Position numbers and translations under genes: made by a program. A DNA stretch of 64,000 nucleotides from Sphingobium yanoikuyae (GTDB lineage Bacteria; Pseudomonadota; Alphaproteobacteria; Sphingomonadales; Sphingomonadaceae), in NCBI RefSeq assembly GCF_013001025.1, contig NZ_CP053021.1:1426001-1490000 (forward strand), given 5' to 3'. Below, piece by piece: positions 1-64,000 of the stretch. The notes under the pieces are model-generated. The model saw only the letters and a list, made by a program, of their open reading frames with translations. It was not told the origin of the DNA and ran no database searches. The stretch's first letter is position 1. The number at the start of each line of letters is the position of its first letter.

Positions 1-1
1 G

Positions 2-1366
2 GTGGCGCAGGCCGCCTGGCGCGCCAAGGAAATCGCCAAGGTCTCCGTGCCCGCCGGCATCCTGTCGGGCATCGTCGCGGGCCTGCTCTACAACCGCTTT
101 TCCGACATCAAGCTGCCCGATTATCTGGCCTTCTTCGCGGGACGGCGCTTCGTGCCGATCGTCGCGGGGCTGGCCGGCCTGTTCGGCGCGCTCATGTTCG
201 GCCTCGGCTTCCCCTGGATAGAGGCGGGGATCGATCGCCTCAGCCAATGGGTGGTGGCGGCCGGGCCGCTCGGCCTGTTCGTCTATGGCCTGCTCAACCG
301 GTTGCTGCTGATTACCGGGCTGCACCATATCATCAACAATGTCGCCTGGTTCCTGCTTGGCGATTTCCATGGCGCGACCGGCGATATCAAGCGCTTCTTC
401 GCGGGCGATCCGACTGCCGGCGGCTTCATGTCGGGCTTCTTCCCGGTGATGATGTTCGGCCTGCCGGCCGCCTGCCTTGCCATGTATCGCACCGCCTTGC
501 CCGATCGGCGCAAGCGGGTCGGCGGCCTGCTGCTCAGTCTCGCGCTCACTTCCTTCCTTACCGGCGTGACCGAGCCGATCGAGTTCAGCTTCATCTTCCT
601 GGCGCCGATCCTCTATGTCGTCCATGCGGTGCTGACCGGCCTGTCGATGGTCGTCATGGACGCGCTGGGCGTGAAGCTGGGTTTCGGCTTTTCCGCTGGC
701 CTGTTCGACTATCTGATGAACTATGGCCTTGCGACCAAGCCGCTGATGCTGATCCCGGTCGGGCTTGTCTATTTCGCTGTCTATTATGCCACCTTCAGCT
801 GGTGCATCCGCCGCTTCAACCTGAAGACGCCGGGGCGCGAGGATGAGCCCGCCGCTGCGGCCGAGATGCCAAGCGTGGCCGGTGCGCGCGGGCCAGCGAT
901 GGTCGCGGCGCTGGGTGGCAAGGCCAATGTCCGATCGGTCGATGCCTGCACCACCCGGCTGCGGCTGGTGCTGGGCGACAGCGCAATCGCCGACGAGGCG
1001 CGGCTGCGGGCGCTGGGTGCGCGGGGTATCGTCCGCCTGCGCGATGGCGGCTTCCAGGTGGTGCTGGGGCCGATCGCCGATCAGGTCGCGGCGGAGATCC
1101 GCAGCGCGCTGGCCGGGCATGATCCGGCGCCAATCGCTGGCACGTCCGATCTGGTCGCGCTGCTCAAGCGCGCCGGTGTCCGCGCCGTCGAGCCGCGCGG
1201 CACGCGTTTGCTGGTGCGCGTCGATCGCCCCGCTGCCGTGGATGCGGAGGCGTTGCAGGGCGCGGGGGTCAAGGCCTGGGTCTTGCCGGCATCGGCCGAT
1301 GGCTGGCTGCACCTGATCCTGGGCGATCAGGCAGAGCCACTGGCGGATGCGTTGCGGGCTGCCTAG
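2..1366 (+). CDS. nagE: PTS N-acetylglucosamine-type permease EIICB, 5' end cut by window edge
   Basis: Inner-membrane phosphotransferase permease that imports and phosphorylates an amino sugar. About 454 residues are visible and the N-terminal part of EIIC lies outside the window, so the GTG at position 2 is only the first in-frame codon. EIIC segments fill roughly residues 1-270, with the family motifs GLHHIINN (about 107-114) and GVTEPIEF (188-195). The NNVAWF and GDPTAGGFMSGFFP stretches are nearer NagE than glucose PtsG. An EIIB domain follows with the phosphorylatable Cys316 in DACTTRLRL. A second EIIB-like segment at about 383-452 lacks that cysteine. The stop codon overlaps that of the convergent ABC-F gene in a shared CTAG. 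The GlcNAc assignment rests on motif resemblance. Confidence 0.85.
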   Translation: MAQAAWRAKEIAKVSVPAGILSGIVAGLLYNRFSDIKLPDYLAFFAGRRFVPIVAGLAGLFGALMFGLGFPWIEAGIDRLSQWVVAAGPLGLFVYGLLNRLLLITGLHHIINNVAWFLLGDFHGATGDIKRFFAGDPTAGGFMSGFFPVMMFGLPAACLAMYRTALPDRRKRVGGLLLSLALTSFLTGVTEPIEFSFIFLAPILYVVHAVLTGLSMVVMDALGVKLGFGFSAGLFDYLMNYGLATKPLMLIPVGLVYFAVYYATFSWCIRRFNLKTPGREDEPAAAAEMPSVAGARGPAMVAALGGKANVRSVDACTTRLRLVLGDSAIADEARLRALGARGIVRLRDGGFQVVLGPIADQVAAEIRSALAGHDPAPIAGTSDLVALLKRAGVRAVEPRGTRLLVRVDRPAAVDAEALQGAGVKAWVLPASADGWLHLILGDQAEPLADALRAA

Positions 1367-2941
1367 CCGAGTGCGATCCGGCGCGTGATGCCGATCGCAT
1401 CGAGAAAGCGCTCGTCATGGCTAACGACCAGCAGGGCGCCGTCATAGCTGCGCAGTCCCGCTTCCACTGCCTCGATGGCTTCGAGGTCGAGATGGTTGGT
1501 CGGCTCGTCGAGGATCAGCAGCGGCGGCGGCGCGCTGCCCAGCACACAGGCCAGGCCCGCGCGCAGCATCTGTCCGCCGCTGAGGCTCGCGACGCGCTGT
1601 AGCGCAGCGCCGCCGCGAAAACGGAAATGGGCGAGCAGGGCGCGACGGCCATTCTCGTCCAGTTCCGGGTGCAAGCGCGCGAGATTGTCCGCGATCGACA
1701 GCGTGGGATCGAGCAGCGCAGCGGTCTGGTCGAGCACGGCGTGACGCATTGGCCGGTCGATCCGCCCGGCGAGCGGCAGTAATGTGCCGGCCATGGTCGC
1801 AAGCAGGCTGGTCTTGCCCGATCCATTGGGCCCGGTGATGGCGATCCGTTCCGGCCCTTCGACCAGCAGGTCGACATGTTCCAGCAAGGGCATGGCGGGA
1901 TCATGGCCGACGCTGACATCGGTGAGGCGCAGGATGATCCGATCCGGCGCAAGGCCGGTCGAGGGCAGGGTAATGCGGATCGGTTCCAATATCTCGACCC
2001 GGCTGCGTGCGGCCTGCGCCTGATCCTCCGCCTCGGCGCGGAGCCGTTCCGCGACATTACGGCCGGCGGCGGAGGAGGCTTCCGCCTGGTTCTTGCGTGC
2101 GCCGATCAGGATGCGGGGCATGTCGCCGCGCGCGCCCTTGCGGGCGCCGGCTGCGTCGCGTCGCTGCTGTCGCTCGGTCGCGAGCTGGGCCTTGCGCGGC
2201 CTGCTTCACCTGTCGTTCCGCGATGTCGAGATCATGGGCGGCGGCGGTGAGTTCGACCGCCTTGCGCTCGCGATAATGGGACCAGTTGCCGCCATAACGC
2301 TGCGCGCCGAGGCCGGTGAGTTCGACGATCGCGTCGACCCGCTCCAGCAGCTCGCGATCATGGCTGACGAGGATCAGGCCGGCGCGCCAGCCATCGACCA
2401 GTTCGGCGACGGCCGCGCGCCCGGCCCGGTCGAGATTGTTGGTCGGTTCGTCCAGCAACAGGAAATCGGGGGCTTCTAGGATCGCGCCGGCAAGCGCGGC
2501 GCGGGTGCGCTGGCCGCCCGACAAGGTGCAAAGCCGGGTATCCGGCCCGGCATCGAGCCCGACCCGCTCCAGCGCGGCGTCGATCCGGCTTTCCAGCGTC
2601 CAGTCGGCATCGGCCAGTTGCTCGGCCGTGGCGTCGCCGCTTTCCGCCAGGCGCAGCAGGGCGATGGCATCGGCCACGCCCCACAGATCGGCGATACGTT
2701 CATCCGCGCCGAACTGCACGGCCTGGCGCAGGCGGGCCAGTCGGCCCTGCACGGTGATGCTGCCACTGCTGGGGGTGAGATCGCCTGCGATCAGACGCAG
2801 CAGGGTCGTCTTGCCGACGCCGTTGCGGCCGACAAGGGCGGTGCGTTCGCTCTGGAAACGAAGGTCCAGGCCGGAAAGGACGGACTGGCCGTCAGGCGTG
2901 GTCCAGCCGAGATTGGAACAGGATATGGCGGGCATGAGCAT
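1363..2941 (-). pseudogene. ABC-F family ATPase, gene interrupted by a frameshift
   Basis: Duplicated soluble ATPase of the ABC-F type (ribosome-associated translation or resistance factors), with no membrane segments. The N-terminal half (2941 down to about 2200) has Walker A GRNGVGKT, signature LSGGQRTR and Walker B LLLDEPTNNLD. The C-terminal half, in another frame, has GPNGSGKT, LSGGQMLR, LILDEPTNHLD and the switch SHDE. The reading frames cross near 2191-2200. There the coding strand reads GCCGCGCAAGG where a continuous protein would need two more bases (GCGCGC) or one fewer. Restored, the protein is about 526 residues, normal for the family. The ATG at 2941 has AGGG six bases upstream. 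This may be a real pseudogene or a base-calling slip in a GC run. Confidence 0.8.
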
Positions 2942-3235
2942 GAATTTCCCTGGCAGCGTTGCGGATCGGCATTGCGGTCAGGTTGAAATCCACGGCACGT
3001 CTCTTTTCTTGTGAATTGAGGCATCAATCTAGCTGCAATCGCCACCCTGTTCAAGCTCCGGGCGGCACAGGACAAACATCGGCATCGCGATAAACGGCGA
3101 AAAACCGCGCTTTTCTGCGGCCTGACGGGATGTTCCCGCTTGTCGGTGCGCATGCTGTCGCCGGCCGTGGACTTGTGCCGTCGGGCGCTGCTCCGCCATG
3201 GCAGGGCAGAACAAAGATTTCCTCGGAGGGGAACC

Positions 3236-4408
3236 ATGAGCATAGCCGTCTTCGACTGTTCGGACATCGACCAATATCTCGGCAAACCGATGCAGCCTGC
3301 GCGGATGCGCGAGCCGATCCACAATAATGACATTCGCCGTTGGGCGCAGGCGATGCATTATCCCAATCTGCTGCATTATGATGCCGATTATGCCGCCGAA
3401 GGGCGCTGGGGGCGGCTGGTCGCGCCGCAGAGCTTTGCCGTGACGATGGATGATGGCCATGGCGCCGGGCCGGCCTGCGTCGGTTCGATTCCCAATTCGC
3501 ACCTGCTGTTCGGCGGCGACGAATGGTGGTTCTATGGTCCGCGCATCCAGGGCGGTGACCTGGTCCATAATGAGCGCATTCCGTTCGACTATACGGTCAA
3601 GGATACCAAGTTCGCCGGGCCGACCTGTTTCCAGCGTGGCGACAATAATTATTACAATCAGAATGGCGAACTGATCGCCAAGCAGCGCTCCACCTCGATC
3701 CGCTATCTGGCCGAGGCGGGGCGCGAGAAGACGACCGATGTGGTCGAGGGCACCGAAGATCCGGTGTGGAGCGACGAGGAACTGGCGCAGATCCAGGATC
3801 GCAAGTTCGACTGGGTGCAGATGCTGCACGAACTGGGCCATGGCAAACGTTATTGGGACGATATCCAGATCGGCACGGCTCTGCCCGAGCGCGTCATCGG
3901 CCCGCACAGCATTGCCAGCTTCACCACGGAATGGCGCGCCTATCTCTTCACCATCTGGGGCGGCACGCACCGGCGTACCGATCTCGATATGGAGGCGCTC
4001 GGCTTCGTCAAGGAAATGGCGGGGCATGAAAATGACCCGGTGATGGAGCGGATCAATCCGGAACTGACCGATGGCGCCTATTTCGGGCCGTCGCGCGGCC
4101 ATCTCTTCCCGCGCTGGGCCCGCTTCATCGGCATGCCGCGGGCCTATGGCTATGGCGCGTCGATGGGCGCCTGGATCGTCGATTATCTGGCGGGCTGGGC
4201 CGGCGAATGGGGCATGGTGACCCATTCGGTCGCCTCCTATCGCGGGCCGGCCTTCACCGGCGACATCACGATCATGACCGGCACGGTGGTCGACAAGTTC
4301 GTCGACGATGACGGTCGCGACGTGGTGCAGATCGACGTCCGCATGGTCAATCAACTGGGCACGACCCTGGCGACCGCCAAGGCGGAAGTTGCATTGCCGC
4401 GCAAATAA
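3236..4408 (+). CDS. MaoC-like double hot-dog dehydratase/hydratase
   Basis: Predicted cytoplasmic protein of 390 residues resembling MaoC-type acyl dehydratases with an N-terminal FAS1-like hot-dog domain. Enzymes of this kind hydrate or dehydrate acyl-CoA thioesters; the substrate is not evident. The N-terminal domain (about 20-160) contains HYPNLLHYDADYAAEGRWG and VAPQSF, typical of the first hot-dog. A second hot-dog occupies about 190-385, with GDITIMTGTVVDKF near its end. The start is chosen at the ATG preceded by GGAGGGG at five-base spacing; an in-frame extension to 3140 has no comparable ribosome site. It stands alone, divergent from the ABC-F gene, with a terminator hairpin at its stop codon. 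Family assignment is reasonable, function unknown. Confidence 0.75.
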   Translation: MSIAVFDCSDIDQYLGKPMQPARMREPIHNNDIRRWAQAMHYPNLLHYDADYAAEGRWGRLVAPQSFAVTMDDGHGAGPACVGSIPNSHLLFGGDEWWFYGPRIQGGDLVHNERIPFDYTVKDTKFAGPTCFQRGDNNYYNQNGELIAKQRSTSIRYLAEAGREKTTDVVEGTEDPVWSDEELAQIQDRKFDWVQMLHELGHGKRYWDDIQIGTALPERVIGPHSIASFTTEWRAYLFTIWGGTHRRTDLDMEALGFVKEMAGHENDPVMERINPELTDGAYFGPSRGHLFPRWARFIGMPRAYGYGASMGAWIVDYLAGWAGEWGMVTHSVASYRGPAFTGDITIMTGTVVDKFVDDDGRDVVQIDVRMVNQLGTTLATAKAEVALPRK

Positions 4409-4435
4409 GCGCGGCAATGGCCGCGGCGCGCTTTT
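4407..4435 (+). terminator. Intrinsic terminator after the MaoC-like gene
   Basis: A seven-base stem AAGCGCG/CGCGCTT encloses a GC-rich inner hairpin and is followed by TTTT. It begins within the stop codon of the upstream gene and separates it from the cellulose operon. Confidence 0.65.
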
Positions 4436-4600
4436 GCGGCTCGCGGCGCCAAGATGTTGAAGCAAAAAGGGGATTTTCCTGCGTGCGACGAACGGTGCGT
4501 CGCACGCAGCGCCCGCAATGCCGCAACTTCTTCGAATTTCTAAAGATTTTGTTAACCATTTTACTCTAGGTTTTCCTTGGATATCAGGGAGAACAGGGCC

Positions 4601-4948
4601 ATGCGCTCCGACGCAGAAAGCCTTCTGGCCCGGCTGGGGCGCCGGGATTTTCGCTATCGCGAGTTCGCGGACAGTTTCGCGGACATGGAATTGTGGCCGA
4701 TCTTCGAGGCCCTGCTGACCGACCCGCGCGTGGTTGGACGCCCCCTGTCCAAACTGGAAGCGCGCGAGGCGGAAGCCGTGCTGGCGATCCGCCGCGCGGA
4801 GCCGGAACAGCCTGCGCCCGCACCCCGCGCCAATGTGACCAGCATGTTCGACGCCTATCAGGACGCGCCGCCATCCGCTGCGCCGCGCGGCAATCTGCGC
4901 GATTTCCTGGGCCATCTGTCGAACGACCCCGACAAGCGAGATTATTGA
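4601..4948 (+). CDS. BcsR/BcsP-like small protein at the head of the cellulose operon
   Basis: Small soluble protein of 115 residues, the first gene of the cellulose operon. Residues 15-50 (FRYREFADSFADMELWPIFEAL) have the layout of the short BcsR/BcsP domain, in which a Tyr-x-x-Phe/Ile stretch is followed by a WP-containing helix. A proline/alanine-rich middle (about 68-95) and an acidic end follow, as in BcsP. In the known family, BcsR partners BcsQ and helps regulate the synthase. The ATG is preceded by AGGGAG at nine bases. The stop overlaps the bcsQ start as TGATG, which implies translational coupling. No catalytic motif is visible. The family call rests on this short region and the genomic position. 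Confidence 0.55.
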   Translation: MRSDAESLLARLGRRDFRYREFADSFADMELWPIFEALLTDPRVVGRPLSKLEAREAEAVLAIRRAEPEQPAPAPRANVTSMFDAYQDAPPSAAPRGNLRDFLGHLSNDPDKRDY

Positions 4949-5667
4949 TGCCGCTGATCCTCTGTCATTCGCCCAAGGGCGGCGTCGGCACCAGCTTCAT
5001 CGCGGCCCAACTGGCGATCCATCTGGCGCAGCGTGGGCATGATGTCAGTGCGCTCGACTTCACCTATCAGGATTCTCTCAAGCTCTATTTCGGCCTGACC
5101 CCGGCCCAGGGCCTGCCGGAACTGAACGACGGCAGCGCCGACCAGATCGCGGTGTCGGGCGTCGCGCTCTTTTCCGCCTATGGCCTGCGCCGTGACGCGA
5201 CCTTCCAGGATTTGCTGGGCAAGCCGGATCATTCGCCGTTCGCCGGCAAGAAGATCTTCATTGCCGATGTGGCGGCGGGTGACCGCGAGACCAAGGACAT
5301 GCTGTTGCCGCATGCCGCCCTGCATGTCTGCCCCCTGCATCCGCGTCCCGGATCGCTCGCGGCCCTGCCCAAGGTTGAGCCGGGCACGGCGACGATCGAT
5401 CTCGCCAAGACCGGGTTCGTGCTCAACCATCTCGACGATACCCATCGCCTGTCGCGCCACACCCATATCTTCCTGCGCGAACTGTTCGGCAGCAAGCTGC
5501 TCGGCACGATCCGCCGTGACGAAGCGGTGAACGAGGCAAGCGCGATGTTCGAGCCGCTGGCCCGCTTCGCGCCGGCCAGCGTGGCGCTTAACGACCTGCG
5601 CCGGCTGGTGACGACCGTGGAACAGGCGGCCGGGCTGGTCGAGGCGGCCGAGGAGGCTACTTCGTGA
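4948..5667 (+). CDS. bcsQ: Cellulose biosynthesis protein BcsQ (MinD/ParA-like ATPase)
   Basis: Cytoplasmic SIMIBI-class ATPase of 239 residues, thought to localise or activate the cellulose synthase at the membrane. The N-terminus carries the deviant Walker A SPKGGVGTSF at about 8-17. The Thr replaces the usual second Lys, as in enterobacterial BcsQ (RGGVGTTT), so this is family-typical rather than a defect. DFTYQDSLKLYFGL at about 37-50 matches the post-Walker segment and FIADVAAGD is the Walker B strand. It overlaps the upstream small gene by one base, and the downstream GTG start of bcsAB lies within its terminal TCGTGA. Three genes are therefore translated in tandem. Confidence 0.88.
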   Translation: MPLILCHSPKGGVGTSFIAAQLAIHLAQRGHDVSALDFTYQDSLKLYFGLTPAQGLPELNDGSADQIAVSGVALFSAYGLRRDATFQDLLGKPDHSPFAGKKIFIADVAAGDRETKDMLLPHAALHVCPLHPRPGSLAALPKVEPGTATIDLAKTGFVLNHLDDTHRLSRHTHIFLRELFGSKLLGTIRRDEAVNEASAMFEPLARFAPASVALNDLRRLVTTVEQAAGLVEAAEEATS

Positions 5668-8600
5668 AGGGGCGGCAGGCGATCCTGAGCAACGGACTGC
5701 TGGTGCTGGCCGGGCTGTTTGCCCTGCTGGCGATCACCGTGCCGCTCGATCTGGAAGCGCAGTGGATCTTTGCCGGCATCACCATTGTGGGCGCGACCAT
5801 ATTGGGGCGCATGCGCAGCCGTCGTGCCCTGCTGGTGCTGGCGATCCTGTCGATGATCGTATCGACCCGCTACATGTTCTGGCGCACCACCGAGACGCTG
5901 GAGTTTGGCACCCTGGCAGAGTTTCTGCTGGGGTCGGGCCTGTATCTGGCCGAAGTCTATGCCTGGCTGATCCTGGTGCTGGGCTTCCTGCAGACTGGCT
6001 GGCCGCTCGATCGTGAAGTGGTCGAGATCGAGGGCGAACCCGATCAATGGCCCAGCGTCGACGTCTATGTCCCGACCTATAATGAAAGCCTGGAGATCGT
6101 CCGCAACACCGTGTTCGCGGCGATGGACATGGACTATCCGGCCGATCGCTTCCGCGTCTTCATCCTGGATGACGGGCGCCGGCCGGAGTTTCAGGCGTTC
6201 GCGCGCCAAGCCGGCTGCGGCTATCTGACCCGCGGCGACAATCTTCATGCCAAGGCCGGCAACCTCAATGCGGCGATGAAGAAGACCAATGGCGAACTGA
6301 TCGCCATCTTCGATTGCGACCATGTGCCGACCCGCGCCTTCCTGCAGATGACCGTCGGCTGGTTCCAGCAGGATCCCAAGCTGGCGCTGATGCAGACGCC
6401 GCACCATTTCTATTCGCCCGATCCGGCCCAGCGCAACCTGGGCACGGTGCGCGACCTGCCGGGTGAGGGCGACCTGTTCTACGGTGCGGTCCAGTCCGGC
6501 AACGACCTGTGGAACGCGACCTTCTTCTGCGGTTCCTGCGCCGTCATTCGCCGCGATGCGCTGGCCCAGACCAACGGCTTTGCCGGCGAGACGGTGACCG
6601 AGGACGCCCATACCGCGTTGAAGTTGCAGCGCATGGGCTGGAATACCGCCTATATCGGCGCGCGCCTGTCCGCGGGTCTCGCGACCGAGCGGCTGGTGCT
6701 GCATATCGGCCAGCGCATCCGCTGGGCGCGCGGCATGACGCAGATCCTGCGGATCGACAATCCGCTGTTCGGGCGCGGCCTCAATTGGCAGCAGCGGCTT
6801 TGCTACCTGAATGCGATGCTGCATTTCCAGTTTCCGCTGCCGCGCATCGTCTTCCTGACCAGCCCGCTTGCCTATCTGATCTTCGGCCAGAACATCATCC
6901 ATGCCTCGGCCTCGCTGATCTTCGCCTATGCGCTGCCGCATCTGGTCTGTTCGATGACGTCGTCGGCGAATACGCAGGGCGGGGATCGCCGGCCGTTCTG
7001 GGGCGAAATCTACGAGACGATCCTGGCCTTTCACCTAGCGCGCCCGACGGTCATGACCTTCTTCCAGCCGCGCAAGGGCAAGTTCAACGTGACGGACAAG
7101 GGCAGCCTGCTCGACCGAACCTATTTCGACCTGTCGACGGTGCGCCCGCACCTGATCTGCATCGGCCTCATCATCTTCGGCATCGGGCTGGCGATCGTGA
7201 AGCGGGTCTTCTTCCCGCATCTGTTCAACATCCAGACCGATACGCTGGTGCTGAACGTCGTCTGGGCCGTGTTCAGCCTGATCATCCTGATCGCCGCCGT
7301 TTCGGTCGCGCGCGAGACGCGGCAGGCGCGCGAATATATCCGCATCGTCACCGAATTGCCGGTCACCCTCTACATGGCCGATGGCTATGTTATCGACGCG
7401 ACGACGATCGACATTTCGATGGGCGGTGCCGCGATCGCCGTGCCGCCCGACTTCCCGCTGCGCGACCGGCGTGTCGCCTATATGTCGCTGCCGATGGGTG
7501 ACGAGAAGCTGACGATCCCGGTCGAAATGGTCCGGTTCGATCGGGGCGAGGTCAATCTGCGCTTCCAGGAACTGGACATGATCTCTTCGCGTCACCTTGT
7601 CCGCGCGGTGATGGGCCGTGCCGATGCCTGGCAGCCCGCTGCCCCCCGCAAGCCGGTTTCGGCCCTGCACTCTCTCTGGGATATCATCGTGGTCGACTAT
7701 ATGACCCTCAAGCGCCTGTTCCGCCTCAACCGCACGGAGCGCCGCAAGCAGAAGAAGGCCGTTCGCCTGGCCGCCGCGGCGAAAGCCGCCAAGCAGGCTG
7801 CGGCCGCATTGCTCGGCCTGGCCGCGATCGGGACGCTGCTGCTCGCAGGCAGCGGTCACGCCTTCGCGCAGGCGGCGCAGGCACCTGCCGCGACGCTGGC
7901 ACCCGCCACCGCAGCGGGCGTGCAGAAGCAGCGGCTCAGCTTCCGCGACCTGCAGGTCAAGATGCCGATCCGCCTGGCCGGCACACGCGGCGAAATCGGC
8001 ATTCCCTTCGGCATGCGCCGCAACGAGGTGGTGACCGACAGCAGCCTGACGCTGAATTTCGCCTGGTCGCCGGCGATGCTCGGCGATCTCAGCCAGCTGG
8101 TCGTGCTGCTGAACGGCGAGGTGGTCCGCACCATTCGCCTGACCCCGGCGGAATCCGGTGGTCAGAACATCACCATTCCGGTCAATCCGGCGCTGTTCCT
8201 GCCGGGCGACAACCAGCTCAACCTGCGTTTGGTCGGCCATTATGCGCGCGATTGCGAGGATCCGTTCCACAGTTCGCTCTGGGCCAATATCAGCAATGTC
8301 CGGTCCTGGTTCGACCTCAGCGTCCAGACGCTCCCGATGGCGCCGGACCTGGGCCGTCTGCCCGGTCCCTTCTTTGACCGGCACGACAATCTGCCGTTGC
8401 GCCTGCCCTTCGTCTTCGCCGGCACGCCGCGCGCGGGCGAGCTGGAGGCGGCCGCCAGCCTCGCCTCCTGGCTGGGCGCCCAGGCCAGCTATCGCGGCTT
8501 CTCCTTCAAGCCGGTCTACAACCAGATCCCGACCGGCAATGCGATCCTGTTCGCGACGCCGGACCGGCCGATCGCCGGCCTCAACCTTTCGATCACCGGA

Positions 8601-10040
8601 CCTAGCGCCACGGTCATCCGCAATCCGCGCGACACGTTCGGCGAATTGCTGGTGGTGATGGGCCGCAACGCCAGCGAGTTGAAGCTGGCCGCTGCGGCGA
8701 TCGCCAGCGGCCGCGGCGTGCTGAGCGGCGCGCGGATGAATTTCGATGGGGTTCGCATCCCGACCTATGCGCGCTATGCCGCGCCGCGCTGGCTGCGCAC
8801 CGACCGCCCGGTCCAGCTGGGCGAGATCATGGATGCCAATGCGCTGCAGGGCATGGGCCTACCGCCTGGCCCGTTGTCGGCGCGCTTCCGGGTCGCGCCC
8901 GACCTCTTCTTCTGGCCGCGCCAGGGTGGTCGCCTGGACCTGCGCTACCGCTATCCGGCGGCCAAATGGCTCGATCGTCGTGCCTCGCGCCTCGACGTCT
9001 CGATCAACAACCAGTATCTGCGCACGCTGCCGCTCGCTGGGGCTGGCTGGTGGGACAGCCTGTTCGGGGCGCAAGGCGCATCGTCCAACGATTCCAGCGC
9101 CTCGATCGTGCTGCCGCGCTACAATCTGTTCGGCCAGAACGAGCTGATCTTCGACTATAATCTGATCATTGCCGACAAGAAGAAATGCGAAGGGACGCTG
9201 CCCGAGAATGTCCGGGTCAGCGTGCGTCCGAGCAGCAGCATTGACCTCAGCCGCGCCTATCACGCGCTGCACATGCCCGATCTCGCCACCTTTGCGGGCG
9301 CCGGCTATCCCTTCACCATTCGTCCCGACCTGTCGGAAACCACGGTTCTGATGGGCGGCCAGCCTTCGGCCGGCGCGGTCGAGGCCTTCCTGGTGCTGAT
9401 GGGCCGCATGGGCGATTCCACCGGCGCGCCAGTGACCGGTGTCGTCGTCGCCAACGCGGTCGATGGCGAGCGACTGCAGGGCAGGGACATCATCGTCATC
9501 GGTGGCAGCAGCGTGGCGGGTTCCGACCAGCTCTTCGCTGGCGCACCGGTCCGTTATGAAAATGGCCGGCTGCAGGTGACGGAGATGAGCCCGATCCAGC
9601 GCATCTTCGCCTTCTTCTCGCCGTTCGATCGATCGGGGGATGGCGAAGCGGACGCGTTCGTCACCTCGTCCAGCGGTTTTGCCGGCATTGTCGGCTTCGA
9701 ATCCCCGTTCGAGGGTGGTCGCAGCGTCGTGGCCCTGCTGGCGGACGATCCGCGCGCACTGCCCGATCTGGTCGGCGGCATGGCCGATGCCAAGATCAAC
9801 GCCCAGATCCAGGGCGACCTGGCCGTCACCAGCGGCGACGGGATGAGCAGTTTCGCCGTTGGGCCCGGCTATTGGGTCGGCTATCTGCCCTTCTGGATGA
9901 AGGCCGCCTTCTGGCTGAGCCAGCGCCCTCTGCTGATGGCCGCCTGCGGCCTGCTCGCGGCGCTCATCCTCGCCGGGCCGCTCTATCTCTATCTCAGCCG
10001 GCAGCAGCGCCGTCGCCTGAGCAAGGAGGATGAGGCATGA
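5664..10040 (+). CDS. bcsAB: Fused cellulose synthase BcsA-BcsB
   Basis: Single 1458-residue polypeptide joining the catalytic subunit BcsA to the periplasmic guide subunit BcsB. It polymerises UDP-glucose into beta-1,4-glucan across the inner membrane. The BcsA half has several transmembrane helices, a GT2 domain (about 130-360) with LDDG at 168-171, DCD at 217-219, TED at 312-314 and QRIRW at 350-354. A PilZ c-di-GMP domain follows, with RETRQAR at about 550-556 and DxSxxG at 583-588. A hydrophobic segment ending in AFAQ at about 712-736 resembles a retained BcsB signal sequence and leads into the BcsB half (about 755-1420). A C-terminal helix and basic tail finish the protein. The GTG start overlaps bcsQ by four bases and the end overlaps bcsC as ATGA. 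The same fusion is known as AcsAB in acetic acid bacteria. Confidence 0.95.
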   Translation: MKGRQAILSNGLLVLAGLFALLAITVPLDLEAQWIFAGITIVGATILGRMRSRRALLVLAILSMIVSTRYMFWRTTETLEFGTLAEFLLGSGLYLAEVYAWLILVLGFLQTGWPLDREVVEIEGEPDQWPSVDVYVPTYNESLEIVRNTVFAAMDMDYPADRFRVFILDDGRRPEFQAFARQAGCGYLTRGDNLHAKAGNLNAAMKKTNGELIAIFDCDHVPTRAFLQMTVGWFQQDPKLALMQTPHHFYSPDPAQRNLGTVRDLPGEGDLFYGAVQSGNDLWNATFFCGSCAVIRRDALAQTNGFAGETVTEDAHTALKLQRMGWNTAYIGARLSAGLATERLVLHIGQRIRWARGMTQILRIDNPLFGRGLNWQQRLCYLNAMLHFQFPLPRIVFLTSPLAYLIFGQNIIHASASLIFAYALPHLVCSMTSSANTQGGDRRPFWGEIYETILAFHLARPTVMTFFQPRKGKFNVTDKGSLLDRTYFDLSTVRPHLICIGLIIFGIGLAIVKRVFFPHLFNIQTDTLVLNVVWAVFSLIILIAAVSVARETRQAREYIRIVTELPVTLYMADGYVIDATTIDISMGGAAIAVPPDFPLRDRRVAYMSLPMGDEKLTIPVEMVRFDRGEVNLRFQELDMISSRHLVRAVMGRADAWQPAAPRKPVSALHSLWDIIVVDYMTLKRLFRLNRTERRKQKKAVRLAAAAKAAKQAAAALLGLAAIGTLLLAGSGHAFAQAAQAPAATLAPATAAGVQKQRLSFRDLQVKMPIRLAGTRGEIGIPFGMRRNEVVTDSSLTLNFAWSPAMLGDLSQLVVLLNGEVVRTIRLTPAESGGQNITIPVNPALFLPGDNQLNLRLVGHYARDCEDPFHSSLWANISNVRSWFDLSVQTLPMAPDLGRLPGPFFDRHDNLPLRLPFVFAGTPRAGELEAAASLASWLGAQASYRGFSFKPVYNQIPTGNAILFATPDRPIAGLNLSITGPSATVIRNPRDTFGELLVVMGRNASELKLAAAAIASGRGVLSGARMNFDGVRIPTYARYAAPRWLRTDRPVQLGEIMDANALQGMGLPPGPLSARFRVAPDLFFWPRQGGRLDLRYRYPAAKWLDRRASRLDVSINNQYLRTLPLAGAGWWDSLFGAQGASSNDSSASIVLPRYNLFGQNELIFDYNLIIADKKKCEGTLPENVRVSVRPSSSIDLSRAYHALHMPDLATFAGAGYPFTIRPDLSETTVLMGGQPSAGAVEAFLVLMGRMGDSTGAPVTGVVVANAVDGERLQGRDIIVIGGSSVAGSDQLFAGAPVRYENGRLQVTEMSPIQRIFAFFSPFDRSGDGEADAFVTSSSGFAGIVGFESPFEGGRSVVALLADDPRALPDLVGGMADAKINAQIQGDLAVTSGDGMSSFAVGPGYWVGYLPFWMKAAFWLSQRPLLMAACGLLAALILAGPLYLYLSRQQRRRLSKEDEA

Positions 10041-13000
10041 GCCCCACCCTCCGTCTGCGTATCACCTGCGCCGCCCTGGCGCTGGCCTGCATGGCGCCGA
10101 TGCCCACGCTGGCCGATGTGCCGGGCGTTGCGCCGCTGATCCAGCAGGGCCGCTATTGGCAGTCCAAGGGGCGACAGGATCTGGCAAACCAGGCCTATCG
10201 CCGGGCGCTGGCGCTCGATCCCAATAATGCCGAAGCGCGCAAGGGGCTGGCCGGCCCGCCGCCCAAGGCACAGCCGGCACCCAAACCCACGCCCGCGCCA
10301 GCGCCGGCACGGCGCGCCGAAGCGACGCCACGGCCCACGCCCACGCCGGCTGCGGCTCCCTCGGCGGCAAATCGGACGCAGACGGCGCGCCCGAGCGGCA
10401 ATGCTGGCGGCGGCGCGTCGCGCGCGAGCGGTTTCAAGGCTCTCGACGCCAATGATCTGGATGGCGCGGAGCGCGCGTTCGAGCGCGCCGTGGCGGCCAA
10501 TCGCAATGATGCCGACGCGCTGGGCGGCCTTGGACTGGTGCGCCTGCGCCAGGGGCGCTTTGGCGAAGCGCGTGACCTGCTCGATCAGGCGTCGCAGCGC
10601 GGTTCTGCCGGGCAATGGGCGCAGGCGCTGGCCTCCGCCCGCTTCTTTGGCGGGCTGGCCAATGCGCGTGCGGCGCTGACGCAGGGCCGGCTTGGCGAAG
10701 CGCAGGCCGATGCCGAGGCGCTGGTCCGTTCCGGCTATCCGCAGCGTGGCCCGGCGCTCGAATTGCTGGCCGATATCTATGAGCGGCAGGGGCGCTATGC
10801 CGATGCGGCAGACCTCTACCGGCAGGCAAATGAAGGAGCCAAGCAGTCCGATGGTCGGCTGGCGAGCCGGGCCGCGCGCGATCGCGCCCGTGCCGCGGCC
10901 GCGCGCGGCGATGATGTCACCGCCGAACAGGAATTCCATTCCGGCCTGCTGCTGGACCAGCAGGATCCGTGGATCCGTTATGAATTTGCCCGCTATCTGA
11001 TCCAGCGCCAGCGCCTGCCTGAAGCGGAATCGCTGATCAACTCACTGGGATCGTCGAGCGACCCGGACTGGCTCTATGCGGCAGCGCTGCTGAACGCCGA
11101 TCGCGGCCGGGCGTCGGCCGCCGATACGCTGATGGCGCGCATTCCCGAAATGCAGCGCACCGAACAGATGCGCAATTTCGCCGTCGGCCTGAAGGTGGAC
11201 GGTGCGATCGAGCGGGCCAAGGCGATGGCCGCGCAGGGCCGGCAGGCCGATGCGCTGATGGCGCTGCGCCAACTGGCCGCGACCCCCGGCATCGACCCGA
11301 CCAAGCAGGCTGCGGTGGCCGATGCGATGTTCGAACTGGGTGACCGGGAAGGAGCGGCGCAACTGGCGCAGCAGGCGCTGACCGCCGGCACCATCACCGA
11401 CCCGGCCGGCTACGAGCCGATCGTGCGCGTGCTGGCCAAGACCGGGCGCGATGCCTTTGCCACCAGCGCCGTGCAGCGCGCCGCGCAACTGGCGGGCAAT
11501 ACGCCCGACGGCCAGCGTGTCGTCGCGCGGATGAACGGCATCATGGCGGCGTCGCAGGCGGATCGGCTGCGGCTCGCAGGCCAGAACGCCCAGGCCTTCG
11601 ACCTGCTGCAGGGCGCGTGGAACGCTGCGCCGGGCAATCAGGAAGTGCTGGCCGCGCTGGCACGGCTCTATCAGTCCGGTGGCATGCCGGCCCAGGCGGC
11701 CCAGACCTATCAACTGGTCCTGGTCCAGTCGCCCAATGACAAGGGTGCGCTGATGGGCCTGATCGAGACGGCGGGCGCAGCGGGCGACAAGGATCTGGCA
11801 CGCGCCACGATCGAGCGCGCCTTGCAGCAGTCGCCCAATGATTATCAGATCTACATGGCGGCGGCGCGGATGGAGCAGGCGCGGGGCGACGAGGGCGCCG
11901 CATTGCGCTATCTGAAGCGGGCGAAGGAAGTCTATGCCGCGCAGAGCGGCGCAGGCAATGTCACTGCCAGCAATCCCTTTGCCGCGACGATGCAGGGCAA
12001 CAACCCGTTCCGCAACCAGTCGGCTGCGGCCGCCCCGGCGGCGGTCAATCCGTTCGCGCTGGGATCGGGCGCGCGGCTGGCCGGACAGGCGCCGTCACCG
12101 GCAGGCATGGCGTTCGCGCCGATGCCGCAGGCTGGCGAAGCCGGTGGCTTCCCGCCCGCTGTCGTGGCCCAATCTGCGCCGATGCCGGGCGGCTATCCGG
12201 CCGTTGGCGTGCCGGCGTCTGCGCCGGGCGGATCGATGATGACAAGCGGCGATCCGGTGATGGATCGTATCCAGACCGAGATCCGAACCCTGACCCGCGA
12301 CAGCGGCCCGCGCGCCGAACTGCGCACCGGCTATCGCGAGCGATCGGGTGAAGCGGGGCTGAGTGAACTCAAGGAACTGACCGGATCGGCCGAAGTCTCC
12401 ACCAGCCTTGGCAACGGCCGGATCAAGGCGAGGGCGGAAGCCGTGGTTCTGGATGCCGGTCGTCCCAGCCGGTCGGGGCTTGCCCGCTTCGGCCGCAATG
12501 CGACGCCCGAGGCGCAGGGGATCGTCGATCAGGAGGAGTCCGCACTGGTGGACGCCGATACCCAGCATGCGTCCGGCGTGGCGCTGTCGGCCGCTTATGA
12601 GACGCCGCTGCTGAAGCTGGAGGCTGGCGTCACGCCGCTCGGTTTCGAGGATAGCGACGTGACCTGGCATGCGGCGATCAGCCCGCGCTTCTCGCCCTAT
12701 GCGACGGCCCGCGCCTGGTTCGAACGCAAGCCGGTGACCGACAGTGTCCTGTCCTATGCTGGCACACGCGATCCCGTGACCGGGGCGATGTGGGGCCAGG
12801 TGATGCGGACCGGCGGCGGCGCATCCTTCTCCTATGATCAGGATGGGGCGGGGGTCTATGGCGACCTGTCCTATTATAAATATGCCGGGCATGACGTCCG
12901 CAAGAACCATGGTTTCCAGGCCAATGTCGGTGGCTATCTGCCCTTCTATCGCGGCGATCGGTCGTCGATCACTGGCGGCGTCAATGTGAACTATCAGGAT

Positions 13001-13411
13001 TTCGACAATAATCAGAACTACTTCACCTACGGCTTTGGCGGCTATTTCAGCCCGCAGAGCTTCTTTAGCATAAGCCTGCCGGTGCGTTATGCCTATGCGT
13101 CGGACCTGCTGGAGGTGAAGGCGGGCGTGGCGCCTGGCTATCAGAGCTACAGCCAGGATCAGGTCAATGTCTATCCGACCGATCCGGCGGCACAGGCGGT
13201 GCTGGATGGCCTCAAGGCCCAGAACAGCGACGTGCGCTCTTATTATGACAGCCTGAGCAAGACCGGCTTTGCCCTTTCGACGGACGGCTCGATCTATTAT
13301 CGTGTCAGTCCCAGCACGCGGGTCGGCGGTGAGATGAGCATCAACACCTTCGGCAGCTATGACGAGTTCAAGTCGCTGATTGGGATCAAACAGTCTCTGG
13401 GAGGCAATTGA
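10037..13411 (+). CDS. bcsC: Cellulose export protein BcsC (TPR plus outer-membrane barrel)
   Basis: Protein of 1124 residues that conducts the nascent glucan across periplasm and outer membrane. A signal peptide covers about residues 1-26. Then come a first TPR, a proline/alanine-rich linker (about 70-115) and many tetratricopeptide repeats to about residue 640. A low-complexity linker follows with repeated NPF motifs (NPFAAT, NNPFRN, NPFALG) at about 645-680. The BCSC_C-type beta-barrel occupies roughly 785-1124. Length is close to E. coli BcsC. The protein ends in Asn rather than the terminal aromatic residue common in barrel proteins. It is coupled to bcsAB by ATGA and to bcsD by TGATG. 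Confidence 0.92.
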   Translation: MSPTLRLRITCAALALACMAPMPTLADVPGVAPLIQQGRYWQSKGRQDLANQAYRRALALDPNNAEARKGLAGPPPKAQPAPKPTPAPAPARRAEATPRPTPTPAAAPSAANRTQTARPSGNAGGGASRASGFKALDANDLDGAERAFERAVAANRNDADALGGLGLVRLRQGRFGEARDLLDQASQRGSAGQWAQALASARFFGGLANARAALTQGRLGEAQADAEALVRSGYPQRGPALELLADIYERQGRYADAADLYRQANEGAKQSDGRLASRAARDRARAAAARGDDVTAEQEFHSGLLLDQQDPWIRYEFARYLIQRQRLPEAESLINSLGSSSDPDWLYAAALLNADRGRASAADTLMARIPEMQRTEQMRNFAVGLKVDGAIERAKAMAAQGRQADALMALRQLAATPGIDPTKQAAVADAMFELGDREGAAQLAQQALTAGTITDPAGYEPIVRVLAKTGRDAFATSAVQRAAQLAGNTPDGQRVVARMNGIMAASQADRLRLAGQNAQAFDLLQGAWNAAPGNQEVLAALARLYQSGGMPAQAAQTYQLVLVQSPNDKGALMGLIETAGAAGDKDLARATIERALQQSPNDYQIYMAAARMEQARGDEGAALRYLKRAKEVYAAQSGAGNVTASNPFAATMQGNNPFRNQSAAAAPAAVNPFALGSGARLAGQAPSPAGMAFAPMPQAGEAGGFPPAVVAQSAPMPGGYPAVGVPASAPGGSMMTSGDPVMDRIQTEIRTLTRDSGPRAELRTGYRERSGEAGLSELKELTGSAEVSTSLGNGRIKARAEAVVLDAGRPSRSGLARFGRNATPEAQGIVDQEESALVDADTQHASGVALSAAYETPLLKLEAGVTPLGFEDSDVTWHAAISPRFSPYATARAWFERKPVTDSVLSYAGTRDPVTGAMWGQVMRTGGGASFSYDQDGAGVYGDLSYYKYAGHDVRKNHGFQANVGGYLPFYRGDRSSITGGVNVNYQDFDNNQNYFTYGFGGYFSPQSFFSISLPVRYAYASDLLEVKAGVAPGYQSYSQDQVNVYPTDPAAQAVLDGLKAQNSDVRSYYDSLSKTGFALSTDGSIYYRVSPSTRVGGEMSINTFGSYDEFKSLIGIKQSLGGN

Positions 13412-13875
13412 TGATCCGGGAAGCCGTGGAATATCAGCCCGCCGAAACCGATCAGTGGACGATGGACGGGCTGTCGCTGCTGACCGCGATGATTGGCAGC
13501 GAGGTGTTCGGCACCGCGACCCGTGGCCAGGCTGACGCCTTTTTCGGCGCAGTCGGTCGGCGCATCGCGTCGCTGCTTCAGGTCGCCGACATTTCGGACG
13601 GAGACGCGCTGATGGCGCGGATCAACCGGCTGTGGCGGACGTTGGGCTGGGGTGAGGCGCAATTGCGGATGACGGACGATGCAATCATGATCCAGCATAT
13701 CGGCTTGCCCGAAACGCTCCAGGGCGATGTCGATGGCCGCTGGGCGGACATGGCGCCGTCGCTGCTGCGTGGCGCCTATGACGCCTGGTTCCGGGCGCTG
13801 GGCGGCGGCGCGGACCTGCATACATCCGTGCTCCAATGGCGCGACGGCATCATGGAAATACGCCATGGGCGTTGA
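13411..13875 (+). CDS. bcsD: Cellulose synthase subunit BcsD
   Basis: Protein of 154 residues matching the size and position of BcsD. In acetic acid bacteria BcsD forms an octameric ring thought to guide glucan chains into crystalline ribbons. Recognisable stretches include GSEVFGTATRGQADAFF, RINRLWRTLGWGEAQL and the C-terminal LQWRDGIMEIRHGR. No signal peptide is present, consistent with a cytoplasmic or peri-membrane ring. The ATG is preceded by GGAGG at six bases; a TTG three bases upstream is less well placed. Its presence makes this a class I (bcsD-containing) cellulose operon. Its 3' end overlaps bcsZ by 11 bases. Confidence 0.85.
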   Translation: MIREAVEYQPAETDQWTMDGLSLLTAMIGSEVFGTATRGQADAFFGAVGRRIASLLQVADISDGDALMARINRLWRTLGWGEAQLRMTDDAIMIQHIGLPETLQGDVDGRWADMAPSLLRGAYDAWFRALGGGADLHTSVLQWRDGIMEIRHGR

Positions 13876-14875
13876 CCGGCGTGCGTTGCTGATGGGGATG
13901 GGACTGGTTTTCACGGCAGCCTGTGCCAAGGCGCGTCAGCCGCGGGGCAGCAGCGTGACCAATGGCGACTGGGCCCGGTTCAAGGCCGCCTTTCTCGATC
14001 CGTCGGGCCGCATCGTCGACAATGGCAATGGCGGTGTCAGCCATAGCGAGGGGCAGGGCTATGGCCTGGGCCTGGCATTGTGGAACGATGACCGGGAAGC
14101 GTTCGACGCTATCCTGCGCTGGACCGATAGCAATCTGGTCCGGCCCGACATGGCGCTTTACGCCTGGCGCTATGACCCGCGGCAGCCCAATCCGGTGGCG
14201 GACACCAATAATGCGACCGATGGCGACCTGTTCATCGCCTGGGCACTGGCCGAAGCCGCGAAAAGCTGGGGCGAGGGGCGTTATGCCACCCGCTCGGCCG
14301 AGATCCGCGCTGCGATCCGCCAGCATCTGGTGCTGGAACGCCATGGGCGCAAATTGCTGCTGCCCGGCCTGCAGGGCTTCGTCACGCCGGAGGCGGTGAC
14401 GCTCAACCCTTCCTATTTCGTCTGGCCTGCGCTCGACGCCTTCCGCCGCCTGGATGGGGAGGCGGCCTGGGGGCGGATCATCAGCGACAGCGAAGCGCTG
14501 ATGGCGGCGGCGCAATTCGGTCCGCTCAAGCTGCCGACCGACTGGGTCGATGTGACGGGGCATGACATGGTGGTGCCGGCCGTGGGCAAGCCCGCCCGTT
14601 TCGGCTTCGACGCGATCCGCGTGCCGCTCTACGCCCAGGCCGGGCGCCGGGCTGCGCTGCTGAAGCCGATCCGGGATTATTGGCAGGGCTATGTGACCCG
14701 GCAACAGCCGATCCCGGCCTGGGTCGATGTCCAGTCCGGGGAGGTCGCGCCCTATGCCCTGTCGGCGGGTGGCATGGCGATTGCCGGCAAGATCATGGGC
14801 CTGCCGCAACCGGCAGGCCTGTCGACCGACTATTATGCGGCCTCGCTGCAGATGCTGGCCGGCAAGCTCGCCTGA
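13865..14875 (+). CDS. bcsZ: Endo-beta-1,4-glucanase BcsZ, glycoside hydrolase family 8
   Basis: Exported 336-residue endoglucanase that trims glucan during cellulose synthesis. The GH8 acid is Glu62 in SEGQGYG. The TNNATDGD segment holds a conserved Asp119, and Asp249 in GFDAIRV aligns with the catalytic base region of E. coli BcsZ (SYDAIRV). The N-terminus has RR followed by a hydrophobic stretch ending FTAAC at residue 20, so it could be a Tat or lipoprotein signal. The -3 position (Thr) is not ideal for a lipobox. It is the last gene of the cellulose operon and ends at a hairpin shared with the convergent hut operon. Confidence 0.9.
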   Translation: MGVDRRALLMGMGLVFTAACAKARQPRGSSVTNGDWARFKAAFLDPSGRIVDNGNGGVSHSEGQGYGLGLALWNDDREAFDAILRWTDSNLVRPDMALYAWRYDPRQPNPVADTNNATDGDLFIAWALAEAAKSWGEGRYATRSAEIRAAIRQHLVLERHGRKLLLPGLQGFVTPEAVTLNPSYFVWPALDAFRRLDGEAAWGRIISDSEALMAAAQFGPLKLPTDWVDVTGHDMVVPAVGKPARFGFDAIRVPLYAQAGRRAALLKPIRDYWQGYVTRQQPIPAWVDVQSGEVAPYALSAGGMAIAGKIMGLPQPAGLSTDYYAASLQMLAGKLA

Positions 14876-14878
14876 TCG

Positions 14879-14901
14879 GGGCTGAGCTGGTGGCTCAGCC
14901 C
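14879..14901. terminator. Hairpin between bcsZ and hutU (bidirectional terminator)
   Basis: A perfect eight-base stem GGGCTGAG/CTCAGCCC with a seven-base loop lies between the convergent stop codons and includes the hutU stop. There is no long T run, so termination is inferred from position. Confidence 0.5.
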
Positions 14902-16562
14902 AATATCCCCGGCAGGTCGAGGCCCTTGTCACGGGCACAGTCGCGCGCGATCTCGTAGCCCGCATCGGCATGGCGCATCACGCCGGTGGCCGGGTCGTTC
15001 CACAATACCCGCTCCAGCCGCGCAGCCGCTTCCGCCGTGCCGTCGGCAACGATCACCATGCCGCTATGCTGGCTATAGCCCATGCCGACGCCGCCGCCAT
15101 GGTGCAGCGATACCCAGGTCGCACCCGACGCGGTGTTGAGCAGGGCGTTGAGCAGCGGCCAGTCGCTGACCGCGTCCGACCCGTCCATCATCGCCTCGGT
15201 CTCGCGATTGGGGGAGGCGACCGAGCCGCTGTCGAGATGGTCGCGGCCGATGACGACCGGGGCCTTGAGTTCGCCCTTTGCCACCATCTCGTTGAAGGCG
15301 AGGCCAAGGCGATGGCGATCGCCCAGGCCCACCCAGCAGATGCGGGCGGGCAGGCCCTGGAAGTGGATCTTCTCCCGCGCCATGTCGAGCCAGTTGTGGA
15401 GATGGGCATTGTCGGGCAGCAATTCCTTCACCTTGGCGTCGGTCTTGTAGATATCCTCCGGATCGCCCGACAGCGCGGCCCAGCGGAACGGGCCGATGCC
15501 GCGGCAGAATAGCGGGCGGATGTAAGCGGGGACGAAGCCGGGGAAGTCGAAGGCATTCTCCACGCCTTCGTCCTTCGCCATCTGGCGGATATTATTGCCA
15601 TAGTCGGTCGTGGGCACGCCCGCCGCCTGGAAATCCAGCATGGCGCGGACATGGACCGCCATGCTGGCCTTGGCGGCCTTGGCCACCGCTTCGGGCTCGC
15701 GCTCGCGCCGCTCGATCCATTCGGCGACGGTCCAGCCGGCGGGCAGATAGCCGTTGACCGGATCATGGGCACTGGTCTGGTCGGTGAGCAGATCGGGGCG
15801 GATGCCGCGCGCGAACATCTCGGGCAGGATTTCGGCAGCGTTGCCGAGCAGGCCGACCGAGACGGGCTTCTTGTCGGCGCAGCTTTGCTCGATGATCGCC
15901 ATGGCTTCCTCGATCGTCGAGGCCGCGACATCCAGATAACCGGTGCGCAGGCGCATCTCGATACGGCTCGGCTGGCATTCGATCGCGAGGCAGGAGGCGC
16001 CGGCCATGACGGCGGCGAGCGGCTGCGCGCCGCCCATGCCGCCCAGGCCCGCCGTCAGCAGCCATTTGCCGCTGAGGTTGCCGCCATGATGTTGGCGTCC
16101 CATCTCGACGAAAGTCTCATAGGTGCCCTGCACGATGCCCTGGGTGCCGATATAGATCCAGCTACCCGCGGTCATCTGGCCATACATGGCGAGGCCCCGC
16201 TTATCGAGCTCGTTGAAATGCTCCCAATTGGCCCAGTGCGGCACCAGATTGGAGTTGGCGATCAGCACGCGCGGCGCATCGCGATGGGTGCGGAACACGC
16301 CGACCGGCTTGCCCGACTGGACCAGCAAAGTCTGGTCGTCGTCCAGCCGCTTCAGCGTCTCGACGATCCGGTCATAGCTTTCCCAGTCGCGTGCGGCGCG
16401 GCCGATCCCGCCATAGACGACCAGCTCCTCGGGCCGCTCGGCGACGTCGGGATGGAGATTGTTCATCAGCATGCGCAGCGGCGCTTCGGTGAGCCAGCTC
16501 TTCGCGCTGAGATCGGTCCCGGTGGCGGGCTTGATGATGCGGCTATTGTCGATGCGGGTCAT
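14895..16562 (-). CDS. hutU: Urocanate hydratase HutU
   Basis: Cytoplasmic NAD-dependent enzyme of 555 residues converting urocanate to imidazolonepropionate, the second step of histidine degradation. Diagnostic stretches are [10 protein letters not shown] (NAD-binding glycine cluster), [28 protein letters not shown] and [21 protein letters not shown], all very conserved in urocanases. The start ATG overlaps the hutG stop as ATGA, so a longer upstream reading is rejected. It is the last gene of hutI-hutH-hutG-hutU. Confidence 0.97.
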
Positions 16563-17380
16563 GAAGGTCGGCCTTCCTGGCGAGTGAAGGCGAGGCAGGC
16601 CTTCAAGATGGCGGTGAGGGTGGCGGTCAGCGGCGCGGCATGGGCCGGGTCGAGCGGCGGCGGCCAATTGGCCTCGGTGCGTTCGGCCGGTTCGTGGAGA
16701 TAGCCGCGCATCGCGAGCTCCATCTGGATCGCATGGACGCCCTGTTCGGGCCGGCCATAATGGCGCGTGGTCCAGCCGCCACGGAAACGGCCGTCGACGA
16801 CATGGCTCATGCCGCTTGCGGCGCAGAGGCGGGCGACCTCGGCGGTCAGGTCCGGCGAACAGGTCGTGCCGAAGTTGGTGCCGATGTTGAACTGCGGCAA
16901 TGCGCCGTCGAACAGGCGCGGGACGATGCTGCGGATCGAATGGGCGTCGTAGACGACGACCCGGTCATGCCGGGCGCGCAGCCGGTCGATCTCCGCCTGT
17001 AGCGCGGCATGATAGGGGCTGAACCAGTTGGCCCGCCGCCGGTCGATCTCGGCCGCATCGGGGACGGCGCCGGCATAGAGCGGTTCGCCATCGAAATCGG
17101 TCGTCGGGCAGAGCTCGGTCGTCGCCTGCCCCGGATAGAGCGAGGCGCCGGACGGATCGCGATTGACGTCGATCACGCTGCGCGAAATGGTGGTGCGGAT
17201 CGTCGTCGCGCCCAGATCGCGAGCGAAGGCGTAGAGCTGATCCACCCACCAGTCGGCATCGGCGCGCGCGATCCAGGGCGAGCGGAAGGCGTCGCCGACA
17301 TCGGCCAGATCGGTGCCGGTGTGGGGAAAGGCGACGATCAGCGCCGCATCGCCCCGCCGGATGTCGAGCCAGTCGTTCAT
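16559..17380 (-). CDS. hutG: N-formylglutamate deformylase HutG
   Basis: Cytoplasmic metal-dependent amidohydrolase of 273 residues that hydrolyses N-formyl-L-glutamate to glutamate and formate, the last step of the five-step Hut route. Visible family motifs are [42 protein letters not shown] and GGWTTRHYG, which carry the metal and substrate ligands. It overlaps hutH upstream and hutU downstream by four bases (ATGA). Together with HutF across the divergent promoter this defines the formylglutamate route, not the formamide-releasing one-step HutG. Confidence 0.93.
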
Positions 17381-18906
17381 CCCAGCACCGGCAGGGCATG
17401 ACCAGCGGCCGCCACCAGCGCGCCCGATCGGACGATGCGGTTGGCGGCCTCCATGTCGGGATGAAAATGGCGGTCGTCGGTGAGGTGCGGCACCTGATCC
17501 CGGACGCAGGCGCGCGCCGCTTCCAATGCCGTGCTGGAGGCAAGCGGGGCGTGGAAGTCCATGCCCTGCACCGCCGCCAGCAATTCGATGCCGATCACTG
17601 CAGTGGCGTTGTCCGCCATGTCGAGCAGGCGGCGCGCGCCATGCGCGGCCATGGAGACATGATCCTCCTGATTGGCGCTGGTCGGGATCGAATCCACGCT
17701 GGCCGGATAGGCTCGCTGCTTGTTTTCCGACACCAAAGCGGCGGCCGTCACCTGCGGGATCATGAAGCCCGAATTGAGACCGGGGCGCGGGGTCAAGAAG
17801 GCGGGCAGGCCCGACAGCGCCGGATCGACCAGCATGGCGATGCGCCGTTCGGCGATCGATCCGATCTCGCAGATGGCGAGCGCGATCATGTCGGCAGCGA
17901 AGGCGACCGGCTCGGCATGGAAATTGCCGCCCGACAGCGCCTCGTCGCTTTCCGGGAAGATCAGCGGATTGTCCGACACGCCATTCGCCTCGATGGCCAG
18001 CGTGGTCGCTGCCTGGCGCAGCAGGTCGAGCGCGGCGCCCATCACCTGCGGCTGGCAGCGCAGGCAATAGGGATCCTGCACGCGTTCATCGCCCTTCAGA
18101 TGGCTCGCACGGATGGCGCTGCCTGCCATCAGGCCGCGCAGCGCATCGGCGGTCTCGATCTGCCCGGCATGGCGGCGCAGCGCGTGGATGCGCGGGTCGA
18201 AGGGGGTGTCGGAGCCCTTGGCCGCTTCGGTCGAGAGCGCGCCGGTGACGAGCGCGGACTGGAACAGCGTTTCCGTCTCGAACAGGCCGGCCAGCGCATT
18301 GGCGGTCGAGAATTGGGTGCCGTTGAGCAGCGCCAGCCCTTCCTTGGGGCCAAGTTCCAGCGGCGCGAGGCCGGCACGGGCCAGTGCTTCGGCGGCGGGC
18401 AGGCGCTCGCCGTCCAGCATGATGTCGCCGACACCAATCATCGCGGCGGCCATGTGCGACAAGGGCGCCAGATCGCCGCTGGCGCCGACGGACCCCTGGG
18501 CCGGCACCACCGGGGTCAGCCCCTGGACCAGCATCGCCTCCAGCAGGGCGACCGTCTGCGGCTGAACGCCCGACGCGCCCTGGCCCAGGCTGGCGAGCTT
18601 TAGTGCCATCATCAGGCGGATGACCGGCACGGAGGAGGGGGCACCGGTGCCGGCGGCATGGCTCAGCACGATATTGCGCTGGAGCGTGGCGAGGTCTTCG
18701 TCACCGATGCGGACGCTGGCCAGCTTGCCGAAGCCCGTGTTGATGCCATAGACCGGCTCGCCCTTCGCCAGGATGCGCGCCACCGCTGCCGCGCTTTGCG
18801 CGATGCGCGGGGCCGCCGCGCCATCAAGCCGGGCCGTCGCGCCGCGATAGATGGCGCGCCAGTCGGCCAGCGAAGCTTCGCCGGGGACGAGGATGATAGC
18901 GTTCAT
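17377..18906 (-). CDS. hutH: Histidine ammonia-lyase HutH
   Basis: Cytoplasmic lyase of 509 residues that deaminates L-histidine to urocanate, the first step of the pathway. The self-processed MIO cofactor triad Ala-Ser-Gly is at residues 142-144 in [14 protein letters not shown]. The active-site loop YGINTGFG sits at 53-60. [29 protein letters not shown] and [10 protein letters not shown] are further family signatures. Length is standard. It overlaps hutI upstream and hutG downstream by four bases each. Confidence 0.97.
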
Positions 18907-20108
18907 TGACCACTCCAGATGCGGGCATGGAGCGGGTTATACCCCATGCGATAAACCAGTTCGGCGGGGCGCTCTATGTCCCAGATGGCAAGGTCGCAGC
19001 TTTTGCCGACCTCCAGCGTGCCGATGTCGGCGGCAAGGCCGAGCGCGCGGGCCGCATTGCGGGTGACGCCCGCCAGACATTCGTCGATGGTCAGGCGGAA
19101 CAGGGTCGCGCCCATGTTCATGACCAGCAGCAGCGAGGTGAGCGGCGAGGTGCCGGGGTTGCAGTCGGTCGCCAGCGCGATCGGCACGCCGGCACGGCGC
19201 AGCCCGTCGATCGGCGGCAGCTTCGTCTCGCGCACGAAATAATAGGCGCCGGGCAGCAAGGTTGCGACCGTGCCGGCGCGGGCCATGGCGGCGATTCCGT
19301 CTTCATCCAGATATTCCAGATGATCGGCTGACAGCGCGCCATGGCTGGCGGCGAGCGCCGCGCCATGGAGGTTGGAAAGCTGTTCGGCATGAAGCTTGAC
19401 CGGCAGGCCGAGTGCGCGCGCGGCGGTGAACAGCCGGTCGGTCTGTGCCGGCGAAAAGCCGATCCCCTCGCAAAAGGCATCGACCGCGTCGGCTAGGCCT
19501 TCGGCGGCGACGGCGGGCAGCAATTCGTCGCACAGCATCGCGATATAGCCATCGGCATCGCTGGCATATTCGGGCGGCAGGGCGTGGGCGCCCAAGAAGG
19601 TCGTTATGATCCGCACCGGCCGTTCGCGGCCCAGCTGGCGCGCGGCGCGCAGCATCCGCAACTCGGAGACGGGATCAAGGCCGTAGCCGGACTTCACCTC
19701 GACCGTGGAGGCGCCCTCGGCGATCAGCGCGTCGAGCCGGGGCAGGGCGCTGGCGATCAGTTCCGCCTCGCTCGCTGCGCGGGTGGCGCGCATGGTCGAG
19801 ACGATGCCGCCGCCGGCTCGGGCAATTTCTTCATAGGAGGCGCCGGCCAGGCGCAGCTCGAACTCGGCGGCGCGATCGCCGCCATGGACCAGATGGGTGT
19901 GGCAGTCGATCAGGCCCGGCGTGATCCAGCGGCCGGCGCAGTCGATTGTCTCAACGGGGGCGAATGCAGGGGCATCGGCACGCGAACCGGCAAAGGTGAT
20001 ACGGCCGTCGCGCGCGGCGATCACACCATCCTCGACCGCGCCGATCCCGTCGCCCGCCATCGTCGCCAGCCGGGCATTGGTCCATAGCCGATCGCATATC
20101 ATCGTCAT
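18903..20108 (-). CDS. hutI: Imidazolonepropionase HutI
   Basis: Cytoplasmic amidohydrolase-superfamily enzyme of 401 residues converting imidazolonepropionate to N-formimino-L-glutamate, the third step of histidine degradation. Metal and catalytic residues are visible in [25 protein letters not shown] and [10 protein letters not shown]. The ATG at 20108 has GGGAGG six bases upstream, which favours it over the ATG six bases further in. It is the first gene of the leftward hut operon, divergent from hutF with the operator palindrome between them. Confidence 0.96.
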
Positions 20109-20154
20109 CGCCAGCCTCCCTTCACGGCCTTCCGCCCAGATTGCATGATTCGAT

Positions 20155-20176
20155 ATTTAATGTATAGACATTATAT
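20155..20176. promoter_or_regulatory. Palindromic operator in the divergent hut promoter (candidate HutC site)
   Basis: An AT-rich inverted repeat in the 90-base hutI-hutF gap. The perfect arms TAATGT and ACATTA are separated by ATAG (20158-20173), with two more matching flanking pairs. HutC is a GntR-family repressor that binds palindromes near hut promoters and is released by urocanate. One site here could control both directions. Assignment to HutC is by position and symmetry. Confidence 0.7.
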
Positions 20177-20198
20177 CGGTCCGGGAGATTTGCTGCCT

Positions 20199-21554
20199 AT
20201 GACGTCCCTGTTTTTCGCGCATGTATTGCTGCCGGTGGGCTGGGCGCGGGACGTCCGCATGCAGTTGCAGGGCGGCACGATCGCGTCGATCGAGCAAGGC
20301 GCCGCCCCGCAGGCCGAGGATATCCGTCACCCCGTCGCGTTGCCGGGCCTGGCCAATCTGCACAGCCATGCCTTTCAGCGGGCGATGGCCGGCCTGACCG
20401 AGGTGCGCGGCCCGGCGGGCGACAGTTTCTGGACCTGGCGCGACCTCATGTATCGCTTCGTCGATCGCATGGACCCGGATGATATCGCGGCGATTGCGGC
20501 ACAGGCCTATGTCGAGATGCTGGAAAGCGGCTTCACTCGTGTCGGCGAATTTCACTATCTGCATCACGCCGCGGACGGCGCGCCCTATGCGAACCCGGCG
20601 GAAACCAGCCTGGCGATCATGGCGGCGGCGGCGGAAAGCGGCATCGGCCTGACGCTGTTGCCGGTCTTCTATGCCTGGTCGGGGTTCGGCGCACAGCCGC
20701 CGAGCGAGGGCCAGCGACGTTTCATCAATGATCTCGACGGTTTTGCCCGGCTGCGCGAGGCAGCAATCGCCGGTGCATGCGATCTGCCCGATGCCGTGGT
20801 CGGCGTGGCGCCGCACAGCCTGCGTGCGGTTGCACCTGACGAACTGGCGCTGCTCGCCCGGATCGCGGGTCATAATCCGGTCCATATCCATATCGCCGAG
20901 CAGCAGAAGGAAGTGGCCGACTGCATCGCCTGGAGCGGCCAGCGGCCGGTCGAATGGCTGCTCGACCATGCGCCGGTCAGCAACCGCTGGTGCCTGGTCC
21001 ATGCGACGCACATGACCGAGGATGAGGCGCGATCGATGGCGGCCAGCGGCGCGGTGGCGGGGTTGTGTCCGATTACCGAGGCCAATCTGGGCGACGGCCT
21101 CTTCCCGGCCGAACCCTTTCTGGACGCCGGCGGCGTCTATGGCGTCGGCAGCGATTCCAATGTCCGCATCGATGCGACCGAGGAACTGCGCCTGCTCGAA
21201 TATGGCCAGCGCCTTGGCCTGCAGCAGCGCAATGTGCTGGCGCGCGATCCGGGTATGTCTACCGGTGATCGCCTTTATCGTTCGGCGGTGGCGGGCGGCG
21301 CGCAGGCGCTGGGTGTCTCCGCTGGGCTGCGCGTCGGCGCATCGGCAGATTTCGTGACGCTGGACCTTAATCATCCCTCGCTGTCCCATCGCCCGGTCGA
21401 GCGTGTGCTGGATGGGCTGATCTTCGGCGCCGGGCGCGAGGCGATCGATACGGTCTGGCGCCGGGGCGTGCAGATGGTAAGCGGCGGGCGGCATCGCGCC
21501 CGCGAGACCATCGCCACCCGCTATCGCCGGACGCTGGAGAAACTGACCGCGTGA
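20199..21554 (+). CDS. hutF: Formimidoylglutamate deiminase HutF
   Basis: Cytoplasmic amidohydrolase-superfamily deiminase of 451 residues converting N-formimino-L-glutamate to N-formyl-L-glutamate and ammonia, the fourth step of the five-step Hut pathway. Metal-binding elements are HSHAFQR, HIHIAEQQKEV, HATHMT and GSDSNVRIDATEELR. The start is the ATG downstream of GGGAG. An in-frame ATG at 20145 would place the operator inside the coding sequence and is rejected. It overlaps hutC by four bases (GTGA). Confidence 0.94.
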   Translation: MTSLFFAHVLLPVGWARDVRMQLQGGTIASIEQGAAPQAEDIRHPVALPGLANLHSHAFQRAMAGLTEVRGPAGDSFWTWRDLMYRFVDRMDPDDIAAIAAQAYVEMLESGFTRVGEFHYLHHAADGAPYANPAETSLAIMAAAAESGIGLTLLPVFYAWSGFGAQPPSEGQRRFINDLDGFARLREAAIAGACDLPDAVVGVAPHSLRAVAPDELALLARIAGHNPVHIHIAEQQKEVADCIAWSGQRPVEWLLDHAPVSNRWCLVHATHMTEDEARSMAASGAVAGLCPITEANLGDGLFPAEPFLDAGGVYGVGSDSNVRIDATEELRLLEYGQRLGLQQRNVLARDPGMSTGDRLYRSAVAGGAQALGVSAGLRVGASADFVTLDLNHPSLSHRPVERVLDGLIFGAGREAIDTVWRRGVQMVSGGRHRARETIATRYRRTLEKLTA

Positions 21555-22261
21555 AACAGCCGCTGCACGAGAAGATCCGCGCCGATTTCGAGGCCCGCAT
21601 CCTGGCCGGCACGCTGGCGCCGGGCGACCGGCTGCCGACCGAGCAGGAACTGATGCAGGCGCATGGCTGTTCGCGCATGACCGTGAACAAGGCGCTGTCG
21701 GCGCTGCAATCGGCTGGCCTGGTCGAGCGGCGCAAGAAGGCGGGCAGCTTCGTCGCGCGTCCGCGCGTCCATTCGATGGTGCTGGATATCCCGGACCTTG
21801 CCGTCCAGATTGGCGAGCGCGGCCAGCGCCACAGCTATCGCCTGACCCGGCGGCAGGTGCGCGGCCCGATTGCCGGGCGCGACGAGGAAGCGGCGCTGGC
21901 CAATGGCGCGCAACTGCTGGAACTGGATGGCATTCATTGCGCCAATGATCGGCCGCTGGCGGTGGAACATCGCCTGATCGCGACCCGCGCCGTGCCCGCG
22001 ATCGTCGATGGCGATTTCGACAGCATCTCGCCGGGCACCTGGCTGCTGCAGCATGTGCCCTGGACCGAGGCGGAAAACCGGATTTCGGCGGTAGGCGCAA
22101 CGCGGGAGGAGGCCGCCCAACTCGGCATCGCGCCCGGCGCGCCCTGCCTGTGCGTCGAGCGCCATACCTGGCGCGGCGGCGACCCGATCACCTATGTCCG
22201 CCAGGTCTTCCTGGCCGACGCCTATGACATGGTGGCCCGCTTCGGGCCGGCGGGCGGTTGA
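21551..22261 (+). CDS. hutC: GntR-family histidine utilisation repressor HutC
   Basis: Transcription factor of 236 residues. It has an N-terminal winged helix-turn-helix (about 1-68, PLHEKIRADFEARILAGTLAPGDRLPTEQELM then SRMTVNKALSALQSAGLVERR) and a C-terminal UTRA ligand domain (about 88-230). This is the HutC/FarR layout. HutC represses hut genes and senses urocanate. Its GTG start overlaps the hutF stop, so repressor and deiminase are co-transcribed and the regulator is probably autoregulated through the palindrome upstream of hutF. Confidence 0.93.
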   Translation: MKQPLHEKIRADFEARILAGTLAPGDRLPTEQELMQAHGCSRMTVNKALSALQSAGLVERRKKAGSFVARPRVHSMVLDIPDLAVQIGERGQRHSYRLTRRQVRGPIAGRDEEAALANGAQLLELDGIHCANDRPLAVEHRLIATRAVPAIVDGDFDSISPGTWLLQHVPWTEAENRISAVGATREEAAQLGIAPGAPCLCVERHTWRGGDPITYVRQVFLADAYDMVARFGPAGG

Positions 22262-22278
22262 CGGGCCAAAGGCAAATC

Positions 22279-22329
22279 GGCGCTCTTCCCCGCTGCCGAC
22301 AAGGGCTGTCGGCAACAGGAAAGAGCGCC
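22279..22329. repeat. Nested hairpin between convergent hutC and an amidohydrolase gene
   Basis: The outer arms GGCGCTCTT/AAGAGCGCC (nine bases) enclose an inner eight-base hairpin TGCCGACA/TGTCGGCA. No T run follows. It may terminate transcription from both sides or be an intergenic palindromic repeat. Confidence 0.5.
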
Positions 22330-22387
22330 CGTCGACAGGCTCCGGTCAGGCCTCAAAGGCCGCCTTCTGCCTGTCGCTGCGAAGACC

Positions 22388-24034
22388 TCATGGTAGCGTA
22401 GAGGCCTCCGCATTCTCGATCGTCATGATGCCCGGTGGCATGCCGCGCTCGGCCTTCTGCCGGGCGACCATGGCGCGGATTTCCGCGCGCAACGCCTTTG
22501 CATCATAGATGATGCCGTCCTTGATCGTGTAATCGACGCCGCCGACCCGATCGACCTTGCCGGTCGCATCATTGAGCCTGATCGATCCGGTGCCGAACAG
22601 CAATTTCATGTTGGCCAGCGGGTTGCCCTTGATGACCACCAGGTCGGCCTTGCGGCCGACCCGGATGGTGCCGATCTGGTCCTCATGGCCGAGCAGCCGG
22701 GCGCCTTCCTGCGTCGCGGCGTGGATCACCTCCAGCGGGCTGAACCCCGCCTCGCGCAGCAATTCCATCTCCTGGATATAGCCGAAGCCATAGAGATTGT
22801 AGATATAGCCGCTATCGCTGCCCACGGTGACGCGGCCGCCACGGTTCTTGTAGTCGTTCACGAACCGCATCCAGCGGCGATAATTGTCCTTCCACGCCAT
22901 TTCATGCTCGGTGGTCCAGTCGAACCAATAGGCGCCATGATTGGTGCGGCTCGGGCGATAATAGTCCCACAGCGCCGGCATGGTGTAATCGGCATGCCAT
23001 TGCGCCCGGCTCATCCGCATGAAGTCCCGGCTGGTGAGATAGGCGGTGAAGGTCGGGTCCAGGGTGAAGCCGCGTTCCAGCAGCGTGTCCATCACCTTGT
23101 TCCACTGGTCCGATCCCGGCTCGGCCGCCTGCGCCCACAGCCGCCCGGCCTCGCCGAAGCGCATCTGCTCGTCATTGTTGATGAACTCGGTGGGAAAGGC
23201 CTGGATGCGCTGGTCGGTGAACATCGCTTCGGGCAGGCCATACCAATGTTCCATGCTTTCCAGGCCCGCGCCCGACGTGCCCAGCACATTGGCATAGGCG
23301 ACCAGTTGCTGGGCATGGTGCATGGTGCTGTGCAGGCCGAGCTTCTTCGTCTCGTCGAGCGCGGCATAGAGCACATCCTCCGGCGCGCCGCCGATGAACT
23401 TGATGCCGTCGGCGCCGCGCTTCTTGGCTTCCTGGATCACCGCGCGGGCGGTGGCGGCGTCGTTCACCGGGCCGCGTATCTGGTGGAACATCGGATAGAT
23501 GTCGATGCGCGGGGCGACGATCTCGTTGCGGGCACTGCGGGCCTTGATCTCGGCCAGCCATTCGATCGGATGGCCGCTGCCCAGGTCGCGGACGGAGGTG
23601 ATGCCATGCGCCATCCAGAGCTTGAGAATATAGTCGGACGGCACTTTCTGCGCGTCGCTCAGCGAATGAAGATGGACATGGGCATCGACGAAGCCAGGCA
23701 TGACATAGGCACCGGCCAGGTCGATCTCATGGTCGCCGGGCGCGGCGCGCAGCGCGGGATTGATCGCGCCGGGCGCGCCGATCGACTTGATTTCGGCGAT
23801 GCGATCGTTCGACAGGACGATGTCGAACGGCCCCTGCGCCGGGGCGCCGGTGCCGTCGATCATATAGACATGGCGCAGCACCGTGCGCTGGAACGGCCCT
23901 ACGCCCTGGTTGCGGGCGGGAATGGGATCGGCGGTCTTTGCCGCCGGCGCATTGGATGCTTCGGGCGCCGCGAGCGCGCTGCCGCTCAGGAGCAGCGCCG
24001 CCAGGGCGAGAATGGGACGGGACCGGACGGCCAT
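22388..24034 (-). CDS. Exported metal-dependent amidohydrolase (peptidase M38-like)
   Basis: Periplasmic amidohydrolase-superfamily protein of 548 residues. A signal peptide occupies about 1-22 (ILALAALLLSGSALA). The first metal site is DAHVHLHS, preceded by GAYVMPGFV. Further ligands are probably the Lys in DGIKFIGG, the His residues in HSTMHHAQ and EHWYG, and the Asp in VGSDSGYIY. Exported relatives in sphingomonads and Caulobacter include Xaa-Pro dipeptidases and carboxypeptidases, but the substrate here cannot be read from sequence. The ATG at 24034 has GGAGAG six bases upstream. It lies 73 bases downstream of the TonB receptor on the same strand, so the two are probably co-transcribed. 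Confidence 0.8.
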   Translation of the reverse strand: MAVRSRPILALAALLLSGSALAAPEASNAPAAKTADPIPARNQGVGPFQRTVLRHVYMIDGTGAPAQGPFDIVLSNDRIAEIKSIGAPGAINPALRAAPGDHEIDLAGAYVMPGFVDAHVHLHSLSDAQKVPSDYILKLWMAHGITSVRDLGSGHPIEWLAEIKARSARNEIVAPRIDIYPMFHQIRGPVNDAATARAVIQEAKKRGADGIKFIGGAPEDVLYAALDETKKLGLHSTMHHAQQLVAYANVLGTSGAGLESMEHWYGLPEAMFTDQRIQAFPTEFINNDEQMRFGEAGRLWAQAAEPGSDQWNKVMDTLLERGFTLDPTFTAYLTSRDFMRMSRAQWHADYTMPALWDYYRPSRTNHGAYWFDWTTEHEMAWKDNYRRWMRFVNDYKNRGGRVTVGSDSGYIYNLYGFGYIQEMELLREAGFSPLEVIHAATQEGARLLGHEDQIGTIRVGRKADLVVIKGNPLANMKLLFGTGSIRLNDATGKVDRVGGVDYTIKDGIIYDAKALRAEIRAMVARQKAERGMPPGIMTIENAEASTLP

Positions 24035-24064
24035 GCGACGCTCTCCTCTATAGCTGTTGTAAGT

Positions 24065-24096
24065 GGCGGGCCGGAGCGCCACGGCTCCGGCCCGCC
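24065..24096. repeat. Perfect 13-base hairpin between receptor and amidohydrolase genes
   Basis: Stem GGCGGGCCGGAGC/GCTCCGGCCCGCC with loop GCCACG, just 3' of the TonB receptor stop on the minus strand. There is no T run. It may attenuate transcription or stabilise the receptor mRNA so that the downstream gene is expressed at a different level. Confidence 0.5.
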
Positions 24097-24107
24097 TATC
24101 GGCCGGA

Positions 24108-27026
24108 TCAGAACTTCATTCGTGCGCCCACGAAGTAGCGGCGACCCAGCGTGTCATAGAGCGACACGTCGGTATTGGCGTCGCCGACCAGCGTCGTGCC
24201 TAGGATCGGCGGCTGCCGGTCGAGCAGATTGTTGACGCCGCCGAAGAAGGAGAAGGTCTCCGTCGCGTCGATCGAGAAGCTGGTGTCGAGATACCAGACC
24301 GGGTCCACCGACTTCACCACATTGGTGGCGGTCGGATAGAGCTTCAGGTCGCCGATCATCCGGCCCTGCAGGCGGAAGCTCAGCGGGCCGCTGGCATAGG
24401 TGGCGCCCAGGTTTAGCTTGAAGTCCGGGGTGATGAAGCCGCCGGTGCCGACTGAGCAGCCCGCGCCATAATAGCCGGCGCAATCCTGCGGGGCGGAGGT
24501 GGCGAGCACCTGCGTCGTGCGCTCGAACAGCCAGCTGGCGATCGCCTGCAACGACAGGCTGGCATCGTCACCCAGCGACAGCGCACCGGGCAGCGGCACG
24601 CGATAATCGACCTGCGCGTCGATGCCGTTGACCTTGAGCGAGCCGATATTGTTGCTCGACACGCTGACATAGTCGAGCTGGCCATTGCCCAGGCGCGTGA
24701 TCGCCCGGCAGGTGGCGCTGCCCGCATCCATCATCGTGTAGCAGTCGTTCATCGTCTGCTGCGCGTTGACGGTCATGATCGCGTCGTCGACCTTCACGTT
24801 GAAATAGTCGACCGTGATGTTGAGGCGCGGGATGAAGGGCGGCGAGATGACGGCACCGATCGTGTAGGTCTTCGACTTTTCCTCGCGCAGGTTCGGGTTG
24901 CCGCCGCTGTCCTGGTTGAGGCCGAGCGTCGCCTGGGTGAAGTTGGCGATTTCGCCCGCCGGCACGCCGGTGGCGACGCAGAAATTCTTGAGCGCGTCGC
25001 TGCGATTGTCGCCGCCCGAGGTCGGGATGGCGCAGGGATCGGTGCCGCTGGAATAGCCGCGGGTCACCGCCGTATAGAGTTCGGCGATATTGGGCGCGCG
25101 GATCGCGCTGTTATAGGCGCCACGGATGCGGATCCAACTGACCGGGGCATATTCGCCGCCCAGCTTCCAGGTGAAGACCTTGCCGACCGAGCTGTAATCC
25201 GAATAGCGGGCCGCACCCTCGATCGCGAGCGTGTCGAAGAAGGGCATGTCGGCCAGGATCGGGATGCGCAGTTCGCCGAACAGTTCCTTGACGTCATAGG
25301 CACCGGCCAGCGCCTTTTGCGACACCGCGCCATATTCATTGGCCAGGTCGAGCGGGCTGGGGCTGAACGTATATTTGTCCTTGCGATATTCGGCGCCCAG
25401 CGCGACCGAAACCGGGCCGGCCGGCAGTTCGAACAGGGTGCCGGCGATGCTGGCGCCCGCGACCTGGCGGGTGAAGATGTCATGGCTTTCACGCACCGGA
25501 GTCAGGAAGGCGCCGGCTTCCGGGCTGATCGAATTGAGGCCCAGGATCGACACGGGGACGCAGCCCAGCGACTGGTTGCGGCAGACGACATTGCCCGAGG
25601 AATCGATGACCGCGTCCAGACCCATCGACAGGCGGGTTTGCGAGATCAGACCCTCGTTGCGGGTGTCGGTGCGGTTGCGCATATATTGGTAGAAGGCGTC
25701 CCACTTCCAGTCGCTGCCCAGCAGCGACACATCACCGCGCAGGCCGGTGGTGATCTGGTAGGATTGCCGTTCGTAGCGATAGTTGCGGGTGCCCAGTTCG
25801 TCCGCGCGGCGGCCGCCGCCGACGATTTCCGCCGTGCCGTCGCCATTGGTGTCGAAGATGGCGGCATTGTTGGTGAAGAACTGGCGCAGGCTTTCGGGCA
25901 GCACCGGGTTGCTGGCATAATTGGGGATCAGCAATGTCGAGGAGGCGGCGCCGGGCGTCAGCGGGGTGAAGCTGTCGGGCGCCAGGATCATGTCATTTTT
26001 GGCGTTGACGAAATAGGCCTCGGCATAGGCGGTGATCTTGTCGGCCACCTCATAATGGGCGTTGGCGGCGACGTTGAAGCGATCGAGCGGGCGCTGCAGC
26101 AGATTATAGGGCGCGTAGTTGTAGGTGTCCTCCGGCTGGCAATAGGGCAGGACGGTGCCGTTCTCGCCAAAACGAATGCCGGTGACCGACGTGCAACTGC
26201 CGCCGGGGGTCAGGTTGACGCCGGTCAGCGCTGCACGCTGCGCGGCGCTCAGCGGGACGCGCGTGCCGGGGATGCTGCCCGACCCCGAATAGACCAGCTG
26301 GCCGTTGACTTCGCCCAGCGGCGTGCGGCTGAAACCACGATCATTCTGGGTGATCGACGACTGGCGGGTCCAGCTGCCCGACAGAGTGATATTGCCCCGG
26401 CCATCGGCGGTGCTGGTGCCAAAGGTCAGGTCGAGCTTCTTCGATTCGGCGTCGCCGCGATCAGAAATGCCATATTGGGCGCTGGCTTCGACGCCCTCGA
26501 ACTTGTCGTCGAGGATGAAGTTGACCGCGCCGGCGATCGCATCGGAGCCATAGACGGCCGACGCGCCGCCGGTGATGATCTCGACGCGCTTGATCAGGGC
26601 GTCGGGAATGGAGGCAAGGTCGACATTGCCGTTGGAATCGGCGGGGATGAAGCGGCGGCCATTGACCAGCACCAGCGTGCGGGTGTTGCCCAGGCCGCGC
26701 AGATTGGCGGTCAGCACGCCCGACCCGCCGCCATTATTGACGGTGGAGGTGTTGCCCGACGCCAGCTGCGGCATCTCGTTCAGGGTCTTTTCCAGCGTGA
26801 CGTTGCCCGACAGCTTCACATCCTCGCTGCCCATGACCGAAATCGGGCTGGGCGCGGTCAGATCGGTGCGGACCAGGCGCGACCCGGTGACGACGATGTC
26901 GGTGGAGGGCTGGGCCGCCTCCTGGGCCTGGGCGGTGGAACCCAAGCCGCCGCCGGCTAGGATGGTCGACAGCAACAGAAAGGCATTGCGGCGGCCGTAC
27001 AGGCCCGCCGGTCGGATCGTCATCAT
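24108..27026 (-). CDS. TonB-dependent outer-membrane receptor
   Basis: Receptor of 972 residues importing a bulky substrate across the outer membrane with TonB energy. A signal peptide ends near residue 34 (STAQAQ). The plug domain (about 40-170) contains DIVVTGSRL, LRGLGNTRTLVLVNGRRF and RVEIITGGASAVYGSDAIAGAVNFIL. The rest is the 22-strand barrel, with NPNLREEKSKTYTIG and a terminal aromatic Phe (VGARMKF). The STDIVVTGSR start of the mature protein may be the TonB box region. It is divergent from an exported amidohydrolase across a promoter with a GTATACGAT site, and upstream of another. This suggests that it imports peptide-like or glycopeptide material. The substrate is inferred only from neighbours. 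Confidence 0.92.
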   Translation of the reverse strand: MMTIRPAGLYGRRNAFLLLSTILAGGGLGSTAQAQEAAQPSTDIVVTGSRLVRTDLTAPSPISVMGSEDVKLSGNVTLEKTLNEMPQLASGNTSTVNNGGGSGVLTANLRGLGNTRTLVLVNGRRFIPADSNGNVDLASIPDALIKRVEIITGGASAVYGSDAIAGAVNFILDDKFEGVEASAQYGISDRGDAESKKLDLTFGTSTADGRGNITLSGSWTRQSSITQNDRGFSRTPLGEVNGQLVYSGSGSIPGTRVPLSAAQRAALTGVNLTPGGSCTSVTGIRFGENGTVLPYCQPEDTYNYAPYNLLQRPLDRFNVAANAHYEVADKITAYAEAYFVNAKNDMILAPDSFTPLTPGAASSTLLIPNYASNPVLPESLRQFFTNNAAIFDTNGDGTAEIVGGGRRADELGTRNYRYERQSYQITTGLRGDVSLLGSDWKWDAFYQYMRNRTDTRNEGLISQTRLSMGLDAVIDSSGNVVCRNQSLGCVPVSILGLNSISPEAGAFLTPVRESHDIFTRQVAGASIAGTLFELPAGPVSVALGAEYRKDKYTFSPSPLDLANEYGAVSQKALAGAYDVKELFGELRIPILADMPFFDTLAIEGAARYSDYSSVGKVFTWKLGGEYAPVSWIRIRGAYNSAIRAPNIAELYTAVTRGYSSGTDPCAIPTSGGDNRSDALKNFCVATGVPAGEIANFTQATLGLNQDSGGNPNLREEKSKTYTIGAVISPPFIPRLNITVDYFNVKVDDAIMTVNAQQTMNDCYTMMDAGSATCRAITRLGNGQLDYVSVSSNNIGSLKVNGIDAQVDYRVPLPGALSLGDDASLSLQAIASWLFERTTQVLATSAPQDCAGYYGAGCSVGTGGFITPDFKLNLGATYASGPLSFRLQGRMIGDLKLYPTATNVVKSVDPVWYLDTSFSIDATETFSFFGGVNNLLDRQPPILGTTLVGDANTDVSLYDTLGRRYFVGARMKF

Positions 27027-27320
27027 TGGTCTATCCCCTTGTAATCGCTAGGATTCAATTCATTCGACACAGATTATGATTTTGCATGCGCAGCAATGTG
27101 GGATGCTGCGCCGATGTCGGCTCCTGCGTACCGGACCGCCTGACGGTCCCCCGGACGGGTGTTCAGCTCCTCTCTCTGTCTTTGCAGCTCTTTGACCGCT
27201 TCAATGTATATGGAATATCGTATACTTTAATCATGCTAAGGCTGCAGGAGGCTGTCAAGATTGCAGTTAAATGTCAGTCCGCAGTCGCCGGCTAAAAGCG
27301 TCGAACGGGGAGTTAGTGTA
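27027..27320. promoter_or_regulatory. Divergent promoter region between TonB receptor and amidohydrolase
   Basis: Non-coding gap of 294 bases. The right half is AT-rich and holds the GTATACGAT operator (minus strand, 27217-27225), which overlaps a TATACT resembling a -10 element. I see no small gene in it. Confidence 0.55.
27217..27225 (-). promoter_or_regulatory. GTATACGAT operator copy 1
   Basis: Exact GTATACGAT on the minus strand, in the gap between the TonB receptor and the exported amidohydrolase. The core GTATAC fits the GT-N2-AC symmetry of GntR-family operators. Four further exact copies lie in promoters downstream. Confidence 0.65.
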
Positions 27321-28910
27321 ATGAAAATAAATAGAAAAATTGTTCGTTCCCTGCTGCTGCCTGGAGCGGCTCTGGGGCTGTTCCGGCCCGAGATTGTTGC
27401 AGCTGAAACAATATGGATACGCGACGTAACCGTCATCGACGGCACCGGGGCTGCGCCGAAGGCAGGGCAGGACGTGCTCATCGCCGATGGGAAGGTCGCA
27501 GCGGTCGGCACAAAGCTGAAGGCGCCGGCCTCGGCGCGGCAGGTCGACGGCCGCGGGCGCTATCTGCTGCCCGGCTTCATCGACTCCAATGTTCATGCGA
27601 CCGTCTATGGCAATCCGGCGCGCCGCGACACCTCATCGCGTTATGCCGACCGGAACGAGGAACTGGCGCTCGAATTTGCCCAGCGCCAGTTGCGCGCGGG
27701 CGTCACCACCATGCGCGACAGCTATGGCGTGCTGCCGCCGCTGCTGGCGGTGCGCGACCGGATCGCCAGCGGCCAGGCGATCGGCGCGCGCATGCTGGTG
27801 GCGGGCAATATATTGGGCTGGGGTGGGCCATTTTCGCTGACCTATTCGCTGACCGGCGATCGCGACCTGACCCTGTTTCAGGAACAGTGGAACGACATGC
27901 TGGCCCAGGGCATGGGCGAGGAACTGATGGACATGACGCCGGAACAATTGCGGGCCGCCGTCAGCGCCTATCTCGATCGGGGCGTCGATTTCCTCAAATA
28001 TGGCGGCACCAGCCATTTCATGATGCCCTCGCTGATCGGCTTTTCGCCGCGCCAGCAGGCGGTGATCGTGGCGGAGGCGCACAAGCGCGGCAAGATGGCC
28101 GAAACCCATGCCACCAGTTCGGAAGGGCTGCGCCTGGCGGTCGAGGCGGGGATCGACCTGATCCAGCATCCCGAGATATTGAGCCGCGACTATCCCGACG
28201 ATCTGATCGCGCTGATCCTGTCAAAGGGGACGCTGTGCGCGATGCGGTCCAACATGGTCACCGGCGCGGTACGACAGAAGCAGATCGCAAGGCGCGCCAG
28301 GGCGGTGGCGGACATTGCGCAGATGCCGCCGGCGCTGACCAGCACCGAACTGCGTCGCCGGGCGGCGATGCGCGGCGACGATGCGGAGATCGAGCGGCGC
28401 AATGCCGAGCGGCTGGTCGCGGCCGGATGCCCCGTCACGATCGCGACCGACAATTATCTGGGTGATGCGCCCGAATTTCGCCGCGGCCCCAAATCGCCGG
28501 AGCAGGAGCCAGGCGAGGGGAGCCTGCTGGCGATCGAAGGGCTGGTGGAACTGGGCATGACGCCGATGCAGGCGATTGTCGCGGCAACCCGCAACGGCGC
28601 GCAGGCAGCCGGGCGGCTCCAGGATCTGGGCACGGTGGAGCCGGGCAAGATCGCCGACCTGCTGCTGCTGGACGCCGATCCGCTGGCCGACATCCATAAT
28701 ATCCGCCGCCTCGGCCGGCTGTTCGTCGCGGGCAAGGAGGTCGATTTGCAGGCCCTGCCGCAGACGCACCTGTTCGTGGTGGATCAGCCAATGCCCAGAG
28801 GGCGTTGCCTGCCGTCTGCAAGCGGGCAACGCCGGATGTCCGTTCCTCCCCTGCAAGGGGAGGGGGACCGGCGAAGCCGGTGGAGGGGTGTTCCGCTATC
28901 GAACGGGTGA
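27321..28910 (+). CDS. Exported amidohydrolase-family protein with unusual metal motif and tail
   Basis: Protein of 529 residues with an N-terminal signal peptide (about 1-28). The amidohydrolase fold is clear: LLPGFIDSNVHATVYG, then the candidate carboxylated Lys in VDFLKYGGTSH, His in AETHATS, His in LIQHPEIL, Asp in IATDNYLGD, and the C-terminal GTVEPGKIADLLLLDADPL. The first metal motif reads Asn-Val-His instead of His-x-His. The ATG at 27321 follows GGGAG at about nine bases. The last 40 or so residues are encoded by inverted repeats that look intergenic, so the original stop may have been lost. It is probably periplasmic and acts on peptides or N-acyl compounds; the substrate is unknown. 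Confidence 0.78.
   Translation: MKINRKIVRSLLLPGAALGLFRPEIVAAETIWIRDVTVIDGTGAAPKAGQDVLIADGKVAAVGTKLKAPASARQVDGRGRYLLPGFIDSNVHATVYGNPARRDTSSRYADRNEELALEFAQRQLRAGVTTMRDSYGVLPPLLAVRDRIASGQAIGARMLVAGNILGWGGPFSLTYSLTGDRDLTLFQEQWNDMLAQGMGEELMDMTPEQLRAAVSAYLDRGVDFLKYGGTSHFMMPSLIGFSPRQQAVIVAEAHKRGKMAETHATSSEGLRLAVEAGIDLIQHPEILSRDYPDDLIALILSKGTLCAMRSNMVTGAVRQKQIARRARAVADIAQMPPALTSTELRRRAAMRGDDAEIERRNAERLVAAGCPVTIATDNYLGDAPEFRRGPKSPEQEPGEGSLLAIEGLVELGMTPMQAIVAATRNGAQAAGRLQDLGTVEPGKIADLLLLDADPLADIHNIRRLGRLFVAGKEVDLQALPQTHLFVVDQPMPRGRCLPSASGQRRMSVPPLQGEGDRRSRWRGVPLSNG
28801..28890. repeat. Palindromic repeat cluster read through by the amidohydrolase gene
   Basis: There are three consecutive hairpins: GGCGTTGCC/GGCAACGCC (28801-28833), CCTCCCCT/AGGGGAGG (28845-28863), and ACCGGC/GCCGGT (28867-28881) followed by GGAGGGGT. 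The last two together resemble the composite intergenic palindromes widespread in alphaproteobacterial genomes. They sit inside the 3' end of the reading frame. Confidence 0.65.
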
Positions 28911-28921
28911 CGCCCCTCGAT

Positions 28922-28970
28922 CAGGACGGGTGCGGGGGGATAGGAAGACCATCCCCGCGCGCCCGTCCTG
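28922..28970. terminator. Long hairpin between convergent amidohydrolase and S10 peptidase genes
   Basis: Outer arms CAGGACGGG/CCCGTCCTG and inner arms GCGGGG...AT/ATCCCCGC form an interrupted 17-base stem between convergent stops. It is probably a bidirectional terminator. Confidence 0.6.
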
Positions 28971-28974
28971 CCGC

Positions 28975-30531
28975 CTATTCCGTCGCGCTGTCGTAGAAGG
29001 CCAGCAAGTCGCGGCGCAGGCCCTTCATGGACTCCGGGTGGATGTAGATCATGTGCCCGGATTCATAATAGCGATAGCTGATATCGGCCTGCAGCGCCTT
29101 GTCGAGCTGCATATGCTTCAGGTCATATTCGGCGCCGGCAAAGGGCGTCGCCATGTCATAATAGCCGTTGAGCGACAGCACTTTCAGATGGCTGTTGGTG
29201 CGCATCGCGCGGGCCAGGTCCAGCGCGGTGTCGGCCGCCGGCATCGGCCGGCCGCCGCCGCCCGGCGCGCGATGGCGCTGGTCCCAGGCCGGGCTGATCT
29301 CCTTGTAGAAATTCGGGCGGTAGCTGAGCGGCGTCTTGTAGCCGAGCGTGCCGAACAGATAGGAATTGAGCGCCGCGATATAGGCGCCGCTGATCGAGGT
29401 GTCGGCCGCGTCAAATTCGGGATCGGCGGCGCTGTCGTCGACATCGATGCCGACGAAGCGGGAATCCAGCCGTCCGACGGTGCGGCTGCTGTCGCGCATC
29501 AGCTCCTTGCGGAACCGGCCGAGATCGACGCGCAGCTTGTTCTGCAGGATGAAGCCCTTGGACAGGCCGGTATAGGCGGCTAACTGGGTCGCGATCGCAT
29601 CGCGCTCGCCATCGGGCAGGTCGTCGCCCTTGGCCAGTGCGGACAGATAGGGGCCCAGGGCAAAGGCGCGCACTTCGCTCAGGAACGGCTCCAGCGTCGC
29701 CGGTCGGTTGGGCAGGCGGTTATGATACCAGGCGGTGGCGGCATAGCTGGGCAGATAGGTGACGTTGATCTGGTCATAGCCCGGATTGCGGATGCCATAG
29801 TTCAGGATCGACGACAGCAGCACCACGCCGTTCATCTGCACGCCGCGTTCCTGCAGCGTGTTGACCAGGCCCGCCGCTCGCAGCGTGCCATAGCTTTCGC
29901 CGAGCAGGAATTTGGGCGCATTCCAGCGATTGTTGATCGTCAGATAGCGCTGGATGGCGCTGGCAAAGGCGTCGATGTCCGGATCGACGCCCCAGAAATC
30001 CTTGCCCTGTGCCTTGCCGAGCGGACGCGACAGGCCGGTGCCGATCGCGTCGATGAAGACCAGGTCGCTGCGGTCGATCAGGCTGTCGGGATTGGGGCCG
30101 ATGGCGAAGGGGGCGGGGCGAGCGGTGTCGGGCGTCGGCGTATCCACCCGGACGGGGCCAAAGGAGCCGATGTGCAGCCACATGGTCGACGAACCCGGAC
30201 CGCCGTTGAACAGGAAGGTGACGGGGCGTTCCTTCGCGCCCTTGGCCCGATCGGCGACATAGGCGGTGTAGAACATGCTCGCGATTGGTTCGCCGGCATC
30301 GTTGCGGATCGTCAGCGTGCCGGGCGTGGCGGTATAGTGGATCAGCTTGCCGGCGACCGTCACCGACGCGCGGCTGGGCATCGCCTGTTCCTCGACCGGG
30401 GCGACGGCGCTATCGTCCTTCTTGGCCTCTTCCTTCTCCGCCGGGGCAGGCTTGTCGGCGGCGATCGACGGCGCAGCCAGTGCCGTCAGCAGCAGGGGAA
30501 GGGCGGAATATGCGATGTTTTTCGGGATCAT
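28975..30531 (-). CDS. Exported serine carboxypeptidase, S10 family
   Basis: Periplasmic peptidase of 518 residues that should remove C-terminal residues from peptides. A signal peptide spans about 1-24 and a charged KPAPAEKEEAKKDD linker follows. The S10 oxyanion-hole motif FLFNGGPGSSTMW comes next. The catalytic triad is Ser at about 212 in GESYG, Asp at about 457 in NGYYDMATP, and His at about 492 in ESGHMIY. Length suits the bacterial S10 group. It is divergent from an alpha/beta hydrolase gene across a GTATACGAT site, consistent with membership of the hydroxyproline/peptide regulon. Confidence 0.9.
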   Translation of the reverse strand: MIPKNIAYSALPLLLTALAAPSIAADKPAPAEKEEAKKDDSAVAPVEEQAMPSRASVTVAGKLIHYTATPGTLTIRNDAGEPIASMFYTAYVADRAKGAKERPVTFLFNGGPGSSTMWLHIGSFGPVRVDTPTPDTARPAPFAIGPNPDSLIDRSDLVFIDAIGTGLSRPLGKAQGKDFWGVDPDIDAFASAIQRYLTINNRWNAPKFLLGESYGTLRAAGLVNTLQERGVQMNGVVLLSSILNYGIRNPGYDQINVTYLPSYAATAWYHNRLPNRPATLEPFLSEVRAFALGPYLSALAKGDDLPDGERDAIATQLAAYTGLSKGFILQNKLRVDLGRFRKELMRDSSRTVGRLDSRFVGIDVDDSAADPEFDAADTSISGAYIAALNSYLFGTLGYKTPLSYRPNFYKEISPAWDQRHRAPGGGGRPMPAADTALDLARAMRTNSHLKVLSLNGYYDMATPFAGAEYDLKHMQLDKALQADISYRYYESGHMIYIHPESMKGLRRDLLAFYDSATE

Positions 30532-30568
30532 GACTCTGCCTGTTGCCTAAATTTGCGGCGAACCGTAC

Positions 30569-30577
30569 ATCGTATAC
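30569..30577 (-). promoter_or_regulatory. GTATACGAT operator copy 2
   Basis: Exact copy on the minus strand in the 105-base gap between the divergent S10 peptidase and alpha/beta hydrolase genes, so it could control both. Confidence 0.65.
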
Positions 30578-30636
30578 CAAATCTGTCAAATGTGCATATG
30601 CGTCATCTTCGTAAAGTTCCAAGGGAGGACCAGAAC

Positions 30637-31716
30637 ATGAAGAACCGATGGCCCCGGCTCGCCGCCGCTGCCGCACTGTTGCTCGCCACGCCGGCACTGG
30701 CGCAGGGCTTCGATGCCGCGCAGGTCAAGCAGGGCGACCATGTCATCCGCGATTTCGCCTTTCGCTCCGGTGAGAAGCTGCCCGAACTGCGGATGCATTA
30801 TCGCACCATCGGCACGCCGCATCGCGATGCCAAGGGTCGGATCGACAATGCGGTGATGATCCTGCACGGCACTGGCGGATCGGGCGCGCAGTTCCTGCAG
30901 CCGCAATTTGCCGACGAACTTTACGGCCCCGGCCAGCCGCTCGACGTGCGCCGCTATTTCATCATCCTGCCCGACAATATCGGCCATGGCGATTCCTCCA
31001 AGCCCAGCGACGGCCTGCGCATGGCCTTTCCCCATTATGATTATGACGACATGGTCGAGGCGCAGCGCCGCATGCTGGTCGACGGGCTGAAGGTCGATCA
31101 TCTGCGGCTGACCTTCGGCACCTCGATGGGGTGCATGCACATCTTCGTCTGGGGCGAGAAACATCCCGGCTTTGCCAGTGCGCTGATGCCGATGGCGTGC
31201 CAGGCAGCGCCGATCGCCGGGCGCAACCGGATGTGGCGCAAGGCGGCGATGGACGGCATCCGCGCCGATCCCGCCTGGCAGGATGGCAATTACAAGGCGC
31301 AGCCGCTGCTCGGCCTGCGTACCGCATCCAGCCTGTCGCAGATCGCCGGTGCCGCCGCCTGGTACATGCAGGTACAATTCCCCACGCGCGACGCGGTCGA
31401 CGCCTATTGGAAGGAACGGTTCGATCGCGACATCGCCAGCCGCGACGCCAATGATTATCTCTACCAGCTCGATTCCTCGCGCGATTATGATCCGTCCGCC
31501 GATCTGGAGAAGATCAGCGCGCCGATGACCTGGATCAATTCCTCCGACGATTTCATCAATCCGCCGGAAATGGGCATGGCCGAAACGGCGGCCAAGCGCC
31601 TGAAGACCACGCGCTACAAGCTGATCCCCTATTCGCCCGAGACGCGGGGGCATAGCACCCACACTTGGGCGAAATTCTGGAAGGATGAACTGGTCGCGCT
31701 GCTGGCGCGCAGCTGA
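30637..31716 (+). CDS. Exported MetX-like alpha/beta hydrolase
   Basis: Alpha/beta-hydrolase of 359 residues with a signal peptide (about 1-22, AAAAALLLATPALAQ). The order of motifs resembles homoserine O-acetyltransferase relatives: HGTGGSGAQF (oxyanion region), LPDNIGHGDSSKP, nucleophile Ser at about 162 in GTSMGC, Asp in NSSDDFINPP at about 301, and His in RGHSTHTW at about 338. Export argues against a methionine-biosynthetic role. An esterase or amidase acting on imported material is more likely. The ATG is preceded by AAGGGAGG. It shares the divergent promoter with the S10 peptidase. Confidence 0.8.
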   Translation: MKNRWPRLAAAAALLLATPALAQGFDAAQVKQGDHVIRDFAFRSGEKLPELRMHYRTIGTPHRDAKGRIDNAVMILHGTGGSGAQFLQPQFADELYGPGQPLDVRRYFIILPDNIGHGDSSKPSDGLRMAFPHYDYDDMVEAQRRMLVDGLKVDHLRLTFGTSMGCMHIFVWGEKHPGFASALMPMACQAAPIAGRNRMWRKAAMDGIRADPAWQDGNYKAQPLLGLRTASSLSQIAGAAAWYMQVQFPTRDAVDAYWKERFDRDIASRDANDYLYQLDSSRDYDPSADLEKISAPMTWINSSDDFINPPEMGMAETAAKRLKTTRYKLIPYSPETRGHSTHTWAKFWKDELVALLARS

Positions 31717-31747
31717 TCTTTGATGCGCCTGTCGGCGCATGGCGGCT

Positions 31748-31850
31748 CCAGCCCGCTCCCCCGCCCGACCACCCATATATACTGCCGTTGGGTGGCCGGG
31801 TGGGGGAGCGGGCCGGTACGGAATGGAAATGCGCGCTTCCGCGCATTTCC
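31748..31850. repeat. Two large palindromes between convergent genes
   Basis: The first hairpin (about 31748-31815) has arms of roughly 24 bases, GCCCGCTCCCCC... pairing with ...GGGGGAGCGGGC. The second (31825-31850) is a perfect 11-base stem GGAAATGCGCG/CGCGCATTTCC with loop CTTC. They separate the alpha/beta hydrolase from the convergent POT gene and may be terminators or repetitive palindromic elements. Confidence 0.6.
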
Positions 31851-31859
31851 CAAAAGACG

Positions 31860-33362
31860 CTATCGGCCGCCTTGTTGCATGAGGCGGCCGATACGCGGCG
31901 ACACGATCAGGATGATGAGGCCGATCAGCATGGCAAGGCCACCGATCCGGCCATAAGCGGCGAGCACCGTGCTTGCCTGGTCTGCCCCCGCCGATGCGCC
32001 GATGGCGGCGGCGATCACGCCCGACATGAAATTGCCGCCCGCCGTCGCCAGGAACCAGGTGCCCATCATCAGCCCCAGCATATGGGGCGGCGACAGGCGC
32101 GACATCGCTGCCAGCCCGACCGGCGACAGGCACAGTTCGCCCATGGTGTGGAGCAGGTAGAGCAGCAGGATGAAGAGCATCGGCATCTTCGCCCCCGGCA
32201 GCATCATGCCCGCGCCGACCAGCAGCAGGAAACCGGCGCCGACCTGGATGATGGCCAGGCCGAACTTGGCGGGGGCGGACGGCTCCAGCCCGCGCCGGCC
32301 GAGCTTCAGCCATAGCCAGGCGAAGAAGGGCGCGAGCAGGAAGATGGAGAAGGGACCGACCGCCTGGAACAGCGAGGCCGGCACGGTGATGCCGAACATG
32401 GTGCGGTCGACATGCCGATCGATGAACAGGTTGAGCGAGGAGCCGGTCTGTTCGAACAGACCCCAGAAGACGGGCTGCACCACCAGCAGGAAGATCGCCA
32501 CCAGCAACCGCCCGCGCGCTGCGGGATCGAGCTTCAGGCAGGCATAGGCGACCAGGCCGATGCCCATGGCAAAGCCGCTGGCGCTCAGCAGATAGCCGAC
32601 CGTCGCGGGGCTGGCGAGCAGGGCGAGCATCGCCGCGGTGAAGGGCAGGGCGCTGGCATAGAGCCAATATTCGCGGGGGATGCCGAACAGCGGGCTCGCC
32701 AGCCAGGCCGGGTCGGGCGCCTCGCCCTGGCCCTGCAACAATGGCCTGCCCATGACGAAGACGATGATGCCCAGGATCATGCCCAGCGCCGCTGCGCCAA
32801 AGCCCCAGGACCAGCCGATCGTTTCGCCCAGCAGGCCGCAGACGAGCGGGCCGAGTGCGCCGCCAAGGTTAATGCCCATGTAGAAAATGGTGTAGGCCGG
32901 ATCGCGACGCATGTCGTCGCGGGGGTAGAGCTGGCCGACCAGCACCGAGACATTGGCCTTGAGGAAGCCGGTGCCGACCACGATCACCGCCATGCCGGCG
33001 AGAAAGATGCGGGTCGCGCTCTCACGGTCGCCGCCCAGCGCATCGAGGCCGAGCAGGATATGGCCGCAGGCGATGACGATGCCGCCGAACAGCACCGCCT
33101 TGCGCGCGCCGAGGTAGCGATCGGCCAGCCAGCCGCCGACCAGCGGGCTGACGAACACCAGCGCGATATAGGCGCCATAGAGCATGCCCGCGCGCTCGTC
33201 GGAGAAGAGGAACTGCTTGGTCAGGTAGAAGATCAGCAGCGCCCGCATGCCGTAGAAGGAGAAGCGCTCCCACAATTCGGTGAAGAAGAGAATGAACAGG
33301 CCGCGCGGATGGCCGAGGAAGGTGGCGGTGGCGTGATGATCGGCTGGGGGCATGGCGCTCAT
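31860..33362 (-). CDS. POT-family proton-coupled di/tripeptide transporter
   Basis: Inner-membrane MFS protein of 500 residues of the peptide transporter (POT/PTR2) family, importing di- and tripeptides with protons. The ExxERFxYG signature is present as ELWERFSFYGMR near residues 29-40. A second signature is GTGFLKANVSVLVGQLY, with YMGINLGGALGPLVCG after it. About 14 hydrophobic helices are evident. Its ATG overlaps the stop of the upstream NTF2-like gene (ATGA) with no clear ribosome site, suggesting translational coupling. It would feed peptides released by the exported peptidases to the cytosolic M24 enzyme. Confidence 0.92.
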   Translation of the reverse strand: MSAMPPADHHATATFLGHPRGLFILFFTELWERFSFYGMRALLIFYLTKQFLFSDERAGMLYGAYIALVFVSPLVGGWLADRYLGARKAVLFGGIVIACGHILLGLDALGGDRESATRIFLAGMAVIVVGTGFLKANVSVLVGQLYPRDDMRRDPAYTIFYMGINLGGALGPLVCGLLGETIGWSWGFGAAALGMILGIIVFVMGRPLLQGQGEAPDPAWLASPLFGIPREYWLYASALPFTAAMLALLASPATVGYLLSASGFAMGIGLVAYACLKLDPAARGRLLVAIFLLVVQPVFWGLFEQTGSSLNLFIDRHVDRTMFGITVPASLFQAVGPFSIFLLAPFFAWLWLKLGRRGLEPSAPAKFGLAIIQVGAGFLLLVGAGMMLPGAKMPMLFILLLYLLHTMGELCLSPVGLAAMSRLSPPHMLGLMMGTWFLATAGGNFMSGVIAAAIGASAGADQASTVLAAYGRIGGLAMLIGLIILIVSPRIGRLMQQGGR

Positions 33363-33841
33363 TGGCAGTAGGCAGGGTGGGTCGAGTCCGGCTCGAACGC
33401 GGACACATGGTTGAGGGCGATCACCCAGCGGCCCTCGACCTTGCGCATCAGCCGCGTGTTGATGCCGGACTGGCCGGGTTTGGCGGCAAGGTGGAAACGG
33501 CTGATCAACTGGGCCGCATCGGGCGCCAGCATCTCGATCCTGATGTCGCAGAAATGGAGCGTGCCGCGCGTTTCGGGCGAGGCGCCATAGTCGCGGACAT
33601 AATGATCGAGCGTCCCCTGCCAGTCGCGCTGGAACTGGCCGCGCGACACGAAGGTGACGCCGGGGTTGAGGAAGCCCGCCATATAGCCGCGAAAATCACC
33701 CCGGTTCCAGGCAAGCTCCATGTCGGCGATCACCTGCCGGATCGCCGCCTTCTCGGTCTCCACCGAAGGGGGGATCGGCGCGGCGCCCATGCAGAGCGCC
33801 GCGCCGATCAGGGGGAGGAGAATGCGCTTACTGCGCCGCAC
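33359..33841 (-). CDS. Exported NTF2-like (SnoaL/DUF4440) protein
   Basis: About 160 residues. The cone-shaped NTF2-like fold is suggested by AAIRQVIADMELAWNRGDFRGYMAGFLNPGVTF, the start of many DUF4440 proteins, and by the closing pattern VEGRWVIALNHVSAF. A hydrophobic leader (KRILLPLIGAALCMGAAP) implies export. No ATG precedes this leader. The most sensible start is a GTG at 33841 that overlaps the 3' end of the upstream DUF885 gene by 14 bases; a longer frame to 33892 lacks support. Function is unknown. It sits between DUF885 and POT genes in one operon. Confidence 0.6.
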   Translation of the reverse strand: MRRSKRILLPLIGAALCMGAAPIPPSVETEKAAIRQVIADMELAWNRGDFRGYMAGFLNPGVTFVSRGQFQRDWQGTLDHYVRDYGASPETRGTLHFCDIRIEMLAPDAAQLISRFHLAAKPGQSGINTRLMRKVEGRWVIALNHVSAFEPDSTHPAYCQ

Positions 33842-35630
33842 CGGACGCCCCGGCTGCGGCCTTGGCCTTTTCCGCCTGGATGAAGCGGTCAAGCTCCGCC
33901 TCCATCACCGGCAGCGGGACCGATCCCATGGTCAGCAGCGTGTCGTGGAACGGGCGCTGGTCGAACTTGTCGCCCAGTTCCGCCTCGGCCTTGGCGCGCA
34001 TCTTGCGGATCGACAATTCGCCCAGCTTGTAGGCCAGCGCCTGCGCCGGCCAGGCGATATAGCGATCGACCTCATTGGTGATGTCGAGCTTCGCAAGCGC
34101 GGTATGGCTGGCCATATAGTCGATCGCCTGCTGCCGCGTCCAACCCATGGAGTGCATGCCGGTGTCGATCACCAGCCGCACTGCGCGCCACATTTCGAAC
34201 GTCTCGCGGCCGAACTCCTCATAGGGCGTCTCATACATGCCCAGCTTGGTCCCCAGCCATTCGGTATAGAGGCCCCAGCCTTCGCCATAGCCCGAGAAAT
34301 AGGTCTGGCCACGGAAGGCCGGGCGATTGGGGGCTTCCAGCGCATAGGCGGCCTGGAAGCTGTGGCCCGGATTGCATTCGTGCAGCGTCAGCGCGGTCAG
34401 ATTGTAGAGCGGGCGCGAGGGCAGGTCATAGGTGTTCATCAGGCAGGATTCGAGCCCGCCCCGACCCGAGGTATAGATGGGCGCGATCTCGTCCGGCACC
34501 GGCAGGATGGTGAAGCGATAGCGCGGCAAATTGTTGAACGTGTCCTTCAGCTTGCCGTCCATCTTCTTGGTAACATAGGCGGAATAGGAGAGCAGCTCGC
34601 GCGGCGTCTTGGCATAGAATTGCGGATCGGTGCGCATGAATTCCAGGAACTCGGCGAAGCTCCCCTGGAACTTAGCGTCCGCCATCGTCTTCTTCATGTC
34701 CGCGTCGATGCGCGCGACTTCCTTGAGGCCGATCTCGTGGATCTGCTGCGGCGTCAGGTCCAGCGTCGTATATTCGCGGATCTGGTCCTGATAGAAGGCC
34801 TTGCCGTCGGGCAGCGAATAGGCGTCGATCGTCTTGCGCGCCTTGGGCATATATTCGCCGCGCATGAAGGTCAGCAGCTTCTGATAGCTGGGCGCGATGG
34901 CGTCGCGGATCAGTGCCTGGGCCTGTGCCTGCATCGCCTGGCGCTGGTCGGCCGGGATGGTGTCTGGCATCGCGGCGAATGCTTTGTAGAAGGGATTGTC
35001 GGTGCCGGCGGCCAGGAACGGCTCGATCGTCTTGTCACGCCCCTCGATCGACACGCGCGGCACGGTATAGCCGCGCTTCAGGCCCGCCTGCATGTTCGCG
35101 ATCTGCTCGTCGAAATAGCGCGGGATATCCTTCATCCGGCCGAGATAGCGGCGATAATTGTCGGCGCTGGAAAAGGGCGTGCGCGGGTTGAGGCCGGTCC
35201 AGAAGAAGGTATCGCTGTTGAACGGCGCCTCATAGGTCTTGTACTTGATCTTGGTCGCATTCTCCCAGACCGAGGTCTTGAACACCGCCTTGTTGATATA
35301 TTCCTCATGCGACAGTTGCGCGTCGGGGATCTGGTCGAGCTGTTTGAGGATGTCGCTCCAATAGGCATAGCGGCGCTGCTGGGTGGCGGCCGTCACGCTG
35401 GGCAGATGATCGTCGGCGCCGCCTTCGGTCCGGCCGCTGCCGGGCAGCCGGGCAAATTCCTTCTGGCGCCAAGTCCATTCGGCGTCATACAGTGCCTTAA
35501 GCTTCAGGTCGGCGGCGGTCGGTTGTGCGGCCGGTGCGTTGGCGGCCGGCGCCGTCTGGGCGAGGACAACCGGGGCCGTGCCGGCGAGCCAGGCGATGGC
35601 GAGCAAGGATGCGGCATGGGGCATTTTCAT
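33828..35630 (-). CDS. Exported DUF885 family protein, putative metallopeptidase
   Basis: Protein of 600 residues with a signal peptide (about 1-24, ending VVLAQ) and the DUF885 fold. The putative zinc motif HECNPGHSFQ near residue 418, followed by GEGWGLYTEWLG, resembles an HExxxGH gluzincin-like site. Some DUF885 members are dipeptidases or carboxypeptidases, but many are uncharacterised. It is the first gene of a DUF885-NTF2-POT operon whose promoter carries a GTATACGAT site, so a role in trimming peptides before POT import is a reasonable inference. Confidence 0.82.
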   Translation of the reverse strand: MKMPHAASLLAIAWLAGTAPVVLAQTAPAANAPAAQPTAADLKLKALYDAEWTWRQKEFARLPGSGRTEGGADDHLPSVTAATQQRRYAYWSDILKQLDQIPDAQLSHEEYINKAVFKTSVWENATKIKYKTYEAPFNSDTFFWTGLNPRTPFSSADNYRRYLGRMKDIPRYFDEQIANMQAGLKRGYTVPRVSIEGRDKTIEPFLAAGTDNPFYKAFAAMPDTIPADQRQAMQAQAQALIRDAIAPSYQKLLTFMRGEYMPKARKTIDAYSLPDGKAFYQDQIREYTTLDLTPQQIHEIGLKEVARIDADMKKTMADAKFQGSFAEFLEFMRTDPQFYAKTPRELLSYSAYVTKKMDGKLKDTFNNLPRYRFTILPVPDEIAPIYTSGRGGLESCLMNTYDLPSRPLYNLTALTLHECNPGHSFQAAYALEAPNRPAFRGQTYFSGYGEGWGLYTEWLGTKLGMYETPYEEFGRETFEMWRAVRLVIDTGMHSMGWTRQQAIDYMASHTALAKLDITNEVDRYIAWPAQALAYKLGELSIRKMRAKAEAELGDKFDQRPFHDTLLTMGSVPLPVMEAELDRFIQAEKAKAAAGASGAAQ

Positions 35631-35687
35631 GAATGTCTCTCTTCCCTGTTCGGCGAAGCGATCCGGCGCCCCGCTCCTATCAATAAT

Positions 35688-35696
35688 GTATACGAT
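35688..35696 (+). promoter_or_regulatory. GTATACGAT operator copy 3
   Basis: Exact copy within an AT-rich stretch (AATGTATACGATATAC) about 58 bases upstream of the DUF885 start, in the short gap behind the GH127 gene. Confidence 0.65.
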
Positions 35697-35715
35697 ATAC
35701 CTTGATTAAGGCGGG

Positions 35716-38124
35716 TCAAGTGCGTGTTTCGCCCGCGGGCGTGAAAATGCGCGCGCCGAACATCGGCCCGGCCCGCGTCATGCCGGGGGCCGGCTGGACG
35801 CGGATGACCACCGTGCTCTTGCCGCGCGTCAGTGCTTCGGGAATGGCGTAGGTGACGTCGAAAAATTCGCCCGGCCGGTCGGCATCCAGCTTCTGCGTCG
35901 CGATTTTCTGGCCATCGACCAATATGTCGAACAGCCGGTTGCGCTCCTCGCCCCAATAGGTGGCCTGCAGGATCAGCGGGCCGGACTTCACCTTCATGCG
36001 GAACTGGAAATGGCCGTCGGTGCGCGCGTCGCGCCCATGCCGTCCGCGATAGGTTGTGGTGTAGGAAAGTTTCGCCTCCAGCCCATGATCGCGCTCGGGC
36101 TGCATCTCGCCCAGATGCATGACGTCGACCGAGCGCCGCTCCAAGTCGCGGAGGTGCGCCTGCTCGACGGCAAAGGCTTGTTGTTCGACGCCCCATTCGT
36201 CTTGAGTGAAGCGCTTGAAATAGACAGCGGTGCGGCGGTCTCGTTGCTGGAAGAAGGGAGCGAAGCTGAGGTCGGCGGGCTTGCCGATGCCGACGGTGCG
36301 ATAGGCGGGCACGGCGGCGGTTGTGGCAGCAAAGCCCTGCGTCACATCGGCGGCGACAAGCGCCGGGGATGGACCGTCAAAGGGCTGGTCGGCCGCGCCC
36401 AGATCGGCCGCCAGCACGACCGGGCCGTGCAGCAGCGCGATGGTCCGGGCATCATCCGGCGTTGCTTCGACCCGCAATGCCATCGGCAGGTCCAGCGTCA
36501 CCTGATCGCCGGCCTTCCACTTGCGATCGATCAGGGCATAGCCATCGGCGATGCGCGGGGCGGGCAGGGGCGTGCCGTTGACGGCGATACGCGCGTCCTG
36601 GCACCATCCGGGGATGCGCAGCGCCAGGGTGAAGCGGCCGGCCCGCGCCAGTTCCGGGATCGACATCGCGATGTGCCCGTCGAACGGATAGCCGGTCTCG
36701 ATCCGCAGCTTCGCGCCCCGTGCCGCCCAGTCGGCTTCGCTGGGGATATAGAGATTGGCGATCAGCATGTCGGCCGGCCGGTCGGCATCTTCCCACCAGA
36801 TGGATTCTCCGTGCTTGGCATGGCTTTCCATGCCGCTGCCGACGCAGCACCAGAAATCGTCGAACGGTTCCGACCAGACGCGGTGCGACCCCGACATCAG
36901 CGGCACCATATAGGCGAACATGCCGGTGGCCGGGTTCTGATGCGCCAGGATATGGTTGATATGGGCGCGCTCATAATAGTCGAACAGGCGCGCCTCGGGC
37001 TTCCAGGCATAGAGATGCCGGGTCAGCTTCAGCATGTTATAGCTGTTGCAGCTTTCGCAGGTCTGTTCGGTGATATGCTTGGAAATTGTGCCGGGATCAG
37101 GGAAATATTCCCGGTCGGCATTGCCGCCGATGACGTAGCTATACTGACCGACCACGGTCTCCCAGAAGAAGTTGGCGGCGATCGCGTCGGCGGCATTGCC
37201 GGTGATCTCGTGCAGGCGGGCAAGGCCGATCAGCTTGGGAATCTGGGTATTGGCGTGGATCCAGGGCAGGCTGTTCTGCCGCTGGGCCAGCGGATCAAGC
37301 ACCTTGCGATGGCGCAGCCGCGTGGCCAGCGCCAGCCAGCGCGGATCGCCGGTGCGGGCGTGCAGTTCGGCGAAGCTTTCATTGATGCCGCCATGCTCGC
37401 AGTCCAGCACCTGCTGCACCTGCGCATCGTCCAGTTTCGCGAACACGCCGTCGATATAGGCGGCCAGGGCCAGCGCGACGCCGCGCGCCTGGCTGTTGCC
37501 CAGATGGGTTTCGGCGTCGAAGAGGCCGGCGAACAGCTTGTGCCAATTATAGAAGGGCACCCAGCAGCCGTTGAGGTCAAAGCCGGCCGATCGGATGTCG
37601 CCGCGCATGATCTCCGGAAAGATCAGCCTGCCATCCTCGATCACATCGTCGCGACGGCGGGTGAAGCCCGCGACATAGCCATCGCCGGCCGCCGCCTGGC
37701 ACTCGGCCAGTTCGGCGATGATATAGGCGGCACGGCGGGCGCATTCGGCGTCGCCGGTCTGGGCGTGCATCAGCGCCAGCGCGGTCAGATAATGGCCCAG
37801 CGTATGGCCGGCGATGGTGTCATTTTCCCAGCCGCCATAGATGGCGCCCTTGGGCGTCAGGCCGGCATGTTTGCGGAAATTGTGCAGCAGCCGGTCCGGC
37901 TCCAGCCGCAGCAGATAGCGGCGATTGCCCTCGACCGCGTCGGCAAAGGGGGAGGGTAGGAGCCGGGTCGCATTTAGCGGCAAGGCGCGCGCCGATTCGG
38001 GCAGCGCACTGCCGGTCGCGGCATGGGCGACGCTGCTCCATCCCTGCCAGGCGGGGGCCGTCGCGGCGGCTGTCGCGGCCAGCAACATGGCCCTGCGGCT
38101 GAGGGGCGTGTGACGGTGGGACAT
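35716..38124 (-). CDS. Glycoside hydrolase family 127, putative beta-L-arabinofuranosidase
   Basis: Tat-exported enzyme of 802 residues (twin Arg at 10-11, then AMLLAATAAATAPA). The family's catalytic zinc-thiolate site is visible. Glu357 and Cys359 lie in TCESCNSYN, and Cys426-Cys427 in FWCCVGSG. These correspond to Glu338/Cys340/Cys417/Cys418 of Bifidobacterium HypBA1, where Cys417 is the nucleophile. Glu339 in DREYFPDP may be the acid/base. A C-terminal beta-sandwich with YWGEERNRLFDILVDG follows. HypBA1 releases L-arabinose from beta-L-arabinofuranosyl chains on hydroxyproline of plant extensins. GH127 members can have other substrates, so the neighbouring hydroxyproline genes are the main support for that activity here. 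Confidence 0.88.
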   Translation of the reverse strand: MSHRHTPLSRRAMLLAATAAATAPAWQGWSSVAHAATGSALPESARALPLNATRLLPSPFADAVEGNRRYLLRLEPDRLLHNFRKHAGLTPKGAIYGGWENDTIAGHTLGHYLTALALMHAQTGDAECARRAAYIIAELAECQAAAGDGYVAGFTRRRDDVIEDGRLIFPEIMRGDIRSAGFDLNGCWVPFYNWHKLFAGLFDAETHLGNSQARGVALALAAYIDGVFAKLDDAQVQQVLDCEHGGINESFAELHARTGDPRWLALATRLRHRKVLDPLAQRQNSLPWIHANTQIPKLIGLARLHEITGNAADAIAANFFWETVVGQYSYVIGGNADREYFPDPGTISKHITEQTCESCNSYNMLKLTRHLYAWKPEARLFDYYERAHINHILAHQNPATGMFAYMVPLMSGSHRVWSEPFDDFWCCVGSGMESHAKHGESIWWEDADRPADMLIANLYIPSEADWAARGAKLRIETGYPFDGHIAMSIPELARAGRFTLALRIPGWCQDARIAVNGTPLPAPRIADGYALIDRKWKAGDQVTLDLPMALRVEATPDDARTIALLHGPVVLAADLGAADQPFDGPSPALVAADVTQGFAATTAAVPAYRTVGIGKPADLSFAPFFQQRDRRTAVYFKRFTQDEWGVEQQAFAVEQAHLRDLERRSVDVMHLGEMQPERDHGLEAKLSYTTTYRGRHGRDARTDGHFQFRMKVKSGPLILQATYWGEERNRLFDILVDGQKIATQKLDADRPGEFFDVTYAIPEALTRGKSTVVIRVQPAPGMTRAGPMFGARIFTPAGETRT

Positions 38125-38156
38125 GGCGGCTCCGGCTTGTCTGTAATCGTTATACC

Positions 38157-38165
38157 GTATACGAT
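38157..38165 (+). promoter_or_regulatory. GTATACGAT operator copy 4
   Basis: Exact copy inside the fuller sequence ATACCGTATACGATAT, between the divergent GH127 and Pyr2C-reductase-like genes and placed to control both. Confidence 0.7.
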
Positions 38166-38201
38166 ATTGCGATTATGGTTCGGGATCAAGACGGAGGATG
38201 C

Positions 38202-38243
38202 ATGTCTATCTTCAACGCCGCGGCATGGGCAATAAAGGGATGA
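38202..38243 (+). CDS. Possible 13-residue leader peptide
   Basis: A short frame encoding MSIFNAAAWAIKG begins with an ATG four bases after GGAGG, the only strong ribosome site here. It ends at a TGA overlapping the ATG of the Ldh-family gene (ATGA). It may serve to couple translation. Alternatively the downstream protein uses an in-frame ATG at 38198, directly against the GGAGG, which is poorly spaced. Confidence 0.4.
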   Translation: MSIFNAAAWAIKG

Positions 38244-39256
38244 GCGTTGACGAAAGCGTCACGCTGACGCTGCAGCAGGTCGCGGATCTGGCCCATGCCG
38301 TGCTGCGCCGCCATGGTCTGGCGGGGGCGCATGTCGGCCCGGTTGCCGCGACGATCATTGCTGGCGAGCGCGACGAATGCGCGTCGCATGGCGTCTATCG
38401 TCTGCTCAACTGCGTTCATACGCTGAACAGCGGCAAGGTCGTGCCGGACGCAGTGCCAGTGGTTGATCACGTCACGCCCGCGCTGCTGCGCGTGGATGCG
38501 GCCGGCGGTTTCGCCCAACTGGCTTTCGCTACGGGATTGCCTTTGCTGGTGGAAAAGGCGCGGACGATGGGCATCGCCGCCATGGGCATCAATCGCTGCG
38601 TCCATTTCGCCGCGCTCTGGCCGGAGATCGAGGCGCTGACCGATCAGGGGCTGGTCGCCTTCGCCTGTACCCCCAGCCATGCCTGGGTCGCGCCGGCCGG
38701 CGGCACCTCGCCGCTGTTCGGTACCAACCCGATCGCCTTTGGCTGGCCGCGCCCCGGCGGCGATCCCTTTGTCTTCGATTTCGCCACCAGCGCGGTCGCG
38801 CGCGGCGAGATCGAACTGCATCGCCGTGCCGGCAAGCCGATCCCGGAAGGCTGGACGATCGATGCCCAGGGCCATCCGACCACCGACGCGGAAGCGGGCC
38901 TGGCCGGAGCGCTGCTGACCTTTGGCGGGCACAAGGGATCGGCCCTGTCGGCGATGGTCGAACTGATTGCCGGGCCGCTGATCGGCGATATGACCAGTGC
39001 GGAATCGCTGGCGCATGACGATGGCGCCAAGGCATCGCCCTATGGCGGCGAACTCATCATCGCCATCGATCCCGCCGGCTTCCTGGGCGCGGCGGCCGCC
39101 GAGCATATGCAGCGGGCCGAGGCGCTGTTCGACGGCATTACCGGCCAAGGCGCGCGCCTGCCATCGCAGCGGCGCTTCGCGGCGCGTCGTCGCACCCCCG
39201 ATCAGGGCTGTCGCATTCCCCGCGCGCTCTATGAGGAACTGGCGGCGCTCAGCTGA
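38240..39256 (+). CDS. Ldh/malate dehydrogenase-family reductase, likely delta1-pyrroline-2-carboxylate reductase
   Basis: Cytoplasmic NAD(P)H-dependent oxidoreductase of 338 residues of the Ldh_2 superfamily (non-Rossmann). It resembles DpkA/LhpI, which reduce delta1-piperideine- or pyrroline-2-carboxylate to pipecolate or L-proline. Family-typical elements are SHGVYRLLNC, NRCVHFAALWPEIE, PLFGTNPIAFGWPR, FDFATSAVARGEIE and FGGHKGSALSAMVELIAGPL. This start gives the usual N-terminus; upstream in-frame ATGs (38198, 38225) add residues the family lacks. It is divergent from GH127. In this context it could return cyclic imines from D-proline or 3-hydroxyproline to L-proline. Confidence 0.82.
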   Translation: MSVDESVTLTLQQVADLAHAVLRRHGLAGAHVGPVAATIIAGERDECASHGVYRLLNCVHTLNSGKVVPDAVPVVDHVTPALLRVDAAGGFAQLAFATGLPLLVEKARTMGIAAMGINRCVHFAALWPEIEALTDQGLVAFACTPSHAWVAPAGGTSPLFGTNPIAFGWPRPGGDPFVFDFATSAVARGEIELHRRAGKPIPEGWTIDAQGHPTTDAEAGLAGALLTFGGHKGSALSAMVELIAGPLIGDMTSAESLAHDDGAKASPYGGELIIAIDPAGFLGAAAAEHMQRAEALFDGITGQGARLPSQRRFAARRRTPDQGCRIPRALYEELAALS

Positions 39257-39266
39257 GCGCCGCCAG
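39239..39266. terminator. Perfect 28-base palindrome at convergent gene ends
   Basis: Each 14-base arm (CTGGCGGCGCTCAG and its complement) meets with no spacer. The palindrome contains the reductase stop codon and ends six bases before the M24 stop. It is probably a shared terminator; as RNA the central bases would form the loop. Confidence 0.55.
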
Positions 39267-39271
39267 CGATT

Positions 39272-40474
39272 TCAGGCGAACGGCTGGTCGATCGCGACCG
39301 AGGGCGGGGTGAACCAGGCGGCCCCGGTTTCGGTCACGTAAAAATGATCCTCCAGCCGCACGCCGAAGCGATCCGGCACGACGATCATCGGTTCGTTGGA
39401 AAAGCACATGCCCGGTTCCAGCGGGGTCATGTCGCCGCGCACCAGATAGGGTGCCTCATGGATCGACAGGCCGATGCCATGGCCGGTGCGATGGGGCAGG
39501 CCGGGCAGGCGATAGTCGGGGCCAAGGCCCGCCGCCTCCAGCACGCGCCGCGCCGCCGCGTCGATCGCGCCACAGGGGATGCCGGGCTTGACTGCATCGA
39601 ATGCGGCCTGCTGCGCTTCCTTCTCCAGCGCCCAGATGCGCCGTTGCTCGGCATCCGCCTCGCCATAGACATAGGATCGGGTGATGTCGCTATGATAGCC
39701 GCCGATGGTGCAGCCGGTATCGATCAGCACCATGTCGCCTTCGGCCAGCACGCTCTCGCCCGGCAGGCCGTGGGGATAGGCAGTCGATCGGCCGAACTGG
39801 ACGATGCAGAAGCTGCTGCCCGATGCGCCGAGCGCCCTGTGCGCGGCCTCGATGAAGTGACGCACCTCGGTCGCGGTGATGCCGGGGCGCAGGATGCGGG
39901 CGGCGCGGCGATGCACCTCCAGCGTCATCGACTTGGCCTGCTGCATCAGCGCCAGTTCGGCGGCCGACTTGCGGCTGCGGCAACCGTCGATCACGGCCGA
40001 GGCGGCAACCAGCGTCACGTCCGGCGCGGCAGCGCGAATGCGCTCGACGAACAGGAAGGCCATGGCCGGGTCGATCCCCAGCCGGGCGACGCCCAGCGTC
40101 TTGAGCGCATCGGCGACCAGGGCGGACGGGCTTTCATCCTCTTCCCACAGGCGCAGGTCGCCGGCGTCGATCTTGAGGTCTGCTTCCAGCGATCCGCGCT
40201 CGAAGCGCGGGCAGATCAGGATCGGATCGCCGTTGAGCGGCAGCAGCATCGCCACCAGTCGCTCGCTCGCTCCCCAAGGAACGCCAGCGAAATAGGCAAG
40301 GCTGGTTCCGGCGTCGATCAGCAGCGCGTCGAGCCCTTCCTGCGCCATCAAGGCGCGGGCCTTGGCGATGCGTGCCTGATATTCGGACGCCGTGATGGCC
40401 GGCGCGCGATCGGGCCAGGGCTGAAGTCCGGCCAGTTCGGTGGCGGCGTCGGAGCCGCCAATCTGTTGTGTCAT
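39272..40474 (-). CDS. M24 family Xaa-Pro peptidase
   Basis: Cytoplasmic pita-bread metallopeptidase of 400 residues cleaving before or after proline (Xaa-Pro dipeptidase/aminopeptidase type). All five dinuclear metal ligands are present: Asp252 (LIDTGC), Asp263 (HSDITR), His332 (GHGIGL), Glu361 (SNEPM) and Glu375 (RLEDHF). The N-terminal creatinase-like domain covers about 28-165. There is no signal peptide. It ends at the palindrome shared with the reductase gene and starts three bases after the D-hydroxyproline dehydrogenase stop, so the two form an operon. It would release Pro or Hyp from imported dipeptides. Confidence 0.9.
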   Translation of the reverse strand: MTQQIGGSDAATELAGLQPWPDRAPAITASEYQARIAKARALMAQEGLDALLIDAGTSLAYFAGVPWGASERLVAMLLPLNGDPILICPRFERGSLEADLKIDAGDLRLWEEDESPSALVADALKTLGVARLGIDPAMAFLFVERIRAAAPDVTLVAASAVIDGCRSRKSAAELALMQQAKSMTLEVHRRAARILRPGITATEVRHFIEAAHRALGASGSSFCIVQFGRSTAYPHGLPGESVLAEGDMVLIDTGCTIGGYHSDITRSYVYGEADAEQRRIWALEKEAQQAAFDAVKPGIPCGAIDAAARRVLEAAGLGPDYRLPGLPHRTGHGIGLSIHEAPYLVRGDMTPLEPGMCFSNEPMIVVPDRFGVRLEDHFYVTETGAAWFTPPSVAIDQPFA

Positions 40475-40477
40475 ACT

Positions 40478-41743
40478 CTATCCTTCAAAGCGGCGGAGCG
40501 AAAAGGGCGTGGCATCGACCGGCGGCGGTGCGCCGGTGGCTAGCGCGGCGATGATTTCTCCGGTCAGCGGTCCCAATGTCAGCCCCAGATGCTGGTGGCC
40601 GAACGCATAGAGCAGGTTGTCTGCCCGGTCACTCCGGCCGATCGCGGGCAGATAGTCGGGCAGGGTCGGGCGGGCGCCGATCCAGGGCCTGGCATCCGCC
40701 TCGATCGGCAGGCCCAGCGCGGCGGCGTGGGCGCGCAGCCGCTGCCATTTGCGCGGGTCGGGCGGGGAAGAGAGGCTGGAAAATTCGACGAAGCTCGCCG
40801 CGCGGAGCCCACTCTCGAACCGGGTGACGATCATCGATCGATCCTCGAACACCACCGGCGGCATATCCATCGGCCAGCCTTCGGGCGCGGTTGGCGTCTG
40901 CAGATGATAGCCGCGTTCGGCGATGATCGGCACCTTGTGGCCCATCGGGCGCAGCAGCGCGTCCGATGCTGCGCCGGTCGCGACGATGATATGGTCCGCG
41001 TCCAGCGTCCGGCCGTCGGCCAGTTGAACCTGTGCCTGTCCCCCATGGGTGGGAAGCGCGCTAACCTCCACCTGTTCGATCCGCCCGCCTGCCGCCAGCA
41101 GCGCATCCCTCAGATCCTGGGCCAGCCGGGTCGGGTCGGCAATGCGGCCACTTCCCTCGCAGCGAATCGCGCCGATGATCGGATGGGGGAACAGAGCTTC
41201 GAGCAGGGCAAGCTCACGCGCCGTCGCGTCGCGGAATCGCGCCGTGCCGCAATCGGCGGCCATCCAGGCGCGGCGCCCGGCCAGCGCGCTTGCCTCGCTT
41301 TCCCAGGCGATGAAATGCCCATCCTCGATCAGGCGGCTCTGGCCCGCGCACAACGCGTCGATCCGCTGCCAGGCCGGTATTGCTTCTTTCAACATTGCCT
41401 TTAACGCGGCGCGTCCTGCCGCAAAGCGCGATGGGCGCGCGGCATTCAACAGGCGCAGTGAGAAGGGTAGCCAGCGGCCGATGTCGCGCCAGGGCAGGCC
41501 GAGCGCGCCCCCGCGCCAGAACAGTCGCCGGGGAAAGCTGCATACCGTCGCCATCGACGCGAGCGGGTCGATCTGCTCCACCGCGACATGGCCGGCATTG
41601 CCCCAGGATGCGCCGCGCAGCGGGTTTTCCCGTTCGATCAGCAGCGTTGAAATTCCCTTTTCCTGCAATCGGATAGCGCAGGATATTCCGACGATGCCGC
41701 CGCCGATGATGATTGCGTGTTGGGTCAATTGACTTCTTTTCAC
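40478..41743 (-). CDS. FAD-dependent D-amino-acid (D-hydroxyproline) dehydrogenase
   Basis: DadA/DAO-type flavoprotein of 421 residues. The FAD-binding motif AIIIGGGIVGISCAIRL starts near residue 10, IIVATGA lies in the middle, and the end carries LLYAFGHQHLGLTLGPLTGEIIA. Next to a hydroxyproline epimerase and deaminase it most likely oxidises cis-4-hydroxy-D-proline to delta1-pyrroline-4-hydroxy-2-carboxylate, like single-chain HypO. The start is uncertain. The GTG at 41743 has no ribosome site, whereas a TTG at 41728 is preceded by AGAAG and would begin just before the FAD motif. It is divergent from the deaminase gene across a GTATACGAT site. Confidence 0.82.
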   Translation of the reverse strand: MKRSQLTQHAIIIGGGIVGISCAIRLQEKGISTLLIERENPLRGASWGNAGHVAVEQIDPLASMATVCSFPRRLFWRGGALGLPWRDIGRWLPFSLRLLNAARPSRFAAGRAALKAMLKEAIPAWQRIDALCAGQSRLIEDGHFIAWESEASALAGRRAWMAADCGTARFRDATARELALLEALFPHPIIGAIRCEGSGRIADPTRLAQDLRDALLAAGGRIEQVEVSALPTHGGQAQVQLADGRTLDADHIIVATGAASDALLRPMGHKVPIIAERGYHLQTPTAPEGWPMDMPPVVFEDRSMIVTRFESGLRAASFVEFSSLSSPPDPRKWQRLRAHAAALGLPIEADARPWIGARPTLPDYLPAIGRSDRADNLLYAFGHQHLGLTLGPLTGEIIAALATGAPPPVDATPFSLRRFEG

Positions 41744-41765
41744 TTGGCGATGACGATTAGATACC

Positions 41766-41774
41766 GTATACGAT
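41766..41774 (+). promoter_or_regulatory. GTATACGAT operator copy 5
   Basis: Exact copy in ATACCGTATACGAT, 24 bases upstream of the deaminase GTG and equally close to the divergent dehydrogenase start. It is identical over 14 bases to copy 4. Confidence 0.7.
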
Positions 41775-41797
41775 CCTTAGTTTCAACGGAGGCTTAT

Positions 41798-42712
41798 GTG
41801 AATTCCTCAAAATTGACGTGGCGTGGTGTCTACCCTGCCGCCACCACCCAGTTCACCCCTGATCTGGACGTTGATATCCCCGCAACCCAGGCTGTCCTGG
41901 ATGCGCTGGTTAAGGATGGCGTCGACGGCCTCATCATCGCTGGCACCTGCGGTGAGAACAACTCGCTGGAAGCCGAAGAAAAGCGCGCTGTCGTCCAGGC
42001 GGCGGTCGAGGTCGTGGATGGCCGCGTGCCGATCCTGGTCGGCGTGTCCGAATTCACCACTCGCCGCGCGGTAACCTTCGCGCAGGACGCCGAAAAGCTG
42101 GGCGTCGATGGGCTGATGCTGCTGCCCGCCATGGTCTATGTGCCAACCGTGGGTGAGCTTTGCACCCATTTCGAAACGGTGGCCAAGGCGACGTCGCTGC
42201 CGATCATGCTCTACAATAACCCGCCGGCCTATCGGGTGAATATCGGCATCGACGCGCTCACCCGCCTCGCCGACACGCCCAACATCGTCGCGGTCAAGGA
42301 AAGCGCGCCCGATCCGCGTCGCTTCACCGACCTGATCAACGCCTTCGGCGACCGCTATATCCTGATGGCGGGCCTGGACGATGTCGCGTTCGAGGGCCTG
42401 TTGCTGGGCGCGCATGGCTGGATTTCCGGCCTCACCAGCGCCTTCCCGCGCGAATCCGTGGCGCTGGTCGCGGCGATCAACCGGGGCGATCTGGAAGAAG
42501 CCCTGCGCATCTATCGCTGGTTCATGCCGCTGCTGCACCTCGATGCCGATCATGATCTGGTCCAGTCGATCAAGCTGGCCGAAAGCATCATGGGACGCGG
42601 CACCGAGCATGTCCGCCTGCCGCGCATGCCGCTGGAAGGCCAGCGCCGCGCCGACGTCATCCGCTGGGTCGAGCAGTGCGCTGCCACCCAGCCCAGCCTG
42701 ACGGCGGCCTGA
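41798..42712 (+). CDS. lhpC: DapA-family delta1-pyrroline-4-hydroxy-2-carboxylate deaminase
   Basis: Class I aldolase-fold enzyme of 304 residues. The Schiff-base Lys lies in NIVAVKESAPDP and the substrate loop is AGTCGENNSLEAEEKR. The Tyr motif reads PIMLYNNPPAY. In hydroxyproline catabolism the DapA homologue deaminates and opens the cyclic imine to alpha-ketoglutarate semialdehyde. That role is assigned because the gene is directly followed by the epimerase and is divergent from the dehydrogenase. The start is GTG with GGAGG five bases upstream; the ATG two bases earlier is out of frame and meets an immediate stop. It overlaps the epimerase gene by one base (TGATG). Confidence 0.87.
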   Translation: MNSSKLTWRGVYPAATTQFTPDLDVDIPATQAVLDALVKDGVDGLIIAGTCGENNSLEAEEKRAVVQAAVEVVDGRVPILVGVSEFTTRRAVTFAQDAEKLGVDGLMLLPAMVYVPTVGELCTHFETVAKATSLPIMLYNNPPAYRVNIGIDALTRLADTPNIVAVKESAPDPRRFTDLINAFGDRYILMAGLDDVAFEGLLLGAHGWISGLTSAFPRESVALVAAINRGDLEEALRIYRWFMPLLHLDADHDLVQSIKLAESIMGRGTEHVRLPRMPLEGQRRADVIRWVEQCAATQPSLTAA

Positions 42713-43719
42713 TGTCCGCGGTGCGCCACACCTTCTTCTGCATAGACGGCCATACGGCGGGCAATCCCGTCCGTCTGGTCGCGGGCGGCGCGCCGCTGCT
42801 CAAGGGAAAGTCCATGGCGGAACGCCGCCTGGACTTTCTCGACCGCTTCGACTGGATCCGCACCAGTCTCTGCTTCGAGCCGCGCGGCCATGACATGATG
42901 TCGGGCGGCTTCCTCTATCCGCCGACGCGCGATGATACCGACATCGGCATCCTCTTCATCGAGACCAGCGGTTGCCTGCCGATGTGCGGCCATGGCACGA
43001 TCGGCATGGTGACGTTCGGCCTGGAAAATGGCCTGATCCAGCCGGCGACGCCGGGCAGGCTGCGGGTCGAAGTGCCAGCCGGCATCATCGACATCGATTA
43101 TACGAGCGACGGCAAGCGCGTGACATCGGTCAAGATCCGCAACGTCCCCGCCTATCTGGCGGCGGAGGGCATCGCAATCGACGTGCCGGGCTTCGGCCCG
43201 CTCAGCGTCGATGTCTCCTATGGCGGCAATTACTACGCGATCGTCGAACCGCAGGGCGCCTATACCGGCCTCGACGATCTCGGCGCATCGCGCATCGTGG
43301 AACTCAGCCGCACGATCCGCGAACTGGTGCGCGAACAATATCAGCCGGTCCATCCGCTCGAACCCAGCATCAAGGGGGTGAGCCATGTCCTGTGGGCCGA
43401 CAAGCCCAAGGGCGAGGGGGCCGATGGCCGCAACGCCGTCTTCTATGGCGAGCGGGCGATCGACCGCAGCCCCTGCGGCACCGGCACGTCGGCGCGGCTG
43501 GCGCATCTGGCGGCCAAGGGCAAGCTGAAGGTCGGCGACCGGTTCGTGCATGAAAGCTATATCTGTAGTCGCTTCATCGGCCGGGTCGAGGCCGAGACGA
43601 TGATCGGCGACCAGAAGGCGATCATTCCCTCGATCGAGGGATCGGCAATTGCCACCGGCTTCAACACTATCTGGGTTGATCGCGAAGACCCCTTCTGGGC
43701 CGGCTTCACGGTCGTATGA
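42712..43719 (+). CDS. lhpA: 4-hydroxyproline 2-epimerase (proline racemase family)
   Basis: Cytoplasmic cofactor-independent epimerase of 335 residues converting trans-4-hydroxy-L-proline to cis-4-hydroxy-D-proline, the entry step of the pathway. Catalytic Cys92 lies in MCGHGTIG and Cys255 in SPCGTGTSAR, so both acid-base cysteines are present. This separates it from the Cys/Thr trans-3-hydroxyproline dehydratases of the same family. The N-terminal IDGHTAGNPVRLV is also typical. Start and stop context shows coupling to the deaminase upstream; the GntR regulator follows 85 bases downstream. Confidence 0.93.
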   Translation: MSAVRHTFFCIDGHTAGNPVRLVAGGAPLLKGKSMAERRLDFLDRFDWIRTSLCFEPRGHDMMSGGFLYPPTRDDTDIGILFIETSGCLPMCGHGTIGMVTFGLENGLIQPATPGRLRVEVPAGIIDIDYTSDGKRVTSVKIRNVPAYLAAEGIAIDVPGFGPLSVDVSYGGNYYAIVEPQGAYTGLDDLGASRIVELSRTIRELVREQYQPVHPLEPSIKGVSHVLWADKPKGEGADGRNAVFYGERAIDRSPCGTGTSARLAHLAAKGKLKVGDRFVHESYICSRFIGRVEAETMIGDQKAIIPSIEGSAIATGFNTIWVDREDPFWAGFTVV

Positions 43720-43757
43720 AATCGAAGGCGCAGAGCGGATGGACGGGATCGTCCATC

Positions 43758-43766
43758 ATATACGAA
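43758..43766 (+). promoter_or_regulatory. Degenerate operator copy upstream of the GntR gene
   Basis: ATATACGAA differs from GTATACGAT at two positions and lies about 40 bases upstream of the GntR start, within ATCATATACGAAGTTGTAT. It is a plausible weak autoregulatory site. Confidence 0.4.
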
Positions 43767-43804
43767 GTTGTATTCCGCCGTCCGCTCTGTGCTATGTTCG
43801 CTGC

Positions 43805-44455
43805 ATGAGCCTAGTCATCCGAAACCTGTCCGACCAGCTGGTCGATCTTGTCCGTGAGCGTATCCTGTCCGGCCGGGTGCCGCCCGACGGGCCGATCCGC
43901 CAGGACGCGCTGGCCGCCGAACTGGGGATCAGCAAGATTCCGCTGCGCGAGGCACTGGCTCGACTGGAGCAGGAAGGGCTGCTCAAGTCGCAGGCCAATC
44001 GCGGTTTCTTCGTGCGCAGCCTCAATCGGGTGGAGGCAGACGAAGTCTATGCGCTGCGCCTGAAGCTGGAGCCCGATGTGATGGCGTTGGCCGCCGAACG
44101 GGCGGACGAGGCGGAGCATCAGGCGGCGATCAACACGCTGGCCACCCTCTATCAGGTCACCGACGAAGGTGGCGACGGGGTGGGGGCGTTCAACCGCGCC
44201 TTCCACATGGCGTTGCTGCGTCCCAGCAGCCAGCCGCTGTCGGTCAATATTCTCGAACGGCTCCATATCCTGTCGGAACGCTATGTCCGCAAGCATCTGG
44301 AGCCGCTTGGCCGCGACGAACGCGCCAATGACGAACATCGTGAGATGCTCGATGCCTGGCTCGCCCGCGACGGCCAACTGATCCGCGAACTCACGGTCGC
44401 ACATATCCGCAAAACCATGGACGATCTCATGGTTCAGCTCGACGCCGACGACTGA
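43805..44455 (+). CDS. GntR-family (FCD domain) regulator of hydroxyproline genes
   Basis: Transcription factor of 216 residues. It has an N-terminal winged helix (about 8-72: LVDLVRERILSGRVPPDGPIRQDALAAELGISKIPLREALARLEQEGLL) and an all-helical FCD ligand domain (about 80-205) with EADEVYALRLKLEP, FHMALL and EHREMLDAW. Regulators of this class control amino-acid and hydroxy-acid catabolism and bind short palindromes with a GT-N-AC core. It follows the epimerase gene and is the obvious candidate to bind the GTATACGAT sites. The inducer may be hydroxyproline or a pathway imine. Confidence 0.88.
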   Translation: MSLVIRNLSDQLVDLVRERILSGRVPPDGPIRQDALAAELGISKIPLREALARLEQEGLLKSQANRGFFVRSLNRVEADEVYALRLKLEPDVMALAAERADEAEHQAAINTLATLYQVTDEGGDGVGAFNRAFHMALLRPSSQPLSVNILERLHILSERYVRKHLEPLGRDERANDEHREMLDAWLARDGQLIRELTVAHIRKTMDDLMVQLDADD

Positions 44456-44506
44456 GCCATAACCGAGCAACCGGAACGTCCATAAGAACAGGGAAGGAAA
44501 TTTCGG

Positions 44507-45952
44507 TTGAGCACTGGATTTTGGGGACCGATCAAGCCGATCGGCGCCAGTCATCACGCGCAGCATCAGCAATTGCGCAAGACATTGTCCTGGCCGCATC
44601 TGATCGCGCTGGGGGTCGGGGCGATTGTTGGCACCGGCATCTATACGCTGACCGGCGTGGGGGCCGACCGGGCGGGGCCGGCGGTGATCCTGGCCTTCGC
44701 CATTGCAGGGGCCGTGTGCGCCTGCGCGGCGCTGGCCTATGCCGAACTGGCCACGCTGATCCCGACCGCAGGCAGCGCCTATACCTACACCTATTCGGTG
44801 CTGGGGGAGACGCTGGCCTGGGTCGTGGGCTGGAGCCTGATCCTGGAATATTCGCTGGCGTGCAGCACGGTGGCGGTCGGCTGGTCGGGCTATCTGGTCG
44901 GCTGGATCCAGCAGGCGGGGATCAGCCTGCCGCCGATGCTGCTGGCCGGGCCGCATGGCGGCGGCATCGTCAACCTGCCCGCCGTGCTGGTGGCGCTGGC
45001 GATCGCCGGCATGCTGATCGCGGGCACGCGGGAAAGTGCGACGCTCAACATCATTCTGGTCGTCATCAAGCTGACCGCGCTCGCCGCCTTCGTCGCACTG
45101 GCGCTGCCTGCCTTCCAGTCCGACCATCTCCAGCCCTTCATGCCCTATGGCTTCGTCAGCCATGTGGAAGGTGGCATGACGCGCGGCGTGATGGCGGCAG
45201 CGGCGATCGTCTTCTTCGCCTTCTACGGTTTCGATGCGGTGGCGACCTCGGCCGAGGAAGCGCGGAATCCTGGCCGTGACCTGACCATCGGCATCGTCGG
45301 ATCGATGGCGGTCTGCACCCTCATCTATATGGCGGTCGCGGTCGCGGCGATCGGCGCGCTCGACTATCGGGCGCTGGCCGGTTCGTCCGAACCACTGGCG
45401 CTGGTGCTGCGCACGCTGGAGCATCCGGTTGCCGCCTGGCTGGTGGCGGGCGCTGCGCTGGTGGCGCTGCCCTCCGTCATCCTGGTCATGATGTATGGCC
45501 AGAGCCGCATCTTCTTCGTCATGGCGCGTGACGGGCTGCTGCCGCGTTCGCTCAGCAAGGTGTCGGAAAAGACCGGCTCGCCCGCCCGCATCACCGCGAT
45601 CACGGGCCTCTTCGTCGCGGCGGTGGCCGGCTTCTTCCGCCTCGACGAGATCGCCGAACTGGCCAATGCGGGCACGCTGATCGCCTTCATCGCGGTTGCC
45701 GGCTGCATGATGGCGCTGCGCCGCAAGGCGCCCGAGATGAAGCGCGTGTTCCGCTGTCCGCAGCCCTATCTGGTCGGCACGCTGGCGATTGTCGGCTGCA
45801 TCTATCTGCTGATCAGCCTGCCGGAAAAGACGCTGCTGCGTTTCGGCCTGTGGAACCTGGCTGGCCTGGCGCTCTATTTCGCCTATAGCCGCGGCCGCAG
45901 CCTGCTGCGCACGACCGGTTATGCGGCTAGCGAGGAAGGCTTGCCGGAATAG
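44507..45952 (+). CDS. APC-superfamily amino acid permease
   Basis: Inner-membrane transporter of 481 residues with 12 or more hydrophobic helices and the amino-acid/polyamine/organocation layout. IALGVGAIVGTGIYTLTG is the helix 1 glycine motif, and FFAFYGFDAVATSAEEARNPGRDL is the conserved helix 6-loop segment of cationic amino-acid transporter-like proteins. The start is a TTG with AAGGA upstream; no ATG fits. It directly follows the GntR gene, so hydroxyproline or proline import is a plausible role, but specificity cannot be read from sequence. Confidence 0.85.
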   Translation: MSTGFWGPIKPIGASHHAQHQQLRKTLSWPHLIALGVGAIVGTGIYTLTGVGADRAGPAVILAFAIAGAVCACAALAYAELATLIPTAGSAYTYTYSVLGETLAWVVGWSLILEYSLACSTVAVGWSGYLVGWIQQAGISLPPMLLAGPHGGGIVNLPAVLVALAIAGMLIAGTRESATLNIILVVIKLTALAAFVALALPAFQSDHLQPFMPYGFVSHVEGGMTRGVMAAAAIVFFAFYGFDAVATSAEEARNPGRDLTIGIVGSMAVCTLIYMAVAVAAIGALDYRALAGSSEPLALVLRTLEHPVAAWLVAGAALVALPSVILVMMYGQSRIFFVMARDGLLPRSLSKVSEKTGSPARITAITGLFVAAVAGFFRLDEIAELANAGTLIAFIAVAGCMMALRRKAPEMKRVFRCPQPYLVGTLAIVGCIYLLISLPEKTLLRFGLWNLAGLALYFAYSRGRSLLRTTGYAASEEGLPE

Positions 45953-45967
45953 TGCAGCCTTGACCCG

Positions 45968-46001
45968 AGCCGGTCAGCCGCGTCGCCGCGACTGGCCGGC
46001 T
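45968..46001. terminator. Hairpin between permease and gamma-glutamyltransferase genes
   Basis: AGCCGGTCAG pairs with CTGGCCGGCT (one wobble), with a CGCG/CGCG inner stem, in the 52-base gap between convergent genes. Only TTGTT follows, so it is a moderate terminator candidate. Confidence 0.5.
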
Positions 46002-46004
46002 TGT

Positions 46005-47870
46005 TCAATATCCCACAGCATAGCCCATGCGGCGGGGATCGGCGCCGGCCATGCGGGCGCCCGATGGGTCGGCCAAAATGCCCTGTACGCTGCCGATCGC
46101 GTAGGGGCCGACCAGTTCGATCTTGTGCCCCATCGCGGTCAGGCGCTGGATCGTGGCGTCCGGGAAGCGCCGTTCCGCCTGCACGGTGATCGCCGCGCCG
46201 GGCCTGTAGAAATTGGGATCGGCGTCGAGCGCGAAGCGTGGCGCCTCGATCGCGGCCTGGATCGGCAGGCCGCGATCGACGACATTGACCAGGAACTGGA
46301 ACTGGGTCTGGCCGATCGTCTCGCCGCCGGGTGAGCCGAAGACCAGTTTCAGCCGGCCCTTGTCGAGGACGATGGTCGGGCCATTGCCGAGCAGGGCGAC
46401 CTTGCCCGGTGCGACCTTGTTGGGATGGCCGGCATAGGGGGCGGACGACCCCAGGCGCAGGCCGTTGTTGAACAATATGCCGGTATTGCCCATCACCAGG
46501 AAGGTGCCGAAGCCGCCGCCGACCGTCGTCGTGACCGCGATGGCATTGCCGTCGGCATCGACCGCCGACAGGCTGGTGGTATCGCCGCCGCGCGTATGAT
46601 CGTCGCCCTGATGCGCGAAATCCTGCCGTGCCCGTTCCAGCGCGGCCCGCTCGAAGGCGGCGGCATTGCCGCCATCGGGATAGAGGCCCGCACGGGCGGC
46701 ATCGATCAGCTTGCGTCGCTCGGCGGCGAAGCGCTTGGACAGCAGTCCCTCGACCGGCGTCTGCGCGAATTTGGGATCGGCAGCATATTTATAGACATCG
46801 GCCTTCGCGACCTTGATCGCCTCGATCAGATAATGGGTGAAGAGGGGATCGTCGGCGGGCAGCGCGGCGAGGTCGAGCCCCTCGATCAGATTGAGCTGTT
46901 CGCATAATTCGAGTCCCGTGCGCGAGGTGAGCGGGCTGCAATAGACATCCAGCCCGCGATAATTGGTCGTCACCGGATCGTCCCAGCGCGGCTGATAGGC
47001 CTTGAGGTCATCGAGCCGCAGCCAGCCGCCGGTCTCCTTCGAGAAGCGGGCAAATTCCTGCGCGATCGGGCCGGTGTAGAAATAGTCATGCGCCGCCTGC
47101 AGCGCGCGATCCCGATCGGCGCCGCCCTTGAGCGCCTGGCTTTCCGCATCGGCAAGGGCCTGAAAGCTGCGGGCCAGATCGGGATTGCGGAAGATGGAAC
47201 GGGGCGCCGGGGGCTGGCCACCGGGCAGGAAGATCGCCGCGCTGGTCGGATAGAGCGCCAATGTCTTCTGCGCGCGCGTGATGAACATCGCGATGGAGGC
47301 GTCGAGCGGATGGCCGTCGCGGGCATAGCCGATCGCCGGTTCAAGCAGGGTTGAGAGCGGCAATTTGCCGAACCGGCGGGCCAGCGCGATCCAGCCGCCA
47401 AAGGCGCCCGGCACGGTCAATGCCTTGGGGCCATGGTCCAGCGCCTTGGGATCGCCATCGGGATCGAGCAGACGCGGCGCGCCGCCGGTGAAGGCCAATG
47501 ACTGGACCTTGCCTGTCTTGCGATCGAGGCAGGTGGCAAAGCCGTTGCCGCCGGCGCTGGATGCCCAGGGTTCGACCACGTTCATGACCGCCATCGCCGC
47601 GACCACGGCGTCGGCGGCGGTGCCGCCCTGCATCAGCATGCGGGTGCCGGCCATGGCGGCCAGTGGATGGCCGGCGGTCACGCCGCCATGCGGCATGGGC
47701 ACTTCGACCCGGTGCGCGGCGACGCTGGCGCTGCCGGTGCGGGGTGCGTCGGGCGCGCGTGCGCCCGATTGGGCCATGGCGCGGCCGGGCAGGGTGGATA
47801 GCGCCATGCCGGCAAGGCCGGCGGCCAGCATTTCGCGGCGATCCAGGAAGGACGGGGGCGTATCGGACAT
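46005..47870 (-). CDS. Exported gamma-glutamyltransferase, first copy
   Basis: Ntn-hydrolase precursor of 621 residues, probably periplasmic via a Tat signal (DRREMLAAGLAGMALSTLPGRAMAQ). It would hydrolyse gamma-glutamyl bonds in glutathione and related peptides. The autocatalytic cleavage and nucleophile Thr is at about 430 in GGDTTSLSAVDADGN. The substrate-binding GSPGGETIGQ and the N-terminal SSAGGNGFATCLD (family GGGGFM-like) are present. The ATG at 47870 is preferred because it directly precedes the signal; a longer frame is unsupported. It lies 80 bases downstream of a TonB receptor on the same strand, so receptor and enzyme may act on the same imported compound. Confidence 0.88.
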   Translation of the reverse strand: MSDTPPSFLDRREMLAAGLAGMALSTLPGRAMAQSGARAPDAPRTGSASVAAHRVEVPMPHGGVTAGHPLAAMAGTRMLMQGGTAADAVVAAMAVMNVVEPWASSAGGNGFATCLDRKTGKVQSLAFTGGAPRLLDPDGDPKALDHGPKALTVPGAFGGWIALARRFGKLPLSTLLEPAIGYARDGHPLDASIAMFITRAQKTLALYPTSAAIFLPGGQPPAPRSIFRNPDLARSFQALADAESQALKGGADRDRALQAAHDYFYTGPIAQEFARFSKETGGWLRLDDLKAYQPRWDDPVTTNYRGLDVYCSPLTSRTGLELCEQLNLIEGLDLAALPADDPLFTHYLIEAIKVAKADVYKYAADPKFAQTPVEGLLSKRFAAERRKLIDAARAGLYPDGGNAAAFERAALERARQDFAHQGDDHTRGGDTTSLSAVDADGNAIAVTTTVGGGFGTFLVMGNTGILFNNGLRLGSSAPYAGHPNKVAPGKVALLGNGPTIVLDKGRLKLVFGSPGGETIGQTQFQFLVNVVDRGLPIQAAIEAPRFALDADPNFYRPGAAITVQAERRFPDATIQRLTAMGHKIELVGPYAIGSVQGILADPSGARMAGADPRRMGYAVGY

Positions 47871-47950
47871 GGCGGAGCGACCTTGCAGGGGAAAGGAAAA
47901 GGAGAAAATGGGCACGGCAGCATCGCGCCGTGCCCATGTCTTGCAAGCCT

Positions 47951-50900
47951 TTAGAAGACCTTCTTCAGGCTGGTATACCAGTAGCGCGCCTGCGGCTGGT
48001 AGAGGTTCGACAGATAGCCGGCGGACGAGAGCGGCGGATCCTTGTCGAAGATGTTGCGCGCGCCGATCTGAACGGTGGTGCCGTTCAATGGGCCGTCATT
48101 CTTGAACGTATATTGGCCATAGAGATTGACCGTCGTCTGGCCCTTCACCGTCCAGGGATTGGCGGACGCATCGCGCACGCCATTTTCATAGACGCTGTCG
48201 ATATATTGGGTGAAGGCGCCGATCTTCCACGGGCCGAGCGACCAGTCGAAGGTTGCCGAAAGCCGCCAGCGCGGCTGGCCATCGCGGCCGATCACGTCGC
48301 CGCCGCCCTGGATCGGCACGCCGGCATTGATCTCGCCAGCGGCCTGCCCTGCGATCACCTGCTGCACGCCCGCCGGGGCGTCGACATAATAGCTGATCAG
48401 GCGCGAGGCATTCACGTTCAGCGAGAAGGTGCCGACCGACGTCGTGGGCAGGAAATAGTCCAGATTGAAGTCGATGCCCTGAACGGTGACCGGCAGCAGA
48501 TTCTGGAAATTGGCGACGACGTAGAGCAGTTCGCCGACCGGCGCGAGGCCGGTGCCGGCAACGCGGGCGATATCGTCCGCCGTGGGATCGCGGCGGATGA
48601 CGTTAGGGTTGCTGCTGCCCTGGGTGCGCAGCAGATAGTCGAGGTTGAGCGCATTCTGATAGTCGAGCAGGCCCACGACATTCTTCTGCTGGATCTTCCA
48701 GCGGTCGACGGTGAAGGTGACCTTGCCCAGGCCATCGCCCAGTTTCGGCGACAGCACGGCGCCGAAGCTCCAGCTGGTCGATTCTTCGGGCTTCAGGTTC
48801 GGGTTGCCGCCGCTGCGACGCAGCACCGACACGTTGCAGACCGCGCTGGAGAAGTTGGTCGCGCGCCCGGATCGGACATCGGCGTCGCACAGCACATAGT
48901 CGAAGCCGCCATTGACGCGATCGAGCGTGGAGGTGTTGATGACCTCCAGGTTCGGCGCACGGAAGCCCTGCGACCAGGAACCGCGCAGCATCATGCCCTC
49001 CAGCAATTCCCACGATCCCGCAATCTTGGGCTTCGCCACCGAACCAACGTCGCTATAATCCTCGTAACGGCCCGCGACCTGGAAATTCAGGCGACGGAAC
49101 ATGGGGATTTCCATTTCCGGGCTGAAGATCGGGATGGCGAGTTCGGCATAGGCGGACTTCACGTTGCGCTTGCCGCGCACGTCCGGGCTGGGGCTGGCAC
49201 CGCCAAGGTCGGAGCCATAGAAGACGCCGGTCACCGCGTCGGTATAGGTGGTGTCGACCCCGGCAATGCCGCCCTGATAGGTGGAGCGATTGTCATGATA
49301 GGTCTCGCGTCGCCATTCGATGCCGGCCGCGACGCCGATGCTGTTGTCGGCCCACAGGCCCAGCAGATTGGCGTTCGACACCTTGAAGTCCCACAGGGCC
49401 AGCGAGGTGCGGGTCTTGCGGGTCGCCTCGATCATGAAGCTGTCGATCGTGGACTGGCTGTTGGGCGTGCAGTCGCCGATCGAGGGCGTGTCGACGCAGC
49501 CGCCGTTGAACGGGTTGTAGGCGTCGGGCGTGGTCTTGTTGATCGCCTGTTGCAGCAGCGTGTTGGAGAAATTCTCCTGCGTGTCCTTGGCCGTGGCCCA
49601 GGTGTAGAGGCCGGCCGATTCCCAGTCGAAATCGCCGATGCTGCCGCGCAGGCCGCCCAGGAAACGATATTGGTAATTGGTCACGTCGACCTTGCGCGAT
49701 CCCACGTCGACATAACTGAGCGAGGTGATCTGCACCGGCAGGCCCTCGGCCGGGACCACCGAAAGATCGAGGCCGGGCAGGCGGTTGGGCGATCCGACCG
49801 GGCCGAGCGGGTTCCAATAGGCATTGGCCGCTACGGTGATTGGGATGTTGGCGAGCGAGCCGGGCGCGCCGATCGTCGAACTGGTCTTGCCGCGATAGAA
49901 GCCGACCTCGCCGAAGAAGGACAGAGCGTCCGACAGTTCATAGTTGATGTAGGAGAAGATGTTGATGCGCTTGACCGAGGGCTGGGCGGTCAGGTCGTCG
50001 AAGGTTGCCGGCGAATTGAAGCGCAGGTTGGAATCCGCGCCCGACATTTCCGTCGCGCCATTGCCGTCATCATAGCAGGTGTCGGGTGTGCCCGAAGCGA
50101 TGCGGCAACCGGCATTGGCGCTGGGCTGGATGTGGAACTGGCCCGAGCTGTTGGTGAAGGCAGTGCCGTTGCTGGTGAGCGTCTGGTTGAGGAAATTGGC
50201 GCCGCCGCCGGGACGGACGACGCGGAAGGTGCCCCAGGGCGTGCTGGTGCTGGTGCCGTTCCAGGCCGCGACATTGGCGAAGGAGGTGCCAGCGACATAG
50301 CCGCGCCGATCGACGCTGGCGGTATAATCCTGGTCGCTGAGATAGAGTTTCGATTTCTGGGCATAGCCGCCGAAGATCGAGATATTGCCGCGGCCTTCGT
50401 TGAAGTCGAAGCCGACCAGGCCATTGGCGGCAAATTCGCGCAGATTGGTGCCTTCCGCGCCGCCATATTGGACGTCGAACTTGGCGCCCTTGTAATCGGA
50501 CTGGAGCACATTGTTGACGACGCCGGCGACCGCGTCAGAGCCATAGAGCGCCGCCGCGCCATCGCGCAGCACTTCGACGCGCTCGATATTGCCGACGGGA
50601 ATGGTGTTGGCGTTGTAGCCGAAGGTCGGGACGCCGGAATCGACGACGCCGGTGATCGCCTGCGATGTCGGATGCAACACGGTGCGACGGCCGTTGATCA
50701 GCAGCAGCGTGTTGCCCTGGCCCAGGCCGCGCAGCGAAACGGTCGATACGTCGCCGCGCGCGGCATTGGCGTTGCCGCCGCCCAACACCTGTTCGTTGAA
50801 GGTGACGCCGCCCAGTTGCGGGATGGAGCGATAGAGGTCGGCGCCCGAAACGGCGGCCACGGCCTCGATCTGCTCTTCGCCGACCAGGCTGACCGGCAGC

Positions 50901-51091
50901 GCGCCGGCGGTATTGGCGCCCTTGATCTGGGAACCGATGACGACGATTTCCGCAGCGGCCGGTTCACCGGCCTGCGGGACGGCTTCTGTGCTGGACTGGG
51001 CCTGGGCCATGCCGGCCGTCAACGCCCAGAGACTGGCACTGGTTAGGGCGGTGGTTAAGGCGAAAAGCGTCTTTCCTCTTTCTTTCGTCAT
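47951..51091 (-). CDS. TonB-dependent outer-membrane receptor, second copy
   Basis: Receptor of 1046 residues with a signal peptide ending about residue 32 (GMAQAQ). The plug domain contains AEIVVIGSQIKG, VSLRGLGQGNTLLLINGRRT and RVEVLRDGAAALYGSDAVAGVVNNVL, and a large barrel ends in YTSLKKVF with a C-terminal Phe. GGNPNLKPEESTSWSFG is the usual barrel signature. The ATG at 51091 follows AGGGGAAC, so a longer upstream reading is rejected. The gene is sandwiched between two gamma-glutamyltransferases, suggesting gamma-glutamyl peptide uptake; no direct sequence evidence for the substrate exists. Confidence 0.92.
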   Translation of the reverse strand: MTKERGKTLFALTTALTSASLWALTAGMAQAQSSTEAVPQAGEPAAAEIVVIGSQIKGANTAGALPVSLVGEEQIEAVAAVSGADLYRSIPQLGGVTFNEQVLGGGNANAARGDVSTVSLRGLGQGNTLLLINGRRTVLHPTSQAITGVVDSGVPTFGYNANTIPVGNIERVEVLRDGAAALYGSDAVAGVVNNVLQSDYKGAKFDVQYGGAEGTNLREFAANGLVGFDFNEGRGNISIFGGYAQKSKLYLSDQDYTASVDRRGYVAGTSFANVAAWNGTSTSTPWGTFRVVRPGGGANFLNQTLTSNGTAFTNSSGQFHIQPSANAGCRIASGTPDTCYDDGNGATEMSGADSNLRFNSPATFDDLTAQPSVKRINIFSYINYELSDALSFFGEVGFYRGKTSSTIGAPGSLANIPITVAANAYWNPLGPVGSPNRLPGLDLSVVPAEGLPVQITSLSYVDVGSRKVDVTNYQYRFLGGLRGSIGDFDWESAGLYTWATAKDTQENFSNTLLQQAINKTTPDAYNPFNGGCVDTPSIGDCTPNSQSTIDSFMIEATRKTRTSLALWDFKVSNANLLGLWADNSIGVAAGIEWRRETYHDNRSTYQGGIAGVDTTYTDAVTGVFYGSDLGGASPSPDVRGKRNVKSAYAELAIPIFSPEMEIPMFRRLNFQVAGRYEDYSDVGSVAKPKIAGSWELLEGMMLRGSWSQGFRAPNLEVINTSTLDRVNGGFDYVLCDADVRSGRATNFSSAVCNVSVLRRSGGNPNLKPEESTSWSFGAVLSPKLGDGLGKVTFTVDRWKIQQKNVVGLLDYQNALNLDYLLRTQGSSNPNVIRRDPTADDIARVAGTGLAPVGELLYVVANFQNLLPVTVQGIDFNLDYFLPTTSVGTFSLNVNASRLISYYVDAPAGVQQVIAGQAAGEINAGVPIQGGGDVIGRDGQPRWRLSATFDWSLGPWKIGAFTQYIDSVYENGVRDASANPWTVKGQTTVNLYGQYTFKNDGPLNGTTVQIGARNIFDKDPPLSSAGYLSNLYQPQARYWYTSLKKVF

Positions 51092-51539
51092 TATTGTTCC
51101 CCTGTGATGAAGCCTGAAGCTTCGCGCCGTTAGGCAAAGGTGCCTTTCCGGTTCAGAGATTGGGGAGGTCGGCAAATGTCGGCGCCGCACGACGCGTGCA
51201 GCGACCCATGTTTATTGATGACCGTTCAGATAGTGCATTTGCAGGCCCTCCCGAAAAACTGGAGTTCCGGCATCATCCCTTGCGTGGGAAATCGTTGCTG
51301 CTGTCGCCCTCACGACGGCAAGGCTTTTTCCGGGCACAACACCCACCATTGTGCGCGTTCATTGCGCTAGAACTGATGGGCATGAAATTTCCGCCATATG
51401 TTTCGAAATATTTTTGAAATAAAATCGGATTTACCGGCGTATAGCGGAAAAATCGGGTTGGCTCGTTGTTGCGCGTATCGGCCGGCAAACGCCTTCCCTC
51501 GGGTGATGCCGGACAGGCCGAAAACAGGGGATTCCATCG
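51092..51539. promoter_or_regulatory. Divergent intergenic region between TonB receptor and second gamma-glutamyltransferase
   Basis: Stretch of 448 bases with no convincing gene. It holds a small hairpin GCTGTCG/CGACGGC followed by five T (51300-51329, plus strand), which could be an attenuator-like terminator. It also holds an AT-rich stretch around 51388-51450 containing the palindrome TTTCGAAA and spaced arms TTTCCGC/GCGGAAA. Promoters for both directions are expected here, but I cannot fix their positions. I see no GTATACGAT site or recognisable riboswitch. Confidence 0.4.
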
Positions 51540-53429
51540 ATGAGCGATAACGCAAAGCAGGGGGTGACCCGGCGGGAGTTTGCGGCGTCGGCCATGGCCG
51601 GTGCGGCCTTGGTCGCGGGTGCCGGGCCAGCCTCCGCCCAGGCGGGCAATGCACCGCCAAAGCCCGGCAAGGCGGCGATAGAGCCAACCAGATTGGTTAG
51701 CGCAGGCGAAACGCTGCGGCCGGAAATCGTCGGTCAGTTCGGCATCGTCGCGGCAGGACGTCATTATGCCGTGGCGGCAGGGACGCGAATCCTGCTGGCC
51801 GGTGGCAATGCGACCGACGCGGGCGTCGCGGCGGTCTTCGCCGCGGCCGTGACCGAGATTTCGCATTTCGGCTTTGGCGGCGAAGCGCCGACCATCATCT
51901 ATGACGGCAAGACGAAGAAGGTGTCGCTGATCAGCGGCCAGGGCGTCGCGCCGGGGCTGGCCACGCCCGACAAGTTCGCCGATGCCGGCGTCATTCCGGG
52001 CAATGGCCCCAATGGCGGCACCGTGCCGGCGATGGTCGATGCGATGGCGCTCGCGCTCCAGCTCAATGGCACGATGGGCCTGCATGAAGTGATGCAGCCC
52101 GCCATCGAGCTGGCCGACGGCTTTGTCATGTATAATTTCCTGGCCGAAGTGTTCGTCAGCCAGCAGAAGGCGACGTCCAAATATAAGGACGCCTACGACG
52201 CCTATTATCCCGGTGGCCAATTGCCCAAAACCGGGGAGATTTTCCGCCAGCCCAACCTCGCCCGCACGATGCGGATCATCGCCGACGCGGATGCCGCAGC
52301 GTTCAAGAAGAGCGGCGATCGCAAGGCCGCGATCCAGGCCGGGCGCGATGCCTTCTACAAGGGCAACATCGCCCGCCGCATCGGCGCCGCGATGGAGCGG
52401 GACGGCGGCCTGATGCGCTATGAGGATCTGGCCAAATACAAGGGCAAGGTCGAGGCGCCGGCGATGACCAGCGTCTTTGGCTATCAGGTCTGCAAGGCGG
52501 GGTTCTGGAGCCAGGGGCCGGCCATGCTGATGGCGCTCAACATTGCGGAGGCGGCCGGGATCGCGACGATGGAGCCGGGCTCCGCGCCCTATCTCCACAC
52601 CGTTGCCGAGGCGATCAAGCTCGCCTTCGACGATCGCAACATGTATTTTGGCGACCCCGATTTCGCCACAGTGCCGATGAAGGGGCTGTTGTCGAAGGAC
52701 TATGCGGCGCAGCGGGCCAGGCAGATCGGCCCGCGCGCCTCGCTGGAGCATCGCTTCGGCAATCCCTGGGCGTTCGAGGGCAGGGCGCGGACCACGCCGC
52801 AATTCACGCCGCATATGCTGAAAGCCCCGCCCAAGCCGACCGCCGACACGACCGCGATCGAAGTGGTGGACAAGGACGGCAACCTCTTTTCCTGCACGCC
52901 CAGTTCCGGCTGGATGCTGGGCGGCGCCTATATTGCAGGCGATACCGGCGTGCCGATGAGCAACCGCCTGACCGTGTTCGACCTTGATCCGGAAAGCCCC
53001 AATGTCCTGGTGCCGGGCAAGCGGCCGCGCACGACCCTGTCGCCTTCGATGGTGCTCAAGGACGGCCAGCCCTATCTGGCTATCGGCACGCCGGGCGGCG
53101 ACAATCAGGATCAGCAGATCATGAATGTGCTGCTGCGGGTGCTGGCCTTTAACCAGCCGCTCCAGGCCGCGATCGAGGCGCCGCGGATCAATTCCAATCA
53201 TTTCCACGGCTCCTTCGGCATCAAGAAGGATGAGCCGGGCGTACTGGAAATCGAGGATCGCGTGCCGGAGGCGGTGCGCGACGATCTGACCGCGCGCGGT
53301 CACAAGCTGGACGTGCTGGGGCCGTTCGCGGTGTCGACCGGCATCGTCGCGGCCGGCGTGGTGCCGGGCAGCGGCACGCTGCGCGGTGGCGCGGATGTGC
53401 GCCGCGAACGCTATATATTTGGTTGGTAA
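51540..53429 (+). CDS. Exported gamma-glutamyltransferase family protein, second copy
   Basis: Ntn-hydrolase precursor of 629 residues with a clear Tat signal (TRREFAASAMAGAALVAGAG). The predicted nucleophile Thr is at about 436 in ADTTAIEVVDKDGN. AIGTPGGDNQDQQ takes the place of the usual GSPGG-T-I motif, as in the more divergent YwrD-like GGT group, which often acts as a hydrolase or acylase. EAPRINSNHFHGSF is a further conserved stretch. It differs strongly from the first copy, so this is not a recent duplication. Thirteen bases separate it from the amidohydrolase fusion downstream, indicating an operon. Confidence 0.85.
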   Translation: MSDNAKQGVTRREFAASAMAGAALVAGAGPASAQAGNAPPKPGKAAIEPTRLVSAGETLRPEIVGQFGIVAAGRHYAVAAGTRILLAGGNATDAGVAAVFAAAVTEISHFGFGGEAPTIIYDGKTKKVSLISGQGVAPGLATPDKFADAGVIPGNGPNGGTVPAMVDAMALALQLNGTMGLHEVMQPAIELADGFVMYNFLAEVFVSQQKATSKYKDAYDAYYPGGQLPKTGEIFRQPNLARTMRIIADADAAAFKKSGDRKAAIQAGRDAFYKGNIARRIGAAMERDGGLMRYEDLAKYKGKVEAPAMTSVFGYQVCKAGFWSQGPAMLMALNIAEAAGIATMEPGSAPYLHTVAEAIKLAFDDRNMYFGDPDFATVPMKGLLSKDYAAQRARQIGPRASLEHRFGNPWAFEGRARTTPQFTPHMLKAPPKPTADTTAIEVVDKDGNLFSCTPSSGWMLGGAYIAGDTGVPMSNRLTVFDLDPESPNVLVPGKRPRTTLSPSMVLKDGQPYLAIGTPGGDNQDQQIMNVLLRVLAFNQPLQAAIEAPRINSNHFHGSFGIKKDEPGVLEIEDRVPEAVRDDLTARGHKLDVLGPFAVSTGIVAAGVVPGSGTLRGGADVRRERYIFGW

Positions 53430-53442
53430 GGGGATCGATCCG

Positions 53443-56397
53443 ATGAAATCTGCCTTCAAGCTTCTGTCGCTGGCCCTGTTGTCGGCGGGCGCCGTCCAGG
53501 CCTATGCCCAGCCCGCCAATCTGCCCCCGCCCGGTGGCGAGACCCCGATCGCCTTCGATGTGCATGAAGGCACCTCCATGGCGGTGTCGGTGTCGCCCGA
53601 CGGCAAATGGCTGGCCGTGGACCTTCAGGGGAGCCTCTGGATCATCCCGACCAGCGGCGGCAAGGCGAAGCGGATCACCGACTATTTCAACGATGCCCGC
53701 CAGCCGGTCTGGTCGCCCGACGGTTCGCGCCTCGCCTATTTTTCCTATCGCGACGGCAATTATGACCTCTGGACGATCAAGCCGGACGGCAGCGACATGC
53801 GCAAGCTGACCGAGGGCGCCTATGATGATCGCGAGCCGGCCTGGTCGCCCGATGGCCGGACAATCGCCTTCTCGTCCGACCGCAGCGGCAATTACGACAT
53901 CTGGACGCTCGACATCGCCAGCGGCGCGATGAAGCAGGTCAGCAGCAACGGGCGCGAGGATCGCATGCCCAGCTGGTCGCCCGACGGCGCGCGCATCGCC
54001 TATTCCGGGACGGACGGCGCCAAGACCGCCCTCTATGTCACGGCCCTCGCCGATGGGCAGGAAAGCCTGTTGAAGCAGGTGCAGGGCAAGATCGATGCGC
54101 CGTCCTTCGGACCCGGCGGCGAGCTTGCCTATGTCGTGCAGGACGCGCAGGGCAGCCGTCTGGAAGTCGATGGCAAGGCCGTCAGCGGCGCCGAGAATGT
54201 CTTCCCCTTCCGTGTGTCCTGGGGGAAGGGCGGCTATTATTATGTGTCCGACGGCAAAATCCGCAGCCGCAAGGGCACCAGCCTGTCGACCGTCAACTTC
54301 GCTGCCACGCTGGAGGTGGTGAAGCCCAGCTACACCCGCGCCAAGCGCGACTGGGATTCGACCGCGCCGCGCAAGGCGCTGGGCATCGTCCATCCGACCC
54401 TGTCGCCCGACGGCAGCCGCATCGCCTTTGCCGCGCTCGGCGATCTCTATGTCATGTCGTCCAAGGGCGGGGTGCCGGAGAATCTGACCAAGGACGGCGC
54501 GCTGGACACTGATCCGGCCTGGTCGCCCGACGGCCAGAGCCTGGTCTACACCTCCGACAAGGGCGGTGGCTTGCCACAGCTGTGGATCCGCGATATGAAG
54601 ACCGGCAAGGATCGCCGGCTGACCGATATCGACACCCAGCCGCTGGGTGCCGCCTGGTCGCATGACGGCACGCGGATCGCCTATATCGATGTCGACGGCC
54701 GCTGGGGCGTTGCCGGCCTGTGCGTGGTCGATGTCGCGACCGGCAAGATCACCCGCCTTCAGGGATCGCTAGGCCAGCCCGGCAGCCCCAGCTGGTCGCC
54801 CGACGGCAAATATGTCGCCATCCCGCTATCCTACAAATATTCCAACAGCTTCCGCGAGGGCACCAACCAGGTCTACATGGTGCCGACCGATGGCGTGGGC
54901 AAACCCTTCTGGCAACTGCCCGAATCCAATATGTCGATGGATACCCGCGCCGGTGGTGGCCCAACCTGGTCGCCCGACGGGACGAAGATGGCCGCCATCT
55001 ATGAGGGGCTGCTGAAGATCTGGCCGGTGGCCGCCGACGGCAAGCCGCTGGGGCCGCCGCGCTCCTACACGTCCGACATCTCCTATTTCCCGAGCTGGGC
55101 GGGCGACAACAAGACGATCCTGTTCCAGTCGGCCGACAAGCTGAAGTCGCTCGACACCGAAACCGGCGCGATCACCGATATTCCGGTGGACCTGACCTAT
55201 CGCATCGCCAACCCGACCGGGCGCACCGTCATTCATGTCAGCAACCTGGTGGACTCCGTCCATGACGTGACCCAGCATGACAAGGACATCATCGTCGACG
55301 GCCACCGCATCGCCGAAATCCGCGACCATGATCCCGCGCTTCATCAGGCGGAGCATTTCGTCGACGGCACGGGCCTCACCGCCATTCCCGGCCTGATCGA
55401 ACATCATTCCCACGCCCAGAAGGATTTCGGCTCCAATCTGGAACGGGCCTGGCTTGCCTATGGCATCACCACGGTGCGCGATCCGGGCACGCAAATCTAT
55501 GATGCGGTGGAGGATCGCGAGGCGGCGGAATCCGGCGTGCGCCTGTCGCCGCGCCTCTATGTCGCCGGGCCGCTGCTCGAATGGCAGCGCGTCTATTACA
55601 AGATGGGCGTGGCGGTCTCCAGCCCGGCCCATCTGGAGCGGGAATTCACCCGCATGCGCGCGCTCCATTATGACATGATCAAGAGCTATGTGCGCATGCC
55701 CGACCTGTTCCAGCGGCAGATCGTGCGCGCCGCCCATGAAATGGGCATCCCAGTGAGTGGCCATGAAATCTTCCCGGCGGCCTTTTCCGGCGTGGATGGC
55801 ACCGAGCATATGGGCGCGACCAGCCGGCGCGGCTATTCGCCCAAGCAGGGGCCGCAGGGCATGGCCTATGAAGATGTGATCCAGCTTTTCGGCCGCAGCG
55901 GCCGGACGCTGACGCCGACCCATTTCGGCGCGATGACGCCTTATCTCGCCAAGCATCCCGGCTACAAGGACGACCCGCGCCTCAATCTCTATCCGGTCTG
56001 GGCACGGGAAACGATCACCGAAGCCGATCCGATGGCCAGCATGCTGCGCCCGTTGCTGGAGGGGCAATATAAGAGCCTGAAGAAAATGTATGATGCCGGC
56101 ACGCTGGTGACGGCGGGCACCGACACGATGATCGCCAACAATCTCCATGCGGAGATCTCCTCCTATGTAGACGCGGGGCTGACGCCGTTCCAGGCACTCC
56201 AGACCGCGACCGTCAATTCGGCGAAGGATCTGAACCTGGATGCTGGCACGCTGGAGGCCGGGAAGCTGGCCGACATCGTGCTGGTCGACGGCGATCCGCG
56301 CGCCGACATCGCCAACACCTTCAAGGTGAAAAAGGTGATGATGAATGGCGTCATCCATGACGTGGACGACATCGTCGCCGGCGGCATGGTGAAATGA
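53443..56397 (+). CDS. Exported TolB-like beta-propeller fused to amidohydrolase
   Basis: Protein of 984 residues with a signal peptide (about 1-22, LLSLALLSAGAVQAYA). The first 600 or so residues contain repeated SPDG blades (for example VWSPDGSRLAYFS, AWSPDGRTIAFSS, SWSPDGKYVAI), a WD40-like/PD40 propeller. The C-terminal half is an amidohydrolase: IPGLIEHHSHAQ gives the His-x-His pair, Lys lies in MIKSYVRM, His in VSGHEIF and TEHMGA, and Asp in TAGTDTMI, then GTLEAGKLADIVLVDGDP. The fusion is found in exported peptidase-like amidohydrolases. The propeller may gate peptide access, as in prolyl oligopeptidases. The substrate is unknown; co-transcription with a GGT points to peptides. Confidence 0.85.
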   Translation: MKSAFKLLSLALLSAGAVQAYAQPANLPPPGGETPIAFDVHEGTSMAVSVSPDGKWLAVDLQGSLWIIPTSGGKAKRITDYFNDARQPVWSPDGSRLAYFSYRDGNYDLWTIKPDGSDMRKLTEGAYDDREPAWSPDGRTIAFSSDRSGNYDIWTLDIASGAMKQVSSNGREDRMPSWSPDGARIAYSGTDGAKTALYVTALADGQESLLKQVQGKIDAPSFGPGGELAYVVQDAQGSRLEVDGKAVSGAENVFPFRVSWGKGGYYYVSDGKIRSRKGTSLSTVNFAATLEVVKPSYTRAKRDWDSTAPRKALGIVHPTLSPDGSRIAFAALGDLYVMSSKGGVPENLTKDGALDTDPAWSPDGQSLVYTSDKGGGLPQLWIRDMKTGKDRRLTDIDTQPLGAAWSHDGTRIAYIDVDGRWGVAGLCVVDVATGKITRLQGSLGQPGSPSWSPDGKYVAIPLSYKYSNSFREGTNQVYMVPTDGVGKPFWQLPESNMSMDTRAGGGPTWSPDGTKMAAIYEGLLKIWPVAADGKPLGPPRSYTSDISYFPSWAGDNKTILFQSADKLKSLDTETGAITDIPVDLTYRIANPTGRTVIHVSNLVDSVHDVTQHDKDIIVDGHRIAEIRDHDPALHQAEHFVDGTGLTAIPGLIEHHSHAQKDFGSNLERAWLAYGITTVRDPGTQIYDAVEDREAAESGVRLSPRLYVAGPLLEWQRVYYKMGVAVSSPAHLEREFTRMRALHYDMIKSYVRMPDLFQRQIVRAAHEMGIPVSGHEIFPAAFSGVDGTEHMGATSRRGYSPKQGPQGMAYEDVIQLFGRSGRTLTPTHFGAMTPYLAKHPGYKDDPRLNLYPVWARETITEADPMASMLRPLLEGQYKSLKKMYDAGTLVTAGTDTMIANNLHAEISSYVDAGLTPFQALQTATVNSAKDLNLDAGTLEAGKLADIVLVDGDPRADIANTFKVKKVMMNGVIHDVDDIVAGGMVK

Positions 56398-56471
56398 TCC
56401 GGCGATTGCCGTTCGCTTTCGATTGACCTGAGCCGTCGGACTGCTGCTATGGGCGTATCCAAAGGGGCGCC

Positions 56472-57053
56472 ATGCGAATTGTCATCATCGACGACAGCGG
56501 ATTGAGAGCGACGGTCCTGGAAGAAGGGCTGCGTGAGGCGGGCTATGACGATATTCATATCGTCCCGCCCCGCGGCGCCTTCGTTGCCCGGCTGGAGCGG
56601 ATGGCGCCCGATGTGGTGCTGATGGATCTTGGTAGCCCCAGCCGCGACACGCTGGAGGAGATGCTGACGGTAAGCCGCGCGCTTGCCCGGCCGATCGCGA
56701 TGTTCGTCGATCAGTCCGATGATGCGATGATCGGCGCGGCGATCGATGCGGGTGTATCCGCCTATGTCGTCGATGGTCTGCGCAAGGAGCGGGTGAAGCC
56801 GGTGCTGGAACTGGCGGTGCGGCGCTTCAACGCCTTTGCCCGGATGCAGTCGGAACTGGACGAGGCGCGCACCGCGCTCGCCGACCGCAAGGTCATCGAC
56901 CGGGCGAAATCGATCCTGATGAACCAGCGCAGCCTGTCCGAGCAGGATGCCTATGCTTTGCTGCGGTCGAGCGCGATGAACCAGGGCAAGAAGATCGTGG
57001 ACGTGGCGCAGGCGCTTATTACCGCCAGCGACCTGTTGGGAGGGGGCATATGA
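56472..57053 (+). CDS. nasT: NasT-type ANTAR antiterminator
   Basis: Response-regulator-like RNA-binding protein of 193 residues. An N-terminal receiver domain has IDDS at 6-9 and the acceptor-like Asp52 in VLMDLGSPSRDT. A coiled linker leads to a C-terminal ANTAR domain (about 130-190: RKVIDRAKSILMNQRSLSEQDAYALLRSSAMNQGKKIVDVAQALI). NasT binds two-hairpin leader RNAs and prevents termination upstream of nitrate genes unless held by NasS. Two matching leaders occur downstream, before narK and nirB. The stop overlaps the nasS start (ATGA), as expected for an interacting pair. Confidence 0.93.
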   Translation: MRIVIIDDSGLRATVLEEGLREAGYDDIHIVPPRGAFVARLERMAPDVVLMDLGSPSRDTLEEMLTVSRALARPIAMFVDQSDDAMIGAAIDAGVSAYVVDGLRKERVKPVLELAVRRFNAFARMQSELDEARTALADRKVIDRAKSILMNQRSLSEQDAYALLRSSAMNQGKKIVDVAQALITASDLLGGGI

Positions 57054-58258
57054 GCGAGTTGCTGCGGATAGCCTTTCTGCCGCTGACGGACGTGGCCGTG
57101 CTGGCGGTCGCGCGCGAACGGGGCTTTGCCGAGGAAGAGGGGATCGCGCTCGATCTGGTGCGCACCACCAGCTGGGCGACGCTGCGCGACCGGCTGGTCT
57201 ATGGCCAGGTGCATGGCGCGCAGATGCTGGCGCCGCTGGCCGTGGCGGTGACGCTTGGCCTCAGCCAGCAGCCCGCCGCACTGGCCGCGCCCTACAAGCT
57301 CAACGTCAACGGAAATATGCTGGTGATGGCACCGGACTTCGCCAAGGCACTGGAACCGGACATCGCCCGGCGGCTCGCTGATCCGCTGGGCACAGCCCAT
57401 GATTTCGCCGCCGCGATCGGGCTGTGGCGGCGCAAGCCGGTGATCGGCGTGGTCCACCGCTTTTCCAGCCATGCGATCATGTTGCGCTATTGGCTGGCGA
57501 GCGCGGGCATCGATCCCGATCGGGATGTCGTGCTGCGCGTGCTGCCGCCCTCGCTGACGGTCGAGGCGATGCGGGCGGGCGAAATTGACGGCTTCATCGC
57601 CGGCGAACCCTGGGGCAGCGCGGCGATCGAGGCCGGGCTGGCTGAAACCGTCGCGATCGGGGAACGTATCTGGCAGCGCGGCGTGGAAAAGGTTCTGGCC
57701 TTCCGCCAGGACTGGCTGGAGGCGAACCCGGAAACGGTCGATCGCCTGTTGCGCGCGCTCGCCCGGTCGGCCGCCTGGTGCGACGATCCTGCGCATCATG
57801 AGGCGCTCGCCGATCTCCTGTCCGACCCCCGCTATGTCGATCAGCCGGCCGACCTGATCCTGCGCGCACTGTCGGGGCGGATCGTGGCGCGCCTCGGCGA
57901 CGCGCCGATCGTCAATCCCGATTTCATGCTGTTCGCGCGCGAAGCGACCGCCTTCCCCTGGCGCAGCCAGGCGCTGTGGATCTATTCGCAGCTGGTCCGC
58001 TGGGGCATGGTTGCCCATGATGCGGAAAGTGCGGCGCGGGCCGCCGCCGTTTTTCGGCCCGACATCTTCCGCCGGGCGCTGGCCGATAGCGGCCTGCCGA
58101 TGCCCGGCGCCAGCATGAAACTGGAAGGGGCGCTCACGACCCCGATGCCGGTCGGTGCCCATCGCGGCGACCTGACGCTTGGCCCGGATCGCTTTTTCGA
58201 CGGGCGAATCTTCGACCCCGAACGGATCGAGGATTTCCTGCGGGATTCTGCGCCGTAG
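57050..58258 (+). CDS. nasS: NasS nitrate sensor (NrtA-like, cytoplasmic)
   Basis: Protein of 402 residues with the NrtA/CmpA periplasmic-binding fold but no signal peptide, beginning MSELLRIAFLPLTDVAVL. This fits the cytosolic sensor NasS, which sequesters NasT and releases it when nitrate or nitrite binds. Family stretches include VYGQVHGAQMLAPLAVAVTLG, VVHRFSSHAIMLRYWLASAGI and FIAGEPWGSAAI. No ABC permease or ATPase genes follow, which further argues against a transport role. It overlaps nasT by four bases. Confidence 0.9.
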   Translation: MSELLRIAFLPLTDVAVLAVARERGFAEEEGIALDLVRTTSWATLRDRLVYGQVHGAQMLAPLAVAVTLGLSQQPAALAAPYKLNVNGNMLVMAPDFAKALEPDIARRLADPLGTAHDFAAAIGLWRRKPVIGVVHRFSSHAIMLRYWLASAGIDPDRDVVLRVLPPSLTVEAMRAGEIDGFIAGEPWGSAAIEAGLAETVAIGERIWQRGVEKVLAFRQDWLEANPETVDRLLRALARSAAWCDDPAHHEALADLLSDPRYVDQPADLILRALSGRIVARLGDAPIVNPDFMLFAREATAFPWRSQALWIYSQLVRWGMVAHDAESAARAAAVFRPDIFRRALADSGLPMPGASMKLEGALTTPMPVGAHRGDLTLGPDRFFDGRIFDPERIEDFLRDSAP

Positions 58259-58319
58259 CGTTGAATTATGGGGCGAATTTGTGCCTTGCAACATAATGCA
58301 TTCTACGGGATAAGATAAA

Positions 58320-58379
58320 GGACCGCGCGACGAGGCGCGTCCAGACGAATGCGCCGTCCCAAGGGTGGGATCGCCATTC
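58320..58379 (+). ncRNA. narK leader: two hairpins, candidate NasT (ANTAR) target
   Basis: Hairpin 1 (58320-58342) has an eight-pair stem with one bulged C and a six-base loop GACGAG. Hairpin 2 (58347-58379) has GAATG/CATTC and TCCC/GGGA stems around a six-base loop AAGGGT, which has A at position 1 and G at position 4 as ANTAR targets require. The loop of hairpin 1 matches only at G4. The terminator follows 18 bases later. Confidence 0.7.
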
Positions 58380-58397
58380 CATCCATTTTTCGCAGCA

Positions 58398-58450
58398 AAG
58401 CCGCTGACCGGACCACGCCATGAGTGCGCGCGTCCGGCCTGCGGCTTTTT
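58398..58450 (+). terminator. Leader terminator upstream of narK
   Basis: AAGCCGC and CCGGAC pair with GTCCGG and GCGGCTT across an internal loop, followed by five T. It ends 32 bases before the narK ATG. A terminator between promoter and gene implies regulated readthrough, consistent with NasT antitermination. Confidence 0.78.
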
Positions 58451-58482
58451 CGTTTCCAATTCCATTGGTTGGGGGACGCATC

Positions 58483-59727
58483 ATGGCTACTGCTTATTGG
58501 GACCGCGAAGGGGAGGCCGCATCGGCCCCCGCCACGACAAGCTTCTGGAAGGCCGGCCACGCGCCGACCCTGATTGCCGCCTTTCTCTATTTCGACCTGG
58601 CCTTCATGGTCTGGGTCTTGCTGGGGCCGCTGGCGCCGATGATCGCCAAGACGCTGGCGCTGACGCCGGCGGAAAAGGGGCTGATGGTGGCGACGCCAAC
58701 GCTCGCCGGCGCGCTGCTTCGCGTCGTCAACGGCCTGCTGGTCGATCGCATCGGCCCGAAGCGCTCGGGCGCGATCAGCCAGATCATCGTCATCGCCGGC
58801 CTGTTCCTGGCCTGGCTGATGGGCGTCAACAGCTTCGGCGGCACATTGGTTCTGGGCGTGATCCTGGGCTTTGCCGGCGCCAGCTTCGCGATCGCGCTGC
58901 CGCTCGCCAGCCGCTGGTATCCGCCCGAGCATCAGGGCAAGGCGATGGGCCTTGCCGGCATGGGCAATTCGGGCACGGTGCTGGCGTCGCTGTTCGCGCC
59001 GATGCTGGCCAAGGCATTCGGCTGGAATGCGGTGCTGGGCCTTGCCTGCATCCCGCTGTCGATCGTCTTCGTCGCCTATATGATCATGGCCAAGGATGCG
59101 CCCAACGCGCCGTCGGCCAAGCGACTGGTCGATTATTTCGAGCCGCTCAAGACCGCTGACGCCTGGTGGCTGATGGCCTTCTATGCCGTGACCTTCGGTG
59201 GCTTCGTCGGACTGGCGGCATCGCTGCCCATCTATTTCACCGACCAGTTCGGGCTGACCCCGATCATCGCGGGCTATTGCACCGCTGCCTGCGTCTTCGC
59301 CGGGTCGCTGGTGCGGCCGATGGGCGGCGCGCTGGCGGATCGGATCGGCGGCGTGAAGGCGCTGATGATCGTCTATGTCGTGGCGGCGCTGGCGCTGGCC
59401 GGCGTGTCGCAGGCGACGACATTGGCCAGCGCGTTGGCGCTGTTCGTCCTCGCCATGCTGGCGCTGGGCACCGGCAACGGCTCGGTCTTCCAACTGGTGC
59501 CGCAGCGTTTCCAGGCGGAAATCGGCGTGATGACCGGCCTTGTCGGCATGGCGGGCGGCATTGGTGGCTTCTACCTCGCCAGTTCGCTCGGCCTTGCCAA
59601 GCAACTGACCGGCAGCTTCGCGCCCGGCTTCCTGATCTTCGCCGGTCTTGCAGTGCTGGCTTTGCTAGGCGTGGCGCTGGTGAAGGCGAAGTGGCGCGCC
59701 AACTGGACCAGCGGCGCCCGCATCTGA
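58483..59727 (+). CDS. narK: Nitrate/nitrite MFS transporter NarK/NasA type
   Basis: Inner-membrane transporter of 414 residues with 12 helices of the nitrate/nitrite porter family. The two nitrate signatures are recognisable: GLAGMGNSGTVLASLFAP after helix 4, and GTGNGSVFQLVPQRF near helix 10-11. Its position behind nasTS and before nirB marks it as the assimilatory nitrate importer. The ATG has GGGGGA six bases upstream; an in-frame ATG at 58420 falls inside the terminator loop and is rejected. Expression should depend on the upstream leader. Confidence 0.93.
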   Translation: MATAYWDREGEAASAPATTSFWKAGHAPTLIAAFLYFDLAFMVWVLLGPLAPMIAKTLALTPAEKGLMVATPTLAGALLRVVNGLLVDRIGPKRSGAISQIIVIAGLFLAWLMGVNSFGGTLVLGVILGFAGASFAIALPLASRWYPPEHQGKAMGLAGMGNSGTVLASLFAPMLAKAFGWNAVLGLACIPLSIVFVAYMIMAKDAPNAPSAKRLVDYFEPLKTADAWWLMAFYAVTFGGFVGLAASLPIYFTDQFGLTPIIAGYCTAACVFAGSLVRPMGGALADRIGGVKALMIVYVVAALALAGVSQATTLASALALFVLAMLALGTGNGSVFQLVPQRFQAEIGVMTGLVGMAGGIGGFYLASSLGLAKQLTGSFAPGFLIFAGLAVLALLGVALVKAKWRANWTSGARI

Positions 59728-59738
59728 GTTGGAGAGGA

Positions 59739-59769
59739 GGGCGGCGGCCTCTTTTGAGGACTGCCGCCC
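59739..59769 (+). terminator. Hairpin between narK and porin genes
   Basis: GGGCGGC/GCCGCCC outer stem and CCTC/GAGG inner stem around TTTT, without a T run. It is probably a partial terminator or RNA-stability element within the operon. Confidence 0.4.
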
Positions 59770-59808
59770 CGAGCCACGCTCTTTCCGTCCGAGGGGGGAC
59801 GATCATCC

Positions 59809-61014
59809 ATGAAATATCTTCTCGCAACGACGGCCGCGCTGGCCGTCGCCGGGCCTGCTTGTGCCCAGCAGATCGACCTGAAACCCGTCGCCGAGGCGCG
59901 GCTGCGCTACGAACATGTCGACCAGCATGGCCTAGCACAGCAGGCCGATGCGCTGACCGTCCGGGCCCGCGCCGGCCTGACGGCCAGCAGCGGCGCGCTG
60001 TCGGCGACATTCGTGGGGCAGGGGACATTGGCGGTGATCGACCGCTATTTCGACGGCTTCGACAATGCAGCGACCAAGCCGCTGGTGGCCGATCCGCAGA
60101 ATGTCGCCCTCTATATCGCCCAGCTGCAATATCGGACCAGCGCACTGACCCTGACCGGGGGACGGCAGAAGATCGTGCTGGATGACGAGCGCTTCGTCGG
60201 CAATGTCGCCTTTCGCGACAATGGCCAGACCTTCGACGCGGTCCGCGCCGAACTGACGCCGGCCGAGGGACTGAAACTGGACGTCTCCTATGCCTGGAGC
60301 GTGCGAACCATCTGGGGCTTTCAGGGCAAGGGCGCGCGCCAGCAGGCGATCAGCGGCGACAATATCCTCGCCAATCTCTCCTATGCCACGCCGCTGGGTA
60401 TGCTCAGCGGCTTTGCCTATCTGGTCGATCAGGACGAGGCGGCGGTGCAGGCCTATCGCCTGTCGAGCCAGACCTATGGCGTGCGCCTGGCGGGCAACCA
60501 GCCGCTCTCCAAATTTGCGAAGTTCGCCTATCAGCTCAGCTATGCCCGCCAGTTGGATTATCACCGCAATCCCAATGACTATGCCGCCGATTACTGGCTG
60601 GCCGACGCCACGCTCGACCTGCACGGCTGGAAGCTCAATGCCGGCTATGAGGTGCTGGGCGCCAGCCATGGCGCTGCGCTCACCAGCTTCCAGACGCCGC
60701 TCGGCACCAATTTCAAGTTCCAGGGCTGGGCCGACAAGTTCCTGACCACGCCCGCCAACGGCATGCGCGACCTCTATGTCGGTACCGGCTATGGCTGGAA
60801 GCAGGTAGGGCCGCTGTCGGGGGTCGCGCTAGCCGCGACCTGGCACCGGTTCGAAAGCGATCGGCTCGACCAGCATTATGGTAATGAGTGGGATCTGATC
60901 GCATCTGCGAAGCTGCGCAGGACCGCCCTGTCGGTGCGCTACGCCCATTATGATGCGCGGGCGATGGCGACCGATACCGAGAAATTGTGGCTTCAGGCCG
61001 ACTGGAGCATCTGA
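59809..61014 (+). CDS. Outer-membrane porin (alginate-export-like) in the nitrate cluster
   Basis: Outer-membrane beta-barrel protein of 401 residues with a signal peptide (about 1-19, ending ACAQ). Alternating strands and the segments RLRYEHVDQ, GGRQKIVLDDERFVGNVAFRDNGQTFDAVR, WSVRTIWGFQG and YAADYWLADATLDLHGWKLNAGYE resemble the alginate-export/AlgE-like porin group. Given its place between narK and nirB it may admit nitrate through the outer membrane; alginate is improbable here. It follows narK by 81 bases with a hairpin in between. Confidence 0.75.
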   Translation: MKYLLATTAALAVAGPACAQQIDLKPVAEARLRYEHVDQHGLAQQADALTVRARAGLTASSGALSATFVGQGTLAVIDRYFDGFDNAATKPLVADPQNVALYIAQLQYRTSALTLTGGRQKIVLDDERFVGNVAFRDNGQTFDAVRAELTPAEGLKLDVSYAWSVRTIWGFQGKGARQQAISGDNILANLSYATPLGMLSGFAYLVDQDEAAVQAYRLSSQTYGVRLAGNQPLSKFAKFAYQLSYARQLDYHRNPNDYAADYWLADATLDLHGWKLNAGYEVLGASHGAALTSFQTPLGTNFKFQGWADKFLTTPANGMRDLYVGTGYGWKQVGPLSGVALAATWHRFESDRLDQHYGNEWDLIASAKLRRTALSVRYAHYDARAMATDTEKLWLQADWSI

Positions 61015-61030
61015 TTGAAAAGCCATGAGA

Positions 61031-61092
61031 GGAATCGCTTGAGCGTTCGGGCGATTCCCCATATGCTGCACTGCAAGGGACAAGGATGTCCC
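61031..61092 (+). ncRNA. nirB leader: two ANTAR-type hairpins
   Basis: Hairpin 1 (61031-61058) has an 11-pair stem GGAATCGCTTG/CGGGCGATTCC (two wobble pairs) and loop AGCGTT. Hairpin 2 (61077-61092) has stem GGGAC/GTCCC and loop AAGGAT. Both hexanucleotide loops have A1 and G4, the hallmark of NasT-bound RNAs. The terminator lies 55 bases downstream. Confidence 0.82.
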
Positions 61093-61147
61093 GCTTCACA
61101 TCGCTGCGACGGTTCAGGGTAGGACCGGCAAGGCACTAGATGATGGC

Positions 61148-61206
61148 AAAGCCGCCATCCAGACTCTCGGGTTTCAATCCCCGAGGGTCTGGATGGCGGC
61201 TTTTTT
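61148..61206 (+). terminator. Leader terminator upstream of nirB
   Basis: An almost perfect 24-pair stem (AAAGCCGCCATCCAGAC...GTCTGGATGGCGGCTTT) with an eight-base loop is followed by a run of T. It ends 19 bases before the nirB ATG, so without antitermination nirBD would be silent. Confidence 0.9.
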
Positions 61207-61225
61207 CTTTTCTGGAGTAACGGGG

Positions 61226-63739
61226 ATGGACTTTCAGGACGGGATCGACCCGGTCACGCAGGATGAGGGCAATGTCCTGCCGCCCGTGGGGCAAGCACGG
61301 GAACATCTGGTCGTCATCGGCAACGGCATGGCCGGCTGCCGCGCGGTCGAGGAATTGCTGGCCCGCGATGCAGGGCGCTATCGCGTCACCATCTTCGGCG
61401 CCGAACCCTATGTGAACTATAACCGCATCATGCTTTCGCCGGTGCTGGCCGGCGAAAAGACGTTCGAGCAGATCGTCATCAACGACGCCGCCTGGTATGC
61501 CGACAATGGCATCGAACTGATCGCCGGCGATCCGGTAAAGGCCATCGATCGCGCCACGAAGACCGTTTCCAGCCAGTCGGGCCGCACCATCGGCTATGAC
61601 AAGCTGCTGATCGCGACCGGCTCCGATCCGTTCATCATTCCCGTGCCCGGCAAGGATCTGCCCGGCGTCATCAGCTTCCGTGACATGAAGGATGTCGACT
61701 CCATGCTCGCCGCTGCTGCGGATGGCGGCAGCGCGGTGGTGATCGGCGGCGGCCTGCTCGGCCTCGAAGCCGCCCATGGCCTGACCCTGCGCGGCATGAA
61801 GGTGACCGTCATCCACCTGATGGACACGCTGATGGAGCGGCAGCTGGACGAGGCGGCCGGCTGGCTGCTCAAGACCGCGCTCGAAGGACGTGGCCAGACC
61901 ATCCTGACCGGCGCCAATACCGAAGCCATTTATGGCGACGGCAAGGTCGAGGGCGTTCGCCTGAAGGACGGCCGCGAGATCCCGGCCAGCCTGGTGGTGA
62001 TGGCGGTCGGCATCCGCCCCGCGACCGCGCTGGCCCGCGACGCCGGCCTGGCCGTCAATCGCGGCATCCAGGTCGACGATCATATGGTCACCAGCGATCC
62101 CGATGTGCTGGCGGTCGGCGAATGCGTCGAACATGACGGCAATGTCTATGGCCTGGTCGCGCCGCTGTGGGACATGTGCCGGAGTCTCGCCGACGGCCTG
62201 ACCGACCAGCATAGTGGCTACAAGGGCTCGGTCACCTCGACCAAGCTCAAGGTCGCGGGGCTGGACGTCTTTTCCGCCGGGGACTTTTCCGGCGGCGAGG
62301 GGTGTGAGGATATCGTCCTGCGCGACGCCTCGCGCGGCGTCTACAAGCGGGTCATCGTCAAGGACGACAAGCTGATCGGCGCGGTCCTCTATGGCGATAC
62401 CGTCGATGGCGGCTGGTATTTCGACTTGCTCAAGCGCGAGGAAAATGTCGCCGACATGCGCGACATGCTGATCTTCGGCCAGGCCTTCGCCTCGGGAGGG
62501 GGCGCGCTGGACCCTAAGGCGGCCGTTGCGGCGCTCTCGGACGATGCCGAGATTTGCGGCTGCAACGGCGTAGCCAAGGGCCAGGTCGTATCCTGCATCG
62601 CCAAGGGCGCGCACAGCCTGGATGCGGTCCGCGCGACCTGCAAGGCGTCGGCCAGCTGCGGTAGCTGCACCGGCCTGGTCGAAACCCTGCTCGCGCTGAC
62701 GCTGGGCGACGATGTCCAGTCGGGGCCGAAGACGATGTGCAAATGCACCAGCTTCACCCATGATGATGTCCGTCGCGAAATCGTGGCACAGGACATGCGC
62801 TCGATTCCGGAAGTCATGCAGAAATTGAACTGGTCGACGCCGGAGGGCTGCTCCTCCTGCCGCCCCGCGCTCAACTATTATCTGCTCTGCGCGCTGCCGG
62901 GCGACTATCAGGACGACCAGCGCAGCCGTTTCGTCAACGAACGGATGCACGCCAATATCCAGAAGGACGGCACCTATTCGGTCGTGCCGCGCATGTGGGG
63001 CGGGCTGACCAACCCCAGGGAACTGCGCGCGATCGCCGATGTGGTCGAAAAATATAACGCCCCGATGGTCAAGGTGACCGGCGGCCAGCGGCTGGATATT
63101 TTCGGCATCAGGAAGGAAGACCTGCCCGCCGTCTGGGCCGATCTCAATGCTGCCGGCATGGTGTCGGGCCATGCCTATGGCAAGTCGCTGCGCACGGTGA
63201 AGACCTGCGTGGGGTCGGAATGGTGCCGGTTCGGCACGCAGGATTCGACCGGGCTGGGCGTCAAGTTGGAGCATATGACCTGGGGATCGTGGATGCCCCA
63301 CAAGTTCAAGATCGCGGCGTCCGGCTGCCCCCGCAACTGCGCGGAGGCGACGATCAAGGATTTCGGCGTGGTCTGCGTCGACAGCGGCTATGAACTGCAT
63401 GTCGGCGGCAATGGCGGCATCCATGTCCGCGCCACCGACCTGCTCTGCAAGGTCGCGACCGAGCAGGAGGCGATGGATTATTGCGCCGCCTTCATCCAGC
63501 TTTATCGTGAGGAAGCCCGCTATCTGGAGCGCACCGCGCCCTGGATCGAGCGCGTCGGCGTCGATTATGTGAAGAGCCGCATCGTCGCGGATGATGTCGG
63601 CCGCGAAGCACTGCGCGCCCGCTTCCTCTTCTCCCAGCAGTTCATGCAGGACGATCCTTGGGCGCGTCGCGCCGCCGGCGAGGACGCCGAACTGCACCAG
63701 CATCTCGCCGAAGTCCGCCCCATGGAGACGCTCGCATGA
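61226..63739 (+). CDS. nirB: Assimilatory nitrite reductase large subunit NirB
   Basis: Cytoplasmic enzyme of 837 residues reducing nitrite to ammonium with NAD(P)H. The N-terminal FAD/NAD domain has VVIGNGMAGCRAVEELL and VVIGGGLLGLEAAHGL. A BFD-type [2Fe-2S] segment near 443-490 (ICGCNGV...CKASASCGSCTG) follows. The C-terminal sirohaem domain has the [4Fe-4S]-sirohaem cysteines in TCVGSEWCRFGTQ (about 660) and SGCPRNCAEA (about 699). The ATG at 61226 is chosen because the upstream in-frame ATG at 61193 lies inside the terminator. It overlaps nirD by four bases (ATGA). Confidence 0.97.
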   Translation: MDFQDGIDPVTQDEGNVLPPVGQAREHLVVIGNGMAGCRAVEELLARDAGRYRVTIFGAEPYVNYNRIMLSPVLAGEKTFEQIVINDAAWYADNGIELIAGDPVKAIDRATKTVSSQSGRTIGYDKLLIATGSDPFIIPVPGKDLPGVISFRDMKDVDSMLAAAADGGSAVVIGGGLLGLEAAHGLTLRGMKVTVIHLMDTLMERQLDEAAGWLLKTALEGRGQTILTGANTEAIYGDGKVEGVRLKDGREIPASLVVMAVGIRPATALARDAGLAVNRGIQVDDHMVTSDPDVLAVGECVEHDGNVYGLVAPLWDMCRSLADGLTDQHSGYKGSVTSTKLKVAGLDVFSAGDFSGGEGCEDIVLRDASRGVYKRVIVKDDKLIGAVLYGDTVDGGWYFDLLKREENVADMRDMLIFGQAFASGGGALDPKAAVAALSDDAEICGCNGVAKGQVVSCIAKGAHSLDAVRATCKASASCGSCTGLVETLLALTLGDDVQSGPKTMCKCTSFTHDDVRREIVAQDMRSIPEVMQKLNWSTPEGCSSCRPALNYYLLCALPGDYQDDQRSRFVNERMHANIQKDGTYSVVPRMWGGLTNPRELRAIADVVEKYNAPMVKVTGGQRLDIFGIRKEDLPAVWADLNAAGMVSGHAYGKSLRTVKTCVGSEWCRFGTQDSTGLGVKLEHMTWGSWMPHKFKIAASGCPRNCAEATIKDFGVVCVDSGYELHVGGNGGIHVRATDLLCKVATEQEAMDYCAAFIQLYREEARYLERTAPWIERVGVDYVKSRIVADDVGREALRARFLFSQQFMQDDPWARRAAGEDAELHQHLAEVRPMETLA

Positions 63740-64000
63740 TCCCGAACACCCAAGTTGGCACCTGGCTGGATATCGGCCCCGTCGACCAGATCTCGCCGGG
63801 CAATGCCCGCACCCTGCCGGTGCGCGGCGGCGAGGAAATCGCCATCTTCCACACGCAGGACAACCAGTTCTACGCGCTGGTCAACAAATGCCCGCACAAG
63901 CAGGGGCCGCTGAGCCAGGGCATCGTCCATGGATCGGTCGTTGCCTGCCCGCTGCACAATTGGAACATCTCGCTCAAGACCGGCAAGGCGCTGGGCAGCG
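63736..64000 (+). CDS. nirD: Nitrite reductase small subunit NirD (3' end beyond window)
   Basis: The first 88 residues of the Rieske-like small subunit are visible. The Rieske ligand pattern CPHKQGPLSQG and CPLHNWNIS is present, with both Cys-x-His pairs intact. Many NirD proteins lack these residues, so this copy belongs to the cluster-containing type. It begins at an ATG overlapping the nirB stop and runs off the window edge, so no statement about its C-terminus is possible. Confidence 0.92.
   Translation, partial: MIPNTQVGTWLDIGPVDQISPGNARTLPVRGGEEIAIFHTQDNQFYALVNKCPHKQGPLSQGIVHGSVVACPLHNWNISLKTGKALGS

What the first reader, a model, noticed from the sequence alone, without database searches (positions are those of the whole stretch)
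22388..45952. Candidate utilisation locus for hydroxyproline-rich glycoproteins (extensin-type)
GH127 (family of HypBA1, which removes beta-L-arabinofuranose from hydroxyproline) shares a divergent promoter and operator with a proline-cycle reductase. It stands beside an Xaa-Pro peptidase and a hydroxyproline epimerase, dehydrogenase and deaminase. Exported peptidases, a TonB receptor and a POT transporter complete an outer membrane-to-cytosol route. Hydroxyproline catabolic clusters are known, and GH127 is known. Their joining with dedicated peptide uptake under one operator looks like an undescribed system for eating plant wall glycoproteins.
Basis: inference. Interest (0 to 1): 0.85.

Follow-up and report, generated by a model that had tools for sequence, protein, structure and literature searches.

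The report
Bacterial locus eating plant hydroxyproline glycoproteins
A soil bacterium carries a gene set that appears built to strip sugar from hydroxyproline-rich plant wall proteins, cut and import the peptides, and burn the released hydroxyproline, and relatives of it occur in other bacteria.

Summary
Window 22388-45952 encodes exported amidohydrolases, a TonB receptor, an S10-like peptidase, a POT transporter, a DUF885 protein, a beta-L-arabinofuranosidase, a DpkA-like reductase, an M24 peptidase, 4-hydroxyproline epimerase, dehydrogenase and deaminase candidates, a GntR/FCD regulator and a permease. One correction: the glycosidase is GH146-like, not GH127 (490.7 bits to 5opj, recalled as BT0349; 48.2 to 3wre, recalled as HypBA1). 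GH146 holds published Araf-beta-Hyp-cleaving enzymes, so this helps the idea. The site ATCGTATAC occurs 7 times in the 5.94-Mb genome: 5 in promoter gaps of this locus, 2 inside predicted ORFs elsewhere. It recurs in relatives. In 199 family genomes, all 15 with this GH146 (>=56% identity) have the epimerase, against 9 of 184 others. The pairing appears in Sphingomonadaceae, Caulobacteraceae, Azospirillaceae and an acidobacterium. Some relatives add GH43, GH27, DPP-IV and DUF5695 genes. Best reading: a regulon for arabinosylated hydroxyproline-rich glycoproteins; the exact substrate is unproven, and nearly half of the GH146 clade lacks the linkage. Hydroxyproline regulons with collagenases are known; this is a plant-type variant.

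The parts
22388..24082 (-). exported amidohydrolase (possible Xaa-Pro/Xaa-Hyp dipeptidase), 'amhA'
   Evidence: Amidohydro_1 90 bits; weak Xaa-Pro dipeptidase match 72.6 bits under a cut-off of 500; signal-like N-terminus by eye; clustered with genes of 3 relatives' loci
24108..27026 (-). TonB-dependent receptor
   Evidence: Plug and barrel Pfam; relatives at 65% and 57% near GH146 in L038 and L043
27217..27225 (+). operator copy 1 (ATCGTATAC), between TonB receptor/amhA and amhB
27261..28910 (+). exported amidohydrolase 'amhB' (listed start may be too early)
   Evidence: Amidohydro_1 94 bits; Xaa-Pro dipeptidase model 135 bits under cut-off 500; best solved relatives molinate and phenylurea hydrolases, then Cc2672, named L-arginine carboxypeptidase
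28975..30531 (-). exported S10-like serine carboxypeptidase
   Evidence: Peptidase_S10 36.6 bits over cut-off 21.9, partial match 24-197 of 420; signal-like N-terminus by eye
30569..30577 (+). operator copy 2, between S10 peptidase and alpha/beta hydrolase
30646..31716 (+). alpha/beta hydrolase, signal-like N-terminus
   Evidence: Abhydrolase_1 55 bits; sequence
31860..33362 (-). POT-family di/tripeptide:H+ symporter
   Evidence: PTR2 224 bits; TIGR00924 387.7 bits over cut-off 130
33359..33892 (-). DUF4440 protein
   Evidence: 33.7 bits over cut-off 25.2
33828..35630 (-). exported DUF885 protein (putative peptidase; function not known)
   Evidence: DUF885 491 bits; a DUF885 gene (own HMM, over 150 bits) in 41 of 61 loci of the GH146 clade and 0 of 37 outside it
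35688..35696 (-). operator copy 3, upstream of DUF885-DUF4440-POT
35716..38124 (-). GH146-like beta-L-arabinofuranosidase with twin-arginine-like signal
   Evidence: Pfam GH127_cat 411.8 bits, middle domain, DUF6805; closest solved 5opj 490.7 bits versus 3wre 48.2; E339, E357, C359, C426, C427 invariant in 15 aligned sequences, this one included
38157..38165 (-). operator copy 4, divergent GH146 / reductase gap
38198..39256 (+). Ldh_2 family reductase, DpkA-like
   Evidence: Ldh_2 312.6 bits; 1wtj 245 bits, next relative 119
39272..40474 (-). M24 Xaa-Pro-type peptidase without obvious signal
   Evidence: Peptidase_M24 209 bits and Creatinase_N; PepQ-like 146 bits under cut-off 630; N-terminus by eye
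40478..41743 (-). DAO-family FAD dehydrogenase, candidate D-hydroxyproline dehydrogenase
   Evidence: DAO 178.7 bits; D-amino acid dehydrogenase model 121 bits under cut-off 383
41766..41774 (-). operator copy 5, divergent DAO-M24 / DapA-HypE-GntR-APC gap
41717..42712 (+). DHDPS-family enzyme, candidate Pyr4H2C deaminase (true start probably near 41798)
   Evidence: DHDPS 194 bits; no equivalog over cut-off; position before the epimerase
42676..43719 (+). 4-hydroxyproline 2-epimerase
   Evidence: NF010578 541.6 bits over cut-off 376; CGHG and SPCGTG motifs
43649..44455 (+). GntR/FCD regulator, candidate HypR-like (true start probably near 43805)
   Evidence: FCD 77.9 and GntR 59.4 bits
44507..45952 (+). 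APC amino-acid permease
   Evidence: AA_permease_2 191.7 bits

Best explanation
The locus is a regulon for using plant (or algal) glycoproteins whose hydroxyprolines carry beta-L-arabinofuranose. Proposed route: the TonB receptor brings glycopeptides into the periplasm; the exported GH146 enzyme removes the Hyp-linked beta-Araf; exported S10, DUF885 and amidohydrolase proteins shorten the bared peptide; POT and APC transporters import di/tripeptides and imino acids; the M24 peptidase splits Xaa-Pro/Xaa-Hyp; epimerase, FAD dehydrogenase and DHDPS-type deaminase turn trans-4-Hyp into alpha-ketoglutaric semialdehyde, which an aldehyde dehydrogenase encoded elsewhere oxidises to 2-oxoglutarate. 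A GntR/FCD repressor, released by hydroxyproline or an intermediate, acts on ATATCGTATACGATAT-like sites in five promoter gaps. Shown by computation: gene content, the five sites and their rarity, conserved synteny, co-occurrence, sites in relatives. Inferred: every enzyme specificity, the regulator-site pairing, the transport steps and the substrate.
For: Family matches. GH146-like rather than GH127; passages of PMC10850190 state that GH146 XeHypBA1 and Bll4HypBA1 act on Araf-beta1-Hyp and that clan GH-P has a Cys3-Glu zinc site, which aligns here. Five of 7 genome-wide ATCGTATAC sites in the locus. GTATAC within 300 bp upstream of, or in the first 60 bp of, GH146 in 33 of 61 clade loci versus 1 of 37 outside. 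The 9-mer also occurs in 6 of 7 fetched hydroxyproline loci of genomes without the close GH146 (2 more such genomes were not fetched), which ties the site to hydroxyproline genes. Of 15 loci from other family genomes with GH146 at >=56% identity, 12 have two or more hydroxyproline markers in 20 kb; of 11 loci at <=53% (15-20 kb), 0. 15 of 15 genomes with this GH146 have the epimerase versus 9 of 184 others, Fisher 1e-16; in 13 of the 15 both lie within about 12 kb on one contig. All 33 rows with two or more markers lie in one supported clade of 62 rows, none among 37 others. Some relatives add GH43, GH27 and DPP-IV, fitting alpha-Araf, Ser-alpha-galactose (PMC5371791 passages) and prolyl peptides. 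Granulicella paludicola has epimerase, DAO, DapA, ALDH, GH127-like, GH146, DUF885, permease, GH43 and DPP-IV in one stretch.
Against: I have no enzyme, transport or binding data for these proteins. 28 of 61 clade loci lack the core site near GH146 and 29 of 62 clade rows lack two hydroxyproline markers; six Duganella loci and one Undibacterium locus have none, and the one Duganella locus examined has a dicarboxylate symporter and a histidine kinase as neighbours. 12 of 63 loci without any marker also have GTATAC upstream of GH146. Three of 15 close loci (L041, L043, L044) lack linked markers. The window genome gave no DUF5695 match (where all 14 control genomes were silent too) and its GH43 genes lie elsewhere, so how longer arabinosides are trimmed is open. 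The role of the Ldh_2 reductase is unexplained by a 4-Hyp route. Dehydrogenase, deaminase, amidohydrolase and M24 specificities are family-level only. The 9-mer was chosen after seeing the window's sites.
Confidence: 0.7

Rival explanations
1. A general proline/hydroxyproline-peptide regulon (any Pro/Hyp-rich protein, collagen included) in which the GH146 gene acts on pectic arabinan or free arabino-oligosaccharides and merely sits there.
For: BT0349 works on arabinan-derived oligosaccharides (passage in PMC10850190); hydroxyproline loci without GH146 but with M24 and the same site exist (L184, L185, L188, L189); known HypR regulons include collagenases (PMC5343134, PMC6608401 passages).
Against: The GH146 promoter gap itself carries the site, here and in relatives; co-occurrence 15 of 15; no GH43 match among the window locus proteins; GH27 and DPP-IV partners in some relatives.
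Confidence: 0.14
2. The target is an arabinogalactan protein or another arabinosylated Hyp molecule (lectin, signal peptide, algal wall glycoprotein) and not extensin.
Against: DUF5695 was not found in the window genome (with silent controls); no galactanase family matched among the window locus proteins.
Confidence: 0.3
3. The ATCGTATAC sites are chance or belong to an unrelated regulator.
For: A looser palindrome, TNGTATACNA, occurs at 8 places, fewer than its reversed control; the 9-mer was picked after the window's sites were seen; a GntR gene of this type is within the stretch in only 16 of 61 clade loci.
Against: 5 of 7 genome-wide copies in 14.6 kb; 85 sites from relatives, none used for choosing the 9-mer, show A/T-rich flanks with T, A, T at 66-74% on the side not used for orientation; enrichment upstream of GH146 33/61 versus 1/37; 6 of 7 GH146-less hydroxyproline loci hold the 9-mer.
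Confidence: 0.05

Closest known systems
HypR regulons for hydroxyproline use (Sinorhizobium, Shewanella, Streptomyces; PMC5343134 and PMC6608401, passages seen)
   Same: GntR-family regulator, epimerase-dehydrogenase-deaminase core, protease genes (collagenases) upstream in the route, in some taxa a TonB receptor or permease
   Different: Here the upstream part is a Hyp-arabinosidase candidate with POT, DUF885, S10 and amidohydrolase genes, plant-type instead of collagen-type; regulator orthology was not tested; the site differs from the Streptomyces motif
HypBA1/HypBA2/HypAA systems of Bifidobacterium longum and Xanthomonas euvesicatoria (PMC10850190 and PMC6085000, passages seen)
   Same: beta-L-arabinofuranosidase of GH146 acting at the Hyp-linked residue; in Xanthomonas a prolyl oligopeptidase pseudogene lies beside xehypAA
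   Different: No hydroxyproline catabolic genes are mentioned in the passages seen; GH121 was not searched for here
Latescibacteria in silico HRGP degradation (PMC4454575, passages seen)
   Same: proposes beta-L-arabinofuranosidase plus peptidases for extensin
   Different: no locus, no co-regulation and no hydroxyproline catabolism in the passages seen
Delta1-piperideine-2-carboxylate reductase (1wtj; recalled as Pseudomonas DpkA)
   Same: closest solved relative of the Ldh_2 reductase
   Different: its role in a 4-Hyp locus is not explained

Membership tests
GH146 beta-L-arabinofuranosidase | closer in sequence to GH146 than to GH127 structures | tested here: met
   5opj (recalled as BT0349) 490.7 bits in stretches 49-578 and 615-774; 8k7x 176.3 (taken to be the bifidobacterial GH146); the entry named GH127 (4qjy) 92.6; 3wre (recalled as HypBA1) 48.2. 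The entry-to-enzyme links are recalled, not printed
GH146 beta-L-arabinofuranosidase | Cys3-Glu zinc site and acid/base glutamate | tested here: met
   E357, C359, C426, C427 and E339 align with 5opj and are invariant in 15 sequences; Cys3-Glu from PMC10850190, the acid/base assignment recalled
GH146 beta-L-arabinofuranosidase | activity on Araf-beta-Hyp | not testable with these tools
   needs an enzyme assay
GH127 in the narrow sense (HypBA1) | closest relation to GH127 enzymes | tested here: not met
   92.6 and 48.2 bits only
trans-4-hydroxyproline degradation pathway | epimerase | tested here: met
   NF010578 over cut-off, Cys/Cys motifs
trans-4-hydroxyproline degradation pathway | D-Hyp dehydrogenase and Pyr4H2C deaminase | tested here: inconclusive
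   fitting superfamilies and neighbours, no equivalog over cut-off
trans-4-hydroxyproline degradation pathway | alpha-ketoglutaric semialdehyde dehydrogenase | tested here: inconclusive
   not in the locus; candidate at G000:C1:3294174, 62% to a locus-borne ALDH of a relative, beside an IlvD/EDD dehydratase and an AraD1-family gene; no dehydrogenase model over cut-off
HypR regulon | GntR-family regulator controlling hyp genes through a shared site | tested here: inconclusive
   regulator and five sites present; binding and orthology not tested
Bacteroidetes-type polysaccharide utilisation locus | SusC/SusD pair | tested here: not met
   the receptor's SusC-type match (TIGR04056) is 17.6 bits under a cut-off of 368; no SusD family among the Pfam matches of the locus proteins

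The most novel reading that the evidence does not exclude
A dedicated, horizontally spread bacterial system that mineralises hydroxyproline-rich glycoproteins as a whole: a hydroxyproline-responsive GntR/FCD regulator switches on deglycosylation, peptide cutting, uptake and imino-acid catabolism together, and the sugar half (L-arabinose by the oxidative pathway) and the hydroxyproline half both run into alpha-ketoglutaric semialdehyde and share one dehydrogenase.
Probability: 0.4. Interest if true: 0.78.

Novelty: new variant of a known kind. Interest (0 to 1): 0.66.

Why it matters
Hydroxyproline-rich glycoproteins are a resistant, nitrogen-bearing part of plant and green-algal walls. The bacterial HRGP systems in the passages seen are described for the arabinose, and the hydroxyproline regulons seen are tied to collagen. 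A conserved regulon that joins both would point to soil and plant-associated bacteria that can use the protein itself, gives candidate proteins of unknown role (DUF885, DUF5695, the amidohydrolases) a substrate hypothesis, and makes extensin turnover testable with gene deletions and Hyp-arabinosides.

Tried and rejected
Rejected: GH127 proper. Rejected as part of the regulon: the histidine-utilisation genes to the left (hutI, hutF, hutC) and the gamma-glutamyltranspeptidase/TonB receptor genes to the right (46005-51190), which have no ATCGTATAC; the GTATAC at 47973 lies inside the TonB receptor ORF, and the GGT is only 29-31% identical to the GGTs in relatives' loci. Rejected: ORF 30586-32667 (-), which has no Pfam match; the gene there is an alpha/beta hydrolase on the + strand. 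Tried without result: DUF5695 sequence search in the PDB (one hit, E 1.4) and literature (one unrelated listing); looser palindrome TNGTATACNA genome-wide, 16 strand hits at 8 places against 55 and 55 for the reversed control, so not enriched; HExxH-type motif scan of DUF885, M24 and others, nothing useful. Paper searches: hydroxyproline epimerase with arabinofuranosidase and gene cluster (0), HRGP with utilisation locus and TonB (1 review, listing only), GntR/Caulobacter combination (0), extensin degradation with hydroxyproline catabolism (0), extensin with Sphingomonas (3, one looked into by passages: nothing relevant), extensin with regulon (7, listings only). GH121 was not among the listed structural matches of DUF5695; that absence proves nothing.

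Counting notes: searches covered 106 loci; one search classed 103, including four loci fetched twice (L080=L035, L084=L039, L094=L045, L115=L049), and left out L040, L136 and L152, where my ORF caller missed or masked the GH146 gene, although L040 has the gene and four hydroxyproline markers. The tree and one search also dropped the four duplicates and the short row L153: 99 rows, window included. Marker calls in 47, 51, 62 and 92 use HMMs that I built from the first 15 loci and the window (over 150 bits for 51, 62, 92) and a simple GC3-based ORF caller, so they favour close relatives. In one search, three of the 12 'upstream' sites (L040, L047, L049) fall just inside over-long ORF calls. Named loci are the best 80 of at least 592, so not a random sample. 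The expected number of GTATAC in the window (about 6) is my arithmetic from 65.6% GC.

Full report
Setting. The window lies in a 5.94-Mb genome (4 contigs). The glycosidase is 98% identical to a protein cluster named Sphingobium yanoikuyae, so the host is very probably that genus; this is an inference from one protein.

Gene content. ORFs with strong third-position GC and family scans give, from left to right: histidine-utilisation genes (hutI, hutF, hutC); exported amidohydrolase; TonB receptor; second amidohydrolase (+); S10-like peptidase; alpha/beta hydrolase (+); POT transporter; DUF4440; DUF885; the glycosidase; Ldh_2 reductase (+); M24 peptidase; DAO dehydrogenase; then on + a DHDPS-type enzyme, 4-hydroxyproline epimerase, GntR/FCD regulator and APC permease. 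The epimerase is the firmest call: NF010578 at 541.6 bits against a cut-off of 376, with both cysteine motifs. The reductase is closest to Delta1-piperideine-2-carboxylate reductase. N-termini of the amidohydrolases, S10, alpha/beta hydrolase, DUF885 and glycosidase look exported; M24 does not (read by eye).

The glycosidase. Pfam calls it GH127 catalytic, but the closest solved structure is 5opj at 490.7 bits over most of the chain, against 92.6 bits for the entry named GH127 and 48.2 for 3wre. I recall 5opj as BT0349 and 3wre as HypBA1; the listing does not print those names. BT0349 founded GH146 according to a passage of PMC10850190. The same passage says that XeHypBA1 and Bll4HypBA1, both GH146, cleave Araf-beta1-Hyp. 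A Cys3-Glu zinc site is shared by GH127 and GH146; the aligned residues are invariant in 15 sequences.

The operator. GTATAC occurs six times in the window, about what composition predicts; five are in gaps of this locus and one is inside a TonB receptor ORF. The longer ATCGTATAC occurs seven times in the whole genome: the same five gaps and two places inside predicted ORFs elsewhere. The sites lie between TonB receptor and amhB, between S10 and the alpha/beta hydrolase, upstream of DUF885-DUF4440-POT, between GH146 and the reductase, and between DAO-M24 and DapA-HypE-GntR-APC. I chose the 9-mer after seeing the window's sites, so the relatives are the real test. Of 15 close loci from other genomes of the family, 12 have GTATAC directly upstream of GH146; of 11 loci of more distant paralogues, 0. 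In the larger set, 33 of 61 clade loci have it against 1 of 37 outside; by markers, 26 of 36 loci with two or more, 0 of 4 with one and 12 of 63 with none. Hydroxyproline loci of seven genomes without the close GH146 (of nine such genomes) were fetched; six hold the 9-mer, which ties the site to the hydroxyproline genes. Eighty-five sites from relatives give ATATCGTATACGRTAT; T, A, T on the side not used for orientation are 66-74% conserved.

Conserved linkage. In 199 genomes of the family, 19 have a homologue at E<=1e-50. Fifteen carry one at >=56% identity, and all 15 also have the epimerase (E<=1e-100), against 9 of the other 184 (Fisher about 1e-16). In 13 of the 15 the two genes lie on one contig within about 12 kb; in two they are on different contigs. 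Twelve of 15 stretches around the close homologues in other genomes hold two or more of epimerase, deaminase, dehydrogenase, reductase and M24; none of 11 stretches around the <=53% homologues does. Eighty named loci extend this to Caulobacter, Asticcacaulis, Azospirillum, Nitrospirillum, Niveispirillum and Granulicella. In a 99-row tree (quick method), all 33 rows with two or more markers fall in a clade of 62 rows with SH-aLRT 97; the label needs 13 changes against a shuffled mean of 27.8. DUF885 is near GH146 in 41 of 61 clade loci and 0 of 37 others.

What relatives add. Clade loci hold GH43 (18 of 61), DPP-IV-type S9 (18), DUF5695 (25), KGSADH-like ALDH (7) and GH27 (6) genes. Extensin repeats carry alpha-galactose on serine and 1-5 beta- or alpha-linked Araf on hydroxyproline (PMC5371791, passages), which GH27, GH43 and GH146 would fit. 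Granulicella paludicola has nearly the whole route in one stretch. A predicted DUF5695 structure (mean pLDDT 72) resembles polysaccharide lyase BACCELL_00875 at 13-15% identity, which I recall as an AGP rhamnose-cap lyase; this points to AGP as a possible target in those relatives.

The end of the pathway. No semialdehyde dehydrogenase is in the window locus. The best genome match to a locus-borne ALDH of a relative is at C1:3294174 (62%, next best 30-31%), in an apparent operon with an IlvD/EDD sugar-acid dehydratase, an AraD1-family protein (501.7 bits over cut-off 340), a Gfo/Idh oxidoreductase and a GntR/FCD regulator. That looks like an oxidative pentose pathway, which ends in the same semialdehyde as hydroxyproline. 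Shared use of one dehydrogenase by the sugar and the imino-acid halves is an attractive inference, not a result; the ALDH passes no NCBIfam cut-off, the sugar is not settled (the dehydratase's best solved match is a galactonate dehydratase), and no GTATAC lies in that 20-kb stretch.

Against the reading. Nearly half of the GH146 clade (29 of 62 rows) has fewer than two hydroxyproline markers within about 10 kb, notably Duganella. No assay is at hand. The reductase has no clear place in 4-Hyp breakdown. The window genome gave no DUF5695 (where the control genomes were silent too). Substrate identity cannot be read from sequence.

Literature. Passages of PMC5343134 and PMC6608401 describe GntR-family HypR regulons that include collagenases; passages of PMC6085000 and PMC10850190 describe arabinoside removal; passages of PMC4454575 propose HRGP degradation without a locus. 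No paper was read whole. In the listings of searches I saw no title or abstract joining a Hyp-arabinosidase with hydroxyproline catabolism; most listed papers were not opened, and the library lacks most subscription journals, so this is not proof of absence.

Verdict. It is best filed as a plant-glycoprotein variant of known hydroxyproline regulons.

Noticed in passing
L045:5711-8479, L047:11263-13992, L098:1255-4026 and 22 further loci: DUF5695 (PF18951, about 920 aa) genes lie near this GH146 in 25 of 61 clade loci; the predicted fold resembles polysaccharide lyase BACCELL_00875. A candidate carbohydrate-active family.
   Followed up: partly
L103:422-20982 (Granulicella paludicola): An acidobacterial cluster with epimerase, DAO, DapA, ALDH, GH127-like, GH146, DUF885, permease, GH43 and DPP-IV genes; its GH146 sits among sphingomonad sequences in the tree, suggesting transfer between phyla.
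   Followed up: partly
L194:7137-13418 (G000:C1:3292136-3298417): Apparent oxidative pentose operon holding the best candidate for alpha-ketoglutaric semialdehyde dehydrogenase.
   Followed up: partly
L089, L090, L091, L092, L095, L104 (Duganella): Close GH146 relatives with no hydroxyproline genes nearby (dicarboxylate symporter and histidine kinase in L090, the one examined).
   Followed up: partly
window 46005-56397: Two gamma-glutamyltranspeptidase genes flank a second TonB receptor, followed by a beta-propeller amidohydrolase; a separate cluster without ATCGTATAC.
   Followed up: partly
L138 (Luteimonas huabeiensis): DPP-IV, DUF885, TonB receptor, amidohydrolase, GH146 and GGT together without hydroxyproline markers in the fetched stretch.
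   Followed up: no
window 38198-39256: The DpkA-like reductase is near GH146 in 17 of 61 clade loci, yet has no obvious step in trans-4-hydroxyproline breakdown.
   Followed up: no
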